64,000 bases of DNA, taken from positions 14,027,532-14,091,531 of the forward strand of contig NC_090718.1 in assembly GCF_040954835.1 (NCBI RefSeq), written 5' to 3'. Below, piece after piece: positions 1 to 64,000 of the stretch (within the stretch, counting starts at the first letter, position 1; every line of letters starts with the position of its first letter). The position numbers were made by a program, and so were the translations under genes. The DNA is from Lepisosteus oculatus. Its lineage: Eukaryota > Chordata > Actinopteri > Semionotiformes > Lepisosteidae. A model generated the notes under the pieces. That model made no database searches and was not told the DNA's origin. It worked only from the letters and a program-made list of their open reading frames with translations.

Positions 1-666
1 CTGATGAACTTGCTTTGTTTCTGGTATTTTAACATGCAGTAGACTGCCATAGAGGTGTGTTTTAAGGTGTAATTTTCGAGATGAGGAAATTTGTCTCAAA
101 CAGAAAATGGCCATTTTCTAGTATTACAGGCCTAGCAGGTCACAGAGGCCCAGACATGTTTTGTGTGGTAGAAGTCTAGGTGGAAGTCTTGACGTGTTGG
201 CGTGTTGAGACATGCCAGCGAGATTAAAAGCCAATCTCAAATTGAAATATGAGAAACTGCAGATCTTATTTTTCTCTCCGTGAAGAAGCAAGCAGTGCTC
301 TGAAAAAAGGAATGTCTGGATGGTGCAGTCTGTTGCAAGCTTTTGCTGCTGTTGGAAATTTGTCATATTTGTCAATTTTACAGCTGAGTGTTTTTTTTTT
401 TTTAAAGAAGCAGCTTCTCATAACCCATGGAAATGAGTAAATGGAAATGTATGAAAACAAGAGATCTTGCCAAAGCCTTAAAAGCGGTCAAGTGACTGAC
501 AGTGATCTCAGCTGAAAAGAATTCATTTATGTTTACAAGGAATTTGACGAAACTGTAACATACGGCGCTCCTGAAATGTGGAACTAAATCCTATCTGATT
601 GTCCAGTGTTTTTGACACTAATTGCATTGACGGCACCCAACATTTTCTTCTAGCACAGAGAAGAAC
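1..666. other. No gene recognised; 5' flank of IgSF-1
   Basis: AT-rich sequence with only short chance reading frames. It ends at the start codon of IgSF-1. I see no clear TATA box or CpG-rich promoter. The transcription start of IgSF-1 must lie here or further left, but I cannot place it. Confidence 0.5.
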
Positions 667-3600
667 ATGATTTGTCTCCTCCTGAGAGTGTTGCTGGTGT
701 GGCTTTGTCTTCTTTCAGTCAGAGGTGAGTAACTGCAGTCAGAGCACAGCTTCTGCTGACAACTGGCAGCGCGAAAATAACTAAGGCACTGGGCTATTAT
801 AAGAGACGCGTATGTTAATTTCTAATTGAGTACTTGGGTGGTCTTTAAAGAATTTGAACCCTGAGGAGCAGATGAAAAGGACATGATATGAGTGCGAAAA
901 TCAGCAAATGAAATTGCATGTGTTGGTTAGTGATTTTATTTCATAGAGCTGTCTCAGTACAGTGTTCTTTCAGACCGAGTGTAAGAGATCCCACTGCCTG
1001 TATTAAAATCCCTTCATCTTGTCACTTCCTACAGTATGTCATATCCATACAGTGTTGTGTTTCTTTTCTCATTTGTGGTTTTGTATCTGTTAAAGTAAAA
1101 CAGGGTATTTCAGAAGGCGTCAACAAGTGGTTCTATGGGGTTTTGAGACTCCTTGGTGAAAAACTCCATCTCACTGTACAGCTCCCTCACCTTCCTGTCT
1201 TCGCAAAAGTTATTTAGCTGGAGGGAAAAAAACAGATCCCTGACACATTAAAATGAGCACCATAAATAATGGATTGGTCAGCCTCAGCACTTTTTTTCCT
1301 GCCTGCATCTTTTTTGTCCCCACACCACGAACAAGAGCGAGTCAAGTCAGATTCTGCCGTGTTTGTGAGTGCTCTGTTTGGTGTCTAGCATTGTCATGCA
1401 ATGCTCTTGTACCTCATTGTAAAATGTCTTGGCTGTGACACAGACAATACAGCAGGAGCACACAGCTAACAGAAGTAAAAAGGGCATTAGTGGGATTTCA
1501 CCCCCTTTTATAAATGTAAAGTTCTAATAGATGAGTTGTATCTTATTAATATGTATTGTATGTAATATGTATGATATGGCCAGCATCTATATCATGCTAT
1601 AGCTCAAAACTGGCAGCCCACTGAAGCTAAGCAGGTGTGAGCCTGGCCACTACCTGGAAGTGTTAGTGGGACCAACAGGGGGTTCTCACACAGCGGTCTG
1701 TGTGGGCCATGATGCCCCAGTATAGTGAGGGGGACCCTATGCTGTTACAATACTACCATCCTTCAGATGAGATGTAAAATCCAACTGACTCTCCAGGAGA
1801 ATCCTGACTCTCCATGGTCATTACAAATCCCAGGGAGTTTCTTAAACAAAAGTAGGAGTGCTACCCAGGTGTCTTGGCTAAATTGTCCCCTGGCTTGGAT
1901 TCCTAATCTATGAACTGGCTTCATCACTCTGTTCTCCCCCCCACTGAGAGCTGGTATGTGTGAGAGTACTGGTGCATCATCCAGGTGGGGCTGCACACTG
2001 GTGGGGGTGGAGGGGATCCCCATTACCTGTAAAGAGCTTTCAGTGGAGGGTCCAGAATAGTGCTATATAAGGGTGAGGATTATATTAAATGCCCATGACA
2101 TGTTTGAAACTCACAGAAATTAAAATGGAGCAGAATCCAAGAACTGTGCAAAAGTGTGATACGGCTTTCTATTTTGCTTCCAGGGAAGGGCAATGGCCGT
2201 GTTCAGTCAGCTGTGGGGTGGAGGGAAGAGCTGCCCTGCGATTACTCCTTTGAAGACCAAGGTGCCATCGCCGAGCTGTCTCTGCAGTGGAGGAGTCCTG
2301 CCTACAGCACGCTGTGCCGCTACATCAAGCACAAGTCGTTTAGAAACTGCACAACAGGGTACTCGCTTGACTATAAGCCTGGCCGGATCAGACTAATCAT
2401 TGAAAATGTCAGAAAGGAGGATTTTGGAAACCACACCTGCTCAGTGAGCAAACAGCATGAATACTCTGACTTCATCATTCAACTTTCCCGCAGTGCAAGT
2501 GAGTGCCGACTGTGCCTTTGTAAACCTATTGCTGTACTGTGATCTGGCATCTGGGCAATTTCCATCACAGGATCAACCTTTCAGTGTGGTTCCTTAATAC
2601 TGTACATGATTGAGTTATAAAAATTCACAATACCTCGTGTCTACAAAAGTACACCAAATGATGACTCAAAAGTTACTATTCTTTTCGCACGCTTTTCAGA
2701 AAATATAGCCTGGGGCAAGAATTTGCTTTGGTTCAGTTACAGTAGGCAAGCTGACTTCCCTAAAATTCACTGTACTTTGAATGTACTTTCTGAGCACAGC
2801 ATTGTATAGTATGAACTTGTGCATTTTCTTTTCTTTGATGTGTAGGAATTCTTATGCCCAGTGAAGATAATAAAAATGGGGTAAATCCAGGTAGGATTTT
2901 TCTTTCTTCTTTTATGGTGAGCGGACGTGGGTTTACTGTAAATATGATGTCCGTATGGATGCATTTTCTTCAGATACTATGGGAGGCAAAGTACTCTTTG
3001 TCCAGTATCTGTACTATTACAATTACTTTCTTGCTTTAGTCACTCTTGCTGTTGCTGTGGACCAGGGATCCCAATCTATTTATTCTTATAGGGCAATTGG
3101 GGTGACCTGTTTAAAGATTAGTAACATTTGTTTAAGCCATTGAAGAAATCAATCAAGCAAGGTTTCAATGGAAGAGAACACTAGTCCTTGCAGGTTGAAA
3201 GATATTCTTGTTTTTGTTCCAAATTAGATCAGCTTTAATTGAACACATCCCCTGTTTAATCCATGTTAGTGAAATTGTTGCAGGTGACCTCTTAATCCTG
3301 CTGGACTGGGGCTCCCCAGGCCTGGGCTGGCCGTGCTGCAGCCCCGTATCTCTCCGTCGTGGTCCTGGTAGGCCCATATGAAACCCTCCACTGCAGGAGT
3401 GTTGTTGAGAGATTTGTCAAAGAGATTTGACAAACAGGACACTGCCAGTTCTTAATGGATGGCTAATTACTGGTGTGTTTTGCCTAGTAGAGACTCCTAC
3501 TATCCAATGTCTTTAAGAGGCAGAAAAAAGGTTTTGCTCATCTACAGATCAATTAGACTGGCAAAATCCTAGCCAGGACAAAAATGAGTAGACAAAGGAG

Positions 3601-3792
3601 TTCACCAAGGCCACCGTGAAAAGCACTGGCTTTGCTCAGTCAACTTACAAAGGTTATTTGTGTTGAAGCTCTCATTAGATGTGCGTCTCAGAACTCTTGC
3701 CTCATGGTGTTTCTTTTCCATCCCCAGCACACACAGTCATCACTCTGATCCTCTTCAGCTGCCTGCTGAGTGCTCTGACAGCGCACCTCTGA
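667..3792 (+). CDS. IgSF-1: single V-like Ig domain protein, probably GPI-anchored
   Basis: Four coding exons, all joined in phase 1: 667-724, 2184-2498, 2846-2890 and 3728-3792 (160 aa). Exon 1 encodes a signal peptide (MICLLLRVLLVWLCLLSVRG). Exon 2 is one Ig domain with first Cys in LPCDYSF, core Trp in LQWRS and second Cys in FGNHTCSVS; it has an extra Cys pair (LCRY, FRNCTT) and N-glycosylation sites NCT and NHT. Exon 3 is a 15-residue polar hinge (ILMPSEDNKNGVNP). Exon 4 is hydrophobic (VITLILFSCLLSALTAHL) and ends at once, with no cytoplasmic basic residues, so a GPI-attachment signal is more likely than a true transmembrane helix. Every donor and acceptor fits consensus. The ligand and family name are unknown; context suggests a cell-surface immune receptor or decoy. 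A soluble form lacking exon 4 is an alternative. Confidence 0.82.
1573..2078 (+). mobile_element. SINE3 (5S rRNA-derived) copy A, diverged
   Basis: The head resembles 5S rRNA (GAAGCTAAGCAGG, then a degraded TACCTGGA box) and the body matches the six other copies here (GCCCCAGTATAGTG, GGGGATCCCCATTACCTG). The tail ends in a GCTATATAAG-like motif. It lies in intron 1 of IgSF-1 and has clear substitutions and deletions, so it is an older copy. Confidence 0.8.
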
Positions 3793-3867
3793 AGAAGCAG
3801 AAGGGCCTTCTGGACGTGAGAAACTGAATGCGACGCAACTTCAAATCTCGCTGTTTTGCTCCTGAAA

Positions 3868-3873
3868 AATAAA
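3868..3873 (+). terminator. Poly(A) signal of IgSF-1
   Basis: AATAAA 75 nt after the IgSF-1 stop codon, followed by a GT-rich stretch around 3925-3945. Confidence 0.6.
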
Positions 3874-3989
3874 TTCAAAATGCCTCTGCAATCTCCACTG
3901 TGCTACGCACCTGGGCAACACGGAAAGGTTGTGTTTTTGTTCTTTTTTAAGAATAAAAAGTGAGTTGTGGATTTTCATAGGGGTAGTGG

Positions 3990-4160
3990 TGATCTGCCAC
4001 CACTTGTCATTAATGGCCAGTCTGTGGAGAGAGTGGACACCTTCAAGTGTCTTGGCCTGACCATCTGCCCCTCACTGAAGTGGGAAGTTACTATCAGCAG
4101 AAAGATATCATTGTCATGAAGAAAGGCCTTCAAAGGCTGGACTCCCTATAACCACAGTTA
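3990..4160 (+). mobile_element. LINE reverse-transcriptase fossil (Rex1/L2-like)
   Basis: One frame reads PPLVINGQ, then ERVDTFKCLGL, then SLKWEV. This is the conserved 'FKYLG...W' block downstream of the catalytic region in fish non-LTR reverse transcriptases. After a frameshift, KKGLQRL follows, matching the usual KKAQQRL. A stop follows soon after. It is a dead fragment with no catalytic motif. Confidence 0.7.
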
Positions 4161-5239
4161 ATCAGGAACCAATGACTCAGTTCTGTAGAATACTGTATGT
4201 GTTTTGTTCATTTTGTTGTTTTTATCTGTGCTGCACTGATGGCACATTCCAAATACTGTAACTTTGGAATTAGAGAAATTAATCAAAATAAAAGGCTCTA
4301 TAAATTGTCAATTTGTGTGTACAACATACCCACACTGCAACATGTTGGGTGCCTATATGGAGCAAATCTCCCTTTAATTTAATTCGTTTTTCTTTTGCAG
4401 TATTTTAAACTAACGATCATGTCTAAAAGACCAAACAGAGCCTGTCCATGACATTTCGTTAGAGGACTGTGGTGTTTGTTTTAATCGAGCTTTTAATTCT
4501 GTTACTTTATGGTCTTACAATGTAAATTCATTTTCTGGCTGTTGTTTTACCATGAAATGATGTGTCATGAGAAGTAAAATAAAATGGAGAAGAAATAAAA
4601 AATAAAATAGGTTATTGTGAATGCAGCAGCTAAGGACAAGATAATCCAACTATCCTGAATGACAAAACATTAGCATGTTAAGAAATAAGAATAATATAAC
4701 AGGTGTTGCTGCAGAGGAGCTGGGGAGCAGGCGGGTTGCCATTAGGTGGTTGGTATTGGATGACAATTTAAGAAAACAAGTGATTGAGGAGACAGAAACT
4801 AAACACTGCACTTCCTCAACTTCAGAGGCAGAAAGGACAGAAAGATGTCATCTCAAGCATACAGGGTTACATGTACGAATTGCATGAGGTTGCACTGGAG
4901 GCTGACTGCCAAGAAAATGTTGGGGGAAAAAAAGCATTTGGGCACTAACGATGTGATATTTATAAATACATCTTTTGTCCTGTCGCTCTCATTTCTGTTC
5001 AAGAAGAGCAGGCACTTGGGGGAGACTTTAGCTCATACTTAAGCTCCCAGGAAATGCAGGGCCATCATATTGGAGCTCCACTGTCTAATCCCAGGGATAC
5101 AGTTACAGCGATGATGTCTGCTGCAGAATAGGACTGAGCACTTATCTCTTCTGGCTATGCGATAATACACTTAAATGGCATAGAACACATTTTCTAAACT
5201 TTTTCTTGGGTATTGTCATTATGTACTATTATCATTACC

Positions 5240-5305
5240 AATAATTCTAATTTTGTGTACAATAAAAGCTTTTTGTTGCACTTATGCATACGACAAACTG
5301 AACTC
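5240..5305 (+). mobile_element. Possible LINE 3' tail
   Basis: GTACAATAAAAGC, then a GCACTTATGCATACGACAAACTGAACT-like end that resembles the 3' end at 40190-40252. It is short and could be coincidence. Confidence 0.35.
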
Positions 5306-7149
5306 TGAGTAAAATTGCCCTGCACACTCTGTATTGAGTACAGTTGTGGTCAGGAACATGTTAACATTTGTTCAAATGACAGAACCAAATTTAAGAGCTA
5401 GACAAGGCATTGCTAGACTACTGTATGTCTTTGCTAAAATTAAATATCAAATTTTACAAGTCGCATGACTGAATCGTTATTCCAAAGCAATCACAATTCT
5501 TAATTTAGGTTTTACATACAAGTGAAACAGATCATAGCAGTTTGGTTTTCTTGTTTCCTGGAAGAAAATAGAAACACATTGTGAAGATAAAATCTGCCTT
5601 GGTTCTCAGATGAAGTAACCGTTTTTCCTGTAAGAGGAAGGCTATCAGATTTTAGTTAAATTGCACTCAGAATCTCATTCCCAAGCACATTGATGTTCTG
5701 AACTAGTGGCTACATTTGTTTCTTCAGGTTTGATGAACAGGGTTTATCGAGTATGTCACAAAGACAGAGCTGGAGGTGAGGAACTGAGAGGTTTTCATTT
5801 AAGGGTCCTAGTTTAAAAGAGACGCTTGAGGATCATGAGGTTGCGTCGGGGTGTTGTGTGTGTGAAAAAATCAGGCCAAACACTGTTGCTAAACTAGGCT
5901 AAACTTTACATGTGCAGGCAGCATCAGATGTTTCCTCCTGACATACACCACACTGTGCCTTCCTTTTGTTCCTGTTTAATGGCTGAGATGCAAGTCTGTC
6001 GCATCTCTGTGTTTCAGCTCTCTGGTGTTTGTGGACCCAGCAGGCTGCTTCTGCAAGCAAAGGGAAAAGAGCAGTGTGCTCAATCGTAGCTTCCAGGCCA
6101 ACCTGAGCCTCATCCCTCTACACTGCATCTGTGATTTGAAAATCCATCTACAAACGTCCAACTGAGATCTACAACTCCAGTGCTAATTGATGGCTTAAAT
6201 GAATCTGCTTGCTTATTTACACTTTGGTTTGTTTGTTTCTGACCTTCAGAAATATTCACTTCAGGCTTACTGATACCAGCAAATTCAGCTTGTCAGAACT
6301 GCCAACTGGTACAGGCTCGATGCTAATTACAAATCCCATTCAATTTAAAAGACCTTTTTAAAAGCTGGAAATGAATTTAAAAGTACAGTATGTTTAAGGG
6401 AGCAAACTGATATCAATTAGCAGAGTTCGGGCAATGTCAGACAAGTGTCAGGCAGAACAGATTTAGTCATACCACTGAAAATATATCTGATACAAATTTG
6501 GAACGTTTGGGTTCAAACTGCAGATTGTTCTGGTGATTGGCCGCAAACTGAAATAACTGGAGGGAATTATTTTAAGAAACGATCTCCATCTTAAATGTCA
6601 AGATAGCACAGAGATCTGACATACAGCATGTAAGACGCAGATTGGCTATTTCTTATGATAAAGTAGAACTAGCCAAGTATAAGAGGTGTCATCAGCACAT
6701 AACTGAAAAGTTTCCTATTGCTTGAGAAATACTGATATACAGTACAGTAGGTGGAAAATAGAGTGGGCCCCAGGACAGGACCTTGTGGAACACTTCAATG
6801 ACTGTAATTGATTTGTTTGACTTTGAAAAGAGGAGGAACAAGATCAAACTTCAAAAACGTCTGCTGAGATTGTAACTGTGTAACTGTTTAAAAACTGATT
6901 GAACAAGTGAGTCAGTAGAACAGATTGTACAGTATATGATGATTGTATTGTATATTACAATTTCACTGTATATTACTGTGAAATTCTTCTACTTTGACAT
7001 AATAAGACCTGCTGTAAGTCACCCTCAATAAGATTATCTGCTAAGAAAGTAATATCACAAGGAGACAAAGTAGGAGGATTGTAAGGATGGGACAAGTGAA
7101 ATGTGAAATGCAGCATGAAAAAAGAGACGTTTGCAGATACCAGCACAAG

Positions 7150-7161
7150 CCACTTCCTCTG
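7150..7161 (+). promoter_or_regulatory. Ets/PU.1-like site upstream of IgSF-2
   Basis: CCACTTCCTCTG; the reverse strand reads GAGGAAGTGG, the core of a PU.1/Ets site. It lies 122 nt before the IgSF-2 start codon. A nearly identical AGCCACTTCCTC lies 147 nt before the IgSF-4 start. PU.1 drives many myeloid and B-cell receptor genes, but the core occurs elsewhere in the window too. Confidence 0.35.
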
Positions 7162-7271
7162 CATGACACATATTTCAAAGCCAAGCAAACGTTTCTTTGT
7201 ATCACACAGATTGTAAACAGTGAAAAGTGTTATCACACAAGACCTCAAACAAAACCTCCAGCGAAACTGCA

Positions 7272-9459
7272 ATGTGCAGAAGCTGTTCAGCGATGTTTCT
7301 GTTACTTCATTTGGTTTTATTGACTGGGTTTCAGATGAAAGGTAAGAGAAGCTTTTAATTGTCCTACTTTTTAGGCTGTGTCCTGAAATCCAAAATATTT
7401 GAGCAAAATTCAGGTACTAAGTGGTCAAATGCTAGTGTCATCACCTTCCAAATGGCGCAGCAGGCATTGAAGGATATTTATCGTTTATTTATTTATTTAT
7501 TTCTGTTTCAGAAAGTGCACCTGTAGGATAAAAACCCCAACTAAGATCCTAAACATAAATGAGCTAAAGCCGAACAATGGTCTTCAATTGAAGAACAAAT
7601 CTGATATTTGAGAAAAACAGTGCTTGTACAGTTTATCTTTTAGTTGGCAGATCATATTCACATTGCTTATCTGATGATACCAATATAAAAGAGCCTTATG
7701 AAAAATGTCTCCTTTATATCTTAAAATAGTGCAAAGCATTAGCAGGTCTTTGTTTAGAATACTATGGTTAGTTTTGCTCATCAAGATATAAAAAGGGATT
7801 TTTGTATCATTGCTCTGAAATCAGGTCAGAGAAGACAGTCTAACCTAGTTGTAGAAATTGTTACCCTGGCGTCTTTCACTGAGTTGCTGGGACGAGCTCC
7901 TCGGATCAAGCAGCTACTAAAACCAACTAAATGATCTAAGTGGCCTTTCTCTCGCTCGCAAAGTTTCTTATGTCCTGATGTGCTTATATTCCTGTACTTT
8001 GAAATACAAAACAAAAACTGATGACATGTTAGTCAGAAATATGCAGAAAGTTATTTAGTTACTCTTTCTCTTTTATGTCAGCAATACATTTCAGGTCTAA
8101 AACACAGGGAGGAACAAATCAGAACAAGAGAGCAGTTCGTCTGTGGCAAAACGTATACCTACTGTGCTACCTACTGTGCTGAAGCTAAGCAGGTGTGAGC
8201 CTGGTCAGTACCTGGATGAGAGACCTCCTGGGAAAAAAAGGTTGCTGCTGGAAGAGGTGTTAGTGGGGCCAGCAGAAGGCGCTTACCCTGTGGTCCATGT
8301 GGGTCCTAATGCCCCAGTATATGGATGGGGACACTATACTGTGAACAGGCGCCGTCCTTCGGATGAGGCATAAAACCGAGGTCCTGACTCTCTGTGGTCA
8401 TTAAAAATCCCAGGGTGTTTCTCGAAAAGAGTAGGGGTGTAACCCCGGTGTCCTGGCCAAATTTCCCATTGGCCCTTACCAATCATGGCCTCCTAATAAT
8501 CCCCATCTATGAATTGGCTTCATCACTCTGCTCTCCTCCCCACTGATAGCTGATGTGTGGTGAGCGTTCTGGCGCACTATGGCTGCCGTTGCATCGTCCA
8601 GGTGGGGCTGCACACTGGTGGTGGTGGAGGGGATCCCCATTACCTGTAAAGTGCTTTGAGTGTCCAGAAAGTGTCAGTAATTATTATTATTATTACCACT
8701 GGAGATGTGAGTTGCTCAGTCCGTGTTTCTGTTCTGAATTCGATTGGCAGGTTGCAGCTCCAGGCACCAGAAGACAGGCGGACACTGGGAAGTGGTCCAC
8801 GCCACTGTCGGCGACCCCTTCTCCTTGGACTGTTCGTACAACTGCTCCGCGGGCTGGATCCGCGGCTACTGGTGCAAAAGCGACAGAGAGAGCGCTGAAA
8901 AGGGAAGGGAGTGTTTTCTGGAAAACAAGCATCTGATCACGAATCAGAGTGGGGGGATGTGCATGATGACCCTGCCCTTCCCAAGCTTGGCTGTAAAACA
9001 AGACGGACACAGATACATGTGCTACTCAGAGGACTTTAACAGCCAGCACAACACAGCCAAGGCAGAACGTCAGGTGGTCCTTGGGATTCAAGGTAGGTCA
9101 TCCACCTGGAGCAAACATAGGTTGACAAGACAGGAGAGGAACTCATAGACTTCAGTGAATTTGTGAGGTCTCCGCCACGTGCTCGCCACAGAGATCTGCC
9201 CTATTTCCACACACAGGCAGTGTCTGATTTTTCAGTTCACGCTCTGAGGTCAGAATTTCACTGCCGGACCATTTGCAAAGGAGTGAGTGGCAGCGCGGCA
9301 GCAGCTCAGGCACAGACCAGCGCTTTTCGCTGTGAGGTAGCTTTGTACAGCAATGACAGAAGGGTTTCCACTGCACAAGACACAAGGGGTTGGAAGATAA
9401 AATCTCTGAATGATTCCCGCACGCTCCTTGATGCCATTTCCTTTGATCCCATGTGACGC

Positions 9460-9519
<60 letters not shown>

Positions 9520-12500
9520 TGCTTACACTTATATAGCGCTTTTCTGGACACTCCACTCAAAGCGCTTTACAGGTAATGGGGATCCCCTCCACCACCACCA
9601 ATGTGCAATGCACTTGCCTGGTCAATGTTTTTTTTTCACTCTTTCCATCAATGTCTCGGGTGTTCAAATTAGAGTTTGACAGGAACTGTCTGAGTGGGGT
9701 GGGGCACCTGTCCCTAGACAGGCTTTACCGCCAAGGTCGTGCACTTATCAGACTGCAACTGACAATAGCGACTGTCTTCTCTCTCAGCTCGGCCCCGTGC
9801 CCAGGTGGTTGGCCCCCAGGGGGAGCTGGTCGCTGGCAGCATGGCATATTTCAGCTGCGTGTCCAAAGGCTTTTATCCTGGGAATGTCACTGTGAAGTGG
9901 TTCCACAACGGATCACCGGTTGTTGGCACAGATCCTCAGAGGAGCGTCTGGACAAGCAATGATGGCACGTTTGTCTCCATCAGCAACATGACCATCAGAC
10001 TCCTGGCCTCACATCACCGATCCGTCGTTGCCTGTCATGTCTTTCATATGTCAGCAAGTCAGCCTGTGGTAGACAATATCACTCTAAATGTGAACTGTGA
10101 GTATGGTGCTTCCCCATCTCAGCCCTCAGCTGCCTTTGAAACGTCACAGCAAACCTTGTTTTAACTCTAATGCTTTTGTTCCAGATGGTCCTCTAGCAAT
10201 AAAGGTGTTTCACCTTCGTGCTGACTCTGCAGGCAGCACCGAGCTTCTTGTCCTTTCTAGTGTCATAAGGACCAACGCAAACTCTCACCTGGAGCTCCTT
10301 TGCAAGGCTGACAGCAACCCCGCATCTGAGGTAGATTGGGCCAGGGAAGGTAGCGATCTGTCCTGGCATCAGATTCCCTCTCTGGATGGCCAACTGAGTT
10401 TGAACAACTTAAAGGAGCGAAACGCAGGAGTCTACTGGTGCTCTGTATCTAACTCCTATGGAAAAACCAACATCTCTGTGCGGGTTGTGGTTGAGAGACC
10501 AGGTCAGTGCAGTACTGTATCTCAGAGTGGATTGATGACTTGCTTGTGTTGCCTGGCCTTAATAATCCTGTAATAACTCTTATACACTCCACTCAAAGCG
10601 CTTTACAGGTAATAGGGATCCCCTCCACCACCACCAGTGTGCAGCCCCACCACGATGATGCTCCAGTACTCTCACCACACATCAGCTCTCAGTGGGGAGG
10701 AGAGCAGAGAGATGAAGCCAGTTCAGAGATGGGGATTATTAGGAGGCCATAATTGGTAAAGGCCAGGGGGAAATTTGGCCAGGACAACGGGGTAGTCCTA
10801 CTCTTTTCGAGAAACACCCTGGGATTTTTAATGACAGTGCCATTGATGGGGAGAGAGGGTGCAATCCAGCATTGCCCAGACAGCACACTTCCCAGCTGTC
10901 ATACTACAGCTCACCTGTGAGTGCTGTGATCTCATTGGCTCCGGAGAGGAGTTGACGTCTGCAAGATGGAGAAGCTGGTCTTGTAATAAGGGCCTAGCCC
11001 AACTGGAGAGCTGTGAAGAAGAGTGCTATCGAACTCATGGCCCAAGGTGTTTCTCGAAAAGAGTAGGGGTGTAACACTGGCCTCCTGGTCAAATTTCCCA
11101 TTGGCCCTTACCAATCATGGCTTTCTAATAATCCCCCTCTATGAATTGGCTTCATCACTCTGCTCTCCTCCCCACTGAGAGCTGATGTGAGGTGAGCGTT
11201 CTGGCGCACTATGGCTGCCGTCGCATCATCCAGGTGGGGCTGCACACTGGTGGTGGTGGAGGGGATCCCCATTACCTGTAAAGCGCTTTGAGTGGAGTGT
11301 CCAGAAAAGCGCTATATAAGTGTAAGCAATTATTATTATTATTATTATTATTATTATGGCTGACCTTGTTCATAGGTGAATACAACTGGCTGAAAGGCTT
11401 GGCGGCTGGAGCAGTAACCGTGGCAACTGTGCTGCTGGTGGTGGCTGTTTACTTCTGTCTGAACACTAGGAGAAAGTGGAAAGGTGAGCTACTGCAGTCA
11501 TCACAGCACTTACTGCGGCCCGGTGGGGACGGACAGCCTGTTCACATCAATCTGGTGAATCCGGAGGGCTGCAGAGACATTAATAAGTTCTCAAATACAC
11601 AAGTTCTCAGGAGAAAAAATCTATCTTAAATTAATTACCCAAAACACGTGCTTTGTTAAATTATCCCTCTTCCTTCTTCTAATATTTGTTCACTCTTAAT
11701 GATTAACATCAGTATTAGCCGAGTGGCCAGCTTTAGTGTCTTTTTAATTCAATTCAATTCAAGGTGCTTTATTAGCATGACCGATGGGTACAATCAGTGT
11801 TGCCAAAGCAAATAAAAATAATAAAATTAACATAGAACAAAACAAAAAATAGAAGTAAAATAAAATCTACAGACATGTTACAGACATTTACAACAAAGAC
11901 ATATTATATAATATCGACATATACTGTAGGCGGCTGGAGCATTATTGGGAGACGGACTCACTGTTCCTCAGGCTGTGACAGGAGATCACATACTGGGCTG
12001 CCAGATCAACTGAGTTCCCTCCTCCCTCTCCCAGTAGGATTGGGACCTGTTGTGGTTTTGGCAGGTGTGGGAACTCTGGGATTAGTTTTATCTCAGAGGG
12101 TCATAAAGTGTTTCACATCTCATCCACTGCTGATGTGACGTGCAGCCCCCACCTGGGTGACAGGAGACAGCCATACAGGAGACCAGTAGCCCCACCACAC
12201 AGCAGAGAAGTGAGAGACTGTTTCACCTGTCCAAATAAGGGGAGAATTTAAAGGGGCCAGATTATACAAACCCAGCCGTTAACACTCCTGCTCTTATGAA
12301 AGGTGCCTCCGTCACTTTAATGACAAGTAATCAGGAATCTGCTTTAATGTTTCAACAGAAGGAGAGCATTTCTTAAACACCACAGCATCCCTGCTCAGCA
12401 TACTGAGCTATTAGTGTAGAAAGTCCAGGGGGAATCACCCCCACAACACCATTTAGGGCAACTGAAAGAGGGTTCTGTCAACATAGAAGGGGCAAATGAT

Positions 12501-13839
12501 TGAAATTTAATGACCAATAAGTATCACATTTATTAAAAGAGTGAGTAACTTTGTTTCAGATCTGGGGTACCTACAGCACACTCGCTTAAAAAAATATGCT
12601 TGCCCAGATATTGTCCAGTATCATTCCTTCTGAAGAACCAGAGAATGAGATAAATAAGAAGAAACTCCATTGTTTAGGGCTTTCCAATGCTGTTTAATTG
12701 ATTTGTTTTTTCTCCACATCTGTCGCAGGTCAGCCATCTATTGTTATATCCGAGAGGTAAGACTCCAATGTTTTCATTTCTTTGATAATCGATCTGTTAC
12801 ATATATAGGAAGGAGTAAGATGAATTCCAAACTGAAAAGCAGAATGAAGAAAGACATTTCAGCTGTTGGGTCTTCTTCAGGTGTTTTATATGTGACGCAT
12901 ATACAGTTCAGTATATATGTTCTTGCAAGAAGGTCAGGAGCACATTTAGGCAGCCTTTCTCTCACATGCCTTTCAGTTTAATCCTCTCTTAAAAGGATTC
13001 AACTCAAACAGAGGATTTTGACGATACATTGTCAACACCCGTGAGTGGGCAAGCCGTCGTATTTTGGAGACGAGTGAACAATGTACACATTCCTCCTGCC
13101 ACAGGAGGGTGCATTTATTCACAAACCCAGGCCCAAAGAAATCAGCTGCCCTGATCCCTTTAATACGTCTCTGAAATTAAACTGGGTATTTTACAGCAGA
13201 CTTCCTTTTTTATGGTGCTGAGAAAAAGTATGACTGATTCAGCTGATCTGCGGAGCTAACTTCCCTAGTTCACAGACATGTGAGTCCCAGTCCAAGGGGA
13301 CCCTCTGAGTTCCACTGAACCAGATACGACCCTTAAATTTCTCATCTGTTGCAGTAAAACCCACACATACAGCACATCTCACTTCTTGTAGGAATGTAGT
13401 GGGATGCCATGCTGACCTTCACACTCTAAATGTGCCTTTGCCGGGGTTAAAACGGAGTCTGTTACTGTGACCAGACATGATCTTATCCCTTCCTGCCACT
13501 TTTCCTCTGTGCAAAGTGCATAGGAATCCCTTCCCCCTCACACACGCACACATTCGCCACTTCCTTGCATTTGCTCAGTCCACGCTGACTGTGTTTTTCT
13601 CCTGAAATTCAGTACTGTGGCACTCCTACTGCGAAACCCCCTGCAAACCGAGGGCTGCACTTTCACCATCTGCAAACATTCACACAAAGAACTGCAAACT
13701 GCATCTTATCTGTAAAGCAATCTTGTTAAGATACACACATAAAATTCTCACTGCTTCCAAGAAGATAGGAAGGTCAGTGTTTATGCAGTGTCTTAAATTT
13801 GCTGGTACTGCTGATGACTTAATTACCATTGCACATGTG

Positions 13840-13883
<44 letters not shown>

Positions 13884-16264
13884 TCTTTTAAACACGAGAT
13901 TTCTGTGATCAACATTGAAAACAAATGGCTAATCAGTCACCAATTTAAACCATTTAACAGTCACCACGCTTGCAAGCTCATACTGTATACACACGCTCCT
14001 TAATAGAAGAGATTTTCTGGAAAAGGAACTGAATTCCATGTATGCAAGCTAAGACACATTGCGCAGACCCGCGGCCAGTTTCTAAATCAGAAGATAAAGT
14101 TTGTGTTGGTTTTCTTCACAGAGTGGAAAGTAATGAGGGGATCACTGAAGATCAGTGTAAGGAAGCAGGTAGGACAAGTTATTCTACCTGCATCTTCACA
14201 AGTAACAGTTGAGAAGGGCTTCATATTTAACAGTAATTGCTGACTGAGTAATATGTCTCGTTCTTTCTTAAGCTGAATATGCTATGATATGTAGAAGTCC
14301 AGTCTCAAAAGAAGATGCAACAGGTAAGTAGTTTACTTTGTTCAGTTTAAATTTAATTTTATGAAAATACCTAGATTTAGTCCAGTACTCGTACTAGAAC
14401 CATATTCCTTCAATGCCCTTTTCAACGCTATCACACCCTAATCCCAGCACTGGGCACATGGAGCCTGGTTATGAAACTATGGTTATATCTCTTTCATCAG
14501 ACAAGCCACCTGCCTTTTTATCCCTCTTGTATATTTAGCTGATGCTGTTGTCTAAAGCAACTTACATTTGCATTCATTTAGTCTGCTGGGTATTTTACTG
14601 GAACAGTTCAGGTGAAGTACCTTCCTCCAGGGTACAACAGCAGTTATCTCACCTGCCGTTTGAACCCACAACCTCCCAGCTCCGATTCCAGGGCCCTGAC
14701 AACCGTGCCACACTGCAGCCCCCCTCAGTCTTGCGTATTGGTAAACACAAGCTCTTCCTGCTGATTGAAAAAGGCAACAGCCTGTACACTGTAAACACGG
14801 CCTGTACAGTTGTTCAACAGTCTTACTGAGGAACGGGATGGGCAAGATGGGTGAGGCTGCCTTTCACAGTTACTTTAATTAAATCTGACTTCCCTCATAA
14901 ACTCCTGCCTGACTGGAGGAAACACTGGTATTGCCAACCCAGAATTCTCTGTGCACTCCAGCGTGTCTCTTCCTGTGTCTTGTGTACTGAAATGCCCAGT
15001 AGGCTCCTCTCTCCGGGGTCAGAGGAGAGCTGGGGTCAGAGGAGAGCTGGGGTCAGAGGAGAGCTGGGGTCAGAGGAGTGCTGGGGTCAGAGGAGAGCTG
15101 GGGACCAGAGGAGAGCTGGGGACCAGAGGAGTGTTGGGGTCAGAGGAGTGTTGGGGTCAGAGGAGAGCTGGGGTCAGAGGAGTGTTGGGGTCAGAGGAGA
15201 TCTCACCACGACTTGTTTCAGTGACTTGAACCTCTGGGGTCTCTTGGGTGCTTCTCAGACAGTCTCAGTGTGAACGAAGTGCCCTACGCTGATATCCTGA
15301 TTTCTGTGCGAGGCACGAGTACGCCTGAGCTGAGGCACATCCCAAGGCTGACCATTGGGGACGGTGGACAGGTAAGAGTCATGTTTCAGACAAGACATAC
15401 GGTAGGACGAAAGACGGATAGGGACTGTTAGAATATGTGAATTAATCCAGCAAGTACTGGCATTGAATTCACTGGTAACATTTCATCCTAATAATCTCAT
15501 GATATTCCTTTGCCCTTCAGAATGCTTAGATTTTCACATGGCAAGAGTAAATTGGAATTTAAAAGCATATTCTGACGATTTTAGCTCATTATCTTCATTT
15601 TTCTTGTCAGGTTCTATTTTGTAAATGTTTTTTTTTACGTCATAACATAAACAGGGGTACATAACACAGCTGCAAGTTACAGAAAAAGTTATATTTAGTA
15701 CACACAGATGCAAGATTAAGTTCTGAGATTAAGTACACTAAGGTACGCACAGCTTTCCATTTCCGATGCTTAGACATAGTTTGGAAATATGCCCTTATGT
15801 CCATTTTAAACTGTTCAAAGGCGGGTCTCTTCCCTGGCCGTTTCATTCAATGCACTGTATTCAGAAGCGAGCAAGTATCATGATTAAATCACGGTGTTTT
15901 GTGGTTTTTTTTTTCCCAATGCGCCCAAAAGAAATAGCATAACATAAATGGAATTCATAAAAGGAAAGTCAAATTTAGAATCTTTATCTAATTTGGCAGA
16001 TCAGTCAAGAATATTTTAACAACAGGATGTTGTGGAGTTTCCGGGCGGCTTTCACAAAAGCCTTTTTATCTGTTCCTTCCTTACCCGTTTCGTGGTGGCG
16101 GACGCTGCCCGCAGGAGTGGGGAGACGAGGAGCCCGCCGGCAGCCCACTGCAGAGCTCGCGCTCCGTGGACAGGCTCCCCGTCCACCATCTGGAGGCCAC
16201 GCGGAAGCTGAGCTCGAGCTCGGAGTACGCTGTCATTATCTACCCGAGCAAGCCTCGCAGCTGA
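7272..16264 (+). CDS. IgSF-2: V-C1-C2 inhibitory receptor with ITIM tail
   Basis: Ten exons with matching phases: 7272-7341, 8751-9092, 9788-10096, 10185-10502, 11376-11483, 12729-12756, 14122-14168, 14273-14323, 15259-15371 and 16115-16264 (511 aa). A second in-frame ATG at 7293 may be the real start. Exon 1 is a signal peptide. D1 (about 24-137) has LDCSYNCS and GYWCK, like CD300/pIgR V domains, with extra cysteines. D2 (about 138-240) is C1-like (FSCVSKGFYPGNVTVKWF), closest to SIRP. D3 (about 241-346) is C2-like (LELLCKAD, GVYWCSV). The transmembrane helix is at about 354-375, followed by RRKWK. The tail has AEYAMI (Tyr410), VPYADI (Tyr434, consensus ITIM) and SEYAVI (Tyr500, ITIM/ITSM-like), expected to bind SHP phosphatases when phosphorylated. 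A Siglec identity is less likely because the usual sialic-acid Arg context is not evident. Confidence 0.85.
8160..8695 (+). mobile_element. SINE3 copy B, near full length
   Basis: A 5S-like head (GAAGCTAAGCAGGTGTGAGC, TACCTGGATGAGAGACC) keeps the pol III internal boxes. The shared body follows and the copy ends in (TTA)n. It inserted in intron 1 of IgSF-2 and stops 55 nt before the D1 exon. Confidence 0.85.
9459..9519. repeat. (AAT)n microsatellite
   Basis: About 20 uninterrupted AAT units. They are the tail of the inverted SINE3 copy C that begins beside it. The long poly-Ile, poly-Tyr and poly-Leu frames here are artefacts of this repeat. Confidence 0.95.
9520..9608 (-). mobile_element. 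SINE3 copy C, 5'-truncated 3' end
   Basis: Reverse complement of the family 3' end (CTGTAAAGCGCTTTGAGTGG, GCGCTATATAAGTGTAAGC), with its tail forming the adjacent AAT array. It lies in intron 2 of IgSF-2. The body stops near 9605. Confidence 0.85.
10577..10838 (-). mobile_element. SINE3 copy D, truncated, inverted
   Basis: Reverse complement of the 3' half of the family (AGCGCTTTACAGGTAATAGG, ATCAGCTCTCAGTGGGGAGG, CGAGAAACACCCTGGG). It lies in intron 4 of IgSF-2, facing copy E about 200 nt away. Confidence 0.85.
11045..11357 (+). mobile_element. SINE3 copy E, 3' half, next to the TM exon
   Basis: Starts at GTGTTTCTCGAAAAGAGTAG and runs to the (ATT)n tail, so the 5S head is missing. The tail ends 18 nt before the transmembrane exon of IgSF-2 (11376), which leaves part of that exon's acceptor tract derived from or next to the element. 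It pairs in inverted orientation with copy D. Confidence 0.85.
11745..11835 (-). mobile_element. LINE 3' end fragment
   Basis: On the minus strand it reads CATCGGTCATGCTAATAAAG, then CACCTTGAATTGAATTGAAT, a typical fish LINE 3' terminus with a GAATT repeat. It lies in intron 5 of IgSF-2. Confidence 0.55.
13840..13881. repeat. (GTT)n microsatellite
   Basis: Fourteen GTT units in intron 6 of IgSF-2. The poly-Gln and poly-Cys frames across it are not genes. Confidence 0.95.
14530..14722 (+). repeat. Interspersed fish repeat fragment
   Basis: The order GCTGATGCTGTTGTCTAAAG, CAACTTACATTTGCATTCAT, 'GTACAACAGCAGT' and 'TTTGAACCCACAACC' is typical of a widespread teleost and holostean repeat. I cannot name the class with certainty. 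It lies in intron 8 of IgSF-2. Confidence 0.45.
15015..15202 (+). repeat. 17/18-nt minisatellite
   Basis: About 11 tandem units of GGGGTCAGAGGAGAGCT with variants (GTGCT, GTGTT, and GGGGACC units of 18 nt). It lies in intron 8 of IgSF-2 and ends 57 nt before the exon coding for the VPYADI ITIM. Open frames across it are repeat artefacts. Confidence 0.95.
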
Positions 16265-16294
16265 CGGACGGACCGGATTCTCAAGAAACAAACT

Positions 16295-16300
16295 AATAAA
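16295..16300 (+). terminator. Candidate poly(A) signal of IgSF-2
   Basis: AATAAA 31 nt after the stop codon. If used, the 3' UTR would be very short. Later signals may be used instead. Confidence 0.45.
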
Positions 16301-17219
16301 ATAACGGCCTGGCGAGATAACACGTATCCTGAATTAATCCCTTAGTACAAGAGCAAACATTATTACCTTAGTACAAGAATCCCTTGTACAAGAGCAAACA
16401 CTATTACCCCCCCAATATGATACATATTGCAGCAGATTATTTTAAATACTAAGTAGTAGGAGCAGAATACCCAGAAAACTATTTAGAGCAAGAGGAAATA
16501 TACCTGATTTTCATCTATAACAGACTGCTAAATGCCACATCAGACACAGATAACGTATTTGACATTTTTGAGAGGAATATGTTTACATTATACGACATGC
16601 CTTGTAATACTGATTCTGGGGAAAAGATTAAATTCGGTGTCCAAACAGTCCAGCGCTGAAAACCATTTCAGCCAGCTCTTGAGTTTCATTTCCTTAGGTA
16701 CCATCTCATTTAAACCTCACGGTGTCCTGGTAAAATTCCTCCCTGGACTTAATTTAGCTTCCCCAAAGTTCCCCCTTAACTACTGTAATTTGGTGAATTA
16801 ATTTCTCACTTCTCAGCCTGATCTGCTGTGCAGGGGGGCTGCTGTCAGCGAGACTGAGGGCTGTACTGTACTTCACCAGTGGATATAAAGTGGATCCCCT
16901 CCCACATACGAAGAGATTAGGGAGAAGACAGAGCAACGTAAGCATTTTGCATTGATTGCCAACACTGTTCCTCAGTTCATCGTCCTCTTCGGAGCTTCTC
17001 GTCATTTTTAAAATTGAATCTACTGTTTGAGTTTGCCTTCGGCAGTTCTGCTGTCAGTATGTACGTGTTCTGACGTGTTTGCTAACGATTCGTTCGTGGA
17101 GCCAAAGATCTCCAAGGATTTTATTTGCCATGACTTGTACTACGGGTCAGGCACAAACCTGTCGGTTGTCAAAGAGGTTTGTTTTAAAGGAAAACCACTT
17201 TTCAGCTGCTAACACAATC

Positions 17220-17540
17220 TACACTTGTCACGCCCAGTACACTTACAGTACAGGGCGCTCTACTTCTCTCCTGTTCCTAGTTCCCTGTGATTATTCATGT
17301 CTCTCTGGTGTGTCTTGTTGTGTAGCCTACAGTATTTACTTTCTGCTTCTGCTCTGCTCCTCGCTCAGCATTGAGGTCCGGATATCCTGAGACCCGCCTA
17401 GCACCGGGTCACACCTGTCCCTGGCCTGAGGACAGGTTTCTATACGGCATTTCCAGAACAGCTGAGCCCGAGCTAACCCCATCTCGCCGCTACGCATAGG
17501 GTCTATTTTCGCTCTCCTGCCTCTCCAGGGTTCGTAAGCG
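17220..17540 (+). mobile_element. Unnamed transposon fragment (shared with 28370-28810)
   Basis: Shares CCCGCCTAGCACC, the following 'CCTGAGG' block and general layout with 28470-28560. This shows that both are copies of one dispersed family. Class not determined. Confidence 0.4.
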
Positions 17541-17759
17541 TCTGATTTGACAGATACACTGTACAGTACACAGTGTACAGTTTGTCCTTTATCTTTCATT
17601 GATTGTAACAATTTACCAAGAATAGAACTCCTCTCAATAGGACAGTATATTGTCAGAAAGTATATCAAGAGTACTTGAAAGTAAGTAGAAAGAAAAAAAG
17701 ATTGAAGAAAAAATAGATTAGTTCTGCTACAGTTACTAATAACAACAACTTTCTTTTGA

Positions 17760-18080
17760 GGGGGTTACTGATAATCAGCTATTTAGATTCCAATACCAGG
17801 AAGCCTTTCCCAGCGCTGTACTGGGGGATCCTAGCTGCAGTGGGCTCCCTCTACCCAGACCTCTCAGACTCCAGACTTCTGGTGACTGTGCCTTTTCTTG
17901 AACTCCAAAGTCAAAACTCACCTTTTTACCAGAACCTGTTTCTGATGGACCTATCTGTAAAGATCTGTATGCTCTTGGTTATTTGTTTTTTATGTTCATT
18001 GTACTTTTTTTTTCTTAAACACTATGTACACCTTTGGGTTTGGAATTGCACTTATTATTATTAGTATTATTATTATAAGA
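17760..18080 (+). mobile_element. Possible retroelement 3' region with (ATT)n tail
   Basis: CTGCAGTGGGCTCCCTCTAC, 'AAAACTCACCTTTTTACC' and a terminal ATTATTATTAG-type tail look like a fish retroelement 3' end. Nothing coding is left. Confidence 0.35.
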
Positions 18081-18596
18081 GTTCTATCTTCTCAGCTTTT
18101 CTGCCGGTTGCTATTGACCGGGGATCTGCCGGGTTCCTCGGGTCCTGCTATTGTCCGATGGTCAGGACTTGGCGGAGTATGTGGGCTGTTCCCATGAGGA
18201 GAGCGATCTTCTGCACCTGAGCCGCACTCGCTTCCAAAATCCGACTCGAGGAGCTCCAAGAGCTCCGACTGGGATCGCACGTGCCTTTGAGTCCCACATG
18301 GGCGATCCCTCCACCTCAAGGTCCTTGCATCTGCTTAATTGTTCGACCTCCTTAAGACAGACATTGGCGTCACCTGGAGCAGCTACATCGATGAGAAAAC
18401 GTCACTTTTTCAGGCTGGTCATCGTACCAGTGATCAGGCGCTGGTAGGCCAAGCTCCTGCAGCACTGACCAGTGCAGGTACAGTAGCTAGTTATTCTGTT
18501 GTGCCGATGGGTATATTCTTTCAGCACTGGCATGGAGCATCCAGCAACAATACAGCTGATATGCTCCTCTTGTTGGTGACACAACCTATTATTATA

Positions 18597-19171
18597 GGTT
18601 ATAGCCATATCACCCTGCAACTCACAACTAACAACCCTCTGAAGCTCAGCAGGTGTGAGCCGGGTCAGTACCTGGATGGGAGACTCCTGGGAAAAACTAA
18701 GGTTGCTGCTGGAAGAGGTGTTAGTGGGGCCAGCAGGGGGAGCTCACCCTGCAGTCCATGTGGGTCCTAATGCCCCAGTATAGTGACAGGGACACTATAC
18801 TGTAAACAGGCGCCGTCCTTCGGATGAGATGTAAAACCAAGGTCCTGACTCTCTGTGGTCATTAAAAATCCCAGTGCATTTATTGAAAAGAGTAGGGGTG
18901 TAACCCCGGCGTCCTGGCCATATTTCCCATTGGCCCTTACCAATCATGGCCTCCTAATAATCCCCATCTATGAACTGGTTTCATCACTCTGCTCTCCTCC
19001 CCACTGATAGCTGGTGTGTGGTGAGCGTTCTGGTGCACTATGGCTGCCGTCGCATCATCCAGGTGGGGGCTGCACACTGCTGGTGGTGCAGGGGATCCCC
19101 ATTACCTGTAAAGCGCTTTGAGTGGAGTGTCCAGAAAGCGCTATATAAGTGTAAGCTATTATTATTATTAT
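18597..19171 (+). mobile_element. SINE3 copy F, full length
   Basis: The most complete copy. The head TATAGCCATATCACCCTGCA matches the 5' end of 5S rRNA, then GAAGCTCAGCAGG and TACCTGGATGGGAGACTCCT (A box and C box of the 5S internal promoter). The body and a GCGCTATATAAGTGTAAGC + (ATT)n tail follow. It lies between IgSF-2 and IgSF-3. Confidence 0.88.
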
Positions 19172-21084
19172 CATCGATCTGCTTTGGTCAGTCCTGTTTT
19201 TCAAGAACTTCCGCACACAGGACTTTTACACAGTCCCTTCAACACTTGTTTATCATTACGCCTGACTAAACAGCTCCTACTTGTTGTCAAGTTGATGACA
19301 GCCAGACGTGTACAGACAGGTGAGAAGATGCATCCGACGCCCACAGTCAGCCCTTTTCTTCCTGCGGAGACACAGCTGGTTACGTTTCAGGCAGCACACC
19401 TGAATGGTACAGGGGTGATACCAATTACCTACCCTGGTATAATATACAAAACATATTCCCCAAATAGAAAACTTGAATGCATGAGCCTATGCCTTAAAAA
19501 GTCGGCAGTCGCAAAACCCAAGAAACAGTTTCTGTCCTGGACCGCGGCTCTATTCATAATGAATAATTTTACAGCAAATAAAAATAAGTTTCAGTTGGCT
19601 CTTTTGTTAGATCTGGTGACTTACTGTATACTCCTCGTGATGCACAAAACAGCACATTTCCATCTTCTGTAAGAGCAGGGACTGCGACCGCCCAGTGTAG
19701 TTTGCTTCCTGTTATTGTCTTGCTTTGCGCTGCGCAGTGAAATTGCCTGCTCTTTTCGCCGGGTGGACTGGATAGCGGGCTGTCGCTGGACGCAAGCCGC
19801 TTAGGAGCATTATTATTTAAGAAAGACACCGAAGGTAAAAAATAGCAACGTTTTTCCATTGAGTTTGCGTTTGATTGTCGTTCCCACAAGGGGCTTTGCG
19901 CGTTAAGAGCAACCGTGATATTTTGTATCCACTTGGGATGAATTATCTGCAGTAGTTCGCAATTACTGTGCTTTGTGTTCCACTGCTGGGGAAAAAAACT
20001 GTAACACGTACTGTAGTTCAGCTTATGTAAGATAGTTACAGTATCCCAAGTCCTTGTTTGTAAATATTCACAGTCGTGGGGCTACTGCAGCGACTCTCTC
20101 CGGGAACATTAATTTTGAACAGCTGTTCCAGTGGACCACAAGACCTTTGTCACAGGATTTATTTTACTATTAGTACAAATCGTTTGAGGGTGGGGTTTAA
20201 TATTTCGTTAACGTAGACATCTGAGTAGCGCCAAGAGGGTTACAGAACGATACAAGATTTAAGTAAAGATGCCGATTAGTTTGGAGAACCGCGGTGAGAG
20301 AGCATTACAAACAGACGAGCTTTTATGGAGTTGTTTTGTTCGGGCGTGGTGTTTCGTGCTCCCGGTACGATGGAACATCTCTTCCCATATAAGTTATTAA
20401 TTCGTTGTTTTGCCCAAACGTGTTGCCTCATACAATGCAGTATGGGTAAACATCTGTAACATTCGCCATTACTCCTGAAGTATTTTTTTCCCCATAAAAT
20501 CTGATTTCCTATATCATCTGTTCCGAGCAGATTCCTGCTTTGCCATTTCACTACTACGTCGGGGATTTTGAGTATCCATTCTTCCCGGATAACGAAAGAT
20601 TGTGAAACTGAGGGCTGCAGGCAGAGGTTTAACGTGTAAAAAGAAGAATCATCGTTATTCTTAATACCAATAACAATATGCCTGTTTGCATGAAGTCGCC
20701 GCACTTTGCTTTTGCCAAGAGGCAGTTAAGCGAATTTAAAATACAAGGTTACCCACTCTCAATTCAATGGTACAACCCCGGCCACCCGATTCGCTGTATA
20801 CTGCGATGTAACCCTGCTGATGACTCATATTGATAGAGATCTAGATAATACATTAAGTCTGATAGATAAATCGGACTATAGGCTTACTTTTGTTCCACTC
20901 TGTACTTTTTTACCTAGCGATGCGTTTTTCACGCAAAACCTTCTATCCCTTTCTCATTCGGGGGCCAAATACCCGAGATGTGTCGGGGTGTGAACAGAGC
21001 CTGAAATTTAAATTGTATGTAGTTCAGTTGGGTAGCTGCGTCAGCATGCGTAGGCTGCAAAGGAACAAGTAATAGGTTTCTTCC

Positions 21085-21140
21085 AGGCTGAAAAGAAACA
21101 CAACGTTTCGGCCGTGGAGCCTTCTCCAGGTGTGAGGGTT
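21085..21140 (+). repeat. Dispersed fish repeat fragment
   Basis: GAAACACAACGTTTCGGCCG, then TGGAGCCTTCTCCAGGTGTG, contains a short internal inverted repeat and resembles a motif I associate with many fish genomes. Boundaries unclear. Confidence 0.4.
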
Positions 21141-22309
21141 TAAATTTCATGTTTTCTTCGCGGTAGCAGCGTGCGAGCGAAGGTGCTGAGGTTGCCGTGC
21201 TGCCCACACGCCATGTCTTCGGGGCGAAACAACATTTCCGCGCTGCGGGTCGGGACTCGTCTCTTTCCCGACACACGAACACGTGTCGAAAATGCAGGCT
21301 CAGTTATTCGGGTCGCTTATACAGGAGCAATTCAAGGTGCTTCTCTCCATGCTTTGATGGTAGTTCTTGGATTGTGTAAACAGACCTTTAATCGCGATTG
21401 CAAATAATTTTCTTCTCTTTGGATACCGTGATTCTAGGGGTGACTCAGGCTTTTCAGAGTTCTCCTTTTGGTGGTTTCGCTGTTGTTACAGATGTGCAAG
21501 GTAAACTTCGCTGTATTTCTCTTAGCCCGTCGTCTCAAAGGGTTTAATGTTTTCAGATTCATCCCTGGCTGTCTTTGTTGCGTTAGTACCTTGTGAACAG
21601 GAGGCAGGAAGAGAAGAGCCTTATTATACAGTAGCTTGGGGGTCGAAATTGCTGCGGTGGTGGTACAGTGTGTGCTGCCGAGTCCTATAATTATTTTAAA
21701 GGTACAGTGTTGTTGTTGTTGTTGTTGTGTATTTCCCCACAAGGTCTAACAGTTCTTGTTTACACCAAACTCAGGCATTACAACATGAGAAAGGAGAAGC
21801 AGCCATTCGGCTGACTTGTTTTGCAGATTTCAATTCAATTCTAAATATTCAATTCGTCCCTGGGGGGGGCAATTTAAATTCAGCCAAGTTGCTAATCACA
21901 TCCCGCCAGTCTTCCACACTGCTGTGCTGCACTGAGCTGTGAGAAACAGCAGCCAGACCCCCACTGGGATATCGAAACTATTCAGCACCATCTCCCCGAG
22001 CTCAGCCTTCTGCACGACAGCGGGCTGCCTGGAAGCTGAACCACAAAGTGAAACAGTTCAGGGGATTTTACAAAACCTTGGTTAGCAGTTTAGCTTGATG
22101 AGTGAAACCTCTGGTCCTTCCTGTTTAATACGTGTTTTTGGCGAACGATGTCGAGCTGCGCTTTGGGTGCTGAGGTTCTGGGGAGTGAGCCTTAACGGGG
22201 CTCTGGGAATCGTTTGAATGCCAACCGTTTGAAGAGCACAACGGAGGAAATGAAAGGAAAGTGTTAATAGGGACCATTAATATCTCTGTTACTGTCTTTC
22301 AGCTCCGTT

Positions 22310-25300
22310 ATGACGACCAGAACCATCGTTGTGGCCCTTTTGGTAGTGCCCATCAGCCTCTGCACAGCAGGCAAGTGAGGCTTTTGTCATTTCCACTCTC
22401 TTCAGCCTCCACTCCGTCAGACACACCAGTGTTTTCTCCTCTTGGCTTGTAAAATCTCGGAATACCCGTAGGCTTCATCTGTCACTGCTGAGCCCCGCTG
22501 CGCAGCTTTTTAATGCTTCCAACAGGCGTGTTCTGGGGTGGCATGGATGTTAGCGTTGTTACCTCATGGCTCTCTGGTCTTGTGTTCTGCTGTGCGCTCG
22601 GTCCCCTTCTGTGTGGTTTTGCTTCTTGTTGCTCTGGGTTTGTTTCCACCTGGTTCCTTAATTAAACTTGAATTTGGCACCTCTTCTCTGTCCCTGTGTG
22701 TGTGGGCCCTCTGATGGACCAGAGTGGAGGGCCACCTTGTGCCCTGTGCTTCCAGGACAAGCACCCTGTTGCTGTGACCACCTTTCTGATGATGATGGGT
22801 GGCTAATTCTCCAGGAGTCCTTGTACAAGCTAAAGAGCTGCAGATCTGAATCATTTGAGTGTAGCTGACGAACCTGTTTGGAACTTCATTTTTATTTGAT
22901 GGCTTTCATCAACCGAAAGTAAAATATAAAATATGTGAATTGAAAATTTAACTACCCTGTTAGTTTTTTATTCCAGGAGCATTTCTGCAGTGTATAAAGG
23001 TTTACTCCCCAGGTAGAAAATCAACCTGTTGGCATCACATCATGTCACAACATTAAAGATACAGTTGCTGTTCATCAGGATGGATTCTGTGGGATATTTT
23101 TGTTCTGCTGTGTGTACGTTATGGGGGACATTTCCAGATTTAAAGTACAATTCTCAATACCCCTTTAACAAATTCAGTGAGGAGCAGGCGTTGGAAGAAG
23201 TCATTTCCACATTCCGCTTTGATGCGAAGCAGCGCTAAGAAGTAAGAATGACGTTAGATTTGGCAGCAGGCGTGAGGATGTGGTTCAGTAGCCTTCCAGC
23301 GAAATCAGACCAGGGGAATTCAGGCAAACGGTTGCATCAAGGTGTCTGTTTGATTTGCTAGCGTGGGAGGTACATACCGTAGGAGGCTTTTCAGTCTGGG
23401 GATCTTCGACATGGCTTTCGGAACACGTCCTGACGGAAGAGCAGGGCATCGCAGTAGGTTGTAGCAAAGGTGGGGATTGTACGTGCTATTGGAAAGCGAA
23501 ATCAATACATTGTGTAAACATGGGGGAACCATGGAAAACCTGCGGAAGCTGTGGAAATCGAATTTCTTCTAAATCTAAATAACACTGCCACAATTTAATA
23601 CACAATTTAAAGAGTTTGTGATTATTTTTTTTTTAGCAGAGCTGTCTGCCTCTAATGCTTAAATGCGCTGAGCTCGCATGCCGGCAAAGGGAATGTGCTC
23701 CCCAGCACCTGCTTCCTTGCCTTTCATGTTGCACATCCGTCCACCAACACCCCCCTTCCTCGATCCGGAGTCCGGGCGCACAGAGCAGCGCCTGAAATAG
23801 CTGTTCCTGAGAACTGCACGGGAACAACTAGGCAAAGTGCTCACTATCTCGTTTCTTGATCCCACCACTCACCAGTGCAGCCAGTGCGGGTGGAAACTCA
23901 TCTGCAGAAAATTGCGTGCAGGTGAAGCTTGACGAAGCACAGTCTGACACCCCGGCAATTTCAATTTCAAGCCTTCGGTTGCTTATTTTAAAGGGACTCT
24001 CGAGTGTAAAGCAGATGTTTACCGGTTGCAAGCGTCACCAGGAGAGGCTTCCTGGTGAGAAGGGTGACTTCCGTTTTCTGTACAAGCTTTTCCCTTATTT
24101 TGCAGTAATAAAACAGGAAGTAGCCGTTCAGGGAGAAGGACGACTGGACTGCCAGCACAATTACCCTCAAGCAGACATTGTGACCTGGAAGCACAGAGAG
24201 ACTCAGATTTACTACAAAGAAACTGGGAAGGAGAATACAAGTGCAAAATACAGATTAGAATCCAGTGATAAGAAGGTGCAGCTGATCATCACAGATGTGC
24301 AGAAAGGGGACGCGGGGGTGTACACTTGTGAAGTGTTTTCGGGAAAGGATTACAAAGTTCTTGAGTTCGAACTTCTTGTCAAAGGTAAGAAAAAGGTTCT
24401 TCACTTCTACGTTGTTAACTGTGGCCATAATGGAGATTTCAATACATCCTCTGTTCATGAAATCCTTACTTGCATCTGTGAGGTCACAACATCTCCAGAA
24501 CACCTGGGAGGAAGGTTGCACATGGGGAATGTGGCTTCTAGACTGTAGAGAGTCCATTTTATATCAGTTTTTCATTGATGTCCATGTTACTGACTTTTTC
24601 AGATAGTGACTCATCAAAAGGAAGATCTTCAGGTAAGAGTTATGAGCACAGTGAGCATCAGTCATGGACAGGATCTTGTCCTAAAATCGTTGATTATAGA
24701 GTAAGATAAGAGTACTGGGACACTAAGATGTCAATGACTCATTAATGCTTCGTATCCCTGTATATGGGAGGGAATGAACATGTGACTATTGTTTTGTTAT
24801 GATTGCAAATGTGGAAACTAAACGTTTAATGCAGTTATTGATGTCTGCAAGGCTGAAATATACTTTGCTGATGCGAAAAGACGAATTCCTAATGCAAGAA
24901 ATTGTATAGGGCTAATAAAGAAACATTATAATATTACATTATACGTAGTTATCCATCTGTATTATTTCACAAAGCATCCAGCAGACACCGCTGTTTTATT
25001 TTTCTCCCATGATGCATGTGCAAGATCTCAGGTGTAGAACCAAACACAAGAGCCCACAGTCTTTTTATAGCTTCACCCTGGAACGAGAGAGAGGCTTGGC
25101 ACTGCCCTGTGTGGGTTCCCCTCATTTCCTGTGACACTGCAATTAAGCATCTGTGGTACTTAATCGTAAACTCACTGTGTTTTTGGGTACTCGCTTGACT
25201 TATCTTGTGAGAGAGAGTCCATGTTGCTTTCTTCTTTTGGAAAGCTGTGTAGTATGAGTACAGTCTGATCCATTTTTTAGGCCTGTTTATTTATGCACAG

Positions 25301-26811
25301 TTCTTTGCAGGAATCTTCTGCAGACATAGAGGATGCTGTGTATAAAATCCTACAACTCTCAAGCTGCTTTTTGTATTATTAGTCAGACAGGTTTAGGTTC
25401 TCTTTATCACCTCTACGTAATGCCAGATCAATAAAGAGTCCATTTTATATCAGTTTTTCATTGATGTCCATGTTACTGACTTTTTCAGATAGTGACTCAT
25501 CAAAAGGAAGATCTTCAGGTAAGAGTTATGAGCACAGTGAGCATCAGTCATGGACAGGATCTTGTCCTAAAATCGTTGATTATAGAGTAAGATAAGAGTA
25601 CTGGGACACTAAGATGTCAATGACTCATTAATGCTTCGTATCCCTGTATATGGGAGGGAATGAACATGTGACTATTGTTTTGTTATGATTGCAAATGTGG
25701 AAACTAAACGTTTAATGCAGTTATTGATGTCTGCAAGGCTGAAATATACTTTGCTGATAGATTTAGAAACTATTGGATGGGAGGTGTGCATATATTGTTA
25801 TTGCATAGAATATATTGTTATAATATATTGCATATATTGGAGGTGTGTAATTATTGGTGCATTATCAAAATGTAAAATTGTGGGCGGAGTCATGTAATAA
25901 TTGTTACAAATGGTGGTGGGGGTGTACAAGAAATGGATAAAAAGTTAGTAAATGACTCTGCTGAGTACTCAATTTAAGTAAATTAAATGACCATAACCCC
26001 CAACTTGTAAATTATTTTGCCAAACATATATCTGAGCTGTTAGCATAGTAGGAGACACATGAGTTCTTTTTTCTCTAGCACAGACATAAGCTTTACCAAA
26101 AATGAGGCAAGAAGATTTTATTATAGGTTTTTTTGGTCATTTCAGGTTTCGCCAGCACTACAAGAAGTTCATTGACTGGTAAGACCACTAACTCCGTGTC
26201 AAAGTAGAAACATTTTCTCTGTGCTTGACAAACACACTTAACCCTTTCTGTGTTCTCACATTGCTGTTTTGTTATTTTCAAAGGGACCATCTTTGAACAT
26301 GGCCCAATAGCTAGTATACCTTTACAAACAAGATCATAGAAACCTATGAATCTCTCAGACACTTTGGACCAAAATATACTTATTCAAAGCTTCAATTATT
26401 TGGAGGCGAACAAAATACGAGGTTCCCAGAAAACAAAGAGGATCCTCAATGGTGTCATTCCTTCAGAGAAGTTTTAGATTACAGGCCCCAAATAGAGACA
26501 TGAAAATTTAAATGCAGGTTTTACCTTTTCTTGTTTGTAGTAGCTATTTGTCTGTCAGAGTCCATTTGTCTTTTTTTAGAACATTCTGGTGTGGTACAGA
26601 ACCCACTGCCACAGGTGTGATGACATCCAGATGCAGAAAACTTGTATAACTTGAGATCTTCAGAAAAAAGCCAGTTAGCTTTCAGATCAGACTTGGAAAT
26701 GTCTAAGAGTTTTCCTTGCCATCAGTAGCCAGTTTCTAACTGTGTTTCTTCTCTTTTCTCACAGTGACCCTTGCTGGATTTCTGCTGCACATGATGCTTT
26801 CACGCCTCTGA
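22310..26811 (+). CDS. IgSF-3: single V-domain protein with S/T hinge, probably GPI-anchored
   Basis: Exons: 22310-22370, 24106-24384, 24603-24632, [25489-25518], 26146-26178 and 26765-26811. All are phase 1, giving 149 aa with one copy of the 30-nt hinge exon or 159 aa with both. Exon 1 is a signal peptide (MTTRTIVVALLVVPISLCTA) and ends in AG/GCAAGT, a textbook GC-AG donor. Exon 2 is one V-type domain with LDCQHNYP, VTWKH and DAGVYTCEV, the canonical Cys-Trp-Cys with the D-x-G-x-Y-x-C signature. Hinge exons are Ser/Thr-rich (DSSKGRSS; FASTTRSSLTG) and probably O-glycosylated. The last exon encodes only VTLAGFLLHMMLSRL, a short hydrophobic end with no cytoplasmic tail, so GPI anchoring is likely. 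Its role is unknown; placement suggests a surface partner or decoy of the cluster. Confidence 0.8.
24549..24872 (+). repeat. Tandem duplication, copy 1 (contains hinge exon)
   Basis: 324 bp that by reading appear identical to 25435-25758, offset 886 bp. It includes the 30-nt hinge exon 24603-24632 with both its splice sites. The near-perfect identity means it is very recent, gene-converted or an assembly artefact. Confidence 0.92.
25435..25758 (+). repeat. Tandem duplication, copy 2 (contains second hinge exon)
   Basis: Second copy of the 324-bp block. The duplicated hinge exon 25489-25518 keeps acceptor, donor and phase 1, so it could be spliced in to lengthen the stalk by 10 residues or used alternatively. 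Confidence 0.92.
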
Positions 26812-27027
26812 ACTCACCGGGCTCTTGGCTACTACCGTTTTTATTTGACATACTGTACACTTGCAGAAGAAACAATCACGATTTCAACGGTTTCTTAAAA
26901 CCTTTTTAACAGTCAATTGATGCGGCTCCTAGGAATGTGCATGGGTGTCACTCAGATGGGCCTTTTAAATCGGAGCAAATTTTAAGGCCTGAAATGAGAG
27001 AACTGTAATTTCAAGAAGGCAGTTCGT

Positions 27028-27033
27028 ATTAAA
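27028..27033 (+). terminator. Candidate poly(A) signal of IgSF-3
   Basis: ATTAAA 217 nt after the stop. Another ATTAAA is at 27211-27216. I see no AATAAA nearby. Confidence 0.35.
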
Positions 27034-28369
27034 GATCCCATGCAGATAGATGCCCACGAGGACAGAGGTCGTCTTTTAAACAAGAGGTGAAACAAATGTC
27101 AAGGGGCAAATTGTAAACCTAGCAAGAGATGCCTGAAGTGAAGCAGTGAAGTAGCTTCAAATACACAATAGAGGAAGCTCCACCCTTGGATTTTTATGTT
27201 TTAATTTAACATTAAATTATTCAATTCTATGTCTCTGGGTGCAGAATGCCAGGGATACTGTAAGCCTCATTTCTACCTGTGAGCCTTTTTTTAAAGTCTT
27301 TCTTTGGAACCACAACTGCCAAAATCACAGGAAGAGGACTCCTCATTCCCTCAAGGGAGAGGCCCAGCTGGGCCTGTGGACTCAAGGGGCTTCCGCCTCC
27401 ATTCCGCTCTGGAGGAGAGGGACTCATTTCGACCAGGCATCCCGAACCTGAGGTGTGTTCGGATGCATCCGGGTTAATGAATTTAATGAATAAGCAATCA
27501 CTGGGCCAATATCATTTCAGTCCTCCACAGAGCTGTGCCCACAGGCTGCCAGTGGGCCATGGGTCTGCAGTTTGGGTGGGGACTTCCTCGACAGGGAGTC
27601 TGGGATACTACTGTAAACAACCCGGAAAAGGCAGATGAGGTGACTGAACTGGAGGGGGTGTTTTAACTTGGACACCAAACCATGGTTGCTGGCTTGTTGT
27701 TACGAGAGGAGAGAAGAAAACAGAGAGGCTTGTAAGTGTGGTTCAAAATATGTGAAGCAATCATTGCTGTCTGAACCAACATGGATTTGTGCAACAAGGC
27801 AGGGGGACAGAAAGGGACAAGACATTGTGCTGAGATGGTTTGGGAAGCATCAAGAGGAGCCAGATAAATGATTCGTAAAAGATGTGGCATTTCTGTTCCC
27901 ACAGCAACTACCCTAAAGTATTGATTTACACTACCTGTCAGTAGAAGCTATAATTTAATTAAACACACATTGTGAAAACCGCTGTGTTCAGATTACCTAT
28001 TTTACGGGAGTGGTCTATACAGTACAATGGTTTGTACAGGTCTGAACAGAAAGGCTGAGACATGAAGCCCGCTCCAACCACAGAGCTGGGAAAGCATGGC
28101 CAGGCACACTGGCAGTCCTGGCAGTACGGTCCAACTCAACGGGCGGAGGTTTCCAACACTGTCCCACGTTCTCCTAGCTCTGAGCAGCGGCACCTCTCTG
28201 CTTGAGAGACACAACCCGCACTAAAAGTCTGCTGACCGGTAGTGCAGTGCTGAGTGCAAGTGAGTCCCAAGTGCCATGGTGACAGGAAGGACCTGACCAT
28301 GACACAGAACACGATAAGGACACCACGGCCGACATTCCTCCCCCAGGGGGGTGCCCCACTACTCCTGTC

Positions 28370-28810
28370 ATTAGTTCCGGGATTGTTGCCGTGTTCCCCA
28401 GGTGTGGCCTGTTGTCTACCGCTATTTAAAGCCTAGATCCTCCAGTCCTCGGGGCTCCACATTAGGGTACGGGTGTCAGGAGGCCCGCCTAGCACCAGGA
28501 TACCCTACGTCCGTCTCCTGAGGGCATAGGCCTCATCCCCGACACCTCCCGGGGTCTGGAGGACCTCGCCTCGTTATCCCAGAATCTCCATGTCGGTTGT
28601 CTGTTCGTGTTTTCCCCAGTCCCAGGGATTTTAACCCTAGTCACGTCTCGGGATGGATCTCTTGTTAACAGACTCTTGGACTGGGCCCTGACCTGCCTTT
28701 GGACCTGCTCTGATTTGGATGCCATCCTCTGTCTCCCCGGACTGTCACTATTCTTTTGTGCACCATTAAACTCCTTTGTGTTTTCCCATACCACACCTCC
28801 TGTTTCCTCC
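28370..28810 (+). mobile_element. Unnamed transposon fragment, second copy
   Basis: Carries a CTATTTAAAGCC promoter-like start, the GGCCCGCCTAGCACC block shared with 17.39 kb, and an end with CACCATTAAACTCCTTTGTG. It looks like a fish retroelement terminal region. No protein-coding remnant was recognised. Confidence 0.45.
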
Positions 28811-30979
28811 AGTGCTACTACAAAACAGTTGTCCGTAACAATAACCAGTGTCGCAGGCAGCGCTTTTGCATGTCAGCTGATTTCTTTTTTTTTTAATAAA
28901 GGTGCGTGCTGGCCGTACCAAATTAAAATCCCCCCAGAATGCCCCTCAGTGGGGCAGAGCTGCTGCGATGCTGCAGCCTCCGTTTCCGGATGGAGAGCCG
29001 GTTCGTGTGAGGAAGAAATGGCACTTCCTCTTAATTTATAGCTTTCACTGCATGGGCGGGTTTCAGTTCACTGCTGTTTAAATGCACCGCGCCACAGGTA
29101 CGGCGGAAAGACGTTCACATTTCCTCTCCACGTGCCTGTTGGTGGCCTCACTATTCTCAGGTCTACAGTGTTTTTTACGTATCTCAGTATAGCTCTCGAC
29201 AAACTCTAAATTTCCAATAGAATCACAGACATGCCATGTAGCCACTACCAGGGTTGAGGATTTGGGTGTTGTCTCTCTTATGGAGGTTTATCTTCATGAA
29301 TTTAGGTGGCGTTTCTAGTTTATAACCTTCAGCTGTTAACAGTTCAAAAGAAAAATGGAGGACTGAGTCACACACTTCCACACCAGTATGAGTACTGCCA
29401 TTTGTGTGCCATGATTTCACCTTGCTTTGTTGATGATTTACTCTGTTACTCTTACTCCTTTGAAGACTCTCTTCTCTTTCTGTGACTGTTTTCAGTAGTG
29501 TGGAAAAATTTACTCCAGTGTACAAACTTATTTGTAAGCTCTGTAACAGCCCTATCTGTGTTACAGATAGTAACATTCTCTGTGTGTTTCACAGATTGCG
29601 TGGAAGGACCTGAGTCTTTCTAGTTTAAGCCCATTAGGAGAGTTATTAAGGCACAAGAACAGCTCTTTGACTGTCTCATGTTTTCTTGTGTGCTGTACGA
29701 ATATGTATGGTGGAATAACTGTTTGGGAGGGTGATAACCACTTGTTTCCTGTTGTTCATGAGCTCTGTAAACGCTGTGTCTGAAACCACAGATCTTCAAA
29801 TTTTGTATATTTTTTTTATGCGGCCAATGCAATGCTGATAATGTCCAGTATGGTGTTGTGAATCAGATATGAAGGGCTCTATTGGTCAGTGAGACGTGTG
29901 TCTGTTCTTGTCTTAGGACATGCATTAAGATCACCCGTGGCATACAGAGGAAGAAAAACGTGGTTTTCAGTTTTTAAATATTTGAGTTAAAGCTGTATAC
30001 TTCTATTTCAGCACACTGCAAAAATTGGGTTGTAGTCGTATGCTATAAAAAAAACTGGATACTCCGAACGGTTCCTTCTATAGTGGTATTTGTTTGCTCA
30101 AAGTGAAACTGTTCATCCCTAGGGGGAAATATCTGAGTGCCCAAAGGTTAGATGAGACCAGCAGCAAGGTTACATCACTACACATTACATTTATTTACAG
30201 TAAACAGTTCTGAGAAGCAAACAGTTCTGAGAAGAGCTGCCAGACATATTCCTGGGTTAAGGGAATGTCCTACACTGACAGGCTGAAGGACCTGATCCTT
30301 TTTAACCTTGAACCAATCTTGAACCAAAACGACTATTAAGTTCTAGACCCAGAGTTTCCAGCCTTCCCTAATCAATTCTATACGAGAGTAATTTTACTGT
30401 GATCAGATGAGCAGATTTATTAAATTAATTTAACATTCTGAAGCCTTCAAAGACCAGAGCTGTCCGTTTAAAACAAGTTGCTTAACTGAACAACACTTAC
30501 AGGTCTAACTGGGCAAATGGGTAACTTGTAAAAGTGGGGCTCTCCAGCACCCAGGGTGGAGACCCCTGTTCTAGACGTGAAAAAAGCGCCAAAAACTTAC
30601 ACCATTGAATCGTTGTGTCAATTCATGACCGAATGAATTTGGTCATGGTCGATAAAGTCATCCCAATAGAAACACACAGAAATCATTGTCCCACAGAGCA
30701 GCCTGAATTATCACTGAGGTACAGTATATCATTAGTATCCTCATGGTAGCTTGGGAGAGCTCAGCGGGGTGTTAAAACCAAAAGATAAACAGCAAAAACT
30801 AGATAAACACAGCAAAAACTAGATAAAACCACAGGCGACCCCTTAAGCATGAGAACATGCACATGTTGTAATTGATGTAGAATACATACACAGATCACTT
30901 CCTACCTATAATCGAACGGGAGCCCTGAGATTATTATGTGGTTTGCAGCAGTCCTCAGCCGTGTCTGCAATCGGTAAGA

Positions 30980-31316
30980 CATTGGTTCCCAATCCTGGTC
31001 CGGGTGCCTCACACACCTGCTGGTTTTTGTTCCAGCCGAGCCCTCAGTTCCACAGTCAAACCCTTCGTTGACTTGATCATGATAAGATTAACTTGTTCCC
31101 AGCTCTTAAACAAGCCGGAGCTTGAACTGTTGTATTTTGTACAGCAAGTGAAATAAAATCCCAAAGTTGCGACTAGAAACAAAATGCAAATATTCAACAG
31201 AAGCAACTTCTTGGATCAAGTAAGGCCTCAGTTATCTAATGAATATCTGATGAAGGTGGGATGGAATAAAACCCACCAGGTGTGTGGGTCACCAGGAACA
31301 GGATTGGGAACCACTG
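30980..31316. mobile_element. hAT-type MITE with long terminal inverted repeats
   Basis: The left end CATTGGTTCCCAATCCTGGT and the right end (reverse complement CAGTGGTTCCCAATCCTGTT) form imperfect inverted repeats of about 53 nt that continue through the CACACACCTG block. Flanking 8-mers CGGTAAGA (30972-30979) and CCATAAGA (31317-31324) match at 6 of 8 positions, as expected of an old 8-bp target-site duplication. There is no transposase inside, so it is non-autonomous. Confidence 0.85.
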
Positions 31317-31489
31317 CCATAAGAAGACACCTGTGTTGGGGCTTGTCACAGTTGTGTACGTTCGGCAGGATGCCATGCTCATAGATTGAGAGACAAGGTT
31401 CCCATGAGAGAGACGTGACATTTCCTCTGAGCTTACCAGCAGGCTTCCTCCTGGTCAGTTGCGTGACGTGAGTCGAGCGCTGGTCCCCA

Positions 31490-31501
31490 GCCACTTCCTC
31501 C
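31490..31501 (+). promoter_or_regulatory. Ets/PU.1-like site upstream of IgSF-4
   Basis: GCCACTTCCTCC, whose reverse strand carries GAGGAAGTGG. It lies 147 nt before the IgSF-4 start codon and matches the site ahead of IgSF-2 over AGCCACTTCCTC apart from one base. It is a candidate myeloid/lymphoid enhancer-promoter element. Confidence 0.35.
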
Positions 31502-31636
31502 CCAAGCCCTCCTTCAAGAGAGACGTTTCTTGTCAGAACGCCTTCAAATGCACCTTGAAGGTCTGAGCGCCAGCAAGTGCCCCTGCTCAGACAGAGCTTC
31601 TGAAAGCTCCCCTTTCAGCATCTAGCCGCAGGGGTC

Positions 31637-34600
31637 ATGATACTGGCCATAGTGCTGGTTCTGGTTCTGCACGGCTCAGGTAAGCTGACAGCACTTGTTT
31701 TTGTTCATAAGAATTTAATCTTCGAAGGCTCCAGCTAAATCCTGGACACCCGCCGTGTTGAACTAGACAACAGGGTGACACATATCATTACCAAGAGACT
31801 TGCTTTTCTTACAAAGGCCAAAGCACTACAATGCACTTTTAAATTGACTTTTTATATGCATTTGCTTTTGTAGTTTGAATCCACTCCTGCAGTTGTTCAT
31901 CAGATGTGCTGGGGGGTCGGCAAAGGCCCTTAATGCTAATGTCTCGGGATAAATGGGTCCCGTCTTGGTGCTTCTTGAAATTAAATCAATCTGTGGGCAG
32001 TGCACGGGAAACGTAGGGACTTTTTGAAAAGCGATGTGATACCAAAAAGAATTTGGGTACTTGGATTTCCCTCTTAAATTGATCAAATTCCAAAAAAGTA
32101 CTAAAAATGTAAAAGATACTTGAAGTAAGAACTGTCCATTCAGTCGATCAGCCCTCCTAGGGATTCCTACCAAATAGACCAGGACTTTGAGATGTTAAAA
32201 CTGCTCTGAACTGGAGCTGGGAAGAAACTCAGTTGAAGCAGGAATGAGCCAGTTCAAAGGGTTACTGTTTCAAGTATCAGATCCTTCTTATCACCCACAT
32301 GAAGAAGCCTAAGCCAGCTTCTCATTCTGTCTTTTACAAAGACGGAACATTTTCAGCCCTCAGTGAGATAACACCGGTAGAGAAAGAAACTCACTTTTCT
32401 CATCCAAATTTAACACTAGGTGCACAAGAAGTTCATCGAAAGATTTCTCGCAGGATGAACTACAATACCTGACCTTGACGGGTCTCGGAACCTCAGCAAG
32501 GCTGAGCCTGGGCAGTACTGGGGTGGGAGACCTCCAAGGAAAACCAGGTTACAGCTGTAAGCAGGACCAGACTCTCTAAACCAATATCCCAGTAAGGTGA
32601 CTTGGGATACTGTGCTGTAGGAGTTGCCAGGCTTCAGGTGAAACATTCACTTCTCGGGCTTTAAAGATCCTAAGGCACTGTTCACAAAAGTAGGGCTGTT
32701 TAACACCAGAATTTTGACTTAATTGCATTCTGGTTTTGTACAATCTGTCCAACATCCCTTAAATCAGTTGGTGAAGCAATTTCTCACTAAATTGTACTAC
32801 TGACTCTCTGTTTCTGTCTGCATCTATATCTGCTTACAGGCCTCCTTGCCAGCTATTTGTTTTTCCAGTCCACAGAAATTCATGCCATCGAAGGCCAGTC
32901 ATGTACAATTCAGTGTGTATTCAGATTCCCCATGGAAAATTACTCAAACATAGTCGGGAAGTGGTACAAAGAGGATATGAAGAGCAAAAATGCCACTGAA
33001 GGCAACATAATGATATCCTGTTCCCATCCACAAAGAAACCTGATTGTATGCAACTTCACCCTACACAAGCCTAGACTCACTCTGAAGGATTCTGGGAAGT
33101 ATCACTGTGAGCTCATGATGCCGTCTCCAACAACTCCAAGGAAAGGCAGAGGAAATTGGACGACACTCGTGGTCTATGGTAAAGTACACCCTTCTGTACA
33201 CTGGCTTTGTATCTTTCATTGCACTTTGCCTAAAACTCTGGTTTGAAAAGGCTTTTTCAATTTTTGGCGAATAGACAAAGGAACAAATTCCGCATCATTC
33301 TTGTCCCTGTAACAAGATGTCTTTATCTTAAGATGTCCATAGCACCAGAGGAGGACAGGCCCTGAATGTTTTATGCCCGATTTTGTACAGAGCCTGCCAA
33401 AATCAGAGCTCTCAATCAAACCAAAGTGGATGTGATCGCAGGAAGAGAGGACTTCCTCTACTGCCAAGTCAGCGGTGATTACCTTGGGGGCATTAGCGTC
33501 GTCTGGCAGCGCCAAGGCTCGCCGGTGACCCAGGATGTGACAAACAGTCCCATTGAAAGGAACCAGGACAGAGGGGTCTCCATGACCAGCCGACTACAGA
33601 TCTCCCCACGAGCCGAAGACATAGAGATGAACTACACATGTGCGGTCAGCTACAGCATGCAGCCCAGCCCCATATCCACAGCCTTTCAGCTGAGTGTGAA
33701 ATGTAAGACTTGCGCACTGTACATGACCTAAAACGTCTTTGGAAATTATACAACATGCCTGACAGATGCCTGAATGTTCAGAGTAGCAGAGGAGGTACAA
33801 TATCAGTACCAACCTTGCTGGCCTGCAGAAGAACTCTGTATTCTAAATTATCAAAAAGGAACCAAAATGAGCCACTGGGTGACCAGGTGACAGGTAAGCA
33901 AAAGGGCTGGTTTCCGAATCTGATATTCTGAACAAGCAAAAAATGAGACAGTTCTTCTTTTACATGCAACACTTCCAGTCAGGCTTATAGACAGGGCTTT
34001 TTCTCATTTCATAAACGTCATACTTCGTGTCTGAACAGGCAAGGAATGAACCCGTTGAGAGATGATTGTGAGGCTGGGAGTTTTGCTATTTGCTCTGCCG
34101 CTTCAGGCAGTCCGCGGCCTGTTTCTGTCTGCTTCTTGATAACCCATCCCCTTGATTCTCGTGAGGGAAAGCATGGTCCTAGACGATTTCTTTTCTTGTC
34201 TGTGCCGCTGTAGATTCTCCCACCAACCAGACAGTCCTCCACCGCTCCTCTGACCAGGACCTACCCAGGGTCCTTTCCAGGAATGAGCTCCAAGCCCCTC
34301 CTGGTTCCTTCCTGGAACTGCTGTGTGAGGTGGAGAGCCGGCCTGCTTCCCTAGTCCAGTGGTACCATCCCAGCGGCGCCAAGCTGGCAGATGGATCCAA
34401 CAGTGCCAACCTGATGCTCCACCCAGTACGGGCCGGGGATGAGGGGCCGTACCGCTGCACAGCAAACAACTCCTACGGTTCGCGCCAGCTGGAAATTTAC
34501 GTTTCCACTCGCTCGTCTGGCAGCTCGAAAGGTACAGGGATAAAAATGCCGTTTCTAGTCAGGTCCCTCTCGCGCTCAGGGTGGCCCCGGTTGAAGGTGA

Positions 34601-35251
34601 GCTGCTCTGAGCTGCTAGTTTTGGGGGGGATCTCTCTTCCTCCTGCACAGCCAATCTGTTTGAATTTGTCTATTATCTGGTGCTGCCATCAGACCAGTGT
34701 GTACAACAGGCAATTTACTCTTCGGTTTATTCTGGAATTTCTTGAAAAAAAACTTAATTGTGAATTTTGGCCTCCTTCTTTGAGCTCATAGCCACTATCC
34801 TGTACCATCCCCCCCGCCCAATCACTGCAATTTAAGAGGTCAGCTGCTTTCCACTTGTAAAAGAGAAAAGGATAACACCATATTCACTGTTTTTAATTTC
34901 TTCCAGTCAGATGGGTCACATACCCCCTGTTCGTGTTTATTGTGTCCAGTCTGCTGCTCTACAGAAAACACACTGAAGGTAAGGGGGTGATGGCTGGCAA
35001 ATGTGTTAGTTGGCGTCGTCGTCTACAGGGCCGCTGATGGAGCGTCGGTTGCGTGAAAGATACCTCGGTTTTCAAAGTTAACGGAAATAAAAGATGGGGG
35101 AAACTGAAACTAAACTTGTAATAAAACTTGTCAATTTCTCCCCCCCTTCTCTACAGACCTTCACCGTCTTAGTTGCTGTGTGCCAAAACCACAGTGCACC
35201 GAGGACATGGCCTCCCTCCCTCAGCATAAACTGACCGGCGAAGCCCCGTGA
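31637..35251 (+). CDS. IgSF-4: three-Ig receptor with short tail, paralogue of IgSF-2
   Basis: Six exons: 31637-31679, 32840-33178, 33391-33702, 34214-34531, 34907-34978 and 35157-35251, all phase 1 (392 aa). Exon 1 is a signal peptide (MILAIVLVLVLHGSG). D1 (about 15-128) is V-like with IQCVF, GKWYK and SGKYHCEL, extra cysteines and sites NYS, NAT, NFT and NWT. D2 (about 129-231) is C1-like (LYCQVSGDY, VVWQRQ, NYTCAVSY). D3 (about 232-337) is C2-like (LELLCEVES, VQWYHP, PYRCTANNSYG). The helix is about 341-356, followed by a 36-residue tail with a Cys pair and no tyrosine motif. The Ig exon lengths (339/312/318 nt) nearly match IgSF-2 (342/309/318), and both D3 domains share LELLC, PAS and NSYG, so they are paralogues. 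The helix has no central Lys/Arg for an ITAM adaptor, so it may be a decoy or non-signalling member. Confidence 0.85.
32450..32715 (+). mobile_element. SINE3 copy G, old and diverged
   Basis: The 5S-like head is still visible (GGTCTCGGAACCTCAGCAAG, GAGCCTGGGCAGTACTGG, GGTGGGAGACCTCCAAGG). The body is decayed (AATATCCCAGTAAGGTGACT, AGTAGGGCTGTTTAACACC). It lies in intron 1 of IgSF-4, about 125 nt before the D1 exon. Confidence 0.7.
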
Positions 35252-36599
35252 CTTCCTGGGAGCCAGCAGCAACCACGAACGGGGCTCTTTCACAGGCCTT
35301 GACTTCTTGAGTACCGAAGGGAAAAAAAATAACGAAGCCCCCCAGACTGATTGATAAACGTGATCCGTTTTCTGAGGGACCTTCCACGCCGCTCATGCCT
35401 CATTGAGATAAATATGCCCAAGCTGCAATAAATGTATTGGAAGTGTTTTTTTACATTTTAAAAGTAAAATCTACAAACTCTTTTGCACGCCTGATTATAA
35501 CGATAACATAACGGTTTCAATAAAAAATGTCACGATTCTATACAGAGAATTCCCTACGTAGATGAACGGGTAATTTCTGTAGAAACCTCTAGTTTTCTTA
35601 ACCTTTTACAGTATGAGATTTAGATGTAAGCCAACAACAAAGCTGGTTTCACTTTGAGTTACGAGCGGCGCTGGTTAAATCTGAAACAAACGGCGGCACT
35701 TTGAAGAAGAAGTTATATTACTGTAAGGCACAGAGTCACGTATATCTGTATCTGTTCTCTATAAAAGTTGTCACATTTATTTAACACCATTTCTTGTATG
35801 GTTTTACAAACCGCTCAGGGCTGTGTTATTTACTCGGGTAGGTGTTATGCTGAAGCGACCAGAGCTATCTTGATGAATGGAGAAAATGATGACATCTGGG
35901 TTCAGGCAATTGCTGCAAATGATCTGTGGCACCTGGGTTAATTACGCAAGCAAACGTAAATTGAGTACAATAAGTATTGAAAGTTTCAAAGACCTGTAAA
36001 GGCGTGAAACTCTGGCGCCACGGAAATCGCGGGATCTGTAACTCGCACCTGTTCAGGTTCAAAACTTATATTTTATTATTTCATCCGAGCAGTTGCTGCT
36101 TTCCTCGTAGATAGCTGCCTGTGGCAATCTATTCGGCTTAATCTATTTTATTTTTTTTAAGTACAGTACAACTTTAAACCCCCACTTGTCTGTTGAACGT
36201 TAAACGCTGATCTGCAATTAACGGGTGATCCTCTTTTAAGTAAACGTGCATTTCGACGAGAACAGAAATCTGTAATGAACTGTGGTATTTGACATTAAAG
36301 GCCGCTGTTTCAATCGATTCTAATCTGGGTCAAAACTGAGACACGCATCCGTTGTTATCTAGAAACAAAAAAGCTTTCTCGTTTTCTTTGTATTCAAGAT
36401 CACATTGAATAGTGGGAAAGGTGATATCAGGTTTTCTTACTTTAACCCATGCTTTCTAAATACTGTGCAAACCCTCCATTCCGTTGTAAAGATGTATTAA
36501 AGGCAGTTTATCTTTAAAATAAAAATCATTTTGGTCTGTCGCTTTGCTCTGAAGGAGGTCGGTGAACGATCGCGCTTCTCTGAAGTTTGTCCTTCCAGA
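35252..36599. other. Intergenic between IgSF-4 and spa17
   Basis: 3' end of IgSF-4 followed by AT-rich sequence with no recognised gene or repeat. This is the boundary between the repeat-rich Ig cluster and the spa17 region. Confidence 0.45.
35427..35432 (+). terminator. Poly(A) signal of IgSF-4
   Basis: AATAAA 176 nt after the stop codon. A second AATAAA lies about 90 nt further on. Confidence 0.55.
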
Positions 36600-36686
36600 G
36601 CCGCCTTAGAAAGGGGGTTCAAACTGTTGCGTTGCCTAGCAGCGACAGACAACACTAACTTGCGCTGCGTGGTTTTCAAACACACG
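36600..36686 (+). other. spa17: Probable 5' untranslated exon of spa17
   Basis: A locally GC/CpG-richer patch ending in a good donor (CACACG/GTAAGG at 36686/36687). It lies upstream of the first spa17 coding exon, which itself begins with an acceptor (CAG before 38184 or before 38210). The 5' limit is a guess, and transcript data would be needed to confirm it. Confidence 0.4.
36631..36643 (+). promoter_or_regulatory. RFX X-box-like motif at the spa17 promoter
   Basis: GTTGCCTAGCAGC differs by one base from the common ciliary X-box form GTTGCC-T-AGCAAC (consensus RYYNYY N1-3 RRNRAC). RFX factors control flagellar and ciliary genes, which fits SPA17, a sperm-tail protein. Confidence 0.5.
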
Positions 36687-38183
36687 GTAAGGCATGGATA
36701 CGTCGAAAAGATTCTGCCAGCATAAAACAATATATATTCCACAAGTGCATATCGGAACACCGCCTCGTCCAGCATTTTATCAGAAAAATGATTTATGAAA
36801 GCAAATTATCAGCGGGTCTCTAGCTTAATGCAGAATGACATGCTAGACCAATCACACGAACAGGGCTGTCGAGTCGAGCTAACTGCTAATTTCAGATGTT
36901 TTGTAAAACTGAATCTTGCGTGTGACCAATCGAGATAAAGACAGCCTTATCACATTAGTTTAGATATAAATGTAAATAAAAAAGGATGTGTTTTTTTGTG
37001 GTCAGGTGCAATATGTAGGCTTCAAGTTGCTTTATTTCGAAAGTCAGTTGAAAAAGATAAAAAGCCTTAAACTGCATTTTTCAATACTGTATTGTAGTTT
37101 GTTAAAGATTTGTTAATACTACTAGCTATGAGGCCATATGTCCTGTTAATTTTTATCGTTAAGCAATTGCCTTTGTATGTAGATACTTAGGATTTGTTGG
37201 AAAAACTCAGAATGTTAGTCAATCAAGTTTTGAGCATAATAAATTCAGTTCTGTATATTACAATGCGATGGCAACTGTTACCTAATTCTTGTATAATGTG
37301 ACTATTCTGCTTTTTGATTTTTCTTAATTTTATACCAGGTACATTTTAAAATGGGCAGTGTTATTTACATAGACTTGTATACTCTATATAACCAGCCTAA
37401 AACGTGTGACAAATATCCTGAAAATTCACTGAGCATCAGACAGTATCAGTGTGGTTATGGATGCCATTTTCCATAGTCCAGTCAAATGTACTGTAAATGA
37501 CAATTACCTTTTTAAATAAAAAGCCAGCATTTTAACAACTTAAGTTGGAGTGTCTTTACTGTTGGCAGCACTACCTAAGCAGTTAAAATCACTATTAGGA
37601 GAGGCTGCAGACTGACTAATATTAAAACCCTCTGAGTTTGTGTGCATTGAGGCACAAGTACAAGAGTGATCTGAAGATGTGAGAGCTTGCTGTTCCTGGG
37701 ATACTCTAGCAACACCTGCCCAATACATAACCTGTGTATATTGTTACCACACTCCCTGTCCTTAACGGCTGTGATCAGGTACTGTCCTGGGAGAAGGCAG
37801 AATAAGTTCTGAACAAAAGGTGAAGATCAGGTCAAGATAAGGGTTGAACTGTAAAACAGAAGTGGAAATATAGGTCATCGTACAGTATATCATGGAATGA
37901 GCCAGCTGACAATTTCCCACCACCAGATCATGCAGAGGCAATGTCTCATCATCACTGCAGTTTCTTTGAAACTGGGATTTTTTTTTCTGTACGACAGATC
38001 TTTGCCAACAAATGCTTCAGTGAGATGGTAAGACATTGCCAACAAACAAAAATGTGTTAATGAGGAAAAAAAATGACGATGTTCTCTATCTCAATGGTCT
38101 GCCAGTTAGAGAACTTATTGAAATAAAGAAATTTGATTTTTAAACACAATTCAACAGCTGTGCGTCTCACCTGAATTTGCCAG
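36687..38183. other. Probable first intron of spa17
   Basis: AT-rich, with no reading frame of note and no recognised repeat. It is bounded by the donor at 36687 and the acceptor CAG ending at 38183. Confidence 0.35.
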
Positions 38184-38225
38184 GTTTCCAGGGCTGTGCC
38201 GATTTTCAGTCAGAAGAGAGTTGGG

Positions 38226-41200
38226 ATGTCTGTGCCTTTCTCGAACACTCACCTGCGGGTTCCCCGTGGATTCGGGAACGTCCTGGAGGGACTGGCTAGG
38301 GAGGTCCTGAGAGACCAGCCCAGGGACATCCCTGCTTATGCGGCCCAGTACTTCAAAGCCCTGCTTAAAGAGCGAGAGGGTAATCTTTCATTCCTTTCAT
38401 GGGACTTCTTAGGTGCTTGTTATTCTAAGCATTGACTAAACGTCACCAGCTCCTTCACTAATGGAAGCATACACCCAGACAACTGAAAGGGTTGTGTCAG
38501 ATTTTCAGAAACATGAAACTTATTTCTTTATAAATTTAAGAAGTATTTTTTTTTATAAGAACCAAAAAACATAAGCTAAGCTAAGGTAATGAAAAATGTC
38601 TTTCATAAAAAAAGTTGTCTTTTAAGAATTAGACATTCGGTCTGAGCTGCACAGAAGGTGCTTGATACTCTTTGTTGTCACCTGGTTTGTTAATAACTGA
38701 GGCAGACCCACATTACTGCAAGATTTGTGGCATTGTGTAAAAGCAGAAGTAACCTTGACACAGTGTATTTAACAGGGGCTGTCAGGTGCAGAATCTTCTA
38801 AGAGGTCAGAATTCCACACCATTGCTGACAGGGTGACAAGCAAAACCAAATCAATATGGAAAATGTGTGCATTAAAAACTAAGATAAACGGCAACTTGCA
38901 TATCTATCAATGTTTATATTGCAAATAAATGTGATAGCTGAGAAAAACTGAAAGGAAAAATGCAATTTTCATGTCAAGTAGAGGACCCATAAAGTTAATT
39001 TTGAAATGCTGGCTCATAAAGAATGGTTGACACAAGGCTTCAGAGATGAAAAGGGAACCCTGCAGAATAGTAGTTCTGGACAGGTGAAGCAAAATGTGAT
39101 TTGTCTGAGTAAAACACAGAGTTCTTCCAAGCAGGGAAAAACAAATGGTTTTCACTTCCAGATTACCCTTTGAGTATATGAATGTTTGGGATATGGATTT
39201 TATGCAGTATTTACGATTGCTGTAATCCCAAAGTTTGATGTTGCTTCGAAAACTGTATGGGCATTTTTTCGTAGAAAGTGGCCTGGATCCAGCTGAATGG
39301 AGTGCTAGACTGGAAGACAGATTTTACAACAACCATGCTTTTAAGGTAACATTCTTAAAATGCTTGACTGTTATCCTGCCCATTCTTATGTCCAGAATGA
39401 AATCAATGCTTGCTGTGTTTTGCTTCTCAGCCTGGTGAGCTCCTAACATTGCAGATTTTCACTGTACAAATTTTCGGTTATAAAATTCTCTGCATCTGTA
39501 AGATGTTACGTGGTCAGACAGGGTTCACACATAGCTTACACATTTCACTAAATGAAAATTAATTGTTGAAGTGCATGATTGTTTTAAGCCACAAGAGGGA
39601 GGAATGTTGCATTATAGTAATAGTATTATAGGGCTTTACAAGCAGCATATCCTAAAATTGGACTTTAATTTTTTCCCCCCAAAGATGACAAAGGAAAAAT
39701 AACAATATTCACAAATTCTTTCATTTCAATCTACAGCTGTGCAAAAACACCAACTAACTATTCACAGTTAAAAATGTAAAGTCCTTAAAGATGTATATTC
39801 CTGTTTGATCTTCGTGAACATGTGTCTGTCTCATCCTCTTAAGATGTTGTAACAAATATATTGTAGCTCTTAGGAATAAACTAATTCTTTAAGATATGAA
39901 CTACTACATTTATCACTGCAGTAAGTAGCAGTGAGTTGATTTAAGTTGATATACCAGTCATCCTATTGTTTTATTTTTGAGATATAGGAACATAAAGACA
40001 CATACGTTCAGGTTCAGAGACAGTTTCTTCCCACAAGCTGTCAGATTTCTGAACTCTACCCCTACCACTGGCTGACACTGATGGGTTTTTTTTCTAAGAT
40101 GTATGTTATTTAACTTGTTGTTGCTGCTTCTGTTCTGTGTTTCTGTTTTTGGTGTTTCCTTAATGTCTTTGTATTCTTTGGATTGGAGCATACATGCAAA
40201 TACACACTTCATTGCACTTGTGCATATGACAATAAATTGAACTGAACTGATTTGCAAGCCTGTATGAAGGGCACCTCCTGCTGTGTGAGGTTCACTTGTC
40301 CAGAAAACCCCCTCATCTCTTCCTTGGACAATCCCATGTTGTTCACAGGCATCAGAAGACCATTGGCAGAATACGGAACAGACTGAAGTTCCGCTGCAAT
40401 ATTAGAATAACAATACATAGACAAAAAGTAGATTTGTTCTTGTTCTTTAACACTGCATTCCCAGATTACCAGTAAGTGATTTTATCAGGTAGAACCTTAA
40501 AGAGACCTTATTAACTCATTTATGTTTCACATCAAGCAGGAAAATCAGAGGAAGACTAATGACAGCCCAGAGAAAGACGAAGCTGCGGTGAAGATCCAGG
40601 CTACTTATCGCGGCTATGTAGCACGGCAGGAAGTGAAGAAACTGAAGACGTCCACCACCAACCTCAATGAGTGAGTCTGCTTTACCTGCTCAGGATACAG
40701 GCCAGACATACAGTACAGGACCAGCTCTACTGCCGTTAGCATGAAAAGGAAGACGCAAGAGAGGGACAAACAGTATTTATTTTCAACTGAATGAATAAAT
40801 GTGATTTTTCTACAAGGCTGAAGCCTTTAATTATTTTCTTTCATTTTAATGAGATTTTACAAAACAGCATTGCATTAATATAAATAGCAGGATGCAAATA
40901 AGAGGCACATTTCCTCAGTTCAAGTGCTGTCTAAACGAGTCTAATATTTAGCTCTGACCTTGGCTTTGGTTCCAACCTCGGTTTACAAAAACAATTTGAA
41001 ATCTCACAATGACAGTATTTACATAATAGCTTTATTAATATCTGGATTTTCTCATTATACAAGAATGAATGGTTGTTCTACTGTCTTGCATCCCCAGGTT
41101 CTGGAGGTTGCATATTTGCTTGTTTTTTTTTTTACCACATACAGTAATCTAGAATTTTCTCACATGCTAAAGATATGCGGGTTAAATTTGATTACCTGCT

Positions 41201-44200
41201 CTTGATTGTCCATTACCAGGTGTGTGTGGGGTGAGGGGTTATAGAGAAACCAAGTCAGCTGACTTATGCAGACTGGAAGCCACTTAGTTATGAACTAGTG
41301 TTATTTTTTTTTTCGTCTGTTGGTTTGCAACAGAAATGGAAGTACTTATCAAAGAGAATTTCCTGAATTTATAACTTGTAAAACTTTTCCAACAGAAGGC
41401 CACTAGATTGCTCCATTCTTTTAAATGATTAAACTGCAGTTTTATTAAAATCTTGTAATCCAAAACAGTCTGTTTGATTAAAAGCAAGTATTTGCTTAGC
41501 AAACGAATGTTGAATGCTTAGTTCAGTGTGCCAGTTAGACAACTGTGTCTTTCTGCTGTTCTGCTTAATAACAAGCTCTTCCAAGGGTTTAGCAGGAGTA
41601 GCTCAACACTAGGGGGAGTCAAACTCCACAGCTTCACCATTGCTTTAGTTATAAACATACAGCAGCAAGCAGTGAAATCCATATTTATATGTTCTGCCTC
41701 ACACTCGTAACAATCACTGTACTCATCTGAACTATTTTATTGTATGTTGTGGTATCTTTATCTTCCTCTTCTCCCTGCCCTTTGCTTCTAATAACATCAA
41801 AGGTCTTTTATGATCAAGGAGGATACTTCTGAGACAAAAAAAGAGCAGCTACAATTGTAACAAAAAAAATACATTTTCCTCTGTAAGACCACCGAGATGA
41901 TTGATTACACCTAGAGGATGTAAATATATAAATTTATATTAACATAATTACCAAGAGCAGTAGCTTCTTCAGGGCTAGGCTTATCGCTTCTGTAATCAGA
42001 GCTGGTGACAGTGTGTGGGTGTTTATTATTATTTATTTATTTGTTTGTCTAAGGGTGTGTGGGTGCATTCCTTTATGTTGGAGAGGGAGAAGAAAGCAGT
42101 AAGGGGGAGGCATAGTGAAATGTTTAAACAGGCCGAGTAAGCAGAATTATTAAAAGCCAACCTTGCCTGTGCTGTACAGCAAGGCACAGTTTTACAGAAA
42201 CTACCATGCCAATTTTGGTACCAGACAGCTTGTGTACAACTCTTAGAAACATGTTATCTTTGGAACAGGTGTAACCTTATTGTACATTATGTCTCAATTG
42301 CAGCCGTGAAGGCCAGCAGCCCAGTACATTTATTTATATCTCTTTTTAATCATCAGCAGCACAAGACTTAAGAAGAGTGTTAAATAAACCCTCTTAAACC
42401 CTTTTGCACAAGTCTGAAGCTTCTGGTGTTGTACATTTCAAACTCCTTTCCTAAATTGCATACCATCTTTGCTTTTTTTTCTTCCAAACTGATTAATCAA
42501 TTAGGCAATTAACATAATTATTCTATAATTTCAACATTTTGAATTTGCTTAAGGATTTCCACAACTGAATACTTAATTAACTGCACCGTTACTTATAAAA
42601 CACATTGAAGCCTTGTTTGAATAATTATAATTATACATTTAATTAATTAGACTTATTATGTAACTGAGAGCTTAGCTGGAACAAAAAAACAGAAACACCA
42701 GGCCATCAGAACTTGAGTTTGAGACCCCTGGTTTAATGAAACCTAGAACAGAATCTTTAGCATTTGCTAATAAGAGTTCCCTTAAATTGACAAAGTTTTT
42801 CAACATACATGATTTAGGGTGGACTATAAAAGTTTTTGGTTTGTGGCTTTTCAGGATCAAGGATGAAAATCTGTTGTATAAGTAATTCATTAGGTGCAAT
42901 TGCTATAGAAAAATATTTATTCTGACAAATTAAAAAAACTAAACTGCCAAGTGTGTGCTGGTATGTGTGAGTGCATGAGTCTCAGTTGGTTTTGGCACTG
43001 TAATGATGTCTCAGCCGTAGTATTTATTAGGCTGGCTCCGTTAACACAAATCCCAGGGACAGACATCCCACAACCTTCAAGCTGTAAGATGCTGCCATTG
43101 TTTCTAGAGCAAAGAGTGTCACGACAATTACAAGGCTCTGCCAGTTGTTATTCCTACTGTGTAAATATATTTCTGAACTAAGTACATTAGTTTGAGGTTT
43201 TGCAAATTGTAAAAGCAACAGCAAACAGCAATAGCAATATCAAATAAAAAAAAAACTGCAAAGGCCTCACTCATATTCTCTTCCTCTTCAAAGAAAGGTT
43301 GTACAGACCATCCTTTTCTCACGAATGGTACAGAAGTATCTAATGATCATTTAATACTGGAAAAAAGTTCTTTAGATTGAGTTTCTATATAGCATTGACT
43401 GTGTTCTTGTATTTAATGTATTTTCATAAAAGAAAGCATTCTTGATTCACTTCAGTAAGTTCCCTGGAGTCTTTTCAATTTAAGTCATCAGTAGTTTTTT
43501 TTTAAGAAAACCCAGAAATATTTGTAATAACTTTGACCTTTGACCTTTTCCAGCAAAAACATACTATTGTGTGCGTGCTTAAATGTTATGTTGTGCAAGG
43601 GGAGAACTTTCTTTAATGTTTTGCCAGTAAATAGACATCTTCACTTCCACTACGGTTTCTCTAGACCTGATAATTGAAATACAGTGGTGGAATACAACAT
43701 ACAGTACAGTAACACTAGAGTAAAATTGTTTCATTCAGTAAAAACAAAATATTTTTAAAAATTGTGCAGGCTTCACAAGATCAAAAAGAGAAAATAAAAT
43801 GCAAAGATGAAAAATAGCATGCGTTTGTATGAAATATAATGCAGTGTGTTAGAAAAAAAGAGTCTGAAAAGAGCTGTTAACCTTTGTTTTTATTCCCAAT
43901 GTCCTCCTTTAGAAAAACCTCAGGTAAAGATGGGGAACCACTTGAAATTCATGATCCTGAAATTATCGAACAAGTTCAGGTTCCAACCATCACATCTGTA
44001 TATCCCAGCGTGTTTGCTGAAGACCTGGATGCAGAAATTGAGGGAGTCGATGAGAGTGACGCAGATATCGGTGGAGCTGAACTTGGTCATGATCCGGCTC
44101 ATGAATTCCCCTATGGTGGAGTAGCCAATGTGGATATCTGTGCTGAGGAACTGAAAGGAATCGCATACAATGAGGAGACAGTGGATCCAACTCCAGGTGA

Positions 44201-45017
44201 AGTGTACTTTTCTAACAGATCTCCAGCAGATATGGTGCTTTTCAGCCCAGGTGATCTCAGTGCTCTTGAGGTCTTAGACAGCCCCAAGCCAGAGGGACAG
44301 CTTCTTCCTCAGGGCGAAGAAGAAGATGCCGGGGAGACAGAATCCCAAGTTGAAGCCCTTGACAAACTTGGGGAGGATTTTGATGCAAGCGAGAAGCATA
44401 TTCTCGAGACGGAAGAGTTGGAAAACCCAGGGTGTTCCAGTGTAGAGGAAACGCACTTGGGCAAAGCCAGGACAGAAGCTAAACCCGATACCGTTGAGGA
44501 AGACTGGGTTTCTGCAGATGGGCGCTATTCTCATGGAGCTGCGGAACGTGCAGAAGGAAATTTTGAGATGAATGAAGATACAACTTCTCCATCTGCCCCA
44601 AAGGAGAACAAAATAGAAGGGGATGAGGCTCTGGAGGAAACGGTTATGGAAGTCACCCCTGAACTTAAGGACATGGCAGAAGGGAAATCCCTAGATGAAA
44701 AGCTGGAGGTTGATGAGGACGTTGACCATAAAACTGACAATGAAGAGGAAGGATTGAAAGATGAGGATCCAGATGAAGATACCAAGTCAACCTTGAAAGA
44801 AACGGTGAGTGAAGAAAAAAGCCTGCAAGAAGACAGTCAGAAGGAAACAGAATTAACGGACGAAGATTTGCACTTAAAAGGCAGAAAAGAAGAGCTAAAA
44901 GCCCAGGAAGATGGTGTTGAAACCAGACAAGGTGAAGATGATCAAGAGGAGCATGAGGATGAAGGTGAAAGAGGACAGGACCTAAACACCGAGCAGGGAG
45001 GTGACCAAACGGTATAG
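38226..45017 (+). CDS. spa17: Sperm autoantigenic protein 17 (RIIa domain, IQ motif), long-tailed
   Basis: Four coding exons: 38226-38379, 39275-39345, 40540-40670 and 43913-45017 (phases 1, 0, 2; 486 aa). Residues 1-75 closely match vertebrate SPA17 (MSVPFSNTH, VPRGFGNVLEGLAREVLRDQ, LDPAEW, LEDRFYNNHAF). The RIIa dimerisation/docking fold at about 10-48 binds A-kinase anchoring proteins in the sperm fibrous sheath and cilia. Residues about 90-110 form an IQ motif (AAVKIQATYRGYVARQ) for calmodulin. The last exon encodes 367 residues, mostly Glu/Asp/Lys-rich, with an ordered-looking start (VPTITSVYPSVFAEDLDAEI, EFPYGGVANVDICAEELKGI). Human SPA17 is about 151 aa, so the tail is a major extension. 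The ATG at 38226 was chosen because MSVPFSNTH is the conserved N-terminus; an upstream in-frame start at 38196 exists only by frame. Confidence 0.93.
39990..40252 (+). mobile_element. LINE 3' end (Rex1/L2-like)
   Basis: One frame reads TFRFRDSFFPQAVRFLNS, the conserved C-terminal end of fish LINE ORF2. It then has a stop, a 3' UTR and a tail with GTGCATATGACAATAAATTG. It lies in intron 2 of spa17 and only the 3' end remains. Confidence 0.7.
42280..42735 (-). mobile_element. Possible hAT-like MITE
   Basis: The right end, read on the minus strand (CAGGGGTCTCAAACTCAAGT, TCTGATGGCC), is the usual end of a fish hAT MITE. The interior is AATTAATT-rich. The left end near 42290 is only weakly matched, so boundaries are uncertain. 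Confidence 0.45.
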
Positions 45018-45932
45018 TGATTTGTTCCTTAACCTTCTCAAGACCAAGTAACTTGTTAGTCTTGAAAATACTGGCTCAACTGTCAGTTCTTTTGTGTTCT
45101 TGGCCTTACTTCATTATCTTTGGGAATATAAAATCATGTCATAGTCAATTGCAATTATGAAAGGGCATTTAATTACAGCAGCACATCATCAGTAATAACT
45201 TTTCCAGTATTACTTTTCAGCTAAATTTGGTTTCCCTGGTGGCACTCATTTTTGTCTAAATCCATAATTTGCATTCTGATTTATTCACTATTAAAAGAAG
45301 GTTATGCTTTATTGCTATAATAGTGAATCCATAATTACAAATTGCTTATTTATTCAATATATAAGAGTTGGAAATTTTCACAGACGTGTTCTGATTTTGT
45401 AAAAGACTATCTCAGTGACTTGGTCTTGTGTTCTGGGTTTTTTAAACATTGTGCAGTGTGTGTGAATACGTTTCAATATACTGTATCTGAAGCAATCAAA
45501 ATGTGGGCTTGACTCAAACTTTCCCACAAAACCTGATTTCAAATGCAAAGACTGTTCGAAAATAATGAGAAACAATTAATGACTATTATTATATAATACA
45601 TACAAGCAGTACAGTCAATGGGAATGTTTTGATTGAATTTTGGAGAAATCGCTTTAAACATTGCATGACAATTGTGTGACTGTAAATTGTTGTTGATTGT
45701 ATCCAATAACGCTGTTTGATCTTCAAAAACCAAAAGTATAACATTTGCCTGTGTTGAATACATGGGCTCTTGATTATGGATTACCAGAATTAAGCAATTC
45801 AGAATTCTGGTTTATTGTAATCTGAAATGTACATTTAAGTATTGATGATACCCTTCTTTATCGTTATCAAATATTTCCGTTGTACTAATGACAATAACAT
45901 TAATTCCATTCAGGATTATTTTTATTTTTATA

Positions 45933-45938
45933 AATAAA
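45933..45938 (+). terminator. Candidate poly(A) signal of spa17
   Basis: AATAAA about 920 nt after the stop. I see no closer canonical hexamer, so the spa17 3' UTR may be about 0.9 kb. Confidence 0.4.
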
Positions 45939-46984
45939 TCTTACCAGACTTGCTTTTATGTAAAATGAACACCTTTTATTCAGAGTAAACCATTCATGAT
46001 CAATTATTTGTCTTAATTCAGGCTCCTCCGTCGGTAATCTTTAATGGAGTGTACATTTCAGGTTTTACAGTAATTGCTTTCAGAATTTCATTTCTCAACT
46101 TTTTTTTTTTACCATGGATTGTGCTTCTCACTAATATAAAACCATTAATTTATTAAGAAACAAATTTATTTGATGTGTGTGGGAGAAATCTGTATGTATT
46201 TATGCACTGTTACATGTTTGACTCTTCACTGAATCATTGGCACCCATGTGTGCGTGTGCCTTAAATTGCTGTACAACTGTTATTTAATGGAGGTGGCCAA
46301 GGTTTAATCCACTGGTGGTGGTTATAAATGAACGGCTTTTGAAATCATGGCTTCACTGTGTGTTTATTTCCTCTGCTAATTGGTTTTCAAATCTGAAAGG
46401 TTGGTGTGTTTGCTGTGCTTTGCCCAATATAATTAAACTTTTAAAAAAATTGATTTTTCTCTTTTTCATATTGCATCACTTTGCTGACAAGGTAATTTGA
46501 TTTGGCATGTTGAAACCTGCCCACCCCACACATAAAAAAAGGGAAGCATTGTTCAAAGACAGTGCAAGGCGAACATGAATATGCATGTCCTGTCACTCAT
46601 TTTTATGCTGAGGTTCTAGATTTTTTTCACTAGTATCCCATGATAGCAATTTCTTCATTTCCCTTATCAGGACCCATGTATTGTGTGGTAGATCTGTGAC
46701 TTTTTAACTCAAGTGTCAGTTTTTTGTGGTTTTCTTCTTACTCTGTTATCTTTGGTATAGTATGTAAAAATTATGTCTTCACTCAACACTCAGGTAGTCT
46801 TGAGTTGTTGATCTGAAATTCAGAGAGGAAAACGTATAGATCAGTGCTAAACTGCAACTAAGTAGTTGCATCTTGGAATATTTGGATAATGATGCAAATA
46901 AAAAAATACACATTGCAGTACGTACATTATTTTGCTTACGAACAAATATTTGTACCATATTTTTTTTCTTTCCTTCTCTTTCAA

Positions 46985-47141
46985 ATGGAGAATTAAGGAT
47001 GGTCTAGAATTGTCTTCCAGCATGGAAGTTTTCGAAGATTTCAGTAATCAACTGCCAAGCGTTCTGTCACTGCTTCCTGGGTCCCAGGAGTGCCCTGATG
47101 GAAAGCATCCCAGAAATAGCTTGACTTCTTCGTGGCACTGA
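46985..47141 (+). other. Exon-like fragment, unassigned
   Basis: An open stretch with reasonable residue mix (WRIKDGLELSSSMEVFEDFS, NQLPSVLSLLPGSQECPDG) after a long T-rich tract, ending in TGA at 47139-47141. It might be an alternative terminal exon of an unknown transcript. No homology was recognised and chance is quite possible. Confidence 0.15.
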
Positions 47142-48599
47142 AAAATGCTGGAACGCTTGTAATGGGATATTTTAATACATGGAGAAAATGTTTGGTTTTC
47201 TTAATTTAACTGGGGATTGATGAGAATTCAGTGAGCAGGATAATTTCATTGTTTGTTTGTTTTGCTCACTTTTCTCAAAATTAAGATATTGGACTGTCTA
47301 AGACAAGGTGAAACAGTGTTACGCAATCCTGCGGTCCCTGTAGGTTTGCCAAATGTCAAATACTTAGTGCATAAACTAATACACTTCCCCAGAGCCATGT
47401 GCTTTGTCTTGCTTCACAGAGGAGAATGTTGCATAAACTGTTGGTTCATAAGCTGGCAGTTCTTAAGAAATTAAAGCAAACCTGATCTTGGTATATGTGT
47501 TTGAACTGCTGAGTGTATACAAGCAGGTGCCCTATTTTCACGAAACGTATATTATTTACAGAAATCCAGGTGTATAATTTCTAGTGTTTCCATATCCATC
47601 TGTTTGCACCAATATGATGAACCTTTTATCCAAAGCAGATTTGACTTCACAGCAAAGATTGCCCGGTCTGTTGATTTTTTGCCATCCGCTACATGTGTGA
47701 ATGTTTTTCATGAATGTGACAATCCACTTGTTGACAGTTCACTGCAGGATAGCCCATTCCCTGAGGATCTCCCTATGGCTTCTGCCATTTCCTGTTGGCC
47801 AGCTATGCAGAGGATGACAGAACCTCATGTTTGTGCCATGGCTGTTTGCAGACGGAGCCTTCCTTTGGTCTCTGCCTCTTTTCTCTGGCTAGCAGTCACT
47901 TGGTTATCCTTTGAACTTATTTGAATTTTCGGGCTCTTTCATTTCTTTACATTTAAATGAATTATGTGCTCTCTGGAAAAACCTTTACTTTAACGATGCT
48001 TTTCTTTCTTTGTCAAAAACAGCTTAATGGTAATTATATTCATCCTCGAACAATCTCTTGTGAGACTGCTGCTTCTTCCTCTTCTGGTGTGCTTGGGGAG
48101 GTCTTGAACTTGTTCTTCCGAACTCAGGCTGCCCCCAGGGCTTGTTGCTGTGCAACACAGCCTGCCCAGGTCTCAGCTCAGACAGATGCGAAAGCTGGGT
48201 AACCAATTAGGTAACTTCGTATTCCCAGCCTCCCTACCCCAGGTGGAGGCTTGATTGACGATTTCCCAGAATAGCTCCATTACAGCGCTGCCTCCCGGTC
48301 CCTTTTGCCACTTAGGGAACTGGGGGGTGGGGGTGTTATAGGAGAGGGACTCATAGGAGAGTATTGCCATGGAAACCAGTACCAATCCTTGCTCTCCTCT
48401 CTGAGAGACAAGAGTGCAGAGGCTGACACACTGTTTCACAGTGAGGGAGCCAGCTGTTCTGCCAGTGCAGAGAACGCTCTCGGACGGAGTTAAGAAATAA
48501 ATTGTCATCTGACGTCACTCTGCAAGTAGGTGCATGTTGTCGCTGAATTAGGTAGCCGCCTTGTGGGACCCTTTCATTTGTTTCCTTTGCAATTTCAGG

Positions 48600-48672
48600 C
48601 ACTCAGTAATCACATTTTGGTGTTACCTACCAACAGCAACAACACAGAGAATCGCTACAATCGATACCTTCT
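48600..48672 (+). other. Candidate small exon, unassigned
   Basis: A strong polypyrimidine tract and CAG acceptor end at 48599; a GTAAGT donor begins at 48673. The 73-nt stretch between is open in phase 0 (ALSNHILVLPTNSNNTENRY). It could belong to an unrecognised transcript or a 5' UTR. Confidence 0.2.
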
Positions 48673-50923
48673 GTAAGTTGCCGTGTGGTGAGCTAGGAAT
48701 TTGAATTGGTGTCTTTCTTTGTTTCGTTTAAAATGTCTTTTACCCTTTTGCCTTGCGCCCTTAGCTACTTAGTCATTTCAGCGTCAACCTTCTAAACTTT
48801 TGCCGTAGTTGTTTTTTTTTTTAAATCAGTATATATCTAAGTCGCATACAATCATTTTAAAATGGCATTGCTGTTTTCTGTCAAGGTGGGACCAGAGATT
48901 TGTTGTGTGCCGGTGCCAGGAATTGTTAATGATATGTGTACTCATTCAGGTGGATACAAAGCAATTTTTGGATGACAACAAGCTGTTGTGTAAATGGCTT
49001 AGTTCATTCAGATGTTCTTCCAGTTTCCAAACAGCATGATTGTAGGGTGGCCTGCTTCTGATCAGATCTTAGGCAGCTATATTTGGATGCCGTGCTACAA
49101 GAATGGAACTGGGTGAAATGTATTTGATATCGTTAGTGTTACTAAGAAAGGGGTTATCTGCCAAGATTCCAGTTGCACACCTTCCTTTTACTTCTGTTTG
49201 AATAATATGTGTTTTAGTCACACAACAGGCAGCAAGGCAGAGCAGCCTACAAATTCATGTATACCCTAGATCAATCAAAAGTTAATTTAGCATAAAGATC
49301 CAGGTGTGCATTCAGTTTTTCTTGGTTCAGGTAAATAACTACAGACTTTTATGACTTTCAAAATCATATGCATAAACAGGATAGTTGTCAAAAGAAGTTA
49401 AATGAATTATGTTCAGATCTGTTCATACCCAAGCATTTAGAATTTTGTGTACTCTCCTTTTGTAACCAGTAACTTTAAATGGGCATTAAAAGTCTGAGAG
49501 ATATTCAACCATTAGACCGTTCAGAACCTTTTTCTTTACCATTTTCTCAATGAATTTGGTGCTCACTTTGTATTGTAAGGTCCAATTAATGACCCCTCTT
49601 GAGCTTCTTAACAGTAGCCACCACCATTCTGGGGCTAAAATATACAAGTAAACTTTGGAATCTATCTGTCCCTCAGTTCTATGTCAGAACCAGAGGATGT
49701 AAAACAACATTAAAGTAGAAGCGATTCATTTTCTGTGCTTCACTGAAAGGGTGATGTTCTTTTATCACACATATGTTGCGAGTTGACCTCCCAAATCAGT
49801 GTTTCGCATGATTGAGTAAAGCCTTCTTTTGCTTGCCCACTAGGGGGAGAATATCCCTTTGGCCTTGAACGTCTTGGTGAGCGGCACCACAGATGAAACT
49901 GGGATGTCTTATGGATTTTTTTATAATAGTGTTTGTTGAATAATAATAATCTTTCGCCTTAGACCTTCTGATCCTATTTGAAACCAGCACAGCTGAAAAT
50001 ATGGATTCATTTAATTTATCTTCCACATGTTTATAGAGCATGGATAAATGTTTAACATTGTACAAACACAAATGTATGTAATTATTTGGCTATCTTAGTG
50101 ATATATGCATGGCTCCTTGTTCACACATACCTATTATATTTTCAAAATTAAAAAATGTCCATGTACGCCTACATTTTCTTTTCTAATCAACTTTATAAGG
50201 ATTTGTATAAATGTGGAAGCTACTATTTATTAATCATTTTATATAGAAGTAATTGTCTTCATTTGATTAGCAGAGAAACACCAGTTACACCCAAATAACT
50301 GGTATTTTTAATTACAGTAACCTTATTTAATGTAACCTTATCAGAACTAGTGACCATGCATAGCCTCTTTTAAAATTGCTTGAGATAAGCTTCTTTTAAA
50401 CCAGACTTTAGGGTATCAGTCTGATTTTAATGTCAGACTGAGAGCTGATATGGATTGAGACATTAGAGACCTCTTCTTGTTTTGCTTTGTAAATGTTTGT
50501 GTAAAAATGAAAAGCAGGGAAACATTTTTAATAAACATATTGTAAAGGGTGACGTACAGTAGGTCGGACATTTTCATTAAGACGATTCTTAAAGTGGTGA
50601 AAGTAATTGGTTAATTCGTAAAAATAAGGTAACATTTAAAGTAATTTTATAAGTAAATAGTAATACCAGGTTCCTGTACCTCACACTAGCATAAATTGAA
50701 AAAGACATAGCAAATGATTTGAACAATTTGTTTCTAACTTAATAACTGAAAACTCAGATGAGGTGTTTAACATGACTGAAATCTGTAAATAAAGTCTTGT
50801 TTTTTTCACTAAAGCCTATGGAGAAGGCTTCAGTGAGTTAAGTGCTTAATGATAACTGACCAGACAAATGCTGCCTACTTAAAATTTCAGTCATCAGGCA
50901 TGCTGTGTGTTTCAGGAGAAGAT

Positions 50924-50995
50924 GCAACTTCCTCCCCAATGAACTCTGGTGAAAATCCAGGTACCTCCCCAAAGGGCTGGTGCTGCTCAGTGTGA
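50924..50995 (+). other. Candidate terminal exon ending KGWCCSV, unassigned
   Basis: After TTTCAG the phase-1 frame reads EDATSSPMNSGENPGTSPKG, then WCCSV and TGA. The CC near the end could be a palmitoylation site. It does not join in frame with the candidate exon at 48.6 kb. Human SPA17 is followed by NRGN, but this does not match neurogranin. Confidence 0.2.
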
Positions 50996-53900
50996 GTCAC
51001 TGAAATAGTAATTACAGGTTAATTGGCTAATTATGAATTTGGTGGGGAAATAAGTCTGCCATCTGCAGTCTGCGTGTTCAAAGGCTAAGGCTCCTCGAGA
51101 GTCTTTGCTCTCTATCTTCATGATGGTTGATTAAACAGCTTGTAATACATATAATCTGCAATGCACATAATTAATCTTTTCTTGTATACGTTCCATTTGT
51201 AGAAACAGACTATCATTTTATTTATTTTTTAACCTAACAAATTGAAACTAATAAAAATGTAATAATCCCTTGCTATACGCAAATTGACCTTACCCGGTTT
51301 TGAGTATCCGTGTGGAATTTTCTGTTTACCATTGTACCTTGCAACACTCCCAAATTTAGCATGAGTTCGAGAAACATCCATGAGCTGCAATGCATGCTGG
51401 CTTGAGAGTGTTTTTAATGAGAAGAGAGAGCAGTCACGCGGCCCAATCTCTTCTTTCTCAGTCAGCCTCTTTTGAAAGTAGACTTATCTGCAATCTCTCA
51501 TTCTCAAAGCGTACTGGGTATATTAGTGTGCATTATTGCCTTGGGCTTTGATGAAGCCCATGAAGAACAATATTCTCTGCAATAATAAAGCATTCCACTA
51601 TGGAATGAGTGCTCATTTCTTTACCTGAAGTTACTTTTTCATCCTCTAAACCAGGAGTCAGGTCCTGAAGGGCATAGTGTCTTCTGTTTTTTGGTCTCCC
51701 TAAGCTCTCCATTACATGGTTGGTCTAATTAAGTAACTGCATAATTTAAGTACTTCTATCTAGATGTTTTATAAATGACTATACCTTTGATGAAATCGAT
51801 GCTTTTTGCTACAGTCGTAAAAGTCTTAAGAAGCCTTAAGAAACCTGAAGAGTCGCAGAGGAACTGACGTGTTCAGTATTTTCAGGCAGTGATTGAAGAT
51901 ACATAAGGATACTTCTTTATGGAGAAGTATTTTTGTGATTTTCCATATTCAAAGGCCATGTGGCAAAGAGGAATGTGTACCCCACAGCCAATCGGAAAAA
52001 GAAACAATTAATAAATTATAGTCTGTAGGCAGCAGTATGCATAAAGGTATTCAGCTTTTTGAGCACAGCATCAGGATAATTACAGCTTATCTTACATCAT
52101 AATCATAGTAATAATGAGAGGGAGATATTAGCTGTACTTAATATGCTTGTGAAAATTGCTTCTTCGTTTGCAGACTTATTCATGTTTACCAATTTATATC
52201 CATCAAGATATGTCTTCTTCAAGCACTGTAGCTAATATAAACAGTGTTAATTATCTCTGGAGAATGGCAGTCATGGGGTGCGTGGTGTTTTCAAGCATCA
52301 TGGAATGAGTCCATCCCTCCTATTGGAGCTCTCCAGGACATATCCCAGCATTCAGTGGATCTGAAGCCCTCCCGCTGAATTATCATGTTGCTGTTAATAA
52401 GGAGAGCCAGCTTTCACGGTAACAGTTTTTTCGAGCTCATTAAATTGCAAGTTAGTCCTTGTTTCTAAGACAATTTAGTATCCGTAGCTAGACTGAAGCT
52501 AGACTAAAGGAAAACTTGTAGGACAGATGTAGAAATGTTATAGAAGTTTGGAACAAAACCTCTAATCAGTTCCTGCCAGTATATCCTGCAGTAGGCTCGG
52601 CAATCCTTTATTTATCATATGACCTTAGTCCTGTAGAATCTTTCACGTGTAGTTATTCAAACACTCCTGGGGGTTCTCTTCTGAAAACAGTGAGGACCTG
52701 GGCTCTGAAATTTTCCAGGATCTTTTTTTCTGTCTGTCTGTGTGCTCAGGACCCACCATAGCTCAGTTTTGTTTTACAGAATTCCCATAACCTTTTGCAA
52801 TCGCATAAGCTGAAGGCTTCCAGAAATCCTGGTTGAGGCATGTTTAAGATGATAAGAGACAATAACAGCGGGGAGAAGTGGTGACAGGGTTTAAGGCATG
52901 CCGTGTTTACAATATGCATAAGTGGTCGTTGTCTTTTTCAGAAGTGGACGGAGCACATGTGTGAGGTGGTCTTAGCCTCCTGATCTGCCTGCTCGCGCTT
53001 CACAAGACGTGGCTGTGCAGGGTAAAAGCTTCAGAGTATGCTGACATGTACATGATAAATGTGACCCCTGCTGTTTGTTTGAAGGACAAGGGGGAGCAGG
53101 ACTCTATCCGAGATTAAGTCAATCAGCCTGTTTGGGATGTGAAAGATGAGTCGTTTAGATCCTGTGACACTCTCCTAGGTAAGGGCTCCGTTCAACCTGC
53201 CCGACTCTGATTAGATTGGCGGCTGCATAAACTGATGAAAGCCAAGTTTTAACCAGCTTAAGTGCAGCAGAGAAAGCAGTCCTTCTGTTTCTTTCCCCAC
53301 TTTTGGTTTTCCTTGAAGTAAGAAAATGAAAGATGAAGTGATCAGTGATGTGGGAGGGGAGGGGGATTTCTGCTGGGTGTTTTTGTAAAAATCCAAACTC
53401 ACCAAAAAATGTCAGTCTGTGAACTTGAGACCGTGCGGCTTGTTGATCTGAAGTGGGGGGCCTTGGTTTTAAAGGAGTCAGGTGTCTGGCTCCCTTAACG
53501 TCTCCTGCTTACTGTCTTGCAGACGTCTTCTGTCTGACTTTGCATTTGCACATTGTCAAGGAATTCTGTAACGCATGCACAAGTCTCAGAGGAGAATAGA
53601 AACGAAGATTTGAGATTTGGTGCTAGGAAAGGCAATGCTGGGATACTAAGGATCGCCATGCCTCATCAGGCTACATGGTGTCCTCTTTTACAGTCCAGAG
53701 GGAAGTTAATATGGGAAAACGTTCCAGCAGAACAGTGCCAAGATCACAACTAACTTGACAAATGACCTTGACGGCAAACAAGTCATGACATTGAAGTGCA
53801 AAGTTTATTTCCTGAGAGTCCTTACAATACAGGTAGCCGAGCATCAAGGAGTGCTCTTTGGATCCATTTTTTTTATTTGCTGTCACTGACATCACTGACC

Positions 53901-56900
53901 TTCACACCTGTATGTGTCTCTGTATACTCGACACACATGGACATAACAGCTGTTCCCTTAAAGGATTCGATTAAAGGGTGGAATGAGAACCACCTACTCG
54001 ATTCAAATTCTGCATCATTAATATGATGTTATTGAACCCTGTGACCAATTTTAAAGGCTTTTATGGTGGTAGTTTTGAGATCAAGATTACGACCTCCTAA
54101 AAATAAAAGCACAAGAATACAGTGTGGAAACCCCAGACTTTTGGGATTAAGCAGAGGATTGATGAGCTTTAAATGCCTTTTGCCCCGAAGGTGTAACTCG
54201 ACAGTCCAACTGTTATTTCAGTTTATAGCAGAGAAGTTGAAATAAGATCTTTTCTCTTTGTTAACTGAATTAATGGAGCATTAATGATGATCTTAAAATG
54301 TTGGTGTTTATGACTCGCAGCTCTGGCAGGCAAATTCTGATTTTTATTTCCAGTAATTGCAATTATGAGATCTCTTTTCCTGGAAATTGGATCATCCAGA
54401 AGCGGCTGTATAACACCCGAACTGTGATACCCTTTCCTCTGAAAATGTATCTTGACCCTCTGAAAAATGTTATTGTGCAGAGTGCTTTTTATTCTTCCAA
54501 CACAGATATTTCAGTCTTGACAGTTTTCAGAGGTGTTGCTAAATCAGATGCAGAGCTCTTTTTTTCTACTGGCCTACTTAACTTCCTAACTAAAGCCTGA
54601 AAGTTTTGTCGATTATAGGCCACCTTCACTCTGCAAGTGCTTAGCCCTCGGCTTCATTTCCAGACTGACCTGATACATTTCAAAAGGGTAAGGTAGCATT
54701 GCTATTCTCAGTAGCAATGATCATAACACATGGCTTAATTTATCATTGGACATAAAGTCGCCCTACATTTTGAGGCTATAAAATTGAGTTTGTGCTCTTC
54801 CATTCTATTTTTAGAATGCTAAAATTAACACAGCTGTAGCTGCATCGAAGGGGTGTATACAATATCACAGAAACCAGAAAGGTTTAAATGAGTTTCATTC
54901 CTAAGCCAAATACCGGAGCCTTTTGCCTTAAGAAACTAATTTCTCTCCAGGTCTGAAAATGACAGTAGTGCAATTTACAATTACTTAAAGACACTTAGGG
55001 TTTTATGATTGTAAAGTATTCATGCAAAGACTGACAACTAAGTGCTTGTGCTCCATATTGGAAATAGTTAATGCATCACTGTGGTTTTGGCTGCCTGCAC
55101 TTGAGATGTGAACACTTGGAAGCAGAATTTCTGACATATTTTTTTGCAGCTATCGCAAAAGACCCGCTGACACCCACACATATGGTGTGATGTCTGAACA
55201 GTCAAGACTGCCTACCGACACAATGGGAACAACAGGCAGTGCTTGTCACAGAACCGTCCGAGCTAATAAGGGAGATTTTTCTTCCAAATTCTCTTTCCCA
55301 TTTTTTGACAAAAGCAGTGTGAAGAATCTGATCTTTGACTGTTTTCTGCACTGCAGCCATCAGGAGCTGCTTTTGGTCATTCGGGTGATAGGTGCCATCA
55401 GAGAAGTGTGGATGTTTTAAAGGTGAGCAGCTGAAACAGAGGAATGGGCTAGGAGAGACACAGAGACCGTCTGTGTGTTTTATAGTGTGGGAGGTGCTTG
55501 GCGGTGGTGTTGTCCATGCAGGTGTGTCGGACAGAGTGAAGCCATTCCCAAACTCTGCTCATTTCACAATGACCCCTCTGATAGAAAAAAAGGGAGGTCA
55601 ATTCAAGAACATCACCCTACATCCAAACTGTGCAGCTCTCCATCACTAGAAAGATTTGTGATTATGTGGCCTGAGGATTGTTGCAAATCTACACTATATA
55701 AGCATTGATTCTTTTTTTCTGATTTAGTTCAGTCCTACGAATTTTGCTGATGCCTTTACCAGCTTGCAGTGAGCTTGCATGTTATGTATTCTGAACTTGA
55801 CAGGAGTTAGGCTGAAGTTCTGTTTTTATTCTGGTGGAAATGAAAAGTAATGGATACAGTATATTCTTTCCTCTGCAGAAGCTGTACTTGAGGGTCATTT
55901 CTACAGCAGGGCGTGTTCCCTCTGAGCGAGCACGGGCCGAGAATAGAAGCAACACATAACTCAGCTGCATGAAACAGAGGAAAAACTTTTAAATGATTTT
56001 ATTGATAACGGGCATGCTCACAGTATATCCAAATAACAGTGGCTTTTTTTCCTAGAAAATTACATTTTGAAAGCGTAGGATGGGCACAGTCGGATATCAT
56101 TGCTCTTCTGCAAATCGGACCACATTTCTTGACTGCGGCTCTTTCTTTATATTAACAGTGGATTTTAGAACAATGGGCAATAAAATAAATTGTCTGCAGT
56201 CACACCCACACACCTGTGTTCGTCACATCCCTGCTGATTATATTTTCAGGGTTCAATAGCAAAGTCCTGCTACTTTTTCATCTCAATGCAAGTTGAAGGG
56301 AGTGTGGAAGAAATAAATGGTGCAGGCTGTATGGCACCCTTTTCCAGCCACAGCTGACTATGTACAGCTTTTATGCTTTAAATGAACTGAAATTGAGTAG
56401 AATCCACTCAACCGCCAATTAAATGAGGGAAGAGACAGTCCTCACAAAAAAAAAAGATGGCTTGGAAATGAGAGATGAAGAACAGCTTGTATTCTACTGA
56501 GAGCACAGTAAAGGAAAAGCTGAAATACATGAGGTTTTTATTTTCCTTCCAAAACTGTGCACGGCTGGGAGGGGAGGGAGGGCTCTGATGAATAAAACAT
56601 CAAAAGCAGAGCCTAGCTACAGAAAAAGGAGAGGGGCGAAAAAAAATGATTCCAATTAAATTATACTTATTGCCCGTGATTCACAGAACTCCACAGTCCT
56701 CCAGTGCAATAAAGAGCCTTGTTTATTGAGCAGGGGGAGAGGCACAAAAGCTGTGAATATCTGAAAAAGGCAAATGCTGCAGGGAAGGGCTGATTTTAAT
56801 AGCAAGAATAAAGAGAGGAATGATGTACCACTCTACAGGGACAGAGATATGTATGTATTTTAATATTAATGCTGCATCTAGGAGGGTGTGTGGGGCAGGG

Positions 56901-58317
56901 GGCAGAAGGAGAAAAAATATGCACTGGTACTCAGCCAGTGTTACTGTTTCTATAACATTCTGCGGCTTGTCCTTCGACATATGTCCAAATGTTGCCTTTG
57001 CTGTGCCTTTGTGCTTTTTCCATGATAAATACCTCGGGCCTGGCTTGTGATTTACAACTGGTCTTTGAGCGAGCCACTCTTCTGAGCTGCTTTTTCCAAA
57101 TCAAATCTTTTAAATAGTCCACATAAATTAGAATGGAAAAAAAAAACGTTATTGTTCCTTAAATCCAGTATAGATAGGGGTCTAGGGGTTTCTCTGATAC
57201 AAGGGTCGTAAGTCAACATTTGTGTGAGAAGGCTCACAGACCACGGCTGATGGTTACTCAGGACGAGAAGCACCTGTTGCCTAAACACCGAGTCGAGTCG
57301 TTTTACAACAACATAGAACCTCTGGGGCCTCACTTTGATCGTCTCGTACTGTAACAGTTATTGATACAGAAAGCAGATACAGCTGCCATATTTTTTAATT
57401 GTCAGAAAGCAAGCAGAAAAATCCGCTGTGTATTTTTAGCGTGATGGCCCAGGGATAGAAAGGGAAGGAGAGCTGCTCTGATGAGGCACTGCCTCCTGGG
57501 AAAACCCCGTTCCTGCGATGTGAACGCCTTCAGGTTCAAAGACAACAAAGTTCCCAGTGGTGTGTGTCTGTGAGCGCAAGAAAAGATCCTGTTTCCTTTA
57601 CTCAGATGCAAACAGGTGATTTTATGAAGCGGTTTGTTCCACGGCAACAAAAAAATTGCCAAACTTGTAATTGCAAAAGTTTGAAAGTAGCAAGCCTAGC
57701 AAGAGTCCGGAAATGCAAGGAGAGAACAAGCGAACGTATTCTTTTCGACATGTAATCTGGCATATAAATACGGATTTATCTGGAGTCAGAAAGAGAGCTG
57801 CAAATCAAGAGGCATTGATGGCCGTCCTGCAAGTTTTCTGGACTATCCTAAAAAATGGGATCCATGCTCTGGGAGCCTAATCATATTAGCAAATCATTTG
57901 AAAGTTATAATAAATTCTATCTTTATTGTGTGCCCTTCATGCCAAAGGATCCATTTAAATGCTAACATATCTTATCTCAAATGCTCTCCCTGGGTCCAGA
58001 GACTGTGTAGCAAGCACCTTCGTCCATGAACGATATAAGACTCATTAGTCTCAGTAAGGTTTTCTTGGAACCACATTTTATCAACCAATTGAACCTTGAC
58101 ACTCAACTGATATCTCACCAACCATTAGATAACATATTATTATATTATCTATAACATAATTATATATTAGAGGCATAATATTGAACATGGCTGCGTGATT
58201 CCGGCAACGACAGGTCTCTCTTCGTATTAGAGGAGATGAGTGAAAACTGTATGTAGCAAAGTTGGCATCTTGAAGGATATTCTAAAGATGACTCTTTCCC
58301 TGCTGGCAATTAAATAT

Positions 58318-58615
58318 ACAATGGGCTCGATAGTTATTGGGACCCTTGATAAAGATGAACAAAAATAGCCTTATTAAATAAACAGCACAGATAATGAATT
58401 AACAATCATTTGTCTCTTTTGATTTATCGTTTTTTTTGCCTTCCCCGTGGTGATGGATGACAAAATGTTTGCCTCATTTTTATACTCTTGTGAAATCCCA
58501 AAAAACATATCTTAGAATTGAATTGTATTTAAATAAGCAGAATTTCATTTCATATTTTATTTCGTTTAATTTTCTTTAAAAAACCACAGGGGATCCAATA
58601 ATTTCGACACCTATG
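58318..58615. mobile_element. Degenerate Tc1/mariner-like element
   Basis: The left side ATGGGCTCGATAGTTATTGG and right side GGGGATCCAATAATTTCGAC resemble the inverted 'CCAATAATT' ends of old fish Tc1/mariner elements. The interior has no transposase frame. Confidence 0.4.
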
Positions 58616-60181
58616 TATTTGTGGGAAAAAAATTGTATTACTCATTTAAAAACATCTGTTTTAAAACAGTTATTTTAGAATAAAAGCCTATAGTTTTTTG
58701 TTTAATCTGTATACATGGAAATTGCAAACGTAGATTGGACATCCACGACAATCAGTCTCGTAATTTTGTTTGTCTGATATGCTGTCATTACAGACGATAA
58801 ATCTGTTTTGAGTTGCTCCTGGGTGGTTTTGCATCTTTCACACTTGTTCTTTACTCCATCTGCACCCTCATAATAAACTTTCTGTTCAAAGGAATGACCT
58901 GTTCTTCATGGCCTTTTTTTAAGGGCTGGTATCCATGTGCCTCCCTATCTTCCTTTTTAAAAATGTGCCATGCACTGTACTACACATTCTCCGCACTCAT
59001 TTTCCTGTACAGCAGCTTGCAAATCAATGCCTGACTCCGAGCCTCCTAGTTTTCTTTTTCTTGAGCTTGCTGCTGAAGGTGTGTGGGTGAAATGACAGCG
59101 CAGTCCGGTACAAGAAAACCCAAAGACAGAGCAGCAAAACTGATGTCTTTTGTTTCAGCAATATGTTAATGCGGAAACAATATTGAACTGAGAGGAGGTG
59201 GAGAGGGAGACAAACAGAGAGGAGGTTCTGCCAGACAAAGCTCCTGTATTCATTAATTTCAGTGTAGGTGGTCCCCTGTGCTATGCTAAGGATGTTTACA
59301 CTCATCAATACCACGCTGAAAGTGCTGGGCACAGCTCAAACCGAGATCCCCTAGCACCTTGCCCAGTGACAATGTTTATTATAGAGACTGCCACTGCATT
59401 GATTTTGCAGTCCCAGAGATTGTTGCATTTGAAAAATAATAGCACTGCGTATGCAATATGCACAAAAGAGTTGCTGAGTGGCCCAGGTTTTACAGTGCTT
59501 TCGTCTGAGAGCACAGACCTGTCCAGTTCTATTTCTCATTTTTGCAAGTCATTTCTTTCTGAAATCTCAATGGGTCCATCTGTCGCAGGTTTAAACAGCC
59601 ATGTGCATAACCTCTCTATTTTCCCTTCATTTCTTGTTTCTGTCATTGTACAATTCAGCTTTCCGTGTTGTGTGATTTATTTTAGGCTTTTCTCTTTGCT
59701 GTGTGCATCAATGTGTCCTCCGTCTGGTTTGGGTTGAGTAGTTAGGTTTTAGTTAGTAGTTAGGTAGTATGTTCTCCTACAGTAGGTGCTAGGTCTACAC
59801 TAGCGACACAGCCAACAGAATTTTCTTCTACATGCAGCATTTACATTCGAAAAGTGACTAGCATGTTTTCACACGAGAATGTGCATTGTTGAAACTGAGT
59901 TTCTGTGTATCCTAAGTCTCTTAGATACCTTGACCATTTCTGAGTACTCTTCCATACTTGCTGGCCTTGGACCATGAAGTTCTGAAGCTTCTCGTAGGTG
60001 CTGTTAAAATGGCATAGGCTCACGCATCCTGCATATGGCATCCTAAGGCTTGTACCTGTCTAAAATGATCTGATGTTAAGAAAGTGCCAGGCCTCAGTTT
60101 GGTACTGAGCACATCACCATAAGATTTCCTTCTCAGGTGGGGGGAAAGGATACAGACACTGAGCAGAGATGTCCGCTCCTA

Positions 60182-60195
60182 GTTACCATGGTGAC
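60182..60195. promoter_or_regulatory. Isolated consensus RFX X-box
   Basis: GTTACC-AT-GGTGAC fits RYYNYY N2 RRNRAC at every position and is nearly palindromic. No recognised gene starts beside it. A CpG-richer patch follows at about 60360-60600. Confidence 0.4.
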
Positions 60196-62049
60196 GCAAG
60201 AATTGGCAAAATCAGGGAATATCAACGGAAGCGGTTCAGAGGCCTAGGGCAGAAGACGGCACTGTTTCTACTGTTCTGGTTTTACCACATCCCTGGAAAC
60301 TGAATACCAAAAAACAAAGCTGCATACCACAAGAAGTAGCAAGCTGACTGGGCACATCAGGGGTTCTCCTGCCAGCAATTCCTGTACGGTGCATCGGCTC
60401 GTTCTCGACACCAGCTGCAAGTGACAAGTGTGCCCCCCGTGACAGCTCGCACAACCTGCCTACACACAGACGCACACCCCCGCACACAGCTCTCGCCGCC
60501 ATCTGCCCGAGCCGGGATTTTAAAGAGAAGCACAGGGGGCTCAGGGTTCATATCGTAGCCTCTTGCAGGCTTTTACTACGGAAATACGGTAACGCGTCTT
60601 CCAGGGCAACGCCAAAACACGCCTTACATCTTTCTCATCCAGATAGAAAGATCTAATTGCACGTGCTGTGTGGACTCGTTATAAGGCTTCAGCTTCAATA
60701 CGATTTAAACCCACAGCTCCACTTTCCTCCATTTAAAAAACATTTCCCCCTTTTTATGTTTGCTTGGTGTTTTTAACAGTCATAACAAGAACAACACTGA
60801 ACATTGCGAGGAAGTAGACTGTAAGTTAAATATAGTGCAATATGTTCTAGCAAATGTTTTCTTAGAATGATCTTCATGAAGTCTTTCATGGTGAGCCGAG
60901 AGTGCTGCTTGGAGCCTAATGGTTGTTAAGGGCCAGTGCACTCACAACACGCATCTTTACGAGTGGCACTTGAGGGATAGGTATAAATCAGATGTTTGCA
61001 ACGGCAAAACATACTTCTTTTGAGTTTGTCTTTTAATCACCCTTCTCCCTTGTTAATTATTATTTTATTCTAATTATTCATTTAATTATTAATTGCTGGG
61101 GCACAAATTGCACTTCTGCACGATCATCTAAAACCCACAGCCTTTGATTGCTTACTGACCTGTCATGGTAACGTGCCCCAAACAAGATCATGGCTGACCT
61201 TTTGGGCAATAATATACTTCTAATTAAACTCTTCTCCCTTTTGAAGTTGGTCTTTGAAGTGCTGGGAAAGCTGTGACAGTTCTGAGAGGGGAAAGGATTT
61301 GGTAAAATGGAAATGTTAATGAGCAGCAATAAAGCTTGTGTTGTACACAACTGGAATTTAGGAGTTTTAATAGGCTGGAAGGCAAATGCTACTTACACAC
61401 CACACCAACCTGAACAGTAGTATGATCCTGCAGTGCCCTGAGTCTTTGGTAATAATGAGGGTTTATATTCTATTTCTGAGTTGTAAAGAGACCTTTGACC
61501 TTCCCTATGAAGCATCTAATTCAGTTAGTAAATGTGAGAACAGTGAAAAGATTTTACCTTTTAAAATGCAAAATGAAACAATGCTTCTATACAAAAAAAA
61601 ATGGTACATAAAGATATTATGTTCATGCTTTATTCATAAATCAGGATATATGTAATTTGGATTGCTCAAGAAACTCAAACCCAGACAGCAACAAAGCGTA
61701 GAAACTTTTCAGGGAGTGAATATTTTGCAATACTGTGTATATCTAGGTTAAAAAGTTCTACTTTAGCATATAATGCTACCCTGAGGCAGAGGAGAAAGTC
61801 TGATGTACAGTGAGCTGCAACACCACTGAACATGAGATCATGTCTCTTTAGCCTCCTGCAAGCTTCAGTGCTTTGGCACATACTGTACATATTACAATTC
61901 TTCTTTACTTAAAACTTATCCCAACTAGGGTGGGGGCTGCTTTGCCATAGATCTACAGCAGACAGGGCAGATAAATTAGGGAGGAGCCCCGGTCTTGCTT
62001 CTCATGGAAATGGGCAGTTTAGCTCAGCAGATGAACCTGTCAGCATGCT

Positions 62050-62135
62050 TCCGGAGGAGATGGAAGGACATAACAACACAAACTAGGAGAGAACATGCAA
62101 ACTCCACTCACAAGTGAAGCCCAGGAGAGAACTCT
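62050..62135 (+). repeat. Fish dispersed repeat fragment
   Basis: GGAGAGAACATGCAAACTCC (about 62090) is the recognisable core of a repeat found widely in fish genomes. The rest is too diverged to classify. Confidence 0.35.
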
Positions 62136-64000
62136 AAGGGAGTGGTGCCATTTGCTACAGTGCCATCCTGTACTATGTAAATATGTGCAGATATTTTTAG
62201 TTTCGTACCTCCATGGCATTTTTTGTGAAATGCAGCATGAACTTCGGGTGCCATCTCTGTCATCGCTGTGTTCACTTTCCCTCCTGGTTCCTTTTGTTCT
62301 GGAGGCTCTGATTCCCCTTTTCATCTTGTCTGGAACATCCTGTTGTGTTTTTCACAGCTAAATTCCATCCTGCGGTGAATAGTCTTGCTGTGATCCAGCA
62401 CTGAAACCACTGAGCCAGGGACAGAAGATGTCCACCTCCTCACACTCAACGGGACAGAATTTCACCTCCACATTTCTTACCCCAATTCTTGCTCACTGAG
62501 CTGCTCTAGCTGTGTAGATTTGCATAGGTGACATATTGCAGAATTTCAAGAGATAATGTGCAAAGTTTGAGAAAACTATTTCTTTCTTTCTTTATTGAAA
62601 AAACAGATTTTAAGTCTAACTCATTTTCTGCTGTGTCTGATCGTTAATCATCCTGCAAACAGCAGTTAGGTGACCAGTGTCTTCTGAAATCCCACAGTTA
62701 TTTTCGAAGGTTTTAAGGATACCTATTTTCGCAACAAACGCTACCTTTGCAAACACACATCTTTATATATAGGATGCTTTAATCCTTTAAAATAATGGTG
62801 ACAGGGCATTACATAGATAGCTGAAAGAAGGATGCTTGCAACACATTTATTTTAAATGCTGTTTTTAAGATGTAAGATCGGTTGAGTCCTTTATTTTTCC
62901 AGACCTTTGGAAGAATCTGTGTCTTGATTTGCCCTGCCTACAAACACCTGGGTAATGTGTGTTCACGATTAACGAAGGAAGCGTCACTCTGCTGGGTGCA
63001 AGTTTGAGGTTTGGGATGAAAGGCTAAAAAATTTGGCTGCACCACCGATTAATGATGTTTGGTCTGGGTTCAATACAACTCTTGGGAACGTGTCTCCATG
63101 GGAAATGACTGTACGTCATGCAGTGAACAGCTGCATGCACCCGAGCATCTGCCTCATCCTTTCAGACAAGCAGTGCATCCCTCAGATCTGACCATTCAGG
63201 AAGAGGTCACGAGGGCACAAGTGCTTAAGGCTACAGCAGTGTGGTTCCCTGAAGAGCTGAAGGACACTGCAATCAGGGCTCTAATACATGTCATGCTCCC
63301 CTCCAGCTGTCTGGCAGATCTGCAGATGTGACCTCAGAAGCAGTTAGCCCGTGTCCACATAAGTAATCCAGCCCCATGTATTGTCACCTCTGTAATCTGA
63401 AGTTGAACATATAATGCATAGTGAGAAAATGTACACTGTATATGCGTTGTGACTTTAAAGACCTATTGTGGATTACACCTACATTGTGCTGTATACCGTA
63501 TGTCCGATAAGAAGAGCCCAGCTTGTGCATCTGTGGTCTAGGAGGATACAATATATTTCCTTGACTTTATCCCGTGCTGTCTAGTGGCTCCTAGCTGTGA
63601 GGAGGTAGGTGTTGGAGACACTCATCACGAATGAGCAATCACAGTTACTCTTCAGAGGAGTAAAACAAAGTTCAGGCTCATTCACGACGGTATCTCTTTC
63701 GACCGTGCTTTACAGTCCTTAGCTACGGGGCAAGACAAGAAAATCGCCGCAGAAATCATTCATAGCCGCTTCAGCTTTCCCTCTTTAGGTTTCTTATTCT
63801 AGTTTAAAATGACTAGTTTAAAATAATTTCTTAGATCCTTCTCGCATTTCTCCTTTGCTGTGCGCATACGAACGTGCGACAGCCCCTTGGTTAGTTCTTA
63901 TAAGCCGTCTGAGAAGCAAGCCGGGCATTGGAAAAGTTCTCTAGCAGTCTTGCGAAGTTGTCTGATTGCTGCTGATAGGTTCAGCTGCCTTCGGAGGGCT

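Follow-up and report, generated by a model that had tools for sequence, protein, structure and literature searches.

Alternating genes of two probable IgSF families beside spa17 in Lepisosteus oculatus

The + strand of the window, the 64,000-nucleotide stretch of Lepisosteus oculatus DNA that was analysed, carries four intact IgSF genes at positions 667..35251, here called A, B, C and D. Comparison of their domains indicates that they represent two separate families in alternating order, A/C and B/D. As a joint explanation we favor, with moderate confidence, an old tandem duplication of a two-gene IgSF cassette, with the receptor roles proposed below.

Gene models and domain architecture

The sequence-only reading had described a cluster of four IgSF genes on one strand, and all four were rebuilt where it had placed them, with good splice sites. 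The span runs from the ATG of gene A (667) to the final stop-codon base of gene D (35251). The models comprise 26 exons and are intact, with signal peptides and splice sites. Open frames encode 160 (A), 504 (B) and 392 aa (D); that of gene C encodes 159 aa with both copies of a stalk exon and 149 aa with one. Introns are GT-AG throughout, with intron 1 of gene C (GC-AG) as the sole exception. Phase-1 entry, previously assigned to all exons, holds for most of them but not for the four first exons or for two gene B tail exons, which are entered in phases 2 and 0. An AATAAA lies within 180 nt of the stop codon in A, B and D, and gene C has only an ATTAAA at +217. The domain types of the four genes are established, that of the gene B V domain by similarity only.

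The Ig Cys-Trp-(D/E/N)xGxYxC core was searched as a regular expression in open stretches of at least 60 codons in six frames. It gave five matches in the whole window, all on the + strand and all in modelled exons; this exceeds chance, as 40 Markov resamples averaged 0.075 matches and none had more than one. The expression misses three of the eight modelled Ig domains, namely the V and C1 domains of B and the C1 domain of D.

Genes A and C, from their models and hydrophobic ends, bear out the earlier description of two single-V genes with GPI-like signals. Gene A consists of a signal peptide exon (667..724), a V-like Ig domain (2184..2498), a stalk (2846..2890) and a hydrophobic GPI-like end with the stop codon (3728..3792; AATAAA 76 nt downstream). 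Its Ig domain contains the regular-expression core and matches Pfam I-set and V-set weakly (I-set 0.009, below cut-off). Gene C has a signal peptide exon with a GC donor (22310..22370) and a V-set domain (24106..24384; Pfam V-set 1e-7). Its stalk is encoded by two copies of one exon (24603..24632, in a 327-bp tandem duplication, and 25489..25518) and a further exon (26146..26178), and the last exon (26765..26811) carries the stop codon and a putative GPI-like end that is weaker than that of gene A (hydropathy 1.24, with His and Arg present).

Gene B is the ITIM-bearing three-Ig gene that had been proposed, with domain order V-C1-I. A signal peptide (exon 1, 7293..7341) precedes a divergent V-like domain (exon 2, 8751..9092), a C1-set domain (exon 3, 9788..10096; Pfam C1-set, 40.4 bits, 3.9e-10), an I-set domain (exon 4, 10185..10502; Pfam I-set, 37.9 bits, 1.8e-9) and an uncharged transmembrane segment (exon 5, 11376..11483). 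The cytoplasmic exons 6 (12729..12756) and 7 (14122..14168) are followed by exon 8 with the near-ITIM AEYAMI (Y403; 14273..14323), exon 9 with the strict ITIM VPYADI (Y427; 15259..15371) and exon 10 with the strict ITIM SEYAVI (Y493) and the stop codon (16115..16264; AATAAA 31 nt downstream). No Pfam Ig model matched domain 1, for which the sole match was a zinc finger below threshold (0.053). The domain is classed as V because it is similar to the V domain of gene D and has the Cys/Trp pattern. In the 136-residue tail, three of the four tyrosines are in YxxI and two are in strict ITIMs. Of 20,000 shuffles of the tail, 424 reached two strict ITIMs and 479 reached three YxxI/L/V. The ITIM count is thus modestly above shuffles, which is suggestive only.

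Gene D is the three-Ig paralogue with a short tail of the sequence-only reading. Residues 1-376 of B align with it collinearly across all three domains (BLASTP, 75.9 bits, 26% identity over 322 aa), and exon sizes in B and D match (V 342/339, C1 309/312, I 318/318). Its signal peptide (exon 1, 31637..31679) is followed by a V domain (exon 2, 32840..33178), whose V-set match (1.5e-5) is slightly below the Pfam cut-off (25.6 vs 26 bits). The modelled domain (pLDDT 63.6) has V-fold neighbours, many immune V domains matching it about equally well. Exon 3 encodes a C1-set domain (33391..33702; Pfam C1-set, 40.7 bits, 3e-10), exon 4 an I-set/Ig_3 domain (34214..34531; Pfam Ig_3, 41.7 bits, 1.7e-10), exon 5 the transmembrane segment (34907..34978) and exon 6 a short tail without a tyrosine motif, with the stop codon (35157..35251; AATAAA 176 nt downstream). 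No match to the gene D ectodomain was found in viral contigs.

It has to be considered whether B and D are true paired receptors, with D as the activating partner of B and, for example, FcR-gamma as the adaptor to which R339 couples. The best membrane window of gene D, VRWVTYPLFVFIVSSLLLY, has R339 at its outer edge, and gene D has no ITIM. Between 34978 and 38150, up to spa17, no convincing ITIM exon was found for it (phase-1 entry only); the same search in the gene B tail region recovers exon 9 alone. A weak candidate, LIFYYFI at 36057, was judged to be chance. However, no ITAM occurs in gene D and the core of the membrane span is free of charged residues, so that D is at most a putative activating partner. 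In addition, ectodomains of paired receptors are usually close, and 26% identity between B and D is low for such pairs. We regard this pairing as conceivable but rather doubtful. Judging from the predicted proteins, the likeliest role of gene B is that of an inhibitory receptor that recruits SHP, with gene D as its non-inhibitory paralogue.

Relationships among the four genes

Shuffled-alignment z scores for all 28 pairs of the eight domains of A-D group A with C, and B with D. Local z was 15.6 for the I domains of B and D, 13.4 for the V domains of A and C, 10.3 for the C1 domains of B and D, and 6.6 for the V domains of B and D; the remaining 24 domain pairs did not exceed 4.8. In global alignment the V domains of B and D reached z 4.4, below generic Ig pairs (gene C V with the I domains of B, 5.2, and D, 5.1). 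Genes A and C aligned at 37.4 bits. These all-pair scores rule out one family of four paired receptors. The earlier description of an ITIM member with a short-tailed paralogue stands; A and C are another family.

The gene order A-B-C-D, with A related to C and B to D, suggests that a two-gene cassette underwent an ancient tandem duplication. Its first unit would be A (single V, GPI-like end) with B (V-C1-I receptor with ITIMs), and its second C (single V, GPI-like end) with D (V-C1-I with a short tail). At the DNA level, blastn of positions 1-17000 against 22001-36500 gave only a 74-bp match, in a repeat. Since no trace of the duplication is left in the DNA, two separate duplications are possible.

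The position next to spa17 was confirmed by RIIa and IQ support from 38226, after gene D. The first coding exon of spa17, with the RIIa domain, lies at 38226..38402 on the + strand (Pfam RIIa; 3' border approximate) and the IQ motif at 40579..40638 (+); a + strand Pfam scan of 38.1-48.1 kb found RIIa and IQ only. For further Ig genes, no Pfam match to E 0.05 was obtained on the + strand at 4.0-8.7, 16.3-21.5, 27.0-31.6 and 48.0-58.0 kb. Likewise, none was obtained on the - strand at 35.3-45.3 kb or in five of six frames at 59-64 kb. A sub-threshold virus model (0.026) on the - strand of 48.0-58.0 kb was taken as noise. The rest of the window, including most of the cluster's - strand, was covered by the Ig core expression alone. 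The whole-frame Pfam scan (stops as X) recovered the C1 and I domains of gene B and missed its V domain, so divergent domains can escape that scan.

Comparison with known receptor families

Genes B and D appear to fit none of the named families or clusters compared: they combine a C1-set domain 2 of the kind seen in SIRP with an I-set domain 3 of the kind seen in Siglecs and contactins. They could nevertheless be divergent SIRP, Siglec or nectin/PVR members, moved or differently retained in this lineage. We find this unlikely, and domain 1 points to no particular family.

The SIRP ectodomain is V-C1-C1. B and D likewise begin V-C1, with an uncharged span and ITIM tail in one member and no ITIM in another; however, where SIRP has a second C1 after V, Pfam gives no C1-set match for domain 3 of B and D, which is I-set/Ig_3 instead. 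The domain 2 profile matches SIRP-alpha and SIRP-gamma, although these come after the best PDB match and among antibody C1 domains, and whole gene B matches SIRP-alpha at 1.3e-12 (among the matches listed). The SIRP-like motifs of the gene B tail, YAD(I/L) and (S/T)EYA, also speak for kinship, as VPYADI and SEYAVI resemble the SIRP-alpha tail motifs ITYADL, LTYADL and TEYASI (PMC5413580, in extract). SIRP genes are on human chromosome 20, a neighbourhood different from that of the spa17-linked B and D (PMC9652883, in extract).

Siglecs (MAG, CD22, CD33-related) are, as gene B, of ITIM type with V plus more Ig domains. Domains 2-3 of gene D match Siglec-8, whose linker is similar (43.9 bits), and also MAG, among the matches listed; in the domain 3 profile DSCAM and contactins score best, above Siglec-8 and MAG. 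The Siglec V domain has an arginine three residues after the F-strand Tyr, and its disulfide is B-E in place of B-F. Against a Siglec identity, that arginine is absent from the corresponding place in RYMCYSED (B) and KYHCELMM (D), and both V domains keep the B- and F-strand cysteines, with an extra E-strand cysteine too. Domain 2 of B and D, moreover, scores as C1-set, unlike in Siglecs. The conserved arginine is important for sialic acid contact, and fish have been reported with only Siglec1, CD22, MAG and Siglec15 as regular members (PMC7226832, in the part available).

One fold neighbour of the gene D V domain is the V domain of nectin-1. The nectin/PVR plan is V, C-type, I-type, and B and D follow it, the V of B being unseen by Pfam. 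For domain 2 of B and D, C1-set is the best model and C2-set_2 is barely over its cut-off (22.1 and 23.0 vs 21 bits). Nectin-1 reached E 0.1 with the V profile and is not among the best 60 of 7654 matches (B) or the best 60 of 2885 (D). Finally, the tails end in YPSKPRS (B) and LTGEAP (D), without the nectin-type C-terminal motif, which argues against this family.

CD300/pIgR/TREM-type receptors are V-only or multi-V. The V domain of B is like theirs in its YWCK and extra cysteines, pIgR tops the weak V-domain matches, and NKp44, pIgR and TREM2 are fold neighbours of the gene D V domain; in B and D, however, C1 and I domains come after the V domain. The SLAM/CD2-type arrangement, in which a GPI-linked IgSF gene adjoins a receptor gene and ligand and receptor are homologous, offers an analogy for the gene order seen here, but A/C and B/D share only generic Ig signal. 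NCBIfam gave no match above cut-off. UrIg/non-rearranging V-C1 genes come in through UrIg2, the best PDB match of the domain 2 profile; UrIg is MHC-linked and antibody-like, which sets it apart from B and D (PMC10751288, in extract).

A different possibility is that A-D are adhesion molecules of non-immune tissue (e.g. neural or epithelial) in an IgSF-rich region. The best matches of domain 3, DSCAM and contactins, are consistent with it. So is the place of human SPA17, close to VSIG2 and ESAM at 11q24. Several ITIM-type motifs on separate gene B tail exons and the low identity of the copies, through age or fast change, argue against it. So do the gene D V fold neighbours shown, mostly antibody, TCR, VNAR and leukocyte-receptor V domains, although these are common for V folds. 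Taken together, an adhesion role seems decidedly improbable.

Proposed function and significance

On the favored explanation, a duplicated cassette with receptor roles, the V domain of gene B would bind a cell-surface or soluble ligand. Phosphorylation of Y403, Y427 and Y493 would recruit SHP-1/SHP-2 to the tail, and activation of the leukocyte bearing the receptor would be damped. Gene D, with a like ectodomain plan and no signalling tail, may be a decoy or adhesion form competing for the ligand of B; alternatively, it might signal with an FcR-gamma type adaptor through its membrane-edge arginine. A and C would be lipid-anchored V-domain proteins, acting as ligands or co-receptors. That they serve their own neighbours B and D in this way, outside the named families and co-duplicated as matched pairs, is a speculative proposal to which we give little weight.

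No description of such a cluster beside spa17 is among the matches listed in the open-licence literature, available in part, and no mention of spa17 or siae was found in the accessible portion of PMC11599192. ITIM receptor clusters are well known; a V-C1-I family whose genes alternate, as a duplicated cassette, with those of a GPI-linked V family is unlike the clusters compared. If A/C and B/D were ligand and receptor, the locus would be a compact case of linked receptor-ligand evolution. Fish have been reported without CD33-related Siglecs (PMC7226832, in the part available), and gene B may add another candidate leukocyte inhibitory receptor to those of fish.

Results

Four immunoglobulin-superfamily genes on one strand, with phase-1 exons and spanning 667..35251, had been proposed by the sequence-only reading, and the rebuilt models agree with it. 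Four genes (A to D) were reconstructed on the + strand, the ATG of gene A lies at 667 and the stop of gene D ends at 35251, exactly as proposed, and the joins between extracellular exons are in phase 1. The order on this strand is A-B-C-D, followed by spa17. Gene A encodes 160 aa in 4 exons (a signal peptide followed by a single V-like domain, a short stalk and a hydrophobic end), and gene C encodes 159 aa in 6 exons (signal peptide, V domain, three short stalk exons, two of them copies, and a weakly hydrophobic end). The two receptor-like genes are larger: gene B has 10 exons and 504 aa (signal peptide, V-like, C1 and I domains, membrane span and five tail exons), and gene D has 6 exons and 392 aa (signal peptide, V, C1 and I domains, membrane span and short tail). 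All introns are GT-AG with the sole exception of intron 1 of gene C, which is GC-AG. Genes A, B and D have an AATAAA signal 76, 31 and 176 nt past the stop, respectively; gene C has only an ATTAAA, at 217 nt. Sequons number 2 in A, 7 in B, 1 in C and 8 in D.

The copied stalk exon of gene C lies, with its splice sites, in a 327-bp tandem duplication (24546-24872 and 25432-25758, 99.7% identical), which reflects a very recent event, copy-number variation or an assembly effect. An interspersed repeat of up to about 560 bp occurs as copies or pieces at 1589-2087, 8179-8728, 9491-9607, 10584-10835, 11041-11357 and 18607-19199, which are 71-99% alike pairwise; two copies end about 20-30 nt before the acceptors of the V and membrane exons of gene B. 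The head of this repeat is 5S rRNA-like (18597-18714, scoring 29.5 bits where the gathering score is 38), and intron 1 of gene D holds a similar stretch (32461-32560, 32.2 bits against 38) that is probably repeat-derived too. The V-C1 intron of gene B also holds a perfect (AAT)20 microsatellite (9460-9519). Downstream of the cluster, spa17 (+ strand, ATG at 38226) encodes an RIIa domain and an IQ motif (40579-40638). Beyond the latter lies a Glu/Asp-rich long open frame (43881-45017, 378 codons from stop to stop), which perhaps represents an extended spa17 C-terminus, since the stop that follows the IQ motif is overlapped by a donor-like GTGAGT.

Pfam assigned the second domain of B and D to the C1-set (3.9e-10 and 3e-10) and the third to I-set in B (1.8e-9) and Ig_3 in D (1.7e-10). 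V-set was matched by C (1e-7) and, slightly below the cut-off, by D (1.5e-5); the domain of gene A gave a weak match (0.009), and no Pfam Ig model matched the V domain of gene B. As a chance control, an Ig-core regular expression was run in six frames on open stretches of at least 60 codons across the whole 64 kb. It gave 5 matches, all within modelled exons, where 40 resamples averaged 0.075, with a pattern that is blind to 3 of the 8 modelled domains.

The eight Ig domains were then compared in all 28 pairs with shuffled-alignment controls. Four pairs led by local z-score, namely the I domains of B and D (15.6), the V domains of A and C (13.4), the C1 domains of B and D (10.3) and the V domains of B and D (6.6), and the remaining 24 stayed at or below 4.8. 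The first three kept their lead in global alignment (11.3, 7.6 and 8.3, respectively). The V domains of B and D fell to 4.4, below the pairing of the C V domain with the I domains of B (5.2) and D (5.1), so the link between these two V domains leans additionally on the collinear BLASTP match of the whole proteins (75.9 bits, 26% over 322 aa). B and D also have concordant exon sizes (V 342/339, C1 309/312, I 318/318), and A matched C with 37.4 bits. The genes therefore do not form a single family and fall into two, A with C and B with D.

Discussion

The A-B-C-D arrangement along one strand is most simply explained by a single tandem duplication of a two-gene cassette, a small V protein followed by a three-domain receptor, with two independent duplications as a possible alternative. 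The cassette duplication is old, as identities between the counterparts are only 24 to 30% and blastn of one half against the other returned only a 74-bp match, inside a repeat. Among the matches listed from open-licence papers, no earlier description of such a cluster was found.

The cytoplasmic tail of gene B carries AEYAMI (Y403), VPYADI (Y427) and SEYAVI (Y493), and its fourth tyrosine, Y498, lies outside any such motif. When the tail was shuffled 20,000 times, 424 shuffles reached two strict ITIMs and 479 reached three YxxI/L/V motifs, and the motifs by themselves are thus modest evidence. Their location on three separately spliced exons adds weight. Y403 and Y427 are spaced 24 residues apart, similar to the distance in other tandem-SH2 binding tails. 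Directly upstream of the VPYADI exon lies a minisatellite (15015-15200) in which a 17-bp unit is repeated about 11 times. Judging from ITIMs and architecture, gene B most likely encodes an inhibitory leukocyte receptor that would act through SHP-1/SHP-2.

The proposed pairing of inhibitory and non-inhibitory members holds in part: B has the ITIMs and D the same ectodomain plan with a short tail, whereas A and C stand apart as a separate family. The membrane span of D has an arginine at its outer edge only (R339). With this and its short tail, D, which retained the ectodomain plan, may serve as a decoy or in adhesion or, alternatively, may pair with an FcR-gamma type adaptor. The single V domain of A and C stands as proposed, and both proteins are probably lipid-anchored, although the GPI-like end fits well in A (hydropathy 2.0) and less well in C (1.24, with His and Arg). 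Only their duplication together with B and D suggests that A and C are partners of the two receptors.
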